Assembly: GCA_911728435.2 (NCBI GenBank)
Contig: OU452205.1
Location: 12,592,260 to 12,656,259 of the forward strand
DNA: 64,000 nt
DNA from: Apoderus coryli
Lineage: Eukaryota; Arthropoda; Insecta; Coleoptera; Attelabidae
Direction of reading: 5' to 3'
Shown here: positions 1-64,000 of the stretch, in pieces
How positions within the stretch are numbered: the stretch's first letter is position 1
Layout: every line of letters starts with the position of its first letter
Made by a program: the position numbers and the translations under genes
Notes under the pieces: model-generated
The model's input: only the letters and a program-made list of their open reading frames with translations
Database searches by the model: none
Told to the model about the DNA's origin: nothing

Positions 1-279
1 CCGTTTCGATTTTTTTTTCAATACATTTTTATTTTGAGGTTGAAATGACTCAAAGTCTGTTTTAAGGTTGCATTTTTGAAATTTATTTAAATTTTGACAT
101 ATTTTTTTGTGGCTCTTTTAAGAGCCGGCGCCGTCGGTGGCACTGATACTCCAATATGCGCCGTGAGTGCCAACTGGCCTAAGACAGCATTTTACCGCGG
201 CACTGGCTCACATATGGACTTAGCTCTTATAAGAACCACCGGCAGTGAACGTGTTAAGTAGTTGAATTAGTGTTAAAAA

Positions 280-770
280 TACACGACAAAAATTTGTGTA
301 CCATAGGCGTCCGTGAAAAGTATAAAAAAGGGTCAGAAATATTTGTATCCGGTCAAAACTCACTTAACAAATTCGGTACAAAAATATATCAGGTTATTTC
401 TAGGTGCTCATTAACTTTTGGAAATCATTGAGCGTAGGCAAGAGGTTTTAAAAATGGTTCAAAAGTTTATAGTTGTTACAGATATCCGAAATATTGAATA
501 ATTTTTCATTGATTTAATAGAATAAAACTTAAAACACATAGACGTTCCAAAAGGGGTTAAAAACCTAAAACATATTTCCTAAATATAGCAGAAATATTGT
601 CTGATTATTATTTATTGCTATGATAGAATACAACCTGGAGAGCTATTCGTGCCTCGAGGGCAACTGTTTATTTTAAACAATTTGTATGAACGAGGAGTAA
701 TAAGATTACGAAATAAAAAGGCTCCTCCTACAGAAAAGAATCTTATAATAATTAAACAAAAATAAAGATT
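280..770 (+). repeat. Copy of a dispersed repeat with degenerate tandem units
   Basis: It contains TTCGGTACAAAAATAT, the CATTGAGCG motif, repeated 'catagRcgt ... aaaaggggt' units, and the terminal segment GTGCCTCGAGGGCAACTG. All recur in the same order at 40930-42050 and inverted at 7260-7850. Confidence 0.55.
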
Positions 771-789
771 ATGTGCAGCAGTATAAATA

Positions 790-1110
790 TTCGTAAAATA
801 ATGTGTTTGGCGACATCTAGTTTACATTGGTAATATGCTGAGTGAAAAGGAATTCACTATATCGACTATGCGAGAGGCCACTGACCCCATCATTTACAAT
901 TATTACCAACACACAGGAACGCCGATACCACTATACTTTCACCAGACGCCCGTTTTGTCGTCCCGCAACTCATCAATGGTGATCGATCAGTCGATGACAG
1001 CCAAACTCTCTAGTTGCGGTGGTATATACCCTACACGGTACAGAAATGTAAAAGAATGTCTTTGGCGACATATAGTTTACGTTGGTAATATGCCGAGTGA
1101 ACATATGTAA
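790..1110 (-). repeat. Family D ribozyme-repeat copy, decayed
   Basis: It shares the GGCGACATCTAG, AATATGCCGAGTGAA and CACTGACCCCAT segments with 59935-60080 and 46690-47430. It includes a decayed hammerhead at 940-981. Confidence 0.5.
940..981 (-). ncRNA. Hammerhead ribozyme motif D0 (core decayed)
   Basis: Stem I CACCA/UGGUG and the CGUC cleavage side remain. The first core base is U (UUGAUGA), and the G of GAAA is A, so it should be inactive. Confidence 0.5.
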
Positions 1111-1480
1111 GATGAGTAAGACTTTCATTATAAATCTTTTTGAGGTTGAAGTACCGCCCAAAAAAAAATTGAAAATTTAAGTTTCTGTAATTGGTGCACT
1201 TTGAAATTGAATAATAACAGGGAGAGATCATAGTCAAACCACAGTATAATAAGTAATATCAGTATTCTGACTCTCCGCTTGCGAGGCGTCCTGCGCATCT
1301 CGTCGTGCATGCCGCCATTATGGGTTAAAACGTCACAATAATTCCAGACACGTAGATAGATACGTTCACTCCTGTGCTCAATATATAGGTCATTGTCGGC
1401 GTGTACGAGATAAATAAATATTGTGTTTCTAATCTAAATCTGTGTTTTGTGTTTTTGGCATAGTGTTCTTGAGAATTAAA
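1110..1480. other. No feature recognised
   Basis: AT-rich. Short open frames only, none protein-like. Confidence 0.6.
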
Positions 1481-1513
1481 AGGCGATAGGTATAGCTTTT
1501 CGTAAGAATTTTT

Positions 1514-1565
1514 GATAACCACTGATGATGCAGCCCGGTGCTGCGAAACATGTTTTGTAATTATC
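1514..1565 (+). ncRNA. Hammerhead ribozyme motif A1
   Basis: CUGAUGA 1522-1528; stem II GCAGC/GCUGC; GAAA 1545-1548; short stem III through CAUG; cleavage triplet GUU; stem I GAUAA/UUAUC with an internal loop. One extra U lies between the core A9 and stem II. It is followed by the family A tail GTGTGGAGGTAGAC at about 1607. Confidence 0.65.
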
Positions 1566-1639
1566 GACAAATGTAATTTTATTGGAGATATCTATTAAAA
1601 TTTATTGTGTGGAGGTAGACTTTTATTTCAAGAATATAT

Positions 1640-2434
1640 AATTATTGAAATATAACTTGTCTACATTTTTCATAATTAGAACATATATTCATAGTTCTTT
1701 AGTTGTAGTGATTCATTTTCAGCTGTGACTAACATTATTTGTATAAACAAAATATAATAATAAGTCTTCAATTTTTTATGCTACATTATATTACACAAGT
1801 GACATGCAACTAGCTAGACGCAGACATTATTACCACTCGTAGAAATATCTCTTTGTTTAACTTATTTCATATTTAACGGCCAAATGTTCAAGCAAAATCC
1901 GGGGCCGCTATGGGATCTAAATTTTCTCCATATCTTACCCACATAACTCAAAAATATGGAAGATATATGCTTATGATATTTTTAATGTCTATCCTCATGG
2001 ACTAATACTATTCAGGATTTTCTTGACCATGTAAATTCTATCCAATTTAATATCCGGTTAACAATGGAAATTGAAGAAAACAAGAAGTTTTAATTAAAAT
2101 CATATTAAAGTCCGAATAGAAGTTGTAGCTAAAATTCAGCACTCCCGCAAACCATCTGGTATACTTTCTGGACAACATCGATCAGTTCGATTATATTAAA
2201 TAATAACGGTAGATGTAGAGACACAGATATAAAAATATATTTTTTTGCTGTCACTAACAGTCGTAAGGTTGTCAGAAAATTTCCGTTGCCATGTTATATA
2301 ACTACGAAATGTAAATAATTCCTTTCAATGTATTGACAATGAATATCTTTTATTCTGCACAAAATTAGTTAAGTATCAATTAAATGATATATAAGAGGGA
2401 GACACTACTGTCATAAACATATAATTCAAATATT
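1640..2434. other. No feature recognised
   Basis: AT-rich unique-looking sequence before the RTE fragment. Confidence 0.6.
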
Positions 2435-3360
2435 TGTGGATTTGATGGCGACCTTCGTAGACTGCAAGCTGGGATGAAGATTGTATCCACATCAGTCATT
2501 GAGCTTCAATACGCGCTGTCCTTGCTGATACAGAAGAGGATCATCAATATATACTAAATGCATTTTACAGCGCATACAGGAGTATCGGCCTTCAATTGAA
2601 TATACATAAAACAGCATCTCTACCAGCCTGCACCAAACACTTTGGCTGTCCCACCATATATTCGAGTTAACGGATACAGACTTCAAAACATCGAGAGTTT
2701 CTCTTACCTCGACAGGATTCTCGCATGAGATTCAGCATCGTATTAAATGGGCAAGCGCATCTTTTGGCCGTATGAGGTCGAGAGTCTTCGAAAATCATAA
2801 TGTCGCCGTTCGAACCAAGTTCCGAGTGTATAATGCTATTGTAGTTCCTACCCTTACGTATAGCTGTGAGTCTTTTAGCGGAGCCATTTAAATACCCTAG
2901 AGAAGTACCATCAACGATGTCTTAGAGGCATTCTTGGAATTAAATGGCAGGACCGTCGAACAAACATCAGCGTTCTCGAGGATTCTTAGGCACTAGTTGT
3001 GATGGACTGGCCACGTAATCCGCATGCCAACGGAACGCCTTCCAAAGAGAATCCTTTATTCACAGCATAAGAAATGTGGCTTAAATGTGATGAACAACTG
3101 GGAGCAGATCGCGAACGAACGACCGAGATGGAGAAACGTCGACGACATGAGGATGCGAAGAGACAGTTTCGCAGGGAGGGAGAACGCATTGATAGAGCAG
3201 CGGCCCTACAATAGCTGGTAAATGATGGTGATTGTGTATGTCAGTTTTCTGACAAAATTTGTGGCTTGAGGATTGATCTGTTGCCATCTTAGGGTTCACA
3301 ACAGAAATCCCTGAGTTGGAGTAATTCATACTCGTTAGCGAGTGAATGCTGATGATGATA
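2435..3360 (+). pseudogene. RTE-like LINE, 3' end of reverse transcriptase ORF
   Basis: Reading through frameshifts and stops gives RT palm remnants (LQYA before a shift, NIHKTASL, RTKFRVYNAIVVPTLTYSCE) and the C-terminal region GHVIRMPTERLPKRILY. A degenerate Cys-rich end (CQFSDKICGLRIDLL) follows, then a GATGATGAT-type tail, all typical of RTE-type non-LTR elements. It is 5'-truncated and dead. Confidence 0.72.
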
Positions 3361-3394
3361 TTTTTTATTATATTATAATAAAGTAATTTGGATT

Positions 3395-3468
3395 AGCATC
3401 TGTGTCGTTATTGGTAGAGCGTGTGCTTTGCATGCAGAAGGTCCTGGGTTGGAATCCCAGCTCTGGCA
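3395..3468 (+). tRNA. tRNA-Ala(TGC)-like fragment (pseudogene or SINE head)
   Basis: The T arm is perfect (CTGGG/CCCAG) and the B box is nearly consensus (GGTTGGAATCC). The anticodon loop TTTGCAT carries TGC, and the D arm resembles tRNA-Ala (GGTAGAGCG). A T6 run follows. The acceptor ends do not pair, so a functional tRNA is unlikely. It lies just after the LINE tail. Confidence 0.5.
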
Positions 3469-3979
3469 ATTTTTTGTATTTATAATTTTTGAATGCAGTA
3501 GTGTTTGTTAGGTTAGTTTGTTGGAAGTGATAAAACTAATACAATTATAATAATAATTATTATTATAATTCTGTTTCGTTAAGCAGGTCATACCTATATT
3601 TCAGATTATATTATAATATCTTATCGGGAAAGTTTTGAGGAGACACATTTTGTCTTATTTTGATCTCTTTTCCACAATTTACGATCACCTATGAAACCAA
3701 GTTTTCATGATACATTTCATGGGTTATATTGTATCAAAGCTATAAATAACTGGTCAATATTTCTACTATGTTTAGGAAATATGTTTGTTTCAGTTTTTTA
3801 CACTCTTTTCGAACACAATGTGATCTAATTTTTGTATTGTTAATGTTTTAAGTCAGGTTATACTTTAGTAAGCCAATGAAAAATTATTCAATATTTCGGA
3901 TAAGTTTAAGAAGTATGAATTTGTTTAAATTTTAAACCCTTTTTCAAACCCCTTGGCTACGTTGAATGTTTCCTAAACC

Positions 3980-4640
3980 TATTGTGACCGTGGTAATTTG
4001 TTTAATATTTTGTTATTTTTAGATGCTTTTGACAGATAATGATGCGCACGAGCTATGAATGTAAAAGATAAATAAATTAAAGAAAACTTCTTTGTTCCTG
4101 AAAAGGCAATATAAGTACCCAGCCAAAAAATAATATGGTTTAAAGAGGCTACTCTCAACCTTTCAATAATTATTTATTTTAAAATGTATAAGTATCAGAG
4201 ATATGCGTTACTCGTGTAAAAGTAGGCGAACAGGATAACAAGTAATGTAGTTTTAAAAGAGTATCAACAACATCATAAGAGATGTTTCGGAACCTTATCT
4301 CCATCCTAGCATTGTTCTATTGTTCTCCTTCTCCTATATGCATAGGCATAACTCTTAATAGACTAAAAGTAATTTTAATTAGAATACAGTTTTCGAGTAC
4401 CGCACATCTCTGATACGTACACATTTTAAAATAATTAATTATTGATAGGTTGAAAGTAGCCTCTTTAAACCATATTATATATTTGTCTAGGTACATCACC
4501 CTTTTAGGAACAAAGAAGTCGTCTTTAAATTATTTATCGTCAACATTCATGGCCCTTCCGGATCATTGTTTGTCAAAAAGCATCTAAAAATATCAAAATA
4601 ATAAGCAAATTATTACGGTCACATTTATACATAATTCATG
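3980..4640. repeat. Foldback element
   Basis: Arms about 3980-4215 and 4385-4640 are diverged inverted copies (for example ACTTCTTTGTTCCT against AGGAACAAAGAAGT). The spacer is about 170 bp. No protein is evident. Confidence 0.65.
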
Positions 4641-4649
4641 TTCTATACA

Positions 4650-5728
4650 ATATTTACGTTATCGATTTAGACTATTTTATAATGTATGTAAATTATTTAA
4701 CGTACGTAAATATTAATCTTTAATCGAAATCTGGTTTACAGTTGTGGTAAATTTAAATTAAACAACAACATATGTTAAATAATATTAGTTCAGCTCACAA
4801 TTTCATCGAATGATCCCTCGCATAACAGCGGACATTGACGATGTCCCAACAAAATGCTGAAAGCTTGCGATTTTGGAAAAAATTATGCCATTGTTCAGAG
4901 ATGAGCTATTTGTAGTAAAGATGTACTTCGAGTAAAGTATTTTTTTTACCGTTTCAGGTAAACGAATAGGTGTGAATTTTTTCATTCAAATTATGTCTAT
5001 ATTTTTATAAAAATTAATATATTTAAAAACTGTCAGGTTTAGGTGAGATGTCCTTTAATGAAAGTTAGGTTTATTTTGAACGGGGAATCTAAAATCTATG
5101 GTTCATTTATTAATCGCACCTCTATGCCCAGTTCATCAATGACGTGTATTCCATAAACTATTGATCTACTATCTATTGAACTTTTGTCGATTAGTTTGTC
5201 AAAACATATCGGTTTTGTTTTTGGTTTTTCTCTAGCGTATTCCACAAGACCGGTACGTTATAAATTAATTCATTTAGCATTTCCTTAATCATAATTAGAT
5301 TAAAACCATTTTGTGTGGCACTGCTTCGTAAATAGTCTGTTACGTTCAGCTGTCAAGACAAGCCGATTTACCAATGACATTGATGCGTGCTGTCGACCGC
5401 GATGTATAATAACAACATATTTTGTTTACATCGAGACATATAGGTAAACATCTATGCGATCGATATACCGTAGTGCATGTCGATGTACTTGTATAAATTT
5501 ATTTTATATAGAGGTGACATCGAGTTAGCGACCGACCACGAGGTATTATGTAAGGCATCCCTGTCTTTACCCTTACAACGTAATAAAAAAAAAGTAAAAT
5601 ATTTGATGGATCGACTAAGTTATCGGTTTTAATCGTAATAAACACTTTTTTTCAAAGCATAACCAAATTAAAAACATTGGTATACATAATAAACTGTTGC
5701 TCTCAAAGCACGGATATATATTATATTA
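4650..5728. other. No feature recognised
   Basis: No coding or repeat structure seen. Confidence 0.6.
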
Positions 5729-5730
5729 TA

Positions 5731-7236
5731 CAGGGTGGCCCATTAGTGTGTGGGCGGAAGATATCTCAAGATCTATAAGCGATAGACAAAAAAATCGTTT
5801 ACAAAACATTTAGGCACTGAAGAGATGTACAATACTAAAATGTTTTTAATTATACAGACTAGTTCACAAACGCGCAGTAGATTAAATTTGCTTTTTCTTC
5901 ATGCGACACCCTGTATATTTTAACAAAAATGAATGGTGCGATAAAAGACAAGAACAACGACATAAGACTTGATAGGCCTAGGTGCAGTAGTTTTGAAAAT
6001 ATTTGTAAATAATGGTTAATTTTGAGATACATTTGAGGCGTTGTGGTTACTACAGAAACAAAATGCGTACCAATTTTTCATGTCAGATCCATTCAAATTC
6101 CATTCTTTTCTTCGTTTTACTGGATTTCAGTGACCTCTAATTTGTAATTTTTCAGGTGTAAATTGTATTTTTATGGGAAAATCTTAAATGGGATCCCCTG
6201 CATATCTGCCTAAATTCGCAATGTTTCTTTCCCATACATTTTATTGATATCATATTTCATGAGCTTAAGGCTAACCATTTTTTTATAAAAAATTATTGAT
6301 ACAAAAAAAAAAGAAGTTGCAATTTTTTGACATTTTAATTTTTTTTTCTATTTAAAAACCAAAAAGTGTAATTACAGTTTTGTTTTAATAATTTGCAAAT
6401 AGACCCTCTTAAAAAATAAAATTAAAATGGTTTTATCACACATTTTTTGACAATTTAACTTTAAATAGAATAAAAATTGGTTAAACCAAAATTTCCCTGG
6501 AAGATGGATAGGACGTAGAGGAATAAAAATAGGTTAAACCAAAATTTCCCTGGAAGATGGATAGGACGTAGAGGAGCCACAAATTCAATGGGGAGTATAT
6601 TAAAGAAATAATTTACCGTGAGCCACCAAGAACCATAGAAGACATGAAAATTAGAATTCGAAATGCTTTTGCATGCATTACTCCCCAACTGCTCCAACGA
6701 GCTAAAAATTCATTTGTTTTAAGACTGCAGAAGTGCCGCGAACAAGGTGGTCGACATTTTGAGCATTTGGTAAACTAAAAATAAGCGTCTATTTGCAAAA
6801 CTATTAAAACAAAACTGTAATTTAACTTTTTGGTTTTTAAATAGAAAAAAAATAATTAAAATGACAAAAAATTGCAACTTTTATTTTTTTTTGGTTCAAT
6901 TTTTATAAAAAAAAGGTTAGCCTTAAGCTCATGATATATGATATTAATAACAAGTATATGAAAAGAACTTCTTGAATTTAGGCAGATATACAGGGTGTCC
7001 CATTTAAGATTTTCACCCTCAAAAATTACAACTTAGAGGCCAATAAAATCCAGTAAAACGAAGAAATGGATCTGACATGAAAAATTGGTATCTATTTTGT
7101 TTCTGTAGTAACCACAACGCCACGTTTGTTTTTGTTGTACATCTCTTCAGTGCCTAAAAGTTTTGTAAAGGATTTTTTTGTCTACCGCTTATGGATCTTG
7201 AGATATCTTCCGCCCACACACTAATGGGCCACCCTG
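5731..7236 (+). mobile_element. Tc1/mariner-like element with long inverted termini
   Basis: It is flanked by TA. The ends are CAGGGTGGCCCATTAGTGTG and its inverse, with arms of several hundred bp (inner part 5980-6250 against 6960-7140). A transposase C-terminus is read at 6587-6778. A segment of about 55 bp is tandemly duplicated at 6470-6575. Confidence 0.75.
6587..6778 (+). pseudogene. C-terminal transposase fragment (DDE, Tc1/mariner-like)
   Basis: An open frame ends ...KIRIRNAFACITPQ ... LQKCREQGGRHFEHLVN stop, the usual end of DDE_3-type transposases. Upstream, FPGRWIGRRG is present, but the catalytic SPDL region between is deleted. Confidence 0.6.
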
Positions 7237-7259
7237 TATGAGATATAAGTGTAAAAGAA

Positions 7260-7850
7260 ATATTTTTGTGACCTTTTCATAATTTACCTTGGTGACTAGC
7301 TATATTTTCAAATAAATCATATTTTTTTTTATTTTAGACATCAGCTATTTTTTTGAAACTATCTAGTTCGCTATGAAAAATTATTTCATATTTCGAATAA
7401 ATTTAGTAATTCTATATTTTAAATTTTTGAACTCATTTTTAGGCCTATTGCCTACTCCTAATGTTTTCCAAAAGGTAATCAGCACCTAGAAATATCCTGT
7501 AGTATTTTTGTACCAAATTTGGTTAAAATCCATTTAGTGGTTTTTGAGTTATCGTCGATACAGATTTTTCTGACCCTTTTTTAGATATTTCATGGACGTC
7601 TATGGAACATTAATTTTTTTGTCGTGTATTTGTAACATTTTTAACACCAATTCAACTACTTAAAAGGCTAAATAATTTTGATATAATTAATATTTTAGGT
7701 TCTATTCTAATAAATCTATGAAAACATATTGCTATCAATTTTTTTTATTTTTAATGCCCCTTTTTTAAACCCTGTGCTCAATGTTTCCAAAAAATAAAAC
7801 AGGATCTCTAGATATATATCCTGTGGCATTTTTTGGTTAAAATATGTTAA
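7260..7850 (-). repeat. Inverted copy of the 280-770 dispersed repeat
   Basis: The reverse complement matches the TACAAAAATAC and CACTTA segments and the aaaaggggt-type units. It is diverged and has no coding. Confidence 0.45.
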
Positions 7851-8559
7851 GTTGTTTTTGAGTTATCATGGATACAGGCAGACATTTTAGTTTGAAGAAA
7901 ATTTTTTTTAAGTGCATGTCATTTAAGTAAGATATACGGATACATTTTTAAAACAAAGTAAATAGGGGGCTGAAATCAAATATTAACGTAGACCTTCATG
8001 CTTGGCGTGATACATGAAAAATTATTTTGGAAAATAAATAACCGCTGTTCATGTCATGTAATAAATTGTATAAAAATTTTCTCTTCTACAACTTAAGAAG
8101 CATTCGTTGATTCTGTCTGAAAGTATACATGAGTATAACGTCTAGAAGGATATTGTTTTCTCGATAAGCTAGATATTTGTCGTATGGGTTCGATGTCGAG
8201 TGTATCTGAGTGGCAGTTATATATTGGTTGCCATAGAATCTGTGCGTATGGTACAACTTAATGTGTGTACATTGAGAAAAGTTTTGCAGTTTCTAAATAA
8301 ATATCATAAGGTCTGGAAAAATGCTCCTGCCAAATGTGTAATATATGGTATAAAAGATAAGTGATCATCAAATGTCTCATCCAAATCTTTTAACATCGTT
8401 TAAACGTGTGTGATATCATTTAATTTATAATCAAACAAAAATTTACTCTTCTTTCAATAATACGTTACTACAGTACAATCTCAATATTTAGGTTTCGGCA
8501 GACTAGGCTTTAACATTCAAAACTCATTTTGGACAATATGTGACAGAGATAAACATTCC

Positions 8560-11020
8560 AATTCCAGATAATATAGAATATGACTTGCGCAAGAAGCCTT
8601 AAACACCTAACTCCGAGTATGATTTTAAAGGTGACCTTAGAATCGACAAGATTACTGGAAAGTTAGTATACGAGGGTTGCCTTTTATATTTCGGGATTAG
8701 AGAACAAAAACAACTATTAATCATCGAAAATCACTTTATTGTTTTCCAAAATATTCCCCATGAAGATCTATACACTTTTGCATGCGTTTGAACCAATTGT
8801 CGAAGCACTTTTGCCACTCTGATGACTGAGGTATTATTTCCAAAACATGCATTCTGAATGCAGCAACCGCTGCTGTTTTTACGGGAGGGAATAAAAAGAA
8901 GTTATTCGGTGCCAAGTCAGGACTATACGGCGGATGACTCATCAAATCGATATTTTGGGTGCTCAAAAATGCAGTTGTTTGAGCCGATGTGTGAGAGCTC
9001 GCATTGTCGTGGTGAAGAGTGATCCGTCTTCGGCAGTTGGTTTTACTGATTTCTTAGAAGACAACTGGCAAACAAATGGTTGTGTACCACTCAGAATTGG
9101 ATGTTACGCGTTGTTCTAGTGGTACGGTTGCGACATGTCCAGTTTTCCCGAAAAAAACAGGCAACCATTTGCTTGGAATTGCTTCGTGCGCGAACAACTT
9201 TTGTTGGATTTGGCTCATCTTGAAACACCCATACAGTCGACGGCTGTTTACTTTCGGGGCACTCATACGCGTAAATCTACGATTCATCACCTGTCGCGAT
9301 ATCATAGACGTGTTTCGAAGCACCGCGATCGTATTTTTTTAGCATTTCTTTCGACCAATCGACACAAGCCTTTTTTTGAGCGATTGACAAATTGTGTGGG
9401 ATTCAACGCGAACAAATTTTTTTGACAGTCAAATGTTTATGCAATATTGAGTGTATGCTGGTCCCAATAATGCCTAAGGTTGTCTCAATCTCTTGACATG
9501 ACGATCTTGCAATGTCAGTTCGCGCATAACATCAATGGTTTTCGGAACAACAACTGATTTTGGACGAGCTTCACGAAATTCGTCTTGGAGTGAACTACGA
9601 CCACGATTGAATTCACCATACCATCGATAAACACTGGTAAGTGATGGAGCTTCATCGCCAAAAATTGAATTAAGTTCATCCATGCACTGTTGCTGAGTTA
9701 ATCCACGTCGAAAGTTGTAAAAAATAATCGCACGAAAATGTTCACGATTTAATTCCATTTTTGGGCCGAGATAAATCTTTTAAGTCACTGTAAACAACAC
9801 AAATACGGCTCATATGTCAAAACGTTCGTTCGAGTTCGTATATCCTCAAAAATGTCCAACTTTACGATACAGCTGTCAGTTGCCAGATTGCAACACCAGC
9901 GTTGCCAAATCCCGAAATATGAAAGTCAACCCTCGTACTCACCTTAGATATTTTAAAATGGATTGGCTTAGTCAATATCAATGGATGACGTATTCACCAA
10001 AATTAAAAGGAGCATTATGCAAATACTGTGCTATTTTCACGTCATAGTTGTAAAAAGAGGGCGTGTGGATGCTTTAATTAAAACAATTTAACGACTACAA
10101 CAAACATTTACAGAAAAGGCCAAAGCTCACAAAAAAACGGAATGGCAGCGTGAGCCTCATACCAAAGCATTTTCGTTCAAGAAAATTATATCTGGAGGGG
10201 TTTCTACGATAACTGAGCAATTAAATTGGGCCGAGAAAGATATCATCGAACAGGATAGAAGAAATCATCGTTGTAGCTCTGTGCGACACATGATATTTCC
10301 TTATAACGAGTGAAAGAAACACATCAGGGAAATTCCCAAAATGTGTGACAATTCAGGAGACAATGTTCATTAGGACCACATTCAAAATTGTCACAAAAGA
10401 GCAAAACACACCTCCCCAAAGACACAAGATGACCTAATAGAAGTGACTTCTACAATTATCTGCAAACCAATAGTAGCGGAAGTGATTAATAGCGAAGCTT
10501 TTCTATCTTGGCTGATGAAACCACAGATATAGCAGGAGTTGAACACCTCTAAGTTAGTGTGAGGTCTCTAGATAAACGAAATCACATTAGAGAAAAGTTC
10601 CTTGGATTCACCGAATTATCTAAAATGGACGCCAAAACCATAGCATAGTCAATAATCAATAGCTGCCCGAGTTACAGTTTAAATATGTACAAACTTGATG
10701 GTTTGGGCTTTGATGGATGTTCGACTATGTCCGGAAAAGGTAATGGAATGCAAAAATTAATAAGATACGTTTAAATGATCTCAATGATGTGTCACGAATT
10801 CAAAATACTATCGCAATTATTAAATATATTATAAAAATTTTTAAAGAGAGTTCCAAAAGAAGACTACTAATATGCAATATACCACTGTTTTGTGAGACCA
10901 GATGGTCTGCTAAATACAATAAGAAAAATTGATTGAAGTGTAGGTATAAGGCATTGCCAGAAATAACCTCTAGTTCAAATGAATTTAATAGCCAGTGTCG
11001 TCTCACGGCAACGCCACAAA
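8560..11020 (+). pseudogene. hAT/ZMYM1-like transposase, decayed, split by a mariner
   Basis: Pieces before (8600-8670, EYDFKGDLRIDK) and after (9938 on: WLSQYQWMTYSPKLKGALCK with YCAIF) flank the mariner. Later pieces are FLGFTELSKMDAKTIA, LDGLGFDGCSTMSGKGNGMQ and PLFCETRWSAKYNK, landmarks of ZMYM1/DUF4371-type hAT transposases. There are many stops and shifts. Confidence 0.65.
8671..9935 (-). mobile_element. Near-full-length mariner, transposase broken
   Basis: It is 1265 bp, flanked by TA (8669-8670, 9936-9937). The termini are CGAGGGTTGCCTTTTATATT and a matching inverse. The minus strand holds the N-terminal helix-turn-helix (MELNREHFRAIIFYNFRRGL), HVATVPLEQR, HHDNASSHTS and YSPDLAPNNFFLF. 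Frameshifts are near 9050, 9330 and 9470, and a deletion follows FFLF. The third catalytic Asp is Asn (APNN instead of APND). Confidence 0.92.
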
Positions 11021-11024
11021 TAAA

Positions 11025-12925
11025 TTTAAGTTTCTCGTTTTAAAGAAATGCATAATATTATTAATTTGATATAAATATTTATACCTAAATACTTGTATAA
11101 AAAACAACAAATAATCTCAATAGATGATACTTGCCTACCTGTTCTATAGGTATTTGTGTTTTATTGATTTGGCGCGTCGTTCTCTTCAGTATATATTCAG
11201 ACGTCCAATATATCTGAGTATTTTTATTTTTAAATTGTCAACACTATTTTTATATATTATACAGATACTTCAACTTGTTCATTGACAAATGTTTCGAATA
11301 AATATATTTATAACCCAAAACACATAAATTAAGTTTACAACCTGTGAGTATTATTCAGATATAAAAGTAGTTTACATTTTAAATTTAAATGCTGATGTAT
11401 TGGCATAAATTACAAAATAATCTAAATATTTTTTTCAGAATTGATTTGGTAACATCAGGTTTATATAAAATTTAACATATTGTTAGGGAATTTCTGGATA
11501 TTTCTTAGCCAGTCACGCTGAACAGACACATAAATTTAGGGAAATAGACTAATAAGCGGTGTATTTGTAACAAATAGTAGTTGTGTGATAAAAGAAATAA
11601 CATGTAAATAATTGGCGATGGCCTAATGCTGAATTTATATTTAGGAATGTGAGAGTTAATGTAGGAGTAACAATCTTGTTTCGGTCGTGCTCCTTGCTTT
11701 ATTTATTGTTATGATATTTTGCTGTTGTTTAAAAATAGAATGTAATAGATTTAGATCATATCTAGCTCAGCAATATCTGGACTGTATATGCAATATTATG
11801 ATTTATTATCATAAATGAATTAAAATCGTAACATATTCCTTAATAAAAGTGCGTTCTGAGGGTATTGGAAGATTAAAGTTCATTTTGGTTCCTGCATCTT
11901 CTACCAGAGGTAAATCAATCTACTAAAGTGGAATTGCTGGTCTAGTGAGCAGACGTTTTTATTGCAACATGGACATTAATACCGTGACCGCTTCCAGGTG
12001 GAATCTCGATGACACCGGTTCGGGACATTTGTAAAGATTTTTCAGTTTAAATAAATTTTTGGCGGGATATTCGACAAAATCCGCAGGTGCATCTGGTAAT
12101 CAACACTAAGAGGTCTCAAATGATGAAAATTCTTGGAGGTATGTTACGGAATTTAACAGTAAAACGTCAATAAAGTATTTTATTAGTATATTAACAACTT
12201 CGATATGTGTACAATGAAATAACAATAATGATTATTCTATGACAAAGTGTTTATATGTAATATCAAAGCTTAGTGGTATTTGCGAAGTGCTAAATTCACT
12301 TCAGAATGCGGATCAAATTAATATCTGAGTTTGATGGATGGTTCATGCGTATTCGTAATAAATAATTACTCTAGAGTGAGTCACGCTTGTAATTAATTTG
12401 TGGTCCTATATCACACCACCTATAGAATGTGTACTGCTGCAATAAAATAATTAATTAGTAAATTAGTAATTAAGAAGTAAAATCTGGGTATGTTTGGGCA
12501 TATTTTAAAGCGTAAAAAGTCTGAAGTTGTATTAGGATAAATAAGATAAAGTGTTACCTCATCAACTCTACCGCCAAAAATTTACTAATTTTTTGCTTTT
12601 CGAAAAGTCACTTCTTACTTTTTATATCCTTTCTTTATAAAAGTATAAATCTATTATCCCAAATTTTAACAATTTGCTATATTTTCTTATTATTGGTACA
12701 ATAATGCCAATAATTGGCACTTAAACTATTCCAATCATTGCCACTCTTCTGATATGTTTGGTTGGGAATGGTAAAGTCTTTATGTTCTCAGTTGAAATCG
12801 TAAAAAAGCTTTGGGCGGCATACATCTATCAGTTTGGAAGCATGGGCGTATTATTATTTTTTGAGAGAATAAAAGCAAAATTATATATACATATATTTGA
12901 TGTTTGAATATTTTTTTTGTAATCG
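11025..12925. other. No feature recognised
   Basis: AT-rich, no protein-like frame. Confidence 0.6.
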
Positions 12926-12929
12926 GGTT

Positions 12930-13560
12930 TTATGAGCCCCAAATCACCTCGATCGGATTGAATATACAGTGGCAAGGCGGTAAATTGAGAACAGTATGTC
13001 TTTGAGTTAAGAAAATTCGGTCTATTGCATATTCTTTTTTGAAATTAAATAATCTTATTGTATCAAGTAATTCCTTCTTTGTCGACTTTGTTGTAGGAAT
13101 AGTTAATTGTTTTTCTGTCATAAAATTAATAATATCTTGTTTTTGATATTGGTAAGATGCGTTGTCCATAAAAATAATAGAATTACGCGGAATGTTTGAT
13201 AGCAGTTGTTAAGCCATCCATTTTTCAAATAATTGAGCATTCATATTTTCATGATAATCTGCAGAGGATTTACTAATATTTTTAGCAGATAACAACAACG
13301 CATTTCCAACAAATCCATTTTTGCCACCTGCATGAAGTATGATGGCGCGTTTACCTCTAGAAGATGGAGTGCCTAAACTGTATTTTTTAGTATAATCCAC
13401 CCAACCGTATTTCAACAGGTCATGAGTATCAAACCACCTCTCGTCTAAATAAACTATATATCAACCTGACTGATAATCTTTAATCTTTTCTAAGTATTCT
13501 TCCCGCAATTCCATTGTCCTTCTTGATTCCATTACAGCTATTCTATTGTCAATTTTTTAT
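12930..13560 (-). pseudogene. DDE_3 (IS630/Tc1-like) transposase remnant
   Basis: The minus strand reads YLDERWFDTHD, GKRAIILHAGG, a DYHENMNAQLFEKWM segment, IIFMDNASYQ and LPPCHCIFNPIEVIW, so all three acidic catalytic positions (D, D, E) are visible. Two in-frame stops (before YIVYLD and after WMA) kill it. The N-terminus is not seen. Confidence 0.78.
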
Positions 13561-13682
13561 ATTTAATTAATTACGCAGTCTATTAGTATTTTCCGCAATG
13601 TGGCCAAGCATTTGTAATTATATTAAAACAAAACAAACAAACCGTCACCTCCAAATATTTATTCTCCAAAAATCACCCTAAG

Positions 13683-13726
13683 TGCTACATATTTCGAAAA
13701 CCGATGCTTTCATCATCAGTCACAAA
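13683..13726 (-). ncRNA. Hammerhead ribozyme motif A2
   Basis: CUGAUGA (plus-strand 13713-13719), extra U, stem II GAAAGC/GUUUUC, GAAA, AUGUA on the cleavage side. Stem I is weak (GUG/CAC). Confidence 0.55.
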
Positions 13727-14031
13727 CCTTATCAACAAAACAGTGTCAAGGACAAAACAAAACAATATACCTAGCTGGCAAAACTCAGTGCACACATTTG
13801 CATTTGATAAACAAATGTACAAAAATTTAAAATCATGGGTGATTTGCCCCTTTTATTCAAAATTATTTAACACTGAAAATATATTATTATTTTTTGACTA
13901 ATTAATGCAACCATTTTTAATTTTATTGTTTTGGTTTTTTTAAATTTTCATCTGATTTTATTAATTACTGTCACTTAGTGCGTTTTGCCAGCTATATTGT
14001 TTTGTCCTTGACACTGTATTGTTGATAAGGT

Positions 14032-14076
14032 TTGTGCCTGATGATGAAAGCATCGGCTTTCGAAACATGTATCACT
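14032..14076 (+). ncRNA. Hammerhead ribozyme motif A3
   Basis: CUGAUGA 14038-14044, extra U, perfect stem II GAAAGC/GCUUUC with AUCG loop, GAAA 14062-14065, then CAUGUA. Stem I is GUG/CAC after one mismatch. Confidence 0.62.
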
Positions 14077-14205
14077 TAGGGTGATTTTTGGAGAATAAAT
14101 TTGTGGAGGTGACGGCTGTTTGCTTTGTTTTATTACATTGCAATCCACTGAGTAGGCACCTTATTTTGTTTATGCAAACTAGACACAATTTTCCTAATGC
14201 CTACC

Positions 14206-14553
14206 TTCGTCATCAATCTGTTTAAATAATTGTTGACACTGATATTTACTTAGCTTGTTAACTTGTTTACAGATATTTAAATCACATTCTTCATGTTCGT
14301 TTTTAAGGCACTCATACATATTTAAAATTATTCGTGGGCACTGCACATGTAAATCTTTATTTTTAAAATCTACACTACAATTTAGGTTATCATGTTCGAA
14401 TGGTCTCCAAAACACCATATTGCAACAATAAAAAAAAATTAATATACAAACAAAATAGAAAATCTTATATTTTCTTCTTCTTATATTACTTATTAAATAT
14501 ACTTCTTTAACTGCGACACTAGAAATAAATATATCTCTCGACAAATGCCGCAA
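14206..14553 (-). CDS. Possible exon of an unrecognised small Cys-rich membrane protein
   Basis: An open stretch reads a basic segment, one hydrophobic segment (YFVCILIFFYCCNMVF), then a polar part with seven Cys and no other membrane segment. The first ATG is at 14418. A possible donor (GAAG|GTAGGC) precedes the in-frame stop by a few bases. No family is recognised, and no partner exon was found. It could be a chance open frame. Confidence 0.22.
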
Positions 14554-14559
14554 AGAGAT

Positions 14560-17320
14560 AATGATAATAAAATATTAAGCCGGGATAATAAAAATGGGAA
14601 TACGGCCAGAGTGCATAATATTGCACGTTTAACTCCTTGATCACCGATATATCTGACTGGTTGCATTTATCTTATTCTCTTCGCGTCTCGGTGTTTTACA
14701 AATAAGCCGGTGCTCATCAAGGAAACGCTCAATAACGACATGCTATTAACATATGAAATGCCCTGGTTTTGATCAGTACCTCGTAGAAGCCTTATTTTTA
14801 GGTAACTTTAACAAAACTATACCGAACTAGAAAGTAAACTTCCATAAGATGATGTTAAAATCTGAAAATATATTTTATATTAAAACAACAGCCACCTATG
14901 TAAGGCCTAAGTATGAAAATCGCATTCAATTTAGCCTTTTAAACGGAAAACAATGTCTAAGTTAAAAATAATAATTCAAAGTAAAAATCAATTCTAAGAG
15001 TCTTATAAATTAGGAAGGTGATGAGAAAGTTTGGCATATTGTCTGTAGATGCTTGGCGTTTCATCAGGCATTGCACATGATATTTTCTTCGACATTTTTG
15101 ACGACCGAGTCATCTATTCGTTGTAGATATTATTGGCGGCACAAAGGAATCAAGACCCTTGCATATAATAATTATATTTTTGTTTGGTATGAATATGACT
15201 ACGCAAAGAACTACCCAAATTCTCCTTTGAATCCTTAAGTAAATTTCTTACGTGCTGTTTTGTTATTTTCTATTATCATATTATTTTCAAACAAGACGCT
15301 GACTCTGTCCTATGATTTTCTTTGTTGTCACTTCCAATGTCGACTTTTTTATTTATAGAAAGGATCCTTGCTTTTTCTTCATCAAACTTAACTTGTTTTT
15401 TTATTGTGGATTTTATTTTTATGGTGTGTAGAAAGCATCACGTAAGAATACCGTCGTGTTAAGTATGTACCTCTTCTCTCGGGAGTTTTAATATGCAAGA
15501 GATATTTTACTATATTTGCTTCTTCTCTTTCGCCATCGTCGGTTTCCACGTGTTACTTTGCTTGGTTATCAACAGGGACTTTGTTCTGAATATTTACATC
15601 AGATGTAAGTGAGTGCGACTGCGCGCAAAACAAATTATTGACAAAATTGTCGGCACTTTTTTATCAGTTTGTTGATAAATAGCATCATTTTGTAATCCAA
15701 TATTCGACATAATATCACAGCTAATATACACACACAGCTCGATCTGTCTCCCAAATCGTCACATTTTTCATTAATGTCATTAGAAAAGAAAACAGATTTG
15801 TGTGTTATTCTTATGGAATTTACTCGCTTAAACAACATACCAACTTACAATGCAAGGCTGCCAAACTGTTCTTGGAATTATCGCTATCCTCCACCTCGTA
15901 CTTATTATTCACGCAATAGCTTAATTTAACTGAAATCTATTTACACCCGACACACCTCCAGATGCTTAATTAAACACAAACTTCATTTCCCCAAGTTTAT
16001 TTTATTTTTTTTTTGCTAAAATAATTTGTTTATCCATATTATTTATATGGCACTCCATTCAATTCATTCAAATTCTGGCAACAATCAAGAACATTTTCAC
16101 CATAAATTCCAGCACAGTTTCCTCAAGAAATCCACACATTACGCAATATATTTACACATAGAACATGATTAGATACATGATTTTCCAACAAATTTAATTT
16201 ACTTAACTACCACAATAATTATATTATTGTCTGCAATATTGTTACTAGAACGGATACATTTAATTTGACGCCGATGCTAGAAATGTCAACTTTCTGTCAC
16301 TAATAGAGATACAAGAAATGTATCGATATATTATTTCTTTCATTATTAGAGACGCAAGGAATCTCTCGAGGATCGTAAATTGAGTCTATGGCCGCTTGTA
16401 TTATGATACAAGAGTGGCATTTTCGAATAAAATCTTGTGTACTGTTTCTACAAAATGTCCAGCCAGTGCTCCTGAGGTGATACTCTGAAATCTGACTGAT
16501 CTCTTAAGATTTTTGCAATGCGGTTTGTTATACTGCGTACATTATGGAAGAACAGCATTTGCGGACTGAGACTCACTACTCTGTTATCGTTGTTGGACCG
16601 TGATTAATATTTTTCTATAGATCTTTGGATGTTTAAGATTGTATAGTTATTTGGAAGTAGACCAAACATAAGATGTGATAGCTTCGATTCAAGAAATTCA
16701 GGTTGTGGCAGAGAAGATGTTTTATGAACTAATGAATTTCTGATGACTTTTGAGCTGGATGTTTATGTAAATAAGTTTTGGGATACTTGTCAGTGTGGCT
16801 TCTATGTACTGAATATCTAAAATCCTAAGGACATATTTGGTTTACGACTAATCAGAAGGTCTGGAATGGCAACTTTTGGTTTTCTTCAATTTCAATTGTT
16901 AACCGGTAATTAGAAAGGATAACATTTTCATGGTTAGATGAATCATATTTTTGGTTTAAGTGGGTAGGAACTAATGGCGTGATCATCGGAACTTTCCATA
17001 TTTGTTATGACTAGAGTAAGTGGAGCCTGAGTCAGCCCCGTATATATTTGCTCGAATGTCGGTGTGTCAGTTTTATGTTTACTAATTCACATACACAGCA
17101 ATATTGCTCAGTTTCAGTTTAACCGGGTTAGCCCAAAGTTGATCTGAACAAGCTGACAGGTCATTAACCCTTTTTGCAAATGAATTTGATTAATTTTATT
17201 AATATCGGACGTTACTATTTTTCAAAGTACACTTGGAAGGATATGCATCCGTTTGTATTGCTATTTCTACGGTTTGTATTATACAGTGTTTCGATTTCCT
17301 TCTCCTTTTTTGTTCTGCTT
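14560..17320. other. No feature recognised
   Basis: About 2.7 kb without a supported gene or clear repeat. Confidence 0.55.
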
Positions 17321-17324
17321 CGCG

Positions 17325-17646
17325 TTAAGGCTGTTTGATCAGACTCAAAATATAGGTATAAGGCATTCATGATTGTGCACTTATTTCTTAATCGATTTGA
17401 AAAATTCTTTTTGGATCATAGAGAGAACACTTTAACAGAGGTTTATATAGGAATAAAAAAAAAATCTTAGCAATTTATATTGACTTCAAAATAAATTTTT
17501 AAGAAATTTTATTTTTATTCCTATATAAACCTCTGTTAAAGTGTTCTCTCTATGATCCAAAAAGAATTTTCTAAATCGATTAAGAAATAAGTGCACAATC
17601 ATGAATGCCTTATACCTATATTTGGAGTCTGATCAAACAGCCTTAA
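17325..17646. mobile_element. TTAA-flanked palindromic MITE
   Basis: Between TTAA copies the ends are GGCTGTTTGATCAGACTC and its inverse. The arms are about 135 bp with only a few differences. The spacer is about 60 bp and AT-rich. TTAA suggests a piggyBac-type integrase, but the terminal bases are not the usual CCC. Confidence 0.7.
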
Positions 17647-17649
17647 TAT

Positions 17650-19250
17650 TGTTTGCGTATCGTGATCTGATTATGGAACATCTGGTTCTTTCTATAATTC
17701 TAGTGTTTTTGGTTATTTCTGCAATTGGTTTTTTAGCCATAACTATTACTAGTCCTTTAAGCTCCTTTGCTTCCTTTATTACAATTACAAAATCATCAAT
17801 GCTCCTCATATGATAAATCCAGTATCTAATCTTTATTTGTTTTAATATATATTACATCACTGAAGGAAAAAATTTAATTCCAAAGTGGAATTGTAAAATC
17901 TCTCTTTCTCAAATATACAAGACTTTGCCTCGATATTTCATCAAACTGATTTAAAGAGCAAGTTTTTAATATAGGACATAAATGAATATCATAAATATTT
18001 CCTATATGTCAGAAAAAAAAACGTCAGCAACAGCTTCACCTAAATTCATATAGTATATCTATATAGATATAAAGCATGAACCAAAGATAATCACTGTATA
18101 ACAGGCAGAATATGAGTATTTCAAACATGGGGCTTTCGAAATCGCTCTTTTGTGTTCAACAAAAAGGAAGTAATTTCTCGCTATTAAAAGTTGGGAAGAT
18201 GAAAAATCTGTTTCCTTCATGCAAACTTAACGCGCGAGGCAACCTTAACCTTGTATGTGTGTACGCGACATCCCATTCACAGATCTGTATTTAACTATTT
18301 TAAATTTAAAGACCAATAAAATGTAGTTTTCGTAAAGTCGTCCATATTACTGTGGATATCAATAGGGTTGGTCAAATTCGCTTAATTTAAATATACCTAT
18401 TTAAAAGAACACATTATTAATGTAAAATAATTTTGTTACAAAAGAGACAAAATAACAGACTTTACGTATAGAAGATAAATAGATGGTGTTTTATTTTTGT
18501 CTAATTCAGTACTATCAGATTGGACGTGATTGGACGACATAATATATCAGTGTACTGTTGTGAGTGAGCTTTACATATATCGGCTAGTATAAATTTCACG
18601 ACGATATTTATAACTGGGTACGACTATTATTCTGAAACAATACGTGGAGGAAAGGTTGGCTAATCAGAAAAACCCTAACTCAGGACAAACAGCACTTAGC
18701 AAACATTCCCAACTACAAAACCATGAATTTGCCTTTGATAAAACCACAATATTAACAAAAGAACAAGACAGGCAGAGATATTGGAGATGATACATCAAAA
18801 AAAAAATACGAACAGTATTAATGATAGAACAGACATACACTTTCTTAGCCAAATTTACAATAATATCTTATAACATGGCACACTATAGCAATAATGACTA
18901 ATAATATGTAAATTTCTTTTCTCAAAGTTAATAAGTAAGATGACTATGCACATAAAAAACTTCCAATACAACCCTCGTAAACGACGTGGTAGTGTTTGAT
19001 AAAAATAGTAAGAAATATAAACAATCCAACTTATATATACAGATTAATGAATAAAAATTTCATTCTCAAAAATACCCGCTAAAGTGGTGTAGGTACACCA
19101 AACTATTGGTCCATGCAAAAATGCGATGTGGTTAAGGCAGAAACAAAAAAATGAAAAATCATTAAGAATATCTGTGATTGTGTATGTATTTACAGTGAAT
19201 GTAATTGTGATGTTTTGTAAATGTGCCAATTAATTGTTTCATTTTAAATC
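17650..19250. other. No feature recognised
   Basis: Short open frames only. Confidence 0.55.
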
Positions 19251-19280
19251 TAATTTTAAAATTTTAGAGACGAATTGTAC

Positions 19281-19310
19281 CTGAAGAAGGCTAATGAGCC
19301 GAAACCAAGA
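19281..19310 (+). ncRNA. Decayed hammerhead-like core
   Basis: CUGAAGA, extra A, stem II GGCU/AGCC with AAUG loop, GAAA C. The expected GUH cleavage side is absent (CAAGAAAG). Confidence 0.3.
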
Positions 19311-19324
19311 AAGAGAAAGAATTA

Positions 19325-19470
19325 TTAAAAAATTATTCTGACGAGTTCGTCATAATTAAAATAAATTCGTCAATATCAGTGGTTCCATGCGTCAGTCTGA
19401 TTGCACTGATTAGACTGGTGCTCTATCAACATATTTTGCTTGAGGAAACACAGTAATTTTTTATTTCAGT
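19325..19470 (+). repeat. Family C ribozyme-repeat copy, decayed
   Basis: It has CTGACGAGTTCGTC and a following segment resembling the MCATGCSTCRGTCTG part of 46290-46435 and 50265-50440. The ribozyme core is no longer intact. Confidence 0.35.
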
Positions 19471-19759
19471 TAATAACCCAAACCGCTCCCATTTTATTAA
19501 TTTTTAGTAAATATTTCCACTCATACAATATTAAACACGACGGTAAAATGCTTTGCCTACTCGTGGATTAACGTTTTCCACTCGCAGGCACTCACAAATC
19601 ATTATTTTACCGTCTTATTTAATAAATAACTCTTACTCATTTTCATATTATTTATTTATTTTATTCACTAATTTATTTATATTTATCTATACTATTTTCA
19701 TAAGATTTATGACACAGTATTATTATTTTTTACTACTATTACAAACGATCTACATTATA

Positions 19760-20312
19760 CAGGGTGTTAGTAAATAAGTGCGACAAACTTCAGGAGGTAA
19801 TTCTGCATGAAAAAATAAAGACAGTTTGCTATATAAACACATATCCGCAAATGCTTCGTTTTCTGCTGAGATACAGTTAAAGTTTTACTTAAAAACTGAA
19901 GATTTATTGATTGCTCTGAGACCGTTGGAGATATGCAAATGAAATTTAGTGGGTTTTAAGAGGTAGTTATTGCACATTTTTTGATATGCAATTAAGAATC
20001 TTATGTTCATCAGTAGCTTTTTTTCTTTAAAAATATTGAGATCATTACCCGTATGCGCGCCACTGATAAACATAGAATTCTTAATTGCTTGCCAAAAAAT
20101 GCGCAATAACTACCTCTTAAAACTCACTAAATTTCATTTGCATATCTCCACCGGTTTCAAAGCAATCAATAAATCTTTTGAAGAAAAACTTTAAAACCCC
20201 GTATCTCAGAAAACGAAGGATTTGCGAACATATGTTTTTATAGCAAACTGTCATTATTTTTTCATGCAAAATTACCCCCTGAAGTTTGTCGCACTTATTT
20301 ACTAACACCCTG
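19760..20312. mobile_element. Tc1/mariner-type foldback MITE
   Basis: Flanked by TA, with ends CAGGGTGTTAGTAAATAAG and inverse. The arms are about 250 bp with a short centre. The small open frames inside are the two arms of the palindrome. Confidence 0.8.
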
Positions 20313-20319
20313 TATATTG

Positions 20320-21885
20320 TCTACTTTAAAAGCCATCGTCAGTGCCTCTATAATTTGAGAGAAATGTCCGAATACTCACACTGAAGTATTTTAGTCATCA
20401 GATATTGCATTGTTATATACAATGGTCAAAAACAAGGTTATGCATTCGCAATTTGCTCAGTCCATAGCTGTTCTCGAAATGAAAATTTATCATGTATTTG
20501 GGTCAGCATGTGCAAGGTGAACAATTATGAACTCAAGGCTAGTAAAACTGATGTTATGACACATTTAAATGTCTATGTCTCTTATTTAGAGGAAGTACTA
20601 CTTGAAAAAATGTGTAATAAATAGTTTCCGAATTTTGGTCATAATGCTTAGACCAGCATATTATGTAAATATAACAACTTGACTGGACTTGACTTGACTA
20701 GACTAGACTAGAAGTGACTTTAATTCCTGCACAGTACATTCACATTGACTCTAGAATAAAAACTTTTTAATTATCTTCGTATATCTATATAAAACAAATG
20801 AAAAAAAAAAATACAATTTGCCAGAAAGGGCTAAATTCACAACAAGTGTGCTTTTCCAATAAACCCAAATTATTTTTGGTATTATTTTTGGATACCTATA
20901 CTACTAACGTTTTTATCAACTACAAATACTATGGTATTTGTATTAGAGTTCGTTTATAATTTTAGGAAAATTTAAAGCATAAATAATTGTCAGGATGCAT
21001 TAATTGTTTTCTTATATTATTTTGTATTCTGCAAGATACCGCTCCATAATTGACCAAAATATATTGATGTTTCATACGGCATTAATGAGACAATGATATT
21101 AAAATAATAAAACATGAAAGATCTGATAATTACTCGATATCAATGCAAATATGATCAAGAATAGATAATGCACTTGTTTTGAATTTAATAAATATGTATT
21201 ATGAAATTAAAATGTCAATAATAGCTAAATGTTAAATAAATCATAAATAATGAATAATACCTATAGTATAGAAAAGAAAATCATGCAAAAGAAATTTACT
21301 CAGTGCGAGAAGATTCACAAACACACAAATTAATAATTAATAATTTAAAATATTCGAATAGTTGTAAACTCTTTGGAAATAAAATTGAAAATGATTACCA
21401 TAGACGTGATTCTCAGACGTCTCGAACCATTTAATTGTTTTGCTTTATAAACTTCTTGAGTCTGCATTATTTTTGTTTAATATAAACATAACGCGCTATC
21501 GAATCTTTGTATATTCTCCCGAAGTTGATGAAGAAAAAAAATATTTCGGTTATAATTAGGAAAAATATATAGAGTCTTAAATAATCGAGATATCTAAAAG
21601 ATTGTGATAATCGGGACATTACTACATCTTACATTCGTCCAGCGAACTATAGGTTTAGTTAATAATACTCATCTGACCTAGCCACTGTGTGGAAAACAAA
21701 AATAAAAAACAACAAATCACAGTAATGCACTAAAAATTACAGTACAATACTTAAAACGAAAATTATCTGATTCTCGGATGTTAACTAAACTTATATTATA
21801 AACCTAAGAAGTGTAATCTCGTATGTTCTAGATGCCGAGGTTTGATGTGCGAAAATTCTCGTTTTCCAATGCTTTTTGCAAAGAA
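20320..21885. other. No feature recognised
   Basis: A short TTGACT/AGACT microsatellite near 20680-20715. Otherwise nothing. Confidence 0.55.
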
Positions 21886-21889
21886 CGAA

Positions 21890-21985
21890 ATCTCAGCTTT
21901 TGCTTTGAGAAAGACTCTGCTTTTGTCAAATTAGACTTTTGCTTTGAGTCAAACTCTGCTTTTACTTCGAGAAAACATTAATAAT
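21890..21985 (+). repeat. Short minisatellite
   Basis: Three to four diverged units of the type CTCTGCTTTTGCTTTGAG. Confidence 0.5.
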
Positions 21986-22050
21986 AATTATTATGTATTG
22001 GCTTAATATGTGTCATGTCAAAATTGCATTTTTGTAGATTGTTTAATATA

Positions 22051-23076
22051 CCGGGTGTCCCACCGGGAAGGGATTCGATCAATTATGGAGAAACTACACT
22101 ATGGAACAATCTGAAAATTTATGTATGTATATGTAGGTCGACGGGACTAATTCGGCTAAAATGTTTTTAGTCCGCAGGTCGACGGGACCAACTTGGCTAA
22201 CATGTTTTCAAGAATGTAGTACTTCCGGTTATACCGGAAATGGGTGTCAACTTCCTTATTTCAAATGCGACCCTATATAAATTTTTCTTTTGATTCTCCT
22301 GGTAATTCTCATTTTTGACATAAAATTTCAAATATTTCGAAGACGGCTCGAGATAAGTATAGTTATTTATTATACAAGGGAAAAAAGTACTAGATTTTAG
22401 CTCGAGATTGTGTTGACAAAAAACTGAGAGCTAAAATCTAACTTTTTTCCCGTGTATGATACACTATTTTTTTCTGAGACGGGAAAAACTTCGATTTAAT
22501 ATTGAAAAAAGACAGGAAATTATCCAAGTGAAATTTAAAGTTTTAAAAACCTTTCAGTAATCAAATATCTGTCAATTTCATTCTGTCATTTAACTTAAAA
22601 ACACTCCACCGGAGTCAGTAGAAGCAGCAAAAGTAGCGTCACAAATTATTGCCAGTTTTGATATGTAAAGAAAATGTAACTTTTGTATAATAAAATTTCC
22701 TAAAATTAAATATCTACCGATACTTATGTGTCCGGGAAAAAAGTACTGACTTTTTTCCCGGGGATAAAAAGTGACATTTTATTACCTGTCAAGAGAGTAA
22801 ATATGTCAAACTTTTTTCCCGTCACAGAAAAAAACATATTAGACAAGAAATATCTTTATAATTACAAAAAGAATCCAAAAAAATATAATTTATATAGGAT
22901 CGTATTTAAAATAAGAAAGTTGACACCGATTACAGTTATAACCGGAAGTACTAGATTATTGAAAACATTTTACCCGAATTGGTCCCGTCGACCTACGTAA
23001 TATACCAGATTTTCAGATTGTTCCACAGTATAGTTTTTTCATAATCGATCGAATCCCTTCTCGGTGGGACACCCGG
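22051..23076. mobile_element. Foldback element with CCGGGTGTCCCACCG termini
   Basis: Flanked by TA. The outer arms (22051-22240 against 22925-23076) are diverged inverted copies. The centre has a second inverted repeat and several CTTTTTTCCCG motifs. Open frames inside are not recognised. Confidence 0.75.
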
Positions 23077-23147
23077 TATTATAAATTAATTTTACAAGAA
23101 GTGCAGGTTTAGGTTTAATTTCATTTGACATATTTTTCGTTTATTGA

Positions 23148-24770
23148 GATAATAATAATAATAAGCATTTATTCCCAACAGGTCAAACCCACTTACAGGA
23201 AAATCAAAATACAATTTCGAATTAATTGAAAAAAAAAAACATATCAACTCAAGAAGAAAAAAACAAAAAAAAAACAACCAAATAACTACGTTACAAAACA
23301 AAACAATAAAAAAAATACCTTTACTTTCAATTCCTCAAACAAATAAACTCGACAGTGTAACTATTAACATTAAATACTACAAAAATAAATGCGATCAATA
23401 ACAGTTCAATATTAAAAGAAAATAATCACTAGCCATTAAGTAAACTATTAGTAATCGCGGACAAAGTTGAGTCATGAATATCAAAATCACGACAACACCG
23501 ATGAAAATATCACACATATAGTAAACAGGACTTTGTAACAAAATATTAGTCCTGGCTGGGCCCACAGTGAACGGCACGAGATGTCGAGCACCCAATCGCG
23601 GAACATGAAATCTAATACATCTCAATAGATATGGGCAATCAACGGCGCAGTGCAATAATTTGTATAAAAACTTGACTGCGTGAATGTTCCTTCTGGTCAA
23701 GAGAGGGTTCATTAAAACGCAAGAGCAAAGACGCATGATCTACTCCCCGTGGAAGATAAACATTGTCGGCTTTATAGGCTGGGTACTTAAGGAAACGGCG
23801 CTGAACAAACTCTAAGGATCTAATATTAGTACTATATATTGGGTTCCATATAATTGCGGCAAATTCCAGTTTAGATCTAACAAAAGCATAAAACAAAAGC
23901 TTAACCGTGAAAACATCGTTGAATTGCCGACAATTCCTAATAATAAAACCCAACATTCTATTGGCGCTCAATACTACACTGACGGTCTGCTGGATAAATG
24001 TAAATTCACTGTCAAAGACAACACCCAAATCTTTAATTTCGCTGAGCCTTTCCAAGGACTCATTGTTCAATTGATAATCAAAATTCAATGCGTTCTTTAG
24101 TCTGGAATAGCTAACGATCTTGCATTTAAATACATTAAGCTCTAAACGATTGTCCGTGTACCAGGTACACAGGTGTTCAAATTACTCTGCAGATGATCGC
24201 AGTCATTCAGGTGATTAATGGGCTTGAAGATCTTAAGATCGTCAGCATAAGCAAGCCTACCACACGTAAAAGACTCAATTAGGTCATCAATGAAAATATT
24301 GAACAACAAAGGACCGAGATTGGAGCCCGGTGGAACCCCCGAGCTGGAAGGAAAAACAAAAGGCTTAAAGCCTTCATATTCTACAAACTGTAATCGTTCG
24401 AGTAGATATGATCGGAAGAAGTTGACCAAACGATAAGAGAAACCAAAAGTCTGTAATTTATACAATATGTAGTGATTTATACGGTCAAATGCTTTGCAAA
24501 AATCGGTATAAATCACGTCCACCCGCTGGAGATCATCGATAGCTGAACGTATGTCCTCAGAAAACACAGCCAAATTAGAAACACATGAACCCATGTTGAT
24601 GCTCAGAGAATCTATTCTGAAGCTGAGAATAAAATTTCTCATATACCTATTACAATCTCAAGAACTTTAGAGAAGTTACAAAGAAGGGAAATTGGCCTGT
24701 AGTTGCTAATTACATCAGACAGAGAGATACATATGGAACGTCTTTTTCCATACAATAAAATAACTAGATT
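23148..24770 (-). pseudogene. Jockey/CR1-like LINE, reverse transcriptase and 3' end
   Basis: The minus strand reads NYRPISLLCNFSKVLE, then VDVIYTDFCKAFDRINH, GVPPGSNLGPLLFNIFIDDL, LAYADDLKIF (catalytic YADD), EIKDLGVVFDSEFTF, RSKLEFAAIIWNP and a C-terminal FHVPRLGARH / ARTNILLQSP block. Frameshifts are near 24115 and 23700. The element is 5'-truncated and ends at a (TTA)n tail near 23150. It is one of at least four LINE pieces here of this general type (47690, 44390, 60090, 60780). Confidence 0.82.
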
Positions 24771-25234
24771 ATGGATTTATGGATTATTAGATTAATACAC
24801 ATTTTAGTAAGACAGTGTTCCTAATGAGACAATTAATGACACCGCACATTTTACTATAGTTTCACTTAAAATTTTAACTAATATTTCTTATTTTATACAT
24901 GACTAATTACTATATTGTTAATTACTTAATGGCTTTTTCAAAGTGTTTGTAGAAGACACTTTTGAAATATTTATATAAATTAATTATACCTAATTATTTA
25001 GGTAAAAAATGGATTGAATTACCAATTAAGAAAATTGACAATTTTATGTTAACCGGTAATTGAAAGAGAATCTACGCCTATACACTGTGTTTCTTATTCA
25101 ATTTATCAACCCGAAAAATATTGATATACAAATAGCAAACAACAGCATTATACTCATACAATAACACATAAATGTAAAATATATGTTAAATATGTTTTGA
25201 AGTTATCCATTACGAAGAGGAGCAGGATTTATTT

Positions 25235-25400
25235 ATAAATCAAACGACGTCAGCTCCACAAAATTCTTTATAGATGTGTTCAAATCTTAGGGGGGAGATT
25301 TTGCCAGACGTGTTTCGGATTTATCATTCCATCATCATTGGCGTGATAGGAAAAATCATGTCAGCATATGGGTTAAGGTCACAGGCATGGAACTAAACAT
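25235..25400 (-). repeat. Family A ribozyme-repeat copy
   Basis: It carries the tail TGTGGAGCTGACGTCG and a hammerhead-like motif at 25303-25342. Confidence 0.55.
25303..25342 (-). ncRNA. Hammerhead motif A4 (core C3 mutated)
   Basis: AUGAUGA in place of CUGAUGA; GAAAC ACGUC cleavage side; stem I GCCA/UGGC perfect. The missing core C should abolish activity. Confidence 0.5.
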
Positions 25401-25407
25401 TCATATA

Positions 25408-26465
25408 CAGGGTGATTGATAGTCGATGGTTCCTTAGAAGTTTTGGGAAAAGTAAGCTTATTATTATTTCGAAAGTGTAAGTGATTACTCAGGTCAACCC
25501 AATCTATCAGTCAATAATATTGCGGCTTGCGGTTATACCGGAAGTAGCTACCAAATTTATTATTTCAAATGGAACAACCTATACAGGGTGAGTCACGAGG
25601 AACTCTACATACTTCTACCATAAGTAGAGGCACGTTAGAGGATTATCAAATGACCATTAAAAAATGTCTCCTTGTTTTAATTATTAATATACAGGGTGAA
25701 TTATGGATCTTCACCAAAGCAATGTTTCGTCATATCTTTTCAATGATTAAGTCGTGAGTTTTTCTCACACAAATAAGAAAACTAGGTTATTAAAAAAATT
25801 TTGTATCTGTTTTCTGTCTCTTACGTGTGGAAAAAGTTACATACAGGGTGAATTATTGGAATGAACCAGATATGCCAGATTTTTAAATCCGGCCCTGTAA
25901 ATCAATTCAAATTATGTTATTTACCATACTAGACCATAGTGTGTGTCGTTTCTGTCTATTTTGAAGATTTCTTTCTAATAACTAAACATTATTGTAAGTA
26001 AGTAAGTAAGTAAGTGTGGCTCTAAAATGAATCTTTAATTGGAAATGTGAGGTGAGTGTAACAAAAAATTCAAATACCCAGGTCTAACTGTCCATTTATG
26101 CTCTCTGAAAAAATTATATCAGATTTTTGAAAAATCATATACAGGGTGAAGTGTTGAATATGAAGCAGTCCCACAAATTTTCTCGAAGACGGACCTGGAT
26201 TTTTGCATTCTGAATATGTCAGTTAGTTGCCAGACACCAATACACACTTTTATAGAAAAATGAGATAAATCGACTTAATCATTGAAAAGATATGACGAAA
26301 CATTGTTTTGGTGAAGAACCATAATTCATTCTGTATATTAATAATCAAAACAAGGAGACATTTTTTATGGTCATTTGATAATCCCCTAACGTGCCTCTAC
26401 TTATGGTAGAAGTATGTACAGTTCCTCGTGAGATTTTCCATCAACTTCGTTCTGTACACCTTGTA
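25408..26465. mobile_element. Foldback element with five same-direction ACAGGGTGA termini
   Basis: TACAGGGTGA occurs at 25406, 25582, 25691, 25842 and 26140. The arms 25575-25757 and 26268-26465 are inverted copies. Open frames inside are parts of the termini. Confidence 0.65.
25994..26015 (+). repeat. (GTAA)n microsatellite
   Basis: Five GTAA units. Confidence 0.9.
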
Positions 26466-26469
26466 TAAT

Positions 26470-27795
26470 AAATAACTGTGTCAAAAGCTGTTGAAGATAA
26501 GTTTAGGTAATAACTAGTGAAAAATATGCAGAGCCTAACGGAAAGACTTTTCACAACCTATATCGGATTTTCCGTAAACGGTACCATCGACCGGACATAT
26601 ATTGTTAGATTCATACGCTAAAGTTTCTCTGAAACTGAATATTTGGCATTATTTATGCAGGCAAAAACAACCCTTGTTTTTCCCATAAGAAGAATAAAAA
26701 TGAACGCTAAATAAACAAGTAATGGACTCCTTTAATTTAGCTGCCTTGTACAAAATGGACAATGTTTGTTGGAAAGTAAAAACAACAGTGTAAAAAATTA
26801 CTAATTAGAGAATTGGAAAATGCTTAAAATGTTATTTATGCATGATACTAAAAACAAATAGCAATGATTTAATTTTATGGGAGTTCAAATATCATATTTT
26901 CCAGCCCCATACAAAATTTGTTATTATAAGCGACTTGGTGATTAAATACGAGTATCATACCTTTTTTTACCTAAATGTATCATTGGGGTTGGCAAATATG
27001 TTTTTAGTTATTTCGATAATTTAAATGCATATGCAAACTGGTCAAAGTAAATAAGCTTTGCCTATTTGGAGCATTTATTCACTTTATTATAATACAAGCC
27101 ACTCAAACTGAAAGCAATAAATAATAAAGAGAAGACAAATCTACTTCTTGAATACAATGGAATTCTAACCTCACTTTTATCATTTTGTGTCCAATGTGTT
27201 CCCGCGTACTGCGAGATACCAAGTCCAAAAGGTCGTAACTAACATATCTTATTGCAGATAAGACAAGCTGACCAAGTACTAGGAGATACGACTTTTTGAC
27301 CTGGTAAACGGTGAATTTCTCCAGATACGACAAAACAATATGACTTAAAATCACAATTTCTAATACAGATACGACTTTCAGACCTAGTCGAGTTAATAGA
27401 GAGTGCCTTTGTGTACCAAAATACGGTTTAACCCAAAAAGCGCATTTTTTGCAGATAAGACTTCCTGTCTTAGCAGGACAGTATTGTCTTGAGAATTGTT
27501 ACGCTTTTGACTGCAAATTAATTTAATTTTCATTAAAAATTAGGCATTTATTAACGTAAACAAACCTAACCTCAATACATTTGTTATGTTATGTATGTTG
27601 GAAAAAATACGTATTAAGGAAAGATAATAATATGATACTTACTGTATTTGTAATATTTGTATACATTTATACAATATTTCCAGCTGATTGTTCGTTATTT
27701 TACTTAAATAAATAATAAAACTAGGAAATTTGCTTAGCCAAATCATATTTATTTATGATATATGTCACTTATCATATAATTGTCGTAACTTCCAG
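26470..27795. other. Mostly nothing; weak GATACGAC/GATAAGAC repeats
   Basis: 27215-27470 has several spaced CAGATAAGAC and AGATACGAC words, too irregular for a clear repeat. Confidence 0.45.
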
Positions 27796-27802
27796 CGACC
27801 AG

Positions 27803-28550
27803 TAGCGCTATTCTGTACACGTTTCCGAGAGCCGTCGTTATCGGTAATTATCACTTACCGACAGCCATCGGCAAGTCGCTTCGTGCGGCATTCTGTATGC
27901 TCTAATACCGCCCGATATCGGTAATTTGAGTCGATAAAGATCGGTATCTCACCGTGCCCTCGTTCACCTCACGGTGGACGTTACCGATATTTGTTGAGCG
28001 ATTATTGTATCATTATTGATGTTTTGGTTGGAATTGCGGATTATTATTTAAGTATATTTGGACTATATAGAGTTATTTTACAGTGTAGTGTCTAGATAAG
28101 AATTATTAGATACCTATTTAGTTAAGTTTCGGTGTCAATATATTATAATATTTTTTTGATTCTTCTTAAAACGCCATTACATGTTAGGTATTTTAATTGA
28201 CAGTGCTTTATTGCCTTATTGTTTAAAACACATTCTAATTTACAAACCAATGCATTTTGCACCATTTTCTTGCAGACATCTTACATTCAAACTTAAAACG
28301 TCGCACAAATTACAAATGACGCACAACAAAATATTTGTTATTTGTTTACAAATATCTCACCGTTCATTGGCTGAACGTACCGATTCGATTAATGTCACTT
28401 GCAAGCCGACACTTGACGGTTGCATTTCCGACTGTCGGTAACCGTGGCATACAGAATAGCGTCGTTTTGATTAAATCAGTCGCGCAACCGTTGGATGTCG
28501 GTAACATACCGATACCGACGATTGTCGATACAGTGTACAGAATAGCGCTA
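27803..28550. mobile_element. 748-bp TIR element, copy 1
   Basis: The termini are TAGCGCTATTCTGTACAC and its inverse. It is flanked by CAG (27800-27802 and 28551-28553). Short GC-rich ends contain several ACCGAT/ATCGGT motifs. No transposase is seen. A 3-bp target copy suits PIF/Harbinger-like elements, which is not proven. Confidence 0.8.
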
Positions 28551-28553
28551 CAG

Positions 28554-29300
28554 TAGCGCTATTCTGTACACGTTTCCGAGAGCCGTCGGTATCGGTAATT
28601 CTCACTTACCGACAGCCATCGGCAAGTCGCTTCGTGCGGCATTCTGTATGCTCTAATACCGACCGATATCGGTAATTTGAGTCGACAAAGATCGGTATCT
28701 CACCGTGCCCTCGTTCACCTCACGGTGGACGTTACCGATATTTGTTGAGCGATTATTGGATCATTATTGATGTTTTGGTGGGAATTGCGGATTATTATTT
28801 AAGTATATTTGGACTATAGGGTGATTTTACAGTGTAGTGTCTAGATAAGAATTATTAGATACCTATGTAGTTAAGATTCGGTGTCAATATATTATAATAT
28901 TTTTTTGATTCTTCTTGAAACGCCATTAACAAGTTAGGTATTTTAATTGACAGTGCTTCATTGCCTTATTGTTTAAAACACATTCTAATTTACAAACCAA
29001 TGCATTTTGCACCATTTTCTTGCAGACATCATACATTCAAACTTAAAACGTCGCACAAATTACAAATGACGCACAACAAAATATTTGTTATTTGTTTACA
29101 AATATCTCACCGTTCATTGGCTGAACGTACCGATTCGATTGATGTCACTTGCAAGCCGACACTTGACGGTTGCATTTCCGACTGTCGGTAACCGTGGCAT
29201 ACAGAATAGCGTCGTTTTGATTAAATCGGTCGCGCAACCGTTGGATGTCGGTAACATACCGATACCGACGATTGTCGATACAGTGTACAGAATAGCGCTA
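28554..29300. mobile_element. 747-bp TIR element, copy 2, head-to-tail
   Basis: Same termini and orientation as copy 1, about 98% identical by eye (around fifteen substitutions). It is flanked by the shared CAG 28551-28553 and CAG 29301-29303. Confidence 0.8.
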
Positions 29301-29309
29301 CAGGATTTT

Positions 29310-30990
29310 GGCATTGTTGTCAGATTTAGTTTAAGCTGGTAATAAAATCAAATATATTTAACAACGTTAATATTTTTGTAAAAATAAAATAAAAAAAGCT
29401 TGCCTAATTTAGGTTTTCGGGTTAATTACGCATTTGGAATTAGGTTGAGGGTATAAATATTTTTCGGATTGCTCGATTGATTTCGGTATTACGCAATTAA
29501 TGAGTACGTGACTGACGATAGTGAAAATTTTCAAATAAAGTGTGGCATTCGCGCTTTTCGTAATTGTTCTTTGGTGTTGCCAAATTTTGAATAAATTGAA
29601 TTGAATGAAATATAATTAATATGGAATTTTTTCTACAACGAAATTATTTTAGCAAAGATAAAATAAAATAAACTTGGGGAAATTGATTTGATGTTTGAAT
29701 TAGCATCTTCGCGTGTGTAGGGTCTAAATATATTTCGGATTAATTACGGTATTGCAGAAATAATAAGTACGAGGTGTACGATAGAGATAATTTGAAAGAC
29801 ATTCTGGCAGCAAAGCATTGTAAGTATGTTGTTTAATCGAGTAGATTCCATAAGAATATCACACAAATTTGTTTTTTTTCTACTGCCTTTACTTTAATGA
29901 AAAATGTGACGATGTGGGAACTATTTTAAAAATAGGGAAAGTTTGCGACCGCGCAAAAAAATGAGATAAAGACGGATATAACCATCCTCCCCTTGAGTCG
30001 ATTCAGACTATTTCCAGAAGGAAGTCTGTCTATGTGTCTGTGTGTATGTATTCTTCCACGATAGCACCTAAACGTTTCAACCAATTGTGCTAAGTTTTGG
30101 CGTATGGTTTGGAGGAGTCCTAGGATGAATCCATTAGTTTTTGGTTGAAATCGTAACCCAGTCATACACACAACCAAATCCACAACCCAAATTGTTATAT
30201 TAGTTTTACCCAAAACCAATAATTAACCAAGAAAAAAGGTAGAAAGTTGCATTAAAGGACGACAATTCTTGGACCAACACAGGAACAAATCCGGGGTTCT
30301 AGCTAGAGTTACGGATAGTAGTAGACGGATTCTTAAACAATATACCATCAAAACTCTAATAAAACACATAAAGGAAAATTAAGGATTGACTAAGAACGGC
30401 AAGAGATATCTGAACTTCATCCTGGATATGCGGCATCTTATTTTTGTAGTGTATATGTATATTCTTCATATACAATAATCACACAAACAAATCGTCTCGG
30501 CCATATATAATTATCTGTATTAGAGGAATATTTCCTTACAATCTTATCATTCGGCAATATAAATATTTGAGAATATTCAAATGATACAAGAATCATTATA
30601 ATCAATGTCTGCCTCTCTCAATAGGCGAAACTATCCTTGTGCAAACGTCATTAACAAAATTAAATAACTTATTGAATATTAAAAACCACCAACCGAATAT
30701 CCAATGAAAGCTCATATTAAATTCATTTTTACGATGTTTATTTTTAATGACAAATTTAGCTTTATGTTGTGGCTATCATAATAATTAATGCTAAAATATT
30801 CCTTGTTATTTTTAAAATTATTCCCCCAATAAAAAATGTTATATCCTCAATCACCTTTGGGTTTTTTTGAAGTTATAACAAGCAAAATATATAAATAACT
30901 TATTTTTTAAACCATTAGTTAAATATTTCCGAATCATGTAAAATTCTAATAATTATGTTTGTAATTATATTACCAAAGTCGATTACAATT
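29310..30990. other. Weak direct repeat, otherwise nothing
   Basis: 29445-29510 and 29720-29790 resemble each other (TATTTTTCGGATT, AATAAGTACG type). 29935-30220 looks repeat-like but is not identified. Confidence 0.4.
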
Positions 30991-31046
30991 AAAATTATTT
31001 ACGGATTGCTTAAAAACGGATGCAACATAGTATATTGTGCAACGAA

Positions 31047-31115
31047 CATGAAATGACATATATTTCCTACGAGTATGATCGTTAATTCATACGAGTAGGA
31101 AATGGTCATTTCATG
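31047..31115. repeat. Hairpin
   Basis: Arms 31047-31077 and 31088-31115 (CATGAAATGAC... against ...GGTCATTTCATG) with a 10-nt loop. It sits in a wider inverted repeat (31128-31200 against 31540-31610). Confidence 0.6.
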
Positions 31116-32629
31116 TGAGTTTCACACTATACTTTTTCTACGACTGTTTTAATGCTTTTGAATAAATTAAACATAATTTTTAGGAAAATATTTGTTTTGC
31201 GAAACTTACCCCTGTTGCCCTAAGACTAAATACGATAAGTTAGAAGTATTAAATTGACTAGGTTGTGTTAAACTATATTCACTATCACTGTTTTAGTGTT
31301 TTGAAATTAGCGAAATACTTAATTATAATTATTATTAATTATAAATACCTAAACTGTCAATTTGGTGTGTTTGTATTGTCGGCGTTGCTATGGTGATTTT
31401 TCATGCCCGACGCAACTTTTGTCATTACCAGGAAATTTACCCGTTGCTAGGCGACAAGTGGGAAATATTTATTACGCACGGGTAAATGAAAAACAGCATT
31501 ACAATGTACTACATTTTCAAATCGTGATTGAACATATAATAAAGGCATTTAAAGACAGTCGTAGAAAAACTATTTTTCATATTTTCCTCGAGTTTGCATT
31601 AGGTATGTAGACAAGAACACAATATTGATTAAAATGCAAACACAATTAAGTATTAACGGAAATAAAACGACGTCTACTCCACAAAATGTTATACCTATAC
31701 AGGGTGTTTCATAAAGACATATGGCCAAATTGCTAAGAGGTCATAGAACTGCTTAAAATATGAGTAACTTGTTATATACCTTTTTGCCGAAGGAGCCTTC
31801 CTTTTCGGGATACAGAAGGAGTTAAAAAAAAATATTTTTACTATTTTTTCTAACTGACTATGAATTATTAGGAATATCGGTCTCATTTTTTTTATATGAA
31901 TGTTTTTGGGGTCGCAGAATCGATTAAAAATACTCGCGTTCCTTTAAAACATAGAGGGCGCTAGTCATACAATGTCTAAGCTAAACTTTCATTCATAACT
32001 ATTTTGATGTTTACTTTAGAGACTTGGTAATTGGAAAAATGATAGCTCGTTTATTCCCAACAAAAAAGGTACTCCTCGAAAAAAAAAACGCTTGGATGTA
32101 CCGTTTCCAAGCTATTTTATTGTTTGGCAAATTGATCTGTAACAGCGCGGCGTCGGTAAGGGGAATGCAGTTGTAATAAAACATGGCTGATTTCATTCAT
32201 AAAATTTCCAGCGGCGTGCGTTCTAAAAGTTTAGTAATAATTATGTGTTACTAAAAAATTAAAATTAATGAAAAATTCTTCACGTTTTTGGTAAAAGCAC
32301 CTACTGCTATGCTGTAACACCCAAGAATTATTTTATTTATTTAATTAATTATATATTTTAATTCAAATATGTACTAAAGTTTGCATACCAAAAATAAAAA
32401 TAAAAAACAAAAACATTCTAGAACGACTTAACGAAACAAATTAAATTCTTTGGTAATCTTGCTTGATTTAAACAAAAAAATCTAAAACAACTTAACACTT
32501 ATCGAAAATAATTATCTTGGATCTTTTTGTTGCTTTAAGTCACGTTTAGAAACTATAATTAACTGTTTTAAATATTTCGATTAAATATAACGATCATAAT
32601 CAGTATTACTTTATAGAAGGTGGCAATCT

Positions 32630-32915
32630 GTTAGATTTCCTCAACTTGAGCATCATTATTATCATCAGTCTCGCTGTCGTCATCTTGTCCTAAAGTTATT
32701 ATAATGTGCTCAATTTCCTCCAAATTTCTTCTTCCAACTCCTTAACATGTCGGCAAAAACTATTCCTATCATTACTGGATATTAAAAACTTCTTTTAATG
32801 CAGTTAGGTTGAAAATTCCGGTTGCATTGCGGGTTTTTATGTATTTAATTTAAGTTTTGCGGAAGTTATTAACTTCATTGGGTTTAAGTCGCACATATAC
32901 GGAGGCGTTCTAAGA
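32630..32915 (-). pseudogene. C-terminal transposase remnant (DDE_3-like)
   Basis: The minus strand reads PPYMCDLNPMK (from PPY.C.LNPIE), then HVKELEEEIWRKL and an acidic end GQDDDSETDDNNDAQVEEI stop, with shifts. It resembles the 12930-13560 type. Confidence 0.45.
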
Positions 32916-32919
32916 GATG

Positions 32920-34825
32920 TTTTTTTTAAGTCGAACTACCCTGATTTTTTTAGCCAATAAAATTGCATATTTTTGTACCTTTTAAATGATATACGAGACT
33001 TAATAGTTTTAGAAATATCAACAATCGAGAACGGTATTGAAAAATTTATTGTTCCGAGTATTTTTGGACACTCTGTAATTTTGGTATAGTCTTAACTTCT
33101 GTCACGATTATGTTGTTAATCTTTAAGATACCAAAATTCTAAGAAGATTCAATATTACGAGTACTACGAGGGGCGGCAACAATAGCGGGGAAGAACTCAG
33201 TTTCCACCAATTGCGACGTGAACACCCGCATGGCGATAAAACGTACGAGGGTCTGCGCACCAATTAGGATCATTCAGGCGGCGTCTAACCACCTATTTCG
33301 CGTGGTATTGCCGATTTTACAGAAGATCGTAATTTCGTTTCCCTATTTTAATATTCAGTGGTAAAAATGTTAGTTATTATTCTTTATTACTTAAGCTGTT
33401 ATTTATGGTTAGTGTTGGGTCCTTACCCTAAATACCTTAGAATAAGTTAAAATTACCTTATTTAATTAAAATTATAATTAGTGGATAGTAGTTGATGTTT
33501 GTGGTAGTTAATTTATTATTGCAAATATGGATTATCACCATTTAGTCTGATAATAATTTCACGGTTTTTGTTACTCAAGAATATATTAGTAGATTTTTAA
33601 AAAAAATCTAACTATTCAGGAGATCGACACAACCGAAATTTTGAAAAATTTTTATGCAGTACTTCATTTTATGACCCCTGGATCCTAAAAATGACCTCAG
33701 TTCAAAAGTTTATATATCTATATATATATATATATATGGGATATAGAAACTTTGCGTCACGTTCTAGGCCGCATTTTTTGACCAATCGAAACAAAATTTG
33801 GTTAAAAAATCGGCTAGGTCATGGAATCGCGTGAGTTCGTTGGCGATTGAAATCGGAGAGCTAATTTCAGAATGGCGGCCTGTCAAAGTTTTAAAAAAAT
33901 CATATTTTTTTCGTTGTTAATAGAAAAGACCGATGTTACATATCAAATGATAGAGCACTTAAATCTCTACAATATTTATTTGGAGAGTTTTTTCATCGCT
34001 GGCATATTTAAGTAAATGTAAGTCAATATAAAGTAACAAAAAATAAAAAAAAATATCATCACCCGCTATACCTGTAATTATTTTGACAAATAAACACCTG
34101 TGAAATAACAATAAGACCGTACTTACGTATGTATTATAGTATAATGGGTATTTCAGTTAAAATAACTGTCAATATGACACTTTGGTTATATTTGGCGAAT
34201 GTCAGAATATTCCGTTATTTGTTTATTAATAGTGGGTGTCAGTGGTAGACTAAGTATAAATAAAAAATACATAAATCAAAAATCTACTTTTCCGACTGGC
34301 TGCCATCGGGATTTTTTTTTTTTTTTTAGTTACGGTTAGGTGTATATAGTGAATTCTCACTCGAGAATGGAACTTTTTCACAGGTTTTATTACATATGAA
34401 ATTGAATCCAAACCTCGCCTTTTGACACTAATTTTTGATTTTCTGTTTGTATACAGAGAAATAAGAATTATTTATTTTGTTGGTTGTCAATAAAGACTAT
34501 TATTATTATTAATTATTAAATAAAACTAAAACAAACAACCACTTAAAAATGCTGAGCTTTTTTCATTATTTTTATTTTTAAGTGTAAAAAATCGATTTAC
34601 AAGTTAATACAACTTCTTTTCTAGAACTAGTGATTTTTGTAGTTAGATTTGGCAATATAGGATTTTTTTGTCCGCATTCCTTTCGTTGTCACAGATTCGT
34701 TTGCCAAGCGTTAAGTTTATTAAGACATAAAAATACAGACAAAAAATAAAAAATTCATATTACACTAAAACTAAAATAACTGAAAATGTAAAGATTTATA
34801 AAATTAGTATTTAAACTGTTTTCAT
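32920..34825. other. No gene recognised
   Basis: A GC-richer patch at 33170-33320 and a TA run. No protein-like frame. Confidence 0.5.
33711..33737 (+). repeat. (TA)n microsatellite
   Basis: A near-pure TA run. Confidence 0.85.
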
Positions 34826-35493
34826 TAGGTGCTCAAAATGTCCCCCATTTTCACGAACGCATAATCGAATCTGCTTTCCTAGAGAATACATTATTAAGGA
34901 TTAACCAATTAAGGCAACTCAATCCTCGTTTGTAGTTCTTCCGCATAATTAACTTCAGAGGCATACACCTTTTCTTTAAGGTAATTCCAAACAGTAAAAT
35001 CTAGCGGGTTTAGATCAGGCAATCGAGGAGCCAATGAAGTAGAGCATCAGCACCCCGACCTATCTATTTATTGGGAACATTTTTACTTAACCACCTTCTA
35101 GGCGCTCTTCTAAAATGGCATGCATAAAAAACATAGCTGCCCGCTCGTCTAGTGATAAATCTTCCAAAATTTCGAATAAATCATTCTCCAGAAAATTGAG
35201 ATATAACTCAATGTTTAGAATTGGAGGTAAATTGTGGTATCCAATAAACCGATTGTCTAAGGTGGCAGCCCATACATTAATTTTAAATTAAAAATAATTT
35301 CGTGGCATAGTGGACAATTAAATTATTTTTCATTTATATTTACGGACACAAATTCATTTTATAGTTAATTTTAAATTTTTTTCAGTTTACTTTTCTTGGG
35401 GTGTTCGGTCCTTATAAAACATTTCTTTACAAAACTTTTCTAGATAAAGACAACATCCATTTTTATTTTCATCAAATAAATTAAATAAAATGA

Positions 35494-35533
35494 CAACGAC
35501 GTTTAGTCACTAATTAGTAACTTCTTCAGGTTG
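35494..35533 (-). ncRNA. Hammerhead motif B1 (G12 mutated)
   Basis: CUGAAGA, extra A, stem II GUUACU/AGUGAC, UAAA instead of GAAA, C GUC, stem I CAAC/GUUG. Confidence 0.5.
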
Positions 35534-35684
35534 ACCACATTTTTCTAACACAAATTCTAGTACGTCAATATCAAAAATAACAAACAATTTTCTTTATAGT
35601 CACAAATACAACATTTAAAACATATAATATAGGTAATCCATTTTTAATATTTAGGTATCGGAATTTGTGTTAGAAAAATGTGTT

Positions 35685-35787
35685 CAACCTGACGAAGTTA
35701 CTACTCGCCAAGCGTTGTCATATAACCTTATTTTACATTAAATCTCTGCTGCATCTATATGAAGCAATTAGTGACGAAACGTCGTTG
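35685..35787 (+). ncRNA. Hammerhead motif B2 with enlarged loop II
   Basis: CAAC-CUGACGA-A-GUUACU, then about 70 nt replacing the AAUU loop, then AGUGAC-GAAA-C-GUC-GUUG. The core and all stems are kept. Confidence 0.6.
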
Positions 35788-35875
35788 TCATTTTATTTAA
35801 TTTATTTGACGAAACTAAAGATGGATGTTGTTTTTATCTAGAAAAGTTTTGGAACGAAATAATTAAATAAAATGA

Positions 35876-35915
35876 CAACGACGTTTAGTCACTAATTAGT
35901 AACTTCTTCAGGTTG
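35876..35915 (-). ncRNA. Hammerhead motif B3 (G12 mutated)
   Basis: Same as B1, with the same UAAA change, so it is a related copy. Confidence 0.5.
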
Positions 35916-36062
35916 AACACATTTTTCTAACACAAATTCTAGTACGTCAATATCAAAAATAACAAACAATTTTCTTTATAGTTACAAATACAACATTTAA
36001 AACATTCAAATATAATCCATTTTTAATATTTACGTATTGGAATTTGTGTTAGAAAGTGTGTT

Positions 36063-36102
36063 CAACCTGACGAAGTTACTAATTAGTGACGAAACGTCGT
36101 TT
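36063..36102 (+). ncRNA. Hammerhead motif B4, intact core
   Basis: CAAC, CUGACGA (36067-36073), extra A, stem II GUUACU/AGUGAC with AAUU loop, GAAA (36091-36094), C, cleavage GUC, then GUUU pairing with AAC. Confidence 0.68.
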
Positions 36103-36609
36103 ATTTATTTGACGAAACTAAAGATGGATGTTGTCGTTATCTAGAAAAGTTTTGTAAAGAAAATTTTTATAAGAACCGAACACCCCAAGAAAAGTAAACT
36201 GAAAAAAATTAGAAATACTGTTCAAGAATAATAAAAAAATAAATATATTAATTTTAAATGTTTGTTTGTGTTTAATTTTAAATGTTGTGTGGTAATAAGT
36301 CACTCGCTTTACCATAGGATTTTCCTCCGACCAAAAGTGCGCATTGTCAGCGTCAAAATTCGCAGAATTCGAGTCTCTGAGGAAAATCATCTGGCAATAG
36401 TTCCTGAACTTGTCTGTAATGATACGAGTGTAGCTCATACCTACTTTACAAACATATTTAGCCGCATATGACTATCTTCTAATAATTTAACACCAATAGC
36501 ATAGGAGCTACCATTTTTTGTAATTAACAATTCTCGAAAGTAAATATCAAAAAAGTTATGAATGAAAATTTAGCATTGTATGACTAGCGCCCTCTATGTT
36601 GTTATTTAT

Positions 36610-37590
36610 GTAAGAGGAAAGGTAATCATGATTTACACTGACCGAATCGCAGCTTAAATGGGGAGGAGAGAAGGTAACGTTGAATTATGGATGGGGTTGG
36701 GTATTGAAAGTTAAAGAATTGAAAAAGGGGACACAATTAAAGTCTAATTGATCATTACCACAAGACTAGTTTAGTTATTCTTGTACAAATAAGTACTTTT
36801 TTCTAAACTTGACAATTGTTTTACATCTAATAATTTTAGAAAAATATACCAAAATCCATTTCTCAGATACACCTGTTATTAGAAACAGTGAATACAAATA
36901 AGAACTGAACATTTATAGACATACAAAATATTAAAATATTGGTGTATAACTAGACTGCTCTTCGAAACAGTGATAATAAATTAGCTGATGCTGGAAATAT
37001 AATATGGAAAAACTACTAAGAACATACGTAATTTGTGAAAATGACTCAATGTTTTGAACAGTTTCAATTTCTTTGTACATACCTAGTTTAATGAAATTTT
37101 CTCGAAATAAAGACTGGTTTGGTACCGACAAATTCGTATTTAAAAAAAGTGGCAAGACTCAATGGTTATGAGATATGATGACAATATACGAGTACATGCA
37201 AAAAAGATTTGTTTTATATCAATATGCACCAAAAATGTAAATATCTGATTGAAAAATGTATATGTTTCCATTTGAATTAAAACTTCATAATATGTGGAGG
37301 TTTTTATTTACCTATTTTGTTATAGTTGAGCCTGTATAATGCGGATTTCAGTAAAATTTGTGAATCGCCATTCTAGGCCACGCATCTCAATTACTGTTTT
37401 TAGATTCAAAAATTGCTAATCTATTTGTCTTATTCGGCCAATTATCCTGTGACAGAATCTTAGTGTAGCTGAACTGAACTGAAATAATAGTCATTGGGTC
37501 TAATAACTTACGAATATTAAAATATGTCATTAACTTAATTCAATTTAAAACAAATTATAGTGTGTTTCATAGTAACGTATTTTATTTTTA
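36610..37590. other. No feature recognised
   Basis: Upstream of Pdfr exon a. No convincing upstream exon found. A family A-like tail GTGGAGGTTTTTATTTAC is at 37294. Confidence 0.5.
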
Positions 37591-37597
37591 ATTTCAG

Positions 37598-37664
37598 ATT
37601 TATTGTAGTATGGACTCGGATATATTTGGGCCAAATGTGACAAGATTATACCAAAATAATACAA
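37598..37664 (+). CDS. Pdfr: Pdfr exon a: N-terminal ectodomain
   Basis: The acceptor is TTTTAATTTCAG and the donor is A|GTAAGG. The exon enters in phase 0 and leaves with one nucleotide. It reads IYCSMDSDIFGPNVTRLYQ then NNT, with N-glycosylation motifs NVT and NNT. ATG 37610 could be a start, but the frame is open before it and the Cys at 37604-37606 sits where the first ectodomain Cys is expected. Coding upstream is therefore likely. Confidence 0.75.
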
Positions 37665-40600
37665 GTAAGGATTTGTTTTTAAAGTATACAGTTAGATATA
37701 ATCTTTTGTAATAAAGCAACCAACAATTTAAATATGTAGTGTCAACAAGAAGAGCGAGAGCTTCATCTGCAGACATTTCTTGTGGAGTTTTGTCTGCACC
37801 GTGAAACAAGATACTTTGTTTTATATGAGTAGCTCTACAAGTTTGAACGATTTTACGCCATAATTCTAAATTTTGTATGGCTCTTGAAAATAATGCTATT
37901 ATGGCAACCCCACTTATGACCTCTTTCAAAAAATCCACAAACGCTCTATAAACACGGACTTGGAAATTATTTTAGGTCCCGTTTCATATATTAAATCATT
38001 TATTATTAATTATATTTCTGTTTTAAAACGTTTTTTTATATTTTAGCCCCCGTTTCAAATATTGACTAAAAAGTCAATATTTGAAACGGGGGCAAAAGCT
38101 GCGATCAAGTGAGGTATGACTACTATTATACTTAGTAGTGTGTCATTACCCTTTTTTATACCCTTGACCTAGTCCGTATTAGTTCCTAAATATATCCGTG
38201 TAATTTCCCTTCATAGCCAAGGTAAGATTCCGGTGAAGTGGGTCAGGTTCTCTGGAAGCAGATATTAATAAATATAAATGTAATAAACAAAACACGTCAC
38301 TTCCTCAAAGTTTTTATTAAAATAAAAACTGAAGTGTCTGATACATATGTTTCGAAGGTCTAGGTATATCCTGATCATCAGTCATAAAATATATTCTTAC
38401 CAAAAACTGGAAATAATTTAATTAAGCTTAGGACGGGGGTTTGTGATTTGCAAAAATACATTATATTATAGAAAATACGCTCTGCTCGGATGTAGGATGT
38501 AAATATTAGTAAATATTTTTGCGGTTTAAAGAGTTTAAAGTTCTGTCCAGCCTGATCCGATCGGAACAGCGAGTACCATGCTTGAATTGACCAGTATGGT
38601 ACCACCACTATACCATTTGCTACATCTTCACTAATTTTTCTTAGGCCTTTCAGTATAACCGAAAATAAAAGGGAGAGATAGAGATAGATGGTTACGCCAA
38701 GATTTTCTGAAAGGATCAACGGTTAGGGAACCAGGGCATCATGCCGTGAGATATATTGCTCACATTTCGCATTGCCCTTGGAGACAACCAACTCAATATC
38801 TAGTGTCAAAATATTGAGTTACTTTATCGACGTATTTTTTATTTAATTTACACTCACAATCTGGAATACTCTTGATTACCTATTCGCCTCTATGTTTTCC
38901 TTGCTGTTACGTAAGATTCAAAAATAATTATTTTGTTTTAACTTTCACACAATTACCAAATTTCAGCAGTAATTTCGATTACATGATTAAATTTTGCACT
39001 TTCCATTTTGTTTATAACAGAAATTGTGATTCGATAATTTTATTGCATACGATTTTTGTCCATAAAATGACCATCATTACCAAATAACATAACACACTGG
39101 TCATTCAATTCTAAAAATTATTAACGGGCATCCATCTACCAATCGCATTATACTTCTACAACTCAGAGCTAATGTAACATGATCATCTTGCACTCACCTC
39201 ACTTCCATTTTTGTTGTAAAAGGAACAAAAAACTGTCAAGTTAATCCTTGACAACAACGCATTTTGGGGTTATATTTCTGATTCAACTGTCAATTAATTT
39301 TCTAAATGAAATGCGGTTTTGTGACAGGTGAGTAAAAATTTGTCGTATAATATATGCTGTTGAAGGATCATCCCCAATGTTGCATTTTAAATGGAACAAA
39401 ATGTTGCTATGTTGTGTTGCTGTCAAACTAACAGTGAATTTGTTATTGTTGGTCAATGTTCTATTTTGCGTGATAAATAAAATTAACGGTATATGCATAA
39501 TAATGTCTTATAGGATTACACCTAGCAGGAAAAAAAAATATTTTGTCTCATTACAACCCTACAAAAATGTGTAGTACACACTCAAGTCAGTCACTTCATT
39601 GTACCCATTAAATGTTATTTTAGTATTGTTAAAACAAAAACCTTACATCGTCGATTTTACCCTGTACCTCTCTTCGTTGGACCCGGTATCTTCACTTTTG
39701 AATAAATTTCCAATATCTGGTGGATATCTATCTACCATCTAAACATCATCTTAACTTATCCGATAGTTCATATTTACTCGGTCGAATAAATTTGACTATT
39801 TGCAAGTGAAAGTACCGCCCCTTAATGATAAAATTGTTTTAAAAATACCAAAATAATAATTAATAAAACTCAATAATTTAAAAAGACTCGCATTTTTATT
39901 TTACTAATCTGCTAGACAACCATGGAAATAGAAATAATTTAGACATCAATATATATAGACTTCAACTACAAAGCTCGTCTCCTTGACCTGCGCCTTCGAC
40001 TTCGCCTTCTACCTTTCCTACCCCGACGTCGTCTGTGACTTCGAGCCATAATTATACTATACGTTCTTCGTTTACCTGGAGGGCCAGCAAGACATTTTAG
40101 GACACCAGATAAAGCGTATCTGCAAAACAAGTTGTCAAATATATCAAAATTCTTAATCGCCCCTATTTCGAAGATCTGAATATAGTACATGTGTATATAA
40201 TTGACAGCACATTAAACTAAAACAATGTTGAGATATTTATTTTATAATATTAAGCGACTATCTTTGATCTCCTATATTATATAGTATATTGAAAAACTAT
40301 ATATATGCAATTGCAACGATCTACTACTAACCTGTCCTGCTTCTTGCTAACTGCACCAAAACTCAAAGCCTTTTGCAAGGTATTATCCAACTTTACAATA
40401 TTCGATGGGGTATTCGGATATTCGTCTCTAATATAGTCGTGAATTTTCTTCAAACTAACTCCTCTCGAATTTCCAATTTTCCTCAGTGTGGAAAACACAA
40501 CTTTGGCGATGCGTCGTGTCATAGGTGTGACGCTCATTGATGGTGTTAGTTTTGGCATTTTTCACAATAATTTTGATGAATATGATATACACACGAATTT

Positions 40601-43600
40601 AGAGGATCATTTTGTTTGTAAAGGTTTAAAAAACGAATATATGTCACAAAGACAGTTTGTGGTAAATAATAAAATTCGTGGCCATAGAAACCATAGTTAA
40701 TATCGAGCAGAAGCAGTCTGTATTTTATCAGTTTAGAACAATTGTACAGGGACTATATACTATATTATTAGAGCTGTATAGAAACTGATTTTTCTCTGCA
40801 ATTTTTAGCTCTCCATATCATATATGTAATATATTATTATATGGAGACTATTAGTTTCATGAAATTTTTTTTTTTTAATTTCACCGGAAATACTTGTTTT
40901 TGGTCATTTTATACATAAATAAGTAGTTTTAAAAAAATGTCTGTATGCACGAAAACGCAAAAACCACTTAACATATTTTAACCAAATTTGGTACAAAAAT
41001 ACTATGGGACATGGCAACGAGCTGATTAGATTTTGGGAAACATTGAGCGTAAGTAAGGGGTTTAAAAGAGTATTCAAAAATTAAAAAAACTCATAGTTCT
41101 TAAACTTATCCGAAATACTGCATAATTTTTTACGCATTTAATTGAATATAACTTAAAATATTGAACATAAAATATTAGACCACATTGGTGTCGAAAATAG
41201 TGTAAAATGGGTAAAAAATATTTAAAAAAACGTACTTCTTAAACATAGCAGAAATATTAACTAATTATTTATAGCTTTAATAGAATATAACCTATAAAAT
41301 GTGTTATAAATAACTTACTTTCATAGGCGTTCGTAAATAGTGGAAAAGGGGTCTAAACTTAAAAAATAAATATTTCCTAAACTTATTCGAAATATGGAAC
41401 AATTTATAGTGGTGATAGAATATTACCTAAAAAAGATGTTATAAGTAACTTGTTTTCATAGGCGTTCGTAAATAGTGTAAAAGGGGTCAAAATAAAAACA
41501 TATATACTTCCTAAACTTATTCGGAATACGGAGTAATTTTTCGTAGTTGTGATAGAATATAACCTAAAAAATGTTACATAAATGAACGGGTTCACACAGG
41601 CGTTCGAAAAAGGGGCAAAAACGGAAAAAAATGATTTTCCAAATATAACAGAAAAATTGGCTACTTATAGGTATATAAGATATATGATATGATATAAGAT
41701 AACCTACAATATGCAGCATAACAATTTTGTTTACATAGGGGTTCGTAAATAGTAGAAAAGGGGGCAAAATAAATTTTATAATAAAACTAAAAAAAATCAA
41801 TTATTTTGCGTACAATAAATGGCCTAGAAGATCTGAAATATAAAATAGTGCCTCCAAAGAGAAGAAAAATGAACAAAACCCAATACTTAAAATAATAGCT
41901 GATGTCTTAAACAAAACAAAAATTTATTAAATTTAGATAAATGACAAAAAGGTCATAAAATTAGTACTTTTACACTTAAATATGGAGAGTTATTAGTGCC
42001 TCGAGGGCAACTGTTTATTTTTGTTAAAATTTTGACGTTTTTCTACTTCTACAAAAGAATCAATATTTCTAGGAATATTTCATCCAAGCAAACAAAATTT
42101 CGAATACACAGAATACACTAAGCGGAATACTGAGTATACAAATTATATAGTTCAAGATTGCAGCACAAGATTAAACTTGAACCACGTGATTACTGGGAGA
42201 AGTCAATTTTTTTAAATGGAATAGTATATATTCGACTATGCCGTTCCATAGACAATAAAATAACCTTTTTAATGATATATGAAAATATTTGGACATATTA
42301 CGGAACGCCGCTTCGTGAAACCAACACTTGCTGGTACCAATTGGATGGAACTCCATGACATTGTACTGCAGAAGTGAGTAATGAACTGAATATTATGTTT
42401 GAAGATCGTTGGATCCTTAGGTCAGTGGAATGGCTCTGGCAGGTCCCTCGACCTAACTTCTACCCCCTCTGGGGTAGAATAAAAAATAATGGGTATCAAA
42501 ACCCATAGCTAACACACGGGAGGATATATTAGAAATGGTCAGGCGTGTATTTGAGAATTTGGACAACGACAAAATTCGGCGAGCTACAAAAAAGTTTTCA
42601 AGGAAAGGTTCAAACAGAGTTGGAATCAAATTTGAGAATGCTTCGAAAGCAAACGCTTTTAATACTAATACACGTCTGACCCTTTCTAATATATCCTCCC
42701 GTGTGTTAGCTATGGGTGTTTGATACCCATTATTTTTTATTCTACCCCACAGGAAAAAGTACATGGGAGTTAGGTCGGGGGACCTGCCAGAGCCAACGAC
42801 ATAAGCGACTTACACAGCGATATTTGCTTCCGTGTAACAAGATGCTTAACGAACGTTAGTTAGAATTTCACTCAGGCTTTATCCAGAACCAATGTTCAGC
42901 TCCCTTTGGAAGTGTGTAAAAAAAAGAAGAAATTCTAATTATAATATTTGCTCATTCTTGGGAATAGAGTAAAACTGCGTTGATGTGGATTGAGAGTGAT
43001 CTATTGACCGTTGCACGTTGGTTTGAATGAATTGGACGAGCATTTTGCCGATTTGTGGAATAACTTCTATCAAAATGTCCTATGAACCTTTTAATTATGA
43101 GATGAGAACAAGAAGAAACGTATTGAACTTAAACCTGTTATTTTTTATGTACCTAATTTACGTTCAGTATAGTAAATGAAAATACAAACGATATAGCAGA
43201 CATGAGGCTTACTGTTGCCATATTATCGCTGCAATTTTTAAAGGATAGTGTACCTTACAAGTGTTTTTCCACCGAGTTTTAGACAAAGAAAAATTGTTGG
43301 TTTATTATTTATAAATAAACCCATACTCTAAACTAAAGGGACATTAAAAACGAGCAACAAGTTTCAAAAACCCATAGTATGAAATTTAGGACAAATTGTA
43401 GGGTGTGCGTTAAATTATTCGCTCTGGATTAGCTTTAGTCCGGTATGTTAGTAGAGGCTCGCGTTCGGTACTTTTTATAGAGCTAAAACAACAAAAGTAG
43501 CATAATATTATTGTTTTACTGACTAACAGCTCATTCTGTATTGCGTCTTATTTCCACTATTTAAAAATGCTCATTGTTCAGAACGCTATTATTACAGTTC

Positions 43601-46600
43601 CATGATATGTGATGGGTTACATATACGTAGTATATATAGGTACATCTATTCGGGGCTTTTAGTTTAGAACAATGGAATATTTTGTATACAAAACTTTTAC
43701 GCAGCCTATACATTAAATATATGCCAGATCATTATGAAATTGATCTATACACAACACACAACACATGCTCCAAAGTTTGAAATAATTTTTATTAAGTAGT
43801 TTAATTAAAAACTCAGGAATTCCCACATATTATTTATTCTTTGGACAACCGGTACATCTGATTTCGATTTATCGACGTCTATCAGGGACTTGCAAGCAGG
43901 TCAGTAAGTTGAATGAAACTATGCGAAATAAAACTAGAAGTAAATGTTAATTAAATACAGCGAATATACTCATTTATACAGCAACTCTTTCAGATATTCC
44001 CAAATGGAATTTGCACTGTGATTTCCTAAAATGCTGATAATTGCTTTAAATTTTAAAAAGCTGTTACAATTAGAGTACTAATCAGACCTTTTTTTTATTT
44101 TGTATTTTATTTCTCACTGAGAGACAGCTACAATGTCAATAAAATTTGTTATTAATTAATTAATTAGCTCACACATTACATAACATTGGAATAATTATTA
44201 GATTATTGTTTATTTATTAAAATCAACAATATGCTTGTAAAATCGCAAGTGCCAGAAATAGATCACAACGAGTATTTTCTACCCTTAACCCAAATATATG
44301 ACATTCAAAAAAAAAAAGAAAAATATTCAAAAATGAGGAAAAAAAATAACTACAATCCCAATATTGGCACTTATAGAAAATTTCTAACTCACTGACTGAA
44401 CATCATTGGTCGCCCATACAACATCAATTATGAACGTTGCTGAAATGCATGATGTTCGTGTACATATTCCAACTTTCAGTAGATCAATGTTGATGTCGCC
44501 AAGGCAAAAAACATCATCAGAATTCTACATATGCAGTGATAGTGTGTAGTGTAAACCTATTTTTATTAGATAGCCAAAATTGTTCAATGGTAGCGGGAGT
44601 TTCAATTACAGAATACGATAGTGTGTTTTTAGTATAAAACGCGAAACCAATCTGGTCTCAGTTTTCGATTCTTATGCACTTTATTATTGTAGAATTAATT
44701 TAAAAAATGCCCAATTAATACATTATTTTTATTGCATTATAGTGAAATATTTTATTTTGTGGGGTACTTACAATTTAGTTTATTTGATGCGAAAAAGCAG
44801 AATAAAATTATAAATTGTACGATTTGTTTATAAAAATTATGCTTGGAATGCTAATTATAATATTTGCCAACGCCAAAACAACAACATTTTATGCTATTCC
44901 AAGTTCTTTCTGTAGTTATTAAAATAAAAATATATAACCATTTATCAGCGTTTTATTCAGTAATTCCAAGATTAGCAAAAATTACTACTTTGAATTTTAA
45001 ATACGATATTATTAATGAAAAGTGATAGTATAATCATGAACTTGCAAATTAATTACTTATTCTTAAAGTTTATATTTCGATTTTTGTTTCAGATTTTTGC
45101 CGACAAATTTGCGACACCTTTCTATGTTGGCCCGAGACACCGGCTGGCCATAACGTCACACTTCATTGCCCTAAATTGAAAGGAGTTTTGGAAAATGGTA
45201 TAAAGTTTATAAATTTATTTACTAAGGTATCAATTTCGTTGCATTTGTATATTTTGTTTTAATGAGTACAATTAGTAGTGTGTAAAATAGGGCATATTAT
45301 ACCCCCAAGCTTTAGTTATTGGAATATTATCGAAACCTGCACATAAAAACTTAAATATTCCTCAATTAAACTTGAGCTTTCTTAGCGTACAACTGCAAAA
45401 ACCTATATAGGTTATTTTGCTACGTAACTTTCGTCAATACAAGAAGTAACAACTCAATTAAATCCTATTGTCAATACTAGATACGCCAGAATTCCCTAGC
45501 GGGAGATTTTATTTAGGAATTGCTTGTTACATAGCGTAACAAGACTTTAAGTAAGTAATGTTGGAACACATACATACATACCTACATAACTTAATGATTT
45601 ATCTAAACCTGCGCATTCGAGTAAGATAAAACCACATTATTTCATAACGACCAGAAATTTCAAGTATTGTTGGGACCTAATTTTGCTGTTGAGTATGGTT
45701 AATTCAGAAATTTACCAACTACAAATATTTTCATTGTTTACCTACAATTTATACGATTTTATCGGTTACTTCTTTGTGAAATCAATTTTGGTTAATGAAA
45801 TACTTCACTTTGTTCACTTATTTCATATTATATTTAGATTTATTATTGCTGGAACTGTTTTTACAGATAAAATTAATAAAAATTACTATTCACTTTGATT
45901 ACTTATATTATATGTATGTTAGCAATCATCCCCTGTAAAGTACATTCCGACGTGGTTCGCCTACGTCACACCAGATAAACAGGTTTTGGTTTTCGATACA
46001 ATAAGGACGGCCGAACCAATAATCAGAATACCAGACGATAAGAAAATGTAATAGAAGAAAGATGTTGTTAATAAGCGCTGTGAGAAATACGTTGTTTTAT
46101 GTGATGACAAATAATAAATGATTTTAGGTGTGGTTTTGAGACTTTTATTAAATAATTTAAAAATAATAAAGAATACTTTTTACATGTATATCTAAATTGG
46201 TTATTATTGAAGCGGTTTTCGTAATGATTAGTATTAAATCATTGCCTAATATAAAATTAATTAACATGAAAAGTTATTTTGTGGCGTAGCGGACAAAATG
46301 ACTGGTTTTACCTACACAGGGGATTTTGTTTAATTTAGCAGAGCCTCAGTCTAATTCAGTAGAACCAGACCGAGGCATGGGTCTACAGATACTGACGAAT
46401 TCGATTCGCTCTTATTATGAGCTCGTCAGAGTACCATAGTCGTTGCCCATCTACAATATCATGCAGGCGCATTTAATCACACTACTAAAAGACATATTCT
46501 TTCCCAAATTTCCAGAATCTACGATCGCTTACGGAATAGATTACAATTCTTCTCCACATTCAACACACTTTGACTAAACGGCATATTATTTCTGAAAATT

Positions 46601-49600
46601 CCAGAATCTTCGATCGGCTGAGATTTCGTGACCCCAAAATATAATCAGGGGGTATTGATTATATTTTGAGCGTCTAGGAAACATTTCCTTCTGAGTTTAA
46701 GAATTGCTTGTTACATAAAGCAACAAGGCTTTAAGTTATGTTGGAAATTTGTTTCACACTACCATGCTTTCACCAGACGGCCGTTTCGTCGATCCACGAC
46801 TCATCAGTGGTGATCGGCAGGCAGTGTGATCCAAATTTCCAACATTTACAAAGAGCTTATACTAGCACGAAATTGATTGAGAGAGAGAGAGATGTTTTGG
46901 CGACATCTAGCGTGAACAGGCAATATGCCGGGTGAAACACAGTTCACAAACGATGGCCGGACAAGAAGTACCAACTCCATTATATCCTATTGCCAACACT
47001 AGATGCGCCCGAATCCCCGAGCAGGGAGGAGTTATTTAAGAATTGCTTGTTACATAAAGCAACAAGACTTTAAGTTATGTTGGAAATTTGTTTCACACTA
47101 CCATGCTTTCACCAGACGACTCTTTGTAAATGTTGGAAATTTGGGTCACACTGCCTGCCGATCACCACTGATGAGTCGTCGATCGACGAAACGGCCGTCT
47201 GGTGAAAGCATGGTGGTGTGAAACAAATTTCCAAGATAACTTAAAGTCTTGTTGCTTTATGTAACAAGCAATTCTTAAATAAAGCCTCCCTGTTAGGGGA
47301 TTCGGGCGCATCTAGTGTTGGCAATAGGATATAATGGAGTTGTTACTTCTTGTCCGGCCATCGTTTGTGAACTGTGTTTCACCCGGCATATTGCCTGTTC
47401 ACGCTAGATGTCGCCATCTCTCTCTCTCGATAAAAAAATGTTTAAAAAATGGGACACACCCACGTTTTTCCCCGGTAAATCAGGATAGTTTTTAAATATT
47501 AAAGGTCTACAGAAAGAAAATGAAAAACAACACAAAAAAAATTTTTAGTTTTTCTTAATTTAATTTTTATATTTTAGTATACAATATAACAAATATTTTT
47601 CCATAAAAATGGTGAGTTGTTCATAGAACAGTTACTTACTGGCATGTGCTTACCGTTAAATGTATTTCCAGACCTCAATAAAAACTTGAAGGATTGATTT
47701 TAAAGTTTCTCTTTTCGCCACTGATAATGTGTTTAGTATTCAGTGTTGGTGTGGGATTGATGGGCTGAGCTTGAGTACAACTAAATGTAAGTATATTAGG
47801 TTTTCTAGAAAAATATAGATAAATGATTGTGCGTACACGGTACACCAGGCTGAGGTTCCTCGCTGTTCTTTCGTCACGGATTTGGGTGTCATATTTAATA
47901 TAAAATTTACGTTTGCTGGCCATATTAATGCCAAATATTTGGAAGTAAGTAAGCTATATGGGTTTTGTGGTGCGGCACTGCAGCGGCTTTGACAACATTG
48001 ATGCCTTTGAGTGCTCTATTGCTCATATATATTCGTTGAAAACATGAGATGCCTCCTTGATCTGGTTTCCGATTTATGACATCCATAAATGATTTGTGGC
48101 AAGGATTCGGTAATTTATTTTGAGGTACTTAGCATTTAAGATTGATGGAGTTTTTCCTCATTATGAAGAGGTTCGAGTTTAGAACTTTAGATTTTTGGGG
48201 GTCACTGCGATCGGTGTGTTACCGGCGTGGTGTCATATATGCAAGAGCTGAGTGTGCAGCTTTGCTTTCTGTACTAAATATAAATGTTCCGAGATTGCAC
48301 AGTTTCTCTAATTTGGCATTCTACTATCATCGCGCTAAAAATAGTGCATATGCATATAAGGTCGCCTGCTAACAATAATTGTAGCCAGTGTAACCTCATA
48401 TGTGCTAGTAACCATGAGAGTTAAAACACAACAAGGGCTTATACTTAAGCTCTTCGTAAATGTTGCAAATTTGGGTCACATTGCCTGCCGATCACCACTG
48501 ATGAGTTATGGAACAACGAAACCGCCCGTCTGGTGAAAGCATGATGTTGCGAACCAAATTTCCAACATAACTGAAAATTTTGTTACTTTATGTAACAAGC
48601 AATTCGTAATATTTATGAATTGACGCTGTATATTACGACTAAAGTTACCTTGTGCCCCTAGGTTTTAATACACTTAGACCACAAAGCGGTATCACGTACA
48701 GCAAGACACTTACTTGTGGATCCACCTCAATGCACATGGAAGGTACTCGGGTGATCGGGACCGGCTTCAAAAGATTATAAAAAATATTCGTAAATAAAAC
48801 ATGCTAGCGGTATGTGCACCTTGCGGGTATATTAAATCATGAATATCGAACTTATGCTTTCTGTTGAAGGTTGTATTTCCATTTCCCTTAATTTGTTTTG
48901 GTAAACACTGTGCTGAACCCGCTATAATAAACCATAAATAATAAAATAAAATTAAAGAAAAAACAAAATAAGAATGAATAATCTTTGTTTCAGAACAAGC
49001 CTACAAATACTGTCGACCTGACGGCACGTGGGAGACCCGAGAGAATGGTAATATATCCCAAGATTACACACATTACGAGAACTGTCTTCTGCCGCAATTA
49101 CAGTCGCTCACGGAAATGTGCAGTGAATTTGGATCTGATGTGTGTGCAAAGGTAATTTTAATGTATATTTACAGGCTGCACCATTTGCAGAAACCAAATA
49201 GTATAAGACACAAATAAAACAACGTCCACTCCACCAAACTATTTAGCTATATTTGTTCGCAATCAACTTGCGGTGCCAGACATGTTTCAGAAAACTAAGT
49301 TTCCATCATCAGTGGCCTAGTATACATAGTATACAGTCATGTTACAAGTCAACCACAGTATGGCATGGATTATTTAAACATCTATATTCTGTAAATGGCT
49401 TTCGCACAAAATTGTTGAAATTCCTCAACTAATGATGATGATTTAATTTACGCACGTAACAACGTAGTTTATGCATGATTGTGCACCAACGCATTTTCGT
49501 CGCGTTGCTCGTGTGTTTTTAACAGAAAAATACAAAAATCGCTGAATTGGCCGTGATGGACCGTACTTAGGTCCTGCACGATCCCCGGATTTAAACCCAC

Positions 49601-52600
49601 TGGATATATGCATGTCGGCCACCTGAAGTCCTTAGTTTACGCTACTGCTGTTGAAAATATAGTTTTGGTTGCTTTATCTCAGGACAATATCGAATTTAAT
49701 TGCGTACATTTTTTATTGTCAATAATTTTTTTATTAACGCTTCCGAACCTATGTTTATTTTTCATAAAATGACCTGAGAAATTACCCCTGCAAATATTGC
49801 CGCGTCTTTTTGAAACACCCTGTATATAAACGTATTTTTATGCAGTAGACATGACACGTCTACTATCTTAACTTGATCGATCTTGATTTAGAATTATATT
49901 TTATGTAGTCTGAAAATAGAATTGGTCCACCTAAGGACAAATTTAATACTTAAAAATCTTACTCAAACAATTTTTATTGGAATTAATAATGGATTTTCTC
50001 TTTAATTTTTAAAGCACACTGGTTGCTTTGAATTTTCTCTAAGTTAATGGCTACGCCTATGAAAGGAGTCTAGTTCACATGGTAACTTCTACCCGTACCA
50101 TAAAAGTTGTATTTCATACATATTTCGGGTTATCTGTGCTAAACAATTTTGGATGCAACACGGTAGATATTTCTGAATGACTTTCTGCATCTGTGTTACC
50201 TATATAATGTTTTTGCAAGACCTACTTAGCCAAGAATAGCGACTGAAATGCATGGAAAATTCGTGATACTCTGACGAGCTCATAATAGAAGCAAAACGAA
50301 TTCGTCAGTTTCTGTCGACCCATGCCTCGGTCTGGTTCTACTGAATCAGACTGCGCCCCTGCTAAATTAGACAAAGTTCCTTGTGTAGGTAAAACCAATC
50401 TGTTTTTGTCCGTTTTGCTAGAAAATTGTTTTTATTAATTTTTTGTACCACTATTTATCATTTAAAGAGTATAAACACATTTGTACGCGACATAATAGAA
50501 AATGATGTTTGATCTTGTTCATATATTTCAACTCAAACAAGACTTTAGTAGGATTATAGAAGAGAATATGAGCCACAGCAACATTACGACACGGAATTAG
50601 GCTAGGATGTAATTCCTCATTTGTGTTTTATTTGCAGATTGCTCGTACAACTAGATGTATAGAAATTGTAGGATTATCATGTTCATTGGTAACGCTACTA
50701 GCATCACTATATATTTTCTTCTCATACAGGTATGTATACAACATGGCTCTTGAAATACTTCAGGAAATTCGACAGATATTTAAAAGAAAAGTATTAATTA
50801 GTATTAAATCAATTATGCGGCAAACAATAAGTTACTCCATACTCATATATGATCAATATTTTTCCTTCTTACTCTATAATTACATGTAACATTTTTCCCC
50901 GTGTAGGTTATACCGCTTATTTTAAACCATAGTACAATATATTTTAAAGTTTATTCTGCTTAACGAAGTGTTAGCTGTTAAACGTCATATACAAACAGTA
51001 TTCCGCTTTCTATTTAAGCTACAAAATTCATAACTTCGTATAGTGTTTCTAAAAAAAAAAACTTAATTCAAAATCAGATGGTAGAAAGTTATGTAAAGTA
51101 CGGGCATGTTTAATTCAATTCCAAGCAAATTATCTACCTGTGGCAATAATTGAAATGGATATGCAGAATGCTTATAAAAAGTAAAATGCGGTATCATAAT
51201 ATTTCGACGGATTTACCTATATATTTATAAAATAGTTTTACATTCTTGTATAAATGGATGATGATGAGAGGTTACTAAAAAGGAATATTTTTGGTATATT
51301 CGAAATGGAATAGTTGAATTCATTCTAGATAGAACTGTCGTTATATAATAAAGTTGTAAATTTTGAAAGCAATTGTTAAGTAGTTAAGCCTTAAACACGG
51401 AGGTCCTATAATTCGCGATTCCGTGGTGCGTATGTGGGGGTTCCCGTCCGCCGGCCGTCTAGCCTTCTATTAGTAGATGTGCTGTAGTTGTATGGTATTG
51501 ATTTTTTTCTCGGGCTTTTATTTTGCATAATCGGGTGCCGCGGACCCAACGTCCGTGCTTGTGTACAATGGATAGAATGAAGAAGATTAAGAGGGGAATC
51601 TGAAACGGTTAGTTACAAAAATGGCCGCTAGTATGGTTGTATTCTTGGTTGCCTAAGGCTGTATTCATTTAAAAATATCCATTTCTTAAGTTACAACATA
51701 TTTTAATATATTCTTCTCCTCACTAGGTGGCGCCAAAACTAATACATAGTGACCCTAAAATGTAATATTTCTATTTTGGGTAATCATTATTTTTATTCTT
51801 TTTTGTGCATATATTCGTTTGTAATACAGACTGTAAGTATAATATATTATTGGTACCTAGGTATTATATCTATATACAAGATATAAGCAAGTTATGTTCG
51901 ATATACCTATAAGGTAGAGGTAGAGTGCACTTTTTGGAGTGATTGTATTGCAAAGATATTGCCCAATTTAGAACATAATTTAGCTCCACAATTCGGTTGC
52001 CTTTAATTATGTACTCATCTTGACTTTCCTTTTCTACAGTCAGTGGACAAGTGTTAATGCTAAAATGTAATTAAAAATACGTTGTTTTAATCACATGAAA
52101 TTGCAGTATTAAGTACATGATATATAACCCTTCATATTCATCTGATGAAATACACCCCGCTTCCTTTTTGTCATGCTTTTCATCCGTAAAAGCATAAGAT
52201 CTTAAATCATAACTTTCAGATCTAAAAAAAATAATATATATATTATTTTCAGACCTTTTTTTCTTTTATAGTAATCGCACCTACCCTTGACTGGTCACGG
52301 TTGTTATTACATCTTCATAGACTTGCGTTTCATTAATATTGTTATTTATATTATTTTCATTCCGCCCAGGTCTAGAATGAATTTTATTTATATAACATAT
52401 ACAGGGTCTCCTATGGTGATGACACATTAGAATATTTCAGAGACTACCTTGAATTGAATTTCAAAAATTTCGGCATCTAAATATGGTCTACTCAAATCAC
52501 ATAATAGCAACTGCATAACACCTTCGGTTCTGCCAGAAGTTGATGGCGACTTTGTTGTTTTAAATAGAACGTTCTATATTTTATTACATTTTTAGATTCT

Positions 52601-55600
52601 ACGTGAGTTTGTAGACATGTTTCCTGTATCATGTTGTATGCCTAATTCCAATGAAAAGGATGTTAGAAAAACAGTTGAAAAGTTTATCTTACTCATCATT
52701 AAAAATGAGGGCAATTTTGTAACAGGTGTTCGATGATAAGTAAGATAAAATTAGAAAAATATATGTACCATTTGAAAAAATTCATTTTCAAATGTACTTT
52801 CTAACATCCATTTGTATGTATGTATCTATACTTTTTTGACCACCTCGTATGAATAAATCTGAAAATATCTTATGGAATCGGAGACCTTACTTTCTAAGAA
52901 AACACATATAAAATAATTAACAGAGACGTCCTTATGAGAAAAAATTAATATTATTTGGTCCTAAAATGTAAATTTTGACATAAATCTTGATAAAAGCACG
53001 TCAGAAACGACTGAAATTAGGCATACAACATGATACAGGAAACATGTCTACAATCTTACGTACAATCCAAAAATGTAATAAAATATAGGATGTTCTATTT
53101 AAAATAACAAAGTCGCCATCAACTTCTGGTAGAACCGGAAGTGTATACAGTTGCTATTGTGTTATTCGAGTAGACCATATTTAGATGCCTAAATTTTTGA
53201 AATTCAATTCAAGGTATAGTCTCTGAAATATTCTAATGGGTCGGCACCATAGGACACTCTGTATATAACTTTAGAAAATGAGTTTGACAAAATACCCAGT
53301 GACATTAAAAAAAATTGTATCTGATTGAACCTATATTTCGCATAGAAATAAACATTTTTATATACCTACTTACCTTTGAGAATTTAAATGTATAGGACTT
53401 CCCTCCGAAAAATCTTCAACTACATCATTTCCATTAGTTTCGCTCTAAATTTTTTAAATATGAAACTAAGGAAAAAAAATGGTGTCGTCATATTGCCCAA
53501 ATATTCCTTTTCCAATATATTTTTTTTAAAATGTTAGGCAACTTAACTAATTTGCGTAAAAATTAGTATCTCTTAATGGCATGTTATTGTATTTTCTTAA
53601 ATCTGAGTTTAACTGTAATTAATTTGGTTATTAAAATAATTGACATCATCTGACTAACATTTTTGATTTGAGGAAATCAAGTTATACTCATTTATACGAC
53701 GATAAATCTTGGATACTAATTCTGAACACGCTGTATAACTTAAAAGAAGAGTATCAATAAGTTAAGTGAAAGCTGGTTATCACCAACGTAAACAGTTTTT
53801 CTTGAAATTTACTATATACTCGAAAATATTATGTAGATCGGTACTGGGTTATTCTACGTAAATAACAAACTGCCCAATTGGTTCGTAAATAATTTTACTT
53901 ATAAAAAAAACTAATACTACAAATAACACGAAATAACACAAAACTAGGTCTTCGCTTATCATCTGGTTATAGTTACAATAATTAGGTATACGTACATAAA
54001 AGGGATGAATGAAAGATAGAAATAGATATTATATTTATGGTGTATGTGAAAAACTGGTTCTATTGTCCTCGGTGGTAAGTATATTATCGATTATTGCGGA
54101 ATGTTTTAGATATTGTCAACAGATTATTTTTGTCTTGCTGTGTATAAATTGAAAAAAAAGTGAACTGTAAGCGGCGCCCATAGCGACATCTCTTCAATGC
54201 TGTCCCAACTACAAACATAATGTTCGGTCGGTAAATTTATAAAGAAATTATAAGAAAATGGCGGATATTTGAAGGGAAATATGAGATATTTTTTTATATA
54301 TGGATATTGTCTAATACAGAAAGTTTTCACGTACAGTTTTAATTACAAGTGATTGTTAAATATATAAATTAGGTAATAAAGCAATATTATCATTATTAAA
54401 TATTAGAATCATAGCACAAAATGAGGAAAAAGTTGCTGACTTTGAACTCAATTTATTAAGTAATTATTTATTGTTGTAGCCTCAAAATACCTTATTACCT
54501 AATCCAAACCTTAGTCTTTAAAACCCTATTAAAATTTTTGCTACCAGATACGTATTAGTGGAGATTTCCATCCACAAAAATATATCTGTAAATTTGAAAA
54601 AATTACCCATGTTTGAACTCAATTTATGAGTTAACTATTTAATCTTTCCGCTTGAAAATACTTCATTACCTAATCCCATCTTTTGTCTTTAAAACCCTAT
54701 AAAAATTTTTGCTAGCAGATACGTCTTAGTGGCGACTACCATGCGCAAAATTATGCCTGCAAAGCGAAATATGATGATTTTCTAACTCTGTTTTTGAACT
54801 AACTATCCAATATTTCAACTTCAAAATACTTCAATACCTAATCCCATCTTTACTCTTTAACTCCCTATCAAAATTTTTGCTACCAGATACGTATTAGTGG
54901 AGTCTACCATGCGCAAAAATAGGTCTGCAAACGATTGTATTCAAACGCCCCTCTTAAGGTAACTGATGATAATTTTGAGGCAGCAAGAGATGGTAATGTG
55001 GCTCAAGCAGTAGAACGTTCTAGGAGAAAAAGGTGCCACTTCTGCCTATCAGGAAAAGACAGAAAGACACAAAGCAGATCCCAAAAATGTAAAAGGCCCA
55101 TTTGCCTACAATGTGCAAATAAAGTATGCAATAACTGTTCAGCATAAGTTGTCAAGCTAAAAAAAGTGTTTTTTTATACCTATATATTTTTTTAAAGTTA
55201 CATGTGCTTATGCAACTAAGGAAATGTTTTTTGACGACTAATTAGGACCAGTTTTTGTTTTTAGCAATTTATATTTCTAGAGTTGTTTTATTATTTTAGT
55301 ATTTATTTATTTAGGTGCCAAACACATTATATATGTTTTGCTTTGTATTATTTTATTTAAAAAAATTGTATTTGATATTTTTTTAAAGTTACATGTGTTT
55401 TTGTAATCTAAGGAAATGTTTTGTGACGACTAGTTAGGACCAGTTTTTGCTTTTAGCAATTTATATTTCTAAAGTTGTTTTATTATTTTCGTATTCATTT
55501 ATTTAGATGCCAAACATATTCTATATGTTTTTTTTTTTGTATTATTTTATTTAGAAAATGATTAACAACCGATTTCAAGTTCTAACTAGTTTTTGGATTA

Positions 55601-58600
55601 TTACATACAAATAAATAAAAAAATTTGTGGGTCCCAGGGACCCATGGTCGGTAAATATGGATATTTAATTGTAACAAAATAGAACCCGCCACTGGCAAGC
55701 TTACAGATTACCTAATTCTAGAATACTAGTCCTTTTTTTTCTAATATATATATTTACGATAACACGAAATATTCCCATAGATTTCTTGATATAGGGTTCT
55801 TATTTTTTCTAAACATAAATACGAACGTACCCTAATATTATGTGATACGACAAACATGGGGGGTCTAAGAGTTATCTTCGTCATAAAGATTATGCAAGGC
55901 TTTTAAAAATATTTTGTTCTTAAGATGTCATTTTTCTTGTCCAACTCTTGGGAAAGATAACCAGATGTTTGAAATAACCGTTGGTCTAACATTTAAAATG
56001 TCTTTTTTCTGATTGGCTTATTTTCATTTTGTATTATCTACTATGTAACTTTTATGAGGCAATTCTGGAAAGGCAAAAGGACTTTAAGAGCAGAATCGTT
56101 CTAGCATTGATTGAGTAAAGAAGTGTTTTCTCTAATTATAAAATGTTAAATTAAATATGTTAATTTGTTTTTGGACTTGGTATAATTTTCAGTCAAGAAT
56201 TATTTTCTAGTTTTTTTTTATGTTTTAAAGTATCTGTATAAAGACTGAGTCCATTTCTTTCTCATTCTGAAGTAGTGAATTGTATAAAGTTCCGTAAGTT
56301 TTGATATTCTTTTAATTGAAGGCCTTTTTGTTTAATCAGTTTTTATTATATAAAAAGTTTAAAGTTATTTCTTTTAGTAATTGAAATAAATTCCGTTTTC
56401 AATAGTAATTAAAGTTTCGTATAGGAATTAATATAATTATTCGAATTATATTAATTTTCCTATTTTTAAGTAGTACAAGTAATAACTACGATTTTCTTTT
56501 AAATTCTCATTATCGCTTAATTGTTTTATTCTTTTTCTTTTATTTATACATATTTATTTCTTGTTGTTATTCATTTTCTTTAATTAGTTTTAATTATTAA
56601 ATTAGTTGATTTTAGCCCACAAACTTTGTGTTTCATTTCTAATAAAGTTTCGATAAATTATTGACAAAAGGGTCAACCAATTCAATATTTTCTTTTAAAT
56701 AAAAAGTGATCCAAGATTATAATGGCAACTAATTTTGCATTACTTCAATAGAGATTAGTAAAGCTTATTTTAGTTGTTTGTTTGTTTCATATAATAATTT
56801 GATTCTGTTATTATTCAAGATGATATTCTTTGTTTGTTCTTCTTTATTTGAAACCGCTCGTAAAACATGAATCGAACCCGTAACAATTTGAATAGCATAT
56901 TAGGGTTCATTCGGATTGAGCTATAACATTAGTATTCTTTCTGAATATATATAACACCCGCTAATTTCAAAATGGTTACATAACGCACCTCCGTGTATAA
57001 GGGTTAATTTTGATATTTAAATATTCTCATTAAGGGAGTTTACCTACAGTTAGTAAAAATATTTTTTTCAATAATAAGAAGTACTATATAAAATTCATAT
57101 ATGATGCAGCACTATAATATCGTAAAAAAATCACTGCGAAACAACAACAGAAAGTTTCATTTTGTAATTTAATTGTGATCGATTCAAATACGGCATTATG
57201 TTCAATGTCTCTTAATCAATATCAGGGACTACAGCACAATACTAGCAGAAATCTGAAACTAACAAATTAACATGTTATTACAGTCAGAAAATAAGATTAC
57301 TTAACATATACAAAAATTGTATCTCACCATAAATAGATAGCTATACGCAATTTAACCATTAGAAAAAAACCTTCCCAAAAAACTGCAATTTCACAAACTT
57401 CAGTCCTAAAACGCTTCATTTCCGGCTTATAGTGTATAAGTTTGTAATAGCAACCTTCACAGAATATTTTAAATGATTTGGTAAACCATATTTTAAACAA
57501 ATAATAATCATTAAACCGCTTAAATGTTTGTGACTGTAAAAGAGTAATTACAAATCCTCAGGGTATACATAAATGTTTTAAATTTTGTCAATGTACCCAA
57601 AAGGTTATATGTGTAATTTTAATTCTAAGCTTTAGGAAAGTACAAACTAAATGCTGCTCAGCAATATGTCGGAGAAGTCTCAGAATTATGAATATGGCAC
57701 TTAGTGCCTTTGGTACTTCCACTTTTCAACTATCTGTGATATTCCTGAAGATGTGCTGAATTTTAGAACGAAACGTTTGAATGATTAAATGTGACATATG
57801 AATTGAGATGTTTCATTTTGAGAGAAACTTTTTAATAATATGCATATTGAAAAAATAAACGTACACAATTATTAACAAGTGGTTTAAAGATATGCCCAAT
57901 ATCTTAAAATGCCGCGCTGGAGTCTGAGAAATCCATTAATATTAGCATTGTGTTTGTTATAATATAGTGTGTCAGCGCTTGGTTAGTACCTGTCAACTAA
58001 CAACAGATGGCGCTATCATATACCAGAAATTTATTAATGAACGACTGAAGTTGATAACGCCGTCTGTTGTTAGATGACGATACTAACCAAGCGCTGACAC
58101 ACTATATTATAATAAACACAATGATATTAGTCAGTAGGAGTTTATGTGTGTTTAGCCTGACACAGAGTGAAATTAGAACTTTTATTACTATTGGGATCTC
58201 GGTAAACGGTAAGAGTTTGAGAGGAATTCTACGAATATTTAAAAAATAAATTTTTAAATATTCGTTTTGTTTTTGTTGTAACTGTTTATAGATCATTGGA
58301 TTTCACCACCAGTTGTTTAACTGGATTGATATCCAATATGGGGGCCATATTAATTTTTAGGCATAGAAATAATTTTGCTTTGAGAATGTCCTTTCCGTTT
58401 TGGTGTATTCAAATAATTACTCAAAAAAATACAATTTCAATAATTTAAAAAAAAAATATTTCGTAAGTAGAATATTTATACCTCCTCGTCTAAAAGTTAC
58501 CGTTTACGATATCTCACTGTTGACCTTATAATTTGAATCACCTTGTATATCATTATATTATTGGAATTACTTATTTTGATATTATTCCAAAATAATATAT

Positions 58601-61600
58601 TTTTCAATAATTTAATATTATTTGTTTTTTCAGCGTATTGAAGAATAACAGAACAAAAATCCACAAAAATTTATTTATAGCAACTTTACTGCAAGTGATA
58701 TTTAGGCTAATCAAATATATTGATCAAGGAATGGATGAGAATAAGAAATTTCTCTCAAATGATGTAAGTAGTGTTTCGCTATTTAACCTTGTTAGTAATG
58801 GTGTCGACATGCCAGTAGTCTTGATGGGTTCAGAAACCGATGACAACCGTCGAAGTGCATTTAGTGGAGAGTGGTTGCAACTTGAGTGAGGGTTTCGGGA
58901 GTCATGCAATAATGGACCAGCCGGTGGCTTATCTAAGTTCTAGAATGAATGGTGAAGTGTGATAGTAGCATGATAGAGAGAGTAGTGCGATGCTCAAATG
59001 GCAGAATAAGCCTCTGGAGACTGAAACACGCCATTCGTACACCCCGGAGCCGCAATCAGAGCGTATGATATCAACGTGTTTTTTTCTGGAAATGATTGAG
59101 AGTTTTTCTTAGAAACAGACATACTAATTGAGGGCTTTTTTTATCGAAAAAGCTTTTTCAAACTCACAGATCCACGACTCATTAGTGTTGTACACGAACT
59201 ATATAAATATGTGATGACACCTAGTGATTAAAAGGTAACCTGATGTGTGAATAAAAATTCACTATAACAGCTAGAGAAGGAAGTCAAATTCCCTACCGTC
59301 AAGCAAGCTCTCAAAGTATAGGATCTTGCTGCAATAAATAATCTTAATAATTTCAGGCGTCCCGCTAGGGAATATATGTGTTCGTTATCGAGCTTAATGG
59401 AGTCAGTGGCCTCCTATTCGGCGGCTATATTGAATATTTACTTACACGCCACGTTACTGCTGCTAAAGTATTCCTATCAAAAATTTATTTTTCAGATTCA
59501 CCTTTATGAAATATGCACGGCACTAATGGAATATACAAAAACAGCTATGTTTATGTGGATGTTTATTGAAGGCCTTTATTTGTATAATTTAGTCACAGTT
59601 GCATTATACCAAGAGCACAAGTACATTAAATGGTATATATCTGTTGGATGGTCCATACCGGCAATAATGATAGCCATATGGCTAGGAGTCATGTTGGTCA
59701 AAGGCAATGAAGCGTAAGTGTGCATTTAAATTTTTATTTTAAAGAAATAGTTCATACTGAAGTGGAATGAAATAAGTTTCAACAATCGCTCTATGCGTCA
59801 CTAAGAAAACCAAACATGTTTCGAAGCCTCAGGCGTATCATCAGTGGTTATTCATAATATTTATTTAATTCCGAGAGTTTCTCTGTCAACCTCTCGGAAT
59901 TTAAGTCTTGTTTTGTTAAACAAGCCCATTTCTAATATAGGCGGTCCCGCTTAAGGGAGTATCGGTGCGTCTATGTGTTGGTAGTTGTGCTTTATGGGGT
60001 CAGTGACCTCCCAGGCAGTTGATATAGTGAAATGTTGTTCGCTCGGCGTACTACCAACGAAAACTAGATGTCGCCAAACACATTCATTATCATTAGACAC
60101 ACGGTTACAAATATTACACATTACGAACAAAGAAGAATGCAACAACATATTAGTGCGCGCTATTGACAAGTAAAAAACAGTATTATTATTACGTGTACGC
60201 AAAGTAGGGACATAAAATGGAAGCAATTCTAACAACTCTGGACAATCAATTACTCCATTTATAATCTTGTACAGTAAGATAATAGCAGAACATTCTCTAC
60301 GCGTACGTCAAGATATCAAATTAAAACGATTTAGGAGCGTATCATGTGGAAATCCATTGACTGGATAAACTCCATCGCTACGAAACCACAGAAACTTAGC
60401 GAAACGACGCTGAATGAAATTCATATGTACGACTCCACACAACAGAGGCATACTCTAACTTAGCCCTAACAAATGCATTGAATAAAGCAATAAGATATTT
60501 AAGAGAAGCCAAATTGCATGTGTAAATTTTGGTAAATTATAATTATTGTAAGATAAGACGGAGGGATATGTCAAAGTCAAACCTTATTGAATTTATAAGA
60601 AATTTTATGAACATAAATTATTACAATGGAAATTTGTAATGTAAACAACTATATTCATTGATTTACTTGTGACACATGTTGAAACATTCAAGGCAGTAAT
60701 GTGGCCCATCGACCAACCGATGCAAAAATGTCTACTTTTTTTACGTCGTTTTTAGAAATTTGACCTCAAACTTTTTTTTTTGGCTAAGGAGGAGAAATCT
60801 AGATATACACCCACGAAGTTGCTTACCACTTCCTTGGGTAGTGTGATAGACTTTAGCTCCACTAAAACTTTCCCTCATTTGTTGTTTGGCTCGGGAACCA
60901 ACTCTTTTCCATATCCTCTGTTGCTGTTGCCTTCTGTAGGTGGTGCCTAAAAATTACTATGTAACATACATTTAAATTACTAGACCTGAAATAAATAATA
61001 AACAATACTCGTATAAATTATTGATGTCTTCAAGCTGGGGATTACTTCGTCAGAGTTGACTTCTTGGTCTCCGGTACTGCCTGGCACCGTTTTCTACATT
61101 ATAGTTGACTACTTCACTAATCAGTGGGTTTGGATGTGCCTCTGCCATTACAAAGAGCTTCTAGGCTCTCAACCTCATGACGTCCCTCCAGGAGTTAAGT
61201 TTGAGGTCCCTTCGGATCTGTGCGTTTGACAAAAACCAAGGCGCACGAACTGCCATCCTTCTTGCCTTGTATGATGGTGCCGCGTATCCGCATGCTGAAC
61301 TGGCATAGATGAAGGCAGTTCGCACGACTGCCATGATCATTTGGAGCAAGGGCATCTTGCTCCTTCTGCAGATCATCGAGTAGAGCTTCAAAATGATGCA
61401 TTTGGCATTCACGATGCTCTTCTCGATGTGCGGACTCCATGACAGGGATCTGTTCAAAGTTAGCCCAAGGTACTTTGCAGTGTCCTGCCATTATTGAATG
61501 TCAGTACGCTCGAGTTTTTTTTGCTAACAGCAACAGCAGCTCCTTCTTTTGTCGCTTAATATCTATGTGCATGTTTTCAAAAATGCCTTCACGAAAATCA

Positions 61601-62365
61601 CTTTAACAAAATTCACACGTGGTGACAGACACTGCCACAAAATGCATTGTGTGAGAAAAACAATGTAACAGTGCACCGCCAAGCGGCATCGCTTGTGCTT
61701 CTATTGTTAATGTTCCATCCAGGAACATGGCGGTCGGCGGTCCCTGGGAACCACCAATGGTTTTTCTTTTTTTTTCTGGAAAATGGTTGGATTTTTTATT
61801 ACAGGATAATTATATGATAACAAGAAACTAAAACTAACCTAAAAATTTTTTCGGTGTAACGGCAGAGGTGGCTTTATATTTCTGAGTAAAGATCACAATA
61901 TACCTATCATCATGGATAGTCGCGACTTATACTTGATGAAAATTCATATTAAACTTTTTGAAGAAAACAACCAATGTTTTAAATAATTTTCACAAAATTT
62001 TAATGCACAAGCATGACAATTGTTTCACCAACAAAGTGGCTTCTTCAGATGTATACTGATATCTAAACTAGAATTTACAAAACATTTATACCTAGATAAA
62101 AGACAAAAGAAAAACTATTTTAAACGGTTGCAATGAAATTCCCACCATATATGACCCATTAATACCTATCACGTACCGTGACGTTTATGTCATTTACCAC
62201 CCGACTGTGTATAGCCGCACTTCTTTGAAAACAATCGAAATGTAATATCTACTTGTTATCAGAGTATAGGTATCATAAGTATGTTCATGTTTCAGAACAT
62301 GGGAATATTATTACTTTCTCAACTATTATTGGATTCTGGAAGGACCTCGTTCACTTCTCATTGTG
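37598..62365 (+). CDS. Pdfr: PDF receptor (class B GPCR), seven exons, both ends missing
   Basis: This is a secretin-family (class B) G-protein-coupled receptor for the clock neuropeptide PDF, expected in the plasma membrane and usually Gs/cAMP coupled (family knowledge). Joined exons give 280 codons without a stop and with matching phases. Visible parts are an extracellular hormone-binding domain (CWP, HCP, YC, DGTW and NC landmarks), TM1 (IEIVGLSCSL...), ICL1 with NRTKIHKNLF, TM2, TM3 with TAMFMWMFIEGLYL, TM4, and the pre-TM5 signature YYWILEGPR. The last two are typical of PDF receptors rather than DH31, DH44 or PTH receptors. The frame is already open at the first exon's acceptor, so at least one upstream exon probably encodes the N-terminus. 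TM5 to the C-tail lie beyond the window. Oddities are that the conserved TM3 Cys is Tyr and the ECL2 Cys is Thr. Introns are 1-8 kb and repeat-filled. A PDFR paralogue is an alternative. Confidence 0.87.
37738..37938 (-). pseudogene. Protein-like fragment, probably repeat-derived
   Basis: The minus strand reads DFLKEVISGVAIIALFSRAI, then a Trp-Arg-Lys segment, then HGADKTPQEMSADEALALLV, after which the similarity-like composition ends and the frame runs into the antisense of Pdfr exon a. It has strong protein-like codon structure, but an upstream stop and abrupt end. I think of transposon-associated proteins but cannot name the family. Confidence 0.35.
38046..38093. repeat. Perfect 22-bp hairpin with AAAA loop
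   Basis: The arms are GCCCCCGTTTCAAATATT + GACT and the exact inverse. It lies in a Pdfr intron. A related CCCGTTTCATATATT lies at 37978. Confidence 0.85.
38338..38385 (-). ncRNA. Hammerhead ribozyme motif A5
   Basis: CUGAUGA (plus 38375-38381), GAAA, CAUAUGUA with C-G closing and UA cleavage, stem I UGA/UCA. Stem II is poor, so activity is doubtful. The family A tail follows at 38285-38315. Confidence 0.5.
38430..39960. other. Intron sequence, no feature recognised
   Basis: Part of the first visible Pdfr intron, beside the nested histone-like gene. Confidence 0.55.
39966..40558 (-). CDS. Linker-histone-domain protein with Arg-rich tail (protamine-like)
   Basis: Two exons: 40558-40332 and 40119-39966 (donor AG|GTTAGT, acceptor TTTTGCAG|A), giving 126 residues ending in TAG. 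Residues about 14-90 fit an H15 winged helix (RRIAKVVFSTLRKI, then SLKKIHDYIRDEYP, then LQKALSFGAV). The second exon adds a tail of about 50 residues dominated by Arg runs such as RRRRGRKGRRRSRRRRS. H15 plus Arg-rich tail is the layout of PL-I-type sperm nuclear basic proteins, so a role in compacting sperm chromatin is inferred. The gene sits antisense inside the first visible Pdfr intron. An AATAAA signal (39900-39895) follows the stop by about 65 nt. It is smaller than somatic H1 and has no Lys-rich tail. The start is the first ATG of the open frame. It could also be a general H1 variant. Confidence 0.72.
40900..41815 (+). repeat. Degenerate tandem array, period about 138 bp
   Basis: The anchor 'cataggcgttcgtaaatag' or its variant recurs at 41041, 41183, 41322, 41457, 41595 and 41734 (steps 142, 139, 135, 138, 139). 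Each unit also has 'aaaaggggtcaaaa' and 'gatagaatataacct'. Flanks are shared with 280-770. Confidence 0.75.
42150..42562 (+). pseudogene. Tc1/mariner-like transposase C-terminal remnant
   Basis: The plus strand reads CWYQLDGTP, then NELNIMFEDRWI, then PLWGRIKNNGYQ and a THREDIL-like end, matching the WYQ.DG.P ... F..RWI ... FLWG.IKN order of DDE transposases. Frameshifted. Confidence 0.5.
42431..42795. repeat. Palindrome built from transposase sequence
   Basis: Arms 42431-42562 and 42666-42795. The right arm on the minus strand still reads MYFFLWGRIKNNGYQTPI followed by ANTREDIL. Confidence 0.7.
42800..44385. other. Intron sequence, no feature recognised
   Basis: No repeat or frame stands out. 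Confidence 0.5.
44390..44520 (-). pseudogene. LINE endonuclease fragment
   Basis: The minus strand reads DDVFCLGDININDLL-like sequence (as seen: CLGDINIDLLKV), then TRTS and TFIIDVVWATND, the LGD.N.DLL ... TR.S ... IID pattern of apurinic-type LINE endonucleases, with an internal deletion. Confidence 0.5.
45093..45197 (+). CDS. Pdfr: Pdfr exon b: hormone-binding domain
   Basis: The acceptor is TTTTTGTTTCAG and the donor is G|GTATAA. Phases are 1 in and 1 out. It encodes NFCRQICDTFLCWPETPAG followed by HNVTLHCP. The C-x8-C-W-P spacing matches class B ectodomains. The aromatic residue normally preceding the conserved Asp is a Cys here, which adds a cysteine. NVT is a glycosylation motif. Confidence 0.88.
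45455..45570 (-). repeat. Family D ribozyme-repeat fragment
   Basis: It shares TTGTCAATACTAGA, CTAGCGGGAG and GAATTGCTTGTTACAT with 46690-47430. The ribozyme part is absent. Confidence 0.55.
46290..46440 (-). repeat. Family C ribozyme-repeat copy
   Basis: It matches the inverse of 50265-50440 (CATGCCTCGGTCTGGTTCTA and the flanking TAGCGGACAAAATG type end). Confidence 0.65.
46390..46433 (-). ncRNA. Hammerhead motif C1 (A15.1 mutated)
   Basis: CUGACGA, stem II GCUC/GAGC, GAAU instead of GAAA, palindromic stem III CGAAUUCG, GUC, stem I UACU/AGUA. One core change. Confidence 0.5.
46771..46812 (-). ncRNA. Hammerhead ribozyme D1, all core positions intact
   Basis: 42 nt: stem I CACCA/UGGUG; CUGAUGA; stem II GUCG/CGAC with UGGAU loop; GAAA; stem III ACG/CGU around GC (palindrome ACGGCCGU); cleavage GUC. 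Confidence 0.85.
47163..47204 (+). ncRNA. Hammerhead ribozyme D2, all core positions intact
   Basis: CACCA 47163-47167; CUGAUGA 47168-47174; GUCG/CGAC; GAAA 47188-47191; ACGGCCGU; GUC ending 47199; UGGUG 47200-47204. It is sense-oriented within a Pdfr intron. Confidence 0.87.
47690..48410 (+). pseudogene. Jockey-like LINE RT fragment
   Basis: The plus strand reads DGLSLSTTKCKYIRFSRK, FVTDLGVIFNIKFTF and AGHINA, then a C-terminal LSVLNINVPRLHSFSNLAF, with stops between. Matches the post-YADD part of the RT ORF. Confidence 0.6.
48445..48610 (+). repeat. Family D ribozyme-repeat copy
   Basis: Starts CTCTTCGTAAATGTTG and ends TTACTTTATGTAACAAGCAA. Contains motif D3. Confidence 0.65.
48493..48535 (+). 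ncRNA. Hammerhead ribozyme D3, intact core
   Basis: CACCA/UGGUG stem I; CUGAUGA 48498-48504; stem II reduced to GUU/AAC; GAAA; CGUC cleavage side. Diverged from D1 and D2. Confidence 0.7.
48994..49151 (+). CDS. Pdfr: Pdfr exon c: hormone-binding domain end and stalk
   Basis: The acceptor is CTTTGTTTCAG and the donor is AAG|GTAATT. Phases are 1 in and 0 out. It carries YKYCRPDGTWE (fifth Cys and the G-x-W landmark), NIS, and HYENC, the family's N-Y-x-x-C-type end of the ectodomain, then the segment before TM1. Confidence 0.9.
49200..49400 (-). repeat. Family A ribozyme-repeat copy
   Basis: Contains A6 and the tail GTGGAGTGGACGTTGTTTTA (read on minus). Confidence 0.6.
49275..49316 (-). ncRNA. 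Hammerhead ribozyme A6, all core positions intact
   Basis: 42 nt: GCCA/UGGC stem I; CUGAUGA; extra U; stem II GGAAA/UUUCU; GAAA; CAUG; cleavage GUC. It is the best family A copy. Confidence 0.8.
49440..49823 (+). pseudogene. Tc1/mariner-like transposase remnant with right TIR
   Basis: The plus strand reads HDCAPTHFRRVARVFL, stop, IGRDGPYLGPARSPDLNPLD. The right end is CACCCTG|TA at 49817-49825. The left part is lost. Confidence 0.6.
50265..50440 (+). repeat. Family C ribozyme-repeat copy
   Basis: Contains C2 and CATGCCTCGGTCTGGTTCTA. Ends near TTTTGTCCGTTTTGCTAG. Confidence 0.65.
50268..50309 (+). ncRNA. Hammerhead motif C2 (G12 mutated)
   Basis: CUGACGA 50271-50277; stem II GCU/AGC; AAAA in place of GAAA; palindrome ACGAAUUCGU; GUC; stem I ACU/AGU. 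Confidence 0.5.
50638..50729 (+). CDS. Pdfr: Pdfr exon d: TM1
   Basis: The acceptor is TTTATTTGCAG and the donor is AG|GTATGT. Phases are 0 in and 2 out. It encodes TM1, including IEIVGLSCSLVTLLASLYIF. The open frame continues into the intron, but a good donor and the fit to exon e place the end here. Confidence 0.88.
50735..52395. other. Intron sequence, no feature recognised
   Basis: A GC-rich patch at 51410-51560 (GTCCGCCGGCCGTC) is unexplained. Confidence 0.5.
52402..53261. mobile_element. Tc1/mariner-type foldback element
   Basis: Flanked by TA. Termini CAGGGTCTCCTATGGTG and CACCATAGGACACTCTG. The arms are about 240 bp (GGCATACAACATGATACAGG marks the inner edge). No transposase. Confidence 0.8.
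53265..54415. other. Intron sequence, no feature recognised
   Basis: AT-rich, short frames only. Confidence 0.5.
54420..54940 (+). repeat. Three tandem units of about 170 bp
   Basis: 'aaaccctatnaaaatttttgctaNcagatacg' recurs at about 54520, 54690 and 54857. The array ends directly at the piggyBac fragment. Confidence 0.8.
54938..55147 (+). pseudogene. piggyBac transposase C-terminal Cys-rich domain
   Basis: The frame has no ATG start. It reads SNAPLKVTDDNFEAARDG, then SRRKRCHFCLSGKDRKTQ, CKRPICLQCANKVCNNC and a stop. The CxxC/C/CxxC/CxxC spacing after a basic segment is the C-terminal zinc-binding domain of piggyBac transposases. The catalytic core is absent. Confidence 0.65.
55175..55565 (+). 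repeat. Direct repeat of about 195 bp after the piggyBac fragment
   Basis: Two copies (55175-55370, 55372-55565) share AAAGTTACATGTG, GACGACTANTTAGGACCAG and AGCAATTTATATTTCTA. GGGTCCCAGGGACCC at 55628 may be near the element end. Confidence 0.65.
55680..57640. other. Intron sequence, no feature recognised
   Basis: AT-rich, no structure found. Confidence 0.5.
57740..57782 (+). ncRNA. Hammerhead-like motif G1
   Basis: CUGAAGA 57745-57751, extra U, stem II GUGCU/AGAAC with one mismatch, GAAA 57770-57773, C GUU, stem I AUUC/GAAU after one bulge. Confidence 0.42.
57938..58131. repeat. Palindromic MITE
   Basis: The arms (GTGTGTCAGCGCTTGGTTAG and inverse) are about 75 bp with a spacer of about 45 bp. 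Confidence 0.75.
58634..58763 (+). CDS. Pdfr: Pdfr exon e: ICL1, TM2 and start of ECL1
   Basis: The acceptor is GTTTTTTCAG and the donor is GAT|GTAAGT. Phases are 2 in and 0 out. It encodes SVLKNNRTKIHKNLFIATL with the class B RxxIHxNLF motif, then TM2 and a short charged ECL1 start (DQGMDENKKFLSND). Confidence 0.92.
59150..59490. repeat. Family D-related repeat just before Pdfr exon f
   Basis: GATCCACGACTCATTAGTG is a decayed piece of a family D hammerhead. TCCCGCTAGGGAATAT and GGAGTCAGTGGCCTCC match the 59940-60010 copy. It ends at the exon's polypyrimidine tract. Confidence 0.45.
59496..59713 (+). CDS. Pdfr: Pdfr exon f: TM3, ICL2, TM4
   Basis: The acceptor is TTATTTTTCAG and the donor is GC|GTAAGT. 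Phases are 0 in and 2 out. It contains the PDFR hallmark TAMFMWMFIEGLYLYNLVTV and TM4 (YISVGWSIPAIMIAIW). At the conserved TM3 disulfide position, 21 residues before the E of EGLYLY, the residue is Tyr (TAT). A different Cys lies three residues later. Confidence 0.94.
59760..59870 (-). repeat. Family A ribozyme-repeat copy
   Basis: Contains motif A7. Confidence 0.5.
59808..59849 (-). ncRNA. Hammerhead ribozyme A7, intact core
   Basis: Stem I AACCA/UGGUU perfect; CUGAUGA; GCC/GGC in stem II with flanking mismatch; GAAA; CAUG; cleavage GUU. Confidence 0.65.
59935..60080 (-). repeat. Family D repeat tail segment
   Basis: It matches 790-930 (CACTGACCCCATNA, CGACATCTAGTTT). The LINE fragment begins next to it. 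Confidence 0.55.
60090..60560 (-). pseudogene. LINE reverse transcriptase C-terminal fragment
   Basis: The minus strand reads NFIQRRFAKFLWFRSDGVYP, then LLNRFNLIS, stop, then ILLYKIINGVIDCPELLELL and PFYVPTLRTRN, ending LFVMCNICNRV. Same domain as 23395-23830 but a different subfamily. Confidence 0.65.
60780..61495 (-). pseudogene. Jockey-like LINE ORF2 C-terminus
   Basis: The minus strand reads DRSLSWSPHIEKSI-type sequence, KCIILKLYSMICRRSKMPLL, YASSACGYAAPSYKARRM, APWFLSNAQIRRDLKL, then MAEAHPNPLISEVVNYNVEN and RRPRSQL, the standard end of Jockey ORF2. Frameshifts present. Confidence 0.72.
61500..62005. other. No feature recognised; possible DNA transposon end
   Basis: GGTCCCTGGGAACCACC at 61739 resembles the GGGTCCCAGGGACCC near the piggyBac fragment. 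Not enough to call. Confidence 0.35.
62012..62051 (-). ncRNA. Hammerhead ribozyme E1, intact core
   Basis: CUGAAGA (plus 62042-62048); extra A; stem II GCCA/UGGU; GAAA; stem III palindrome ACAAUUGU; cleavage GUC; stem I CAU/AUG. Confidence 0.6.
62296..62365 (+). CDS. Pdfr: Pdfr exon g: ECL2 and start of TM5
   Basis: The acceptor is CATGTTTCAG and the donor is GTG|GTAAGT. Phases are 2 in and 0 out. It encodes ATWEYYYFLNYYWILEGPR followed by SLLIV. The position before the conserved ECL2 Trp, Cys in the family, is Thr (ACA). The remaining exons are beyond 64000. Confidence 0.92.
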
Positions 62366-62636
62366 GTAAGTATAAAAAGTTTATAATGAATTTTCTGCTC
62401 CTTCTCTATTTGATCTACTATAATCTACTCTTGTTTAAATAAAACTTAAGTTCATATTGATATATGGGAGAGAATTTGAGCATTTTCTAGTAGAGGCAAA
62501 ATTGATTTTCTGATATGCAACGCTTGATTGCATAGTCGACTAGCGACGCTGTGTGCAAATTTTGAAAGGAATAATTTGAAATATATTATGCTATAAGAAA
62601 TCATACTTTATAATGCTCGCAGTTTTTGTCATGATG

Positions 62637-62700
62637 TACAGGGTGTCCCAAACTCGGCGGCCCAGGCCTATTGTATGAAAACCAGATAAGATAATAAAAA
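62637..62700 (+). repeat. Single Tc1/mariner-type terminus
   Basis: TACAGGGTGTCCCAAACTCG. No matching right end found in the window. Confidence 0.5.
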
Positions 62701-63230
62701 TCTTTTTGAAGGGCTCAATTGAGTTATGCTAAGGTCCATTTTGGGAAAGCAAAATATTTTTTTCCACTTTCGCAAAATGTAGAAAATGACGATCAATGTT
62801 ATTTTTTCACGAACATACCTGTATTTTGCTCCAATCGAAAAGATTTATTTTTTTCCAAACACTTTTCGAAAAAAAAAATTTCTATCTCTTTTCGGTAAAA
62901 AGTTAGGGCGCCCACACAAAAAAAAATACTTAAGTATTATTTAATTTAGCCATGTTACCAATCAAGTGGTCCATGGAAAACAATTATCCGAACTTTCTGT
63001 AACAAAAGACACACACAGTTAAAGACACCAGTTATTTAGGGGCAGAAAGTTAATAAGTGTTTTAAGTGATTCGTAGTTTAAGTCTTTCAATAGAGTTTGT
63101 ACCGAGATAGATACTTTAGCTCCAGCCTTTATGAGCTCAGAAGTTTTGGCGATTATTAGGGCATTCAAAGATAATATGAATTAGTTTGGCAAATGAAAAG
63201 GCTGTCGTATCCACTAAATTGTTTTTTATT

Positions 63231-63275
63231 CAAATACATGTTTTGACCCTAGCTAGGGTCATCATCAGTTAGATA
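63231..63275 (-). ncRNA. Hammerhead motif F1 (G12 mutated)
   Basis: CUGAUGA, extra U, stem II GACCC/GGGUC, AAAA for GAAA, CAUGUA. Confidence 0.5.
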
Positions 63276-63799
63276 GAAACAATGATTATACAACTACGAG
63301 GAGGAGAAAAACATTGTCAGTTATTTTATATCAGAAACAAACATTATAACTTACCTAAGTGGAGAGGTTACATCGCAAATTTTATAAAACATTTATCAAA
63401 GGTTTACATTATCTTACAAACTAACACTATTAAAATAATACTCATGAAGTTCTTATAGGAATATCTCATGATTTCAATTATATCGACTTTTTTCTTACGA
63501 ATCATAAGGATAAATTATTAGTTAGGATAGTTAGATAGGATAGTTAGGATAGATAATAATTTATCCTTATGATTCGTAAGAAAAAAGTCCATATAATTGA
63601 AATCATGAGATATTCCTATAAGACCCTCATGCGTTTTATTTTATTAGTGTTAGTTTGTAAGATAATGTAAACCCTTGATAAATGTTTTATAAAATTTCCG
63701 ATGTAACCTCTCCACTTAGGTAAGTTATAATGTTTGTTTCTGATATAAAATAACTAACAATGTTTTTCTCCTCCTTGTAGTTGTATAATCATTGTTTCT

Positions 63800-63845
63800 A
63801 CCTACCTGATGATGACCAAAACCTGGGTCGAAACATGTATTTGAA
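63800..63845 (+). ncRNA. Hammerhead ribozyme F2
   Basis: CUGAUGA 63806-63812, extra U, stem II GACC/GGUC, GAAA 63830-63833, CAUGUA. Stem I is not convincing. Confidence 0.5.
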
Positions 63846-64000
63846 TAAAAGACAATTTAGTGAATGCGAGAGCCTTTTCATTTGCCAAATTATTGGACAT
63901 CCACAGTAGTATGGACTATTTTGTTAATAATAATATGAATTAGACTCCCTATTTGCCACATTGACAGAAAGGATTGTTTAGGACTTTGATTTTGTGAAGA

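Follow-up and report, generated by a model that had tools for sequence, protein, structure and literature searches.

This locus raised the question of whether the many hammerhead-like motifs in the window (the whole 64-kb stretch of DNA that was analysed) are ribozymes, and from which kind of element they came. Reading by eye identified 21 motifs on both strands between positions 939 and 63845, in five families (A1-A9, B1-B4, C1-C3, D1-D4 and E1), in agreement with the initial annotation of about twenty motifs in several families. We consider it likely, judging from the sequence, that they are minimal type I hammerhead ribozymes, with families A and B residing in the pseudo-LTRs of decayed, protein-less Penelope-like elements (PLEs), family D being retrozyme-like, and families C and E probably belonging to one of these two kinds. 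Most of the motifs seem to be decayed remnants of mobile elements in which such ribozymes are already known, and the window illustrates a known phenomenon well.

State of the motif cores

The coordinates and strands of the motifs are as follows.

1516..1560, plus strand, hammerhead A1
13680..13725, minus strand, hammerhead A2
14032..14077, plus strand, hammerhead A3
49273..49318, minus strand, hammerhead A4, matches the strict descriptor
59807..59850, minus strand, hammerhead A5, stem I AACCA/UGGUU, weak stem II
63229..63274, minus strand, hammerhead A6, GAA to AAA
63800..63845, plus strand, hammerhead A7, core intact, poor stem I
38336..38387, minus strand, hammerhead A8, weak stem II
25301..25344, minus strand, hammerhead A9, nucleotide C3 to A (family-A covariance model, 28.2 bits, E 7.9e-6)
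35492..35535, minus strand, hammerhead B1, GAA to TAA
35683..35789, plus strand, hammerhead B2, intact core, long loop II insertion
35874..35917, minus strand, hammerhead B3, GAA to TAA
36061..36104, plus strand, hammerhead B4, matches the strict descriptor
46382..46435, minus strand, hammerhead C1, U at 15.1
50265..50318, plus strand, hammerhead C2, GAA to AAA
19330..19376, plus strand, hammerhead C3, degenerate, stem I UAUU/AAUA
46770..46813, minus strand, hammerhead D1, type I, all stems paired (Rfam Hammerhead_1, 33.8 bits; strict descriptor)
47162..47205, plus strand, hammerhead D2, type I, all stems paired (Rfam Hammerhead_1, 33.8 bits; strict descriptor)
48492..48536, plus strand, hammerhead D3, matches the strict descriptor
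939..982, minus strand, hammerhead D4, degenerate core
62009..62054, minus strand, hammerhead E1, matches the strict descriptor

The type I hammerhead was recognised by its core, its three stems and its ends in stem I. The invariant core (CUGANGA, GAA, A15.1/U16.1 and H17) was intact in 13 of the 21 motifs (A1, A2, A3, A4, A5, A7, A8, B2, B4, D1, D2, D3 and E1), close to the dozen full-core copies claimed before, and six motifs satisfied the strict three-stem descriptor. Despite the intact core, the junction-proximal stem I was mismatched in A1, A2, A3 and A7. The core was broken in the other eight (A6, A9, B1, B3, C1, C2, C3 and D4): GAA was replaced by AAA in A6 and C2 and by TAA in B1 and B3, U occupied 15.1 in C1, nucleotide C3 was changed to A in A9 and to U, together with AAA, in D4, and copy C3 was degenerate inside. 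The stem I pairs reported earlier (CACCA/UGGUG, GCCA/UGGC, AACCA/UGGUU, CAAC/GUUG and UACU/AGUA) were all present, as were the differing stem III palindromes. Two further candidates, F1 (19275-19330, plus strand; 19281, plus strand) and G1 (57739-57784, plus strand; 57745, plus strand), were too weak as hammerheads and were left uncounted.

One extra nucleotide followed CUGANGA in copies of families A, B and E. In 2001 de la Pena and Flores reportedly described a plant viroid hammerhead in which a single additional nucleotide separates stem II from the conserved core; the extra nucleotide is common to both, and in family A it is a U that completes an ATG. In each of the seven A copies with this ATG, the frame that it opens stopped within 12 codons. 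The extra nucleotide, copy A9, the inverted-pair layout and the flanking repeats were absent from the initial annotation.

Chance expectation, covariation and predicted folds

The strict descriptor (stem I and stem II of at least 3 bp each, stem III of at least 2 bp, extra nucleotide permitted) matched the window six times, compared with a mean of 0.02 and a maximum of 1 in 200 dinucleotide shuffles. On 1,911,389 bases of unrelated DNA (viral and prokaryotic loci, among the matches listed) it matched once, and this lone match scored 4.0, whereas those in the window scored 8.5-14.0. An earlier descriptor with no extra nucleotide allowed gave three matches, D1-D3 only, and none in 100 shuffles. 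When one core mismatch was tolerated, a single match was obtained against 0.14 expected, which was read as chance. In the alignment of family A (seven rows, five lineages), 80.7% of 88 cells were paired, compared with 25.7-42.0% when the alignment was slid, and the covariation score was matched by none of 500 shuffles. Changes on both sides occurred at 8 of the 13 pairs of stems I and II, while A2 and A3 had the same stem I pair broken, with one side lost in each. Family C contained one compensatory change in stem I, from UACU/AGUA to UAUU/AAUA in C3. The number of strict matches and the covariation score of family A support the hammerhead identity and the covariation proposed in the initial annotation.

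The Rfam search of the window at the gathering score gave no hammerhead match, literally the outcome that the initial annotation had named as counting against its reading. At E of 10 or less, D1 and D2 were the sole hammerhead matches (Hammerhead_1, E 1.2e-4); their 33.8 bits fell 0.2 bit short of the cut-off of 34. The Rfam models appear ill-suited to these minimal motifs. Since about twenty hammerheads in the window were missed at gathering scores, counts of ribozymes in animal genomes made in this way are likely too low. A covariance model built from seven family A copies gave 20-21 bits for D1-D3, 16.4 for B4 and 14.1 for E1, and recovered no C copy at E up to 10. These scores of about 14-21 bits were not taken as evidence because 16 loci preselected by the core pattern reached up to 23.6 bits. 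Pattern scans for relatives had viral and prokaryotic DNA among the matches listed.

Stem III of families A and B is too short within one molecule, so that dimers are favoured. The earlier suggestion of dimeric action agreed with the sequence, in which stem III is very short and self-complementary, but not with the predicted folds, since co-folding of eight copies gave a double hammerhead as the best structure of none. The predicted minimum-energy monomers were not hammerheads; the best fold of the D2 monomer had -16.3 kcal/mol, compared with -7.8 kcal/mol for the hammerhead fold.

Inverted elements and their possible origin

The following elements were delimited around the ribozymes.

63185..63929, no strand, family-A element, ORF-less head-to-head inverted pair of ribozyme arms (palindrome and arm alignment)
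63171..63184, plus strand, left flanking direct repeat, 14 bp
63930..63943, plus strand, right flanking direct repeat, 14 bp
63890..63929, plus strand, one-sided 40-nt extension, PLE-like tail (arm alignment)
13612..14143, no strand, older family-A palindrome, arms 73% identical
35377..36247, no strand, family-B element, ribozyme order -,+,-,+
35365..35376, plus strand, left flanking direct repeat, 12 bp, AT-rich
36248..36259, plus strand, right flanking direct repeat, 12 bp, with a further copy at 36272
36208..36247, plus strand, one-sided 40-nt extension, placed to within 1 nt because of a run of A
46696..47428, no strand, family-D cluster, one minus-strand tandem step and an inverted unit

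Two elements (63185-63929 and 35377-36247) shared inverted arms, outermost ribozymes facing outward, flanking direct repeats and a 40-nt extension on a single arm, and their hammerheads were located in these pseudo-LTR arms. Inverted pseudo-LTRs with a one-arm tail of about 30-40 bp were present in two of the four ribozyme palindromes, with 40 nt each. The palindrome at 63182-63892 was 90.6% identical. The test for target-site duplications gave 14 bp for the A element at 63 kb, a length attained by 8 of 3000 random pairs, and a weaker, AT-rich 12 bp for the B element, equalled by 22 of 3000 random pairs and by 2.2% of 586 AT-matched pairs. No flanking repeat beyond chance was found at the other two ribozyme palindromes (13612-14143 and that of family D), and at ten palindromes without counted hammerheads it never exceeded 10 bp. 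In A7, stem II begins with the ATG; the distance from there is 118 nt to the long end of the element and 78 nt to the end of the short arm. Five A copies (A1, A4, A5, A8 and A9) were solitary and family A was not tandem, while the inverted unit of family B recurred about every 380 bp, arm-specific changes included. No PLE domain (reverse transcriptase or GIY-YIG endonuclease) was found in the 30 scanned ORFs among the 36 of at least 90 aa in the window, so the A and B elements would be non-autonomous.

The unit of family D was 337 bp with 44% GC, in a single tandem step with one copy truncated, and when circularised it was strongly self-paired (z -5.6, 60 shuffles). The inverted junction lay at most 4 nt from the predicted cut site and perhaps arose from a cleaved template, but deletion across a 4-nt match would account for it as well. 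With a type I motif of canonical form and a unit length of 337 bp, family D appears closer to animal retrozymes. The link to Penelope-like elements in the initial annotation is supported by the anatomy of the two A and B elements, and family D looks like a retrozyme; the families are not of one kind.

An origin of all families as animal retrozymes, small non-autonomous retroelements whose hammerhead-cut RNA is circularised by a tRNA ligase before new genomic copies are made from it, appears improbable. The fully paired type I motif and self-paired circle of family D agree with it, the D unit is near the tandem, low-GC units of about 170-400 nt described for animal non-LTR retrozymes (PMC7229834), and the period of family B also speaks for it. 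However, the copies of family A were not tandem, and the inverted arms and one-sided extension of the A and B elements do not figure in the relevant passages of that account (PMC7229834). Foldback (MITE-like) DNA transposons, moved by a transposase and carrying the hammerhead sequence incidentally, could have produced the palindromes, as the window contained many other long palindromes and mariner-like protein pieces; we regard this as highly improbable, given flanking repeats as long as 14 and 12 bp, a 40-nt extension that destroys the terminal symmetry, and the solitary A copies.

We give very little credence to the motifs being chance or non-functional look-alikes carried by unrelated repeats. 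The empty Rfam result at the gathering score, the eight broken cores and the one-sided losses in A2 and A3 would fit such an origin, but not the excess of strict matches, the both-sided changes in family A, the paired change in family C, or the E value of D1 and D2 in Rfam.

If the A and B elements are decayed PLE insertions, as we prefer, a transcript would carry copies of the pseudo-LTR, and two ribozyme copies would pair through their self-complementary stem III, with cleavage following H17. An AT-rich target would be opened by a PLE reverse transcriptase with GIY-YIG endonuclease, presumably provided from elsewhere in the genome; cDNA would begin from both DNA ends, at one or the other of two sites separated by about 40 nt, and two copies would thereby be joined head to head. 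The ribozyme step may be dispensable, because the anole PLE hammerhead is described as inactive without protein, its insertion in vitro as independent of cleavage, and reads ending at the cut site as absent (PMC11167929). It is conceivable, though unlikely, that the ORF-less head-to-head pairs are the mobile units themselves. Each insertion would then stem from two RNAs, copied into DNA from opposite ends of a single target break, one per start site, with 40 nt between the two start sites. The arms being inverted copies, an outward ribozyme is encoded on either DNA strand, and since the inverted unit of family B is repeated with its arm-specific changes, B RNA could carry hammerheads of both polarities; if true, this would amount to a viroid-like arrangement within the genome of an animal.

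Comparison with known systems

In minimal type I hammerheads (Cervera and de la Pena 2014; Luense, Weinberg and Breaker 2017), stem III is described as a few self-complementary bases and dimers have been proposed; thousands of copies lie mostly in dispersed non-coding DNA, some in pseudo-LTRs (PMC7761336). The motifs in the window share with these descriptions the type I order, the tiny self-complementary stem III, the dispersed or pseudo-LTR placement and the proposed dimers, but five families lie within 64 kb, with no PLE protein in the scanned ORFs, and the extra nucleotide in A, B and E is a putative difference. Family D resembles the animal retrozymes as described in PMC7229834 in its canonical type I motif, few-hundred-bp unit, low GC and one tandem step, but has an additional inverted unit.

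Rotifer Penelope is described with head-to-head inverted pseudo-LTRs, duplications of 8-10 bp and an optional 31-bp tail on one of them (PMC3846280). The inverted arms, short duplications and one-sided tail of about 30-40 bp are alike, whereas an ORF or captured DNA lies between the arms of the rotifer copies (PMC3846280) and the elements here are ORF-less, with duplications of 12-14 bp. In the anole Poseidon element PAc, cDNA is reported to start 111-118 bp into an ORF beginning at hammerhead stem II (PMC11167929), comparable with the 118 nt found here, and the hammerhead at the ORF start and, presumably, the two cDNA start sites leading to a tail are also shared. PAc is tandem and protein-coding, whereas the copies here are neither protein-coding nor laid out as PAc. 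According to the same account, both strands are cut and extended during PLE integration and two cDNA start sites explain a tail of 30-40 bp (PMC11167929); the two bounded insertions in the window agree with this recent model, in which both strands are primed and two start sites are used.

Hammerhead motifs and their cores

When the 46 CUGANGA words of the window were judged with their surroundings and altered-core copies (A9 and D4) were added, 21 hammerhead-like motifs were recognized in five families (A, nine copies; B, four; C, three; D, four; E, one); two weaker candidates were left out of this count. The core was complete in 13 of the 21, in agreement with the initial annotation of about twenty motifs with roughly a dozen full cores, but A1, A2, A3, and A7 combined a complete core with a mismatched junction-proximal stem I. 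All stem positions were paired in D1 and D2. Between CUGANGA and stem II, one extra base was read by eye: a U in all nine A copies and an A in E1 and all four B copies. It was absent from the C and D copies of the window. A viroid hammerhead with an extra core nucleotide is reportedly already in print. The hammerheads are genuine, belong to a known kind, and have for the most part decayed.

The Rfam search of the window gave no match at the gathering score, so the above-threshold covariance-model matches sought to check the initial annotation were not obtained; up to an E-value of 10, the sole hammerhead matches were D1 and D2, at 33.8 bits against a cut-off of 34 (E 1.2e-4). A model built from family A found A9 (28.2 bits, E 7.9e-6) and listed no C copy in the window. 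This blind spot of Rfam is one useful part of the result. A strict descriptor (the hammerhead pattern with at least 3 bp in stems I and II and at least 2 in stem III) matched 6 places in the window, against a mean of 0.02 and a maximum of 1 over 200 dinucleotide shuffles. In 1,911,389 bases of DNA from viruses and prokaryotes, chosen for containing the family-A core pattern, it matched one place, with a score of 4.0 versus 8.5-14.0 in the window.

The proposed covariation was supported by the alignment of seven A copies, in which 80.7% of 88 cells were paired, versus 25.7-42.0% with the partners slid by 1-3 columns, and by a paired change in family C (UACU/AGUA to UAUU/AAUA). Both sides had changed in 8 of 13 pairs of the alignment (equalled by 40 of 500 shuffles) and in 19 cells (0 of 500), and the covariation score was 0.487 (0 of 500). 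The seven copies represent five lineages, because A2/A3 and A6/A7 are arm pairs, and stem II of A1 and A5 is misplaced in the alignment.

The short stem III had been taken to imply action as dimers. Within one molecule (loop of at least 3), stem III could form no pair in B4, one in A1, A3, and A4, and two in C1, D2, and E1, and these pairs lowered the energy in none of the seven copies; between two molecules, 4-8 pairs were possible. These counts would favour dimers; against them, co-folding gave the double hammerhead as the best structure in none of eight copies. Since the programs leave out tertiary contacts, such predictions are weak evidence for or against dimers. Excerpts of PMC7229834 and PMC7761336 describe, for motifs of the amphibian and PLE types, a weak helix III and action as dimers.

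Surroundings, family D and a downstream box

The window is probably part of a class B GPCR gene whose introns are long.

Coding features in the window
58611-58889, + strand, class B receptor exon, 7tm_2 (secretin-type), E 1.4e-4
59322-59717, + strand, class B receptor exon, 7tm_2 (secretin-type), E 1.1e-15
24142-24657, - strand, reverse transcriptase fragment, RVT_1, E 1.4e-12
8736-9779, - strand, mariner-like transposase pieces, HTH_48 above cut-off, DDE_3 just below

No Penelope-like element (PLE) domain was found in the 30 ORFs scanned among the window's 36 of at least 90 aa; the others are at 9058 (+), 13587 (+), 22710 (+), 23816 (+), 42453 (-), and 47675 (-). Two directly repeated copies of about 755 bp, sharing 97.5% identity, occupied 27800-28553 and 28551-29303.

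The family-D unit (337 bp, GC 44%; circular-fold z of -5.6 over 60 shuffles) formed a single tandem step on the minus strand, in which one copy was truncated, plus one inversion. By comparison with PMC7229834, family D looks closer to animal retrozymes. No more than 4 nt separated the start of the inverted junction (47112-47130) from the site where the ribozyme is predicted to cut.

The box TTTGTGGAGGTGACG had 8 matches in the window versus 0.79 expected, five of them downstream of A ribozymes (A2, A3, A4, A8, and A9 of the nine) and three at 31671, 2433, and 11006. The copy at 31671-31685 (-), with no ribozyme upstream, is a likely fragment, probably a truncated relative.

Palindromes and element ends

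Long palindromes were frequent in the window, and in the four with counted hammerheads the outermost ribozymes were directed outward.

Palindromes with counted hammerheads
13612-14143, family A, arms 73% identical
63182-63892, family A
35368-36216, family B
46696-47428, family D

In the B palindrome the ribozyme order was -,+,-,+, the inner two being directed inward. The A element at 63 kb carried a 14-bp direct repeat at each end (63171-63184 and 63930-63943), a length that 8 of 3000 random pairs attained or exceeded. The left arm of this element began at the repeat, and its right arm extended 40 nt further (63890-63929). The B element had a 12-bp AT-rich direct repeat (35365-35376 and 36248-36259), found by chance in 22 of 3000 random pairs and 2.2% of 586 AT-matched pairs and with an additional copy at 36272, and a one-sided 40-nt extension (36208-36247, ±1 nt owing to an A run). 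Flanking repeats were no better than chance at the 13.6-kb (13612-14143) and D palindromes, and none exceeded 10 bp at 10 palindromes without counted hammerheads. Other long palindromes with no counted hammerhead lay at 3983-4623, 6037-7121, 17325-17646, 19752-20320, 22020-23110, 25593-26431, 42431-42795, and 52397-53266; several hammerhead-free ones look like foldback or MITE-type elements. The arms with A6 (63229-63274) and A7 (63800-63845) differed at 8 of 46 columns inside the ribozyme versus 18 of 284 outside (Fisher p 0.017).

Comparison with Penelope-like elements

Pairs of inverted pseudo-LTRs with hammerheads and lacking an ORF were not found among the titles listed in searches of the openly licensed literature, which is no proof of novelty. 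The rotifer Penelope, in the excerpted text of PMC3846280, has head-to-head inverted pseudo-LTRs, duplications of 8-10 bp (some copies have none), and an optional 31-bp tail on one pseudo-LTR; the corresponding repeats here are 14 bp long in the 63-kb A element and 12 bp in B, and the one-sided extension of both is 40 nt. For the anole PLE, sections of PMC11167929 report a protein that cuts and extends both strands, and two adjacent internal cDNA start sites that explain a tail of 30-40 bp. The same sections describe a hammerhead that did not cut in the absence of protein, in vitro insertion independent of its cutting, and no reads ending at its site, which together suggest that the ribozyme may be dispensable.

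The extra U of A7 completes an ATG that ends on the first base of stem II; the ATG was kept in 7 of 9 A copies, with a stop within 12 codons in all seven. In A7 it lies 78 nt from the short arm end and 118 nt from the long element end, the latter comparing with the preferred cDNA start of the anole PLE, 111-118 bp into an ORF that starts at hammerhead stem II (excerpts of PMC11167929). The two bounded palindromes fit a model in which PLE insertion uses two cDNA starts and both strands; this fit is the other useful part of the result.
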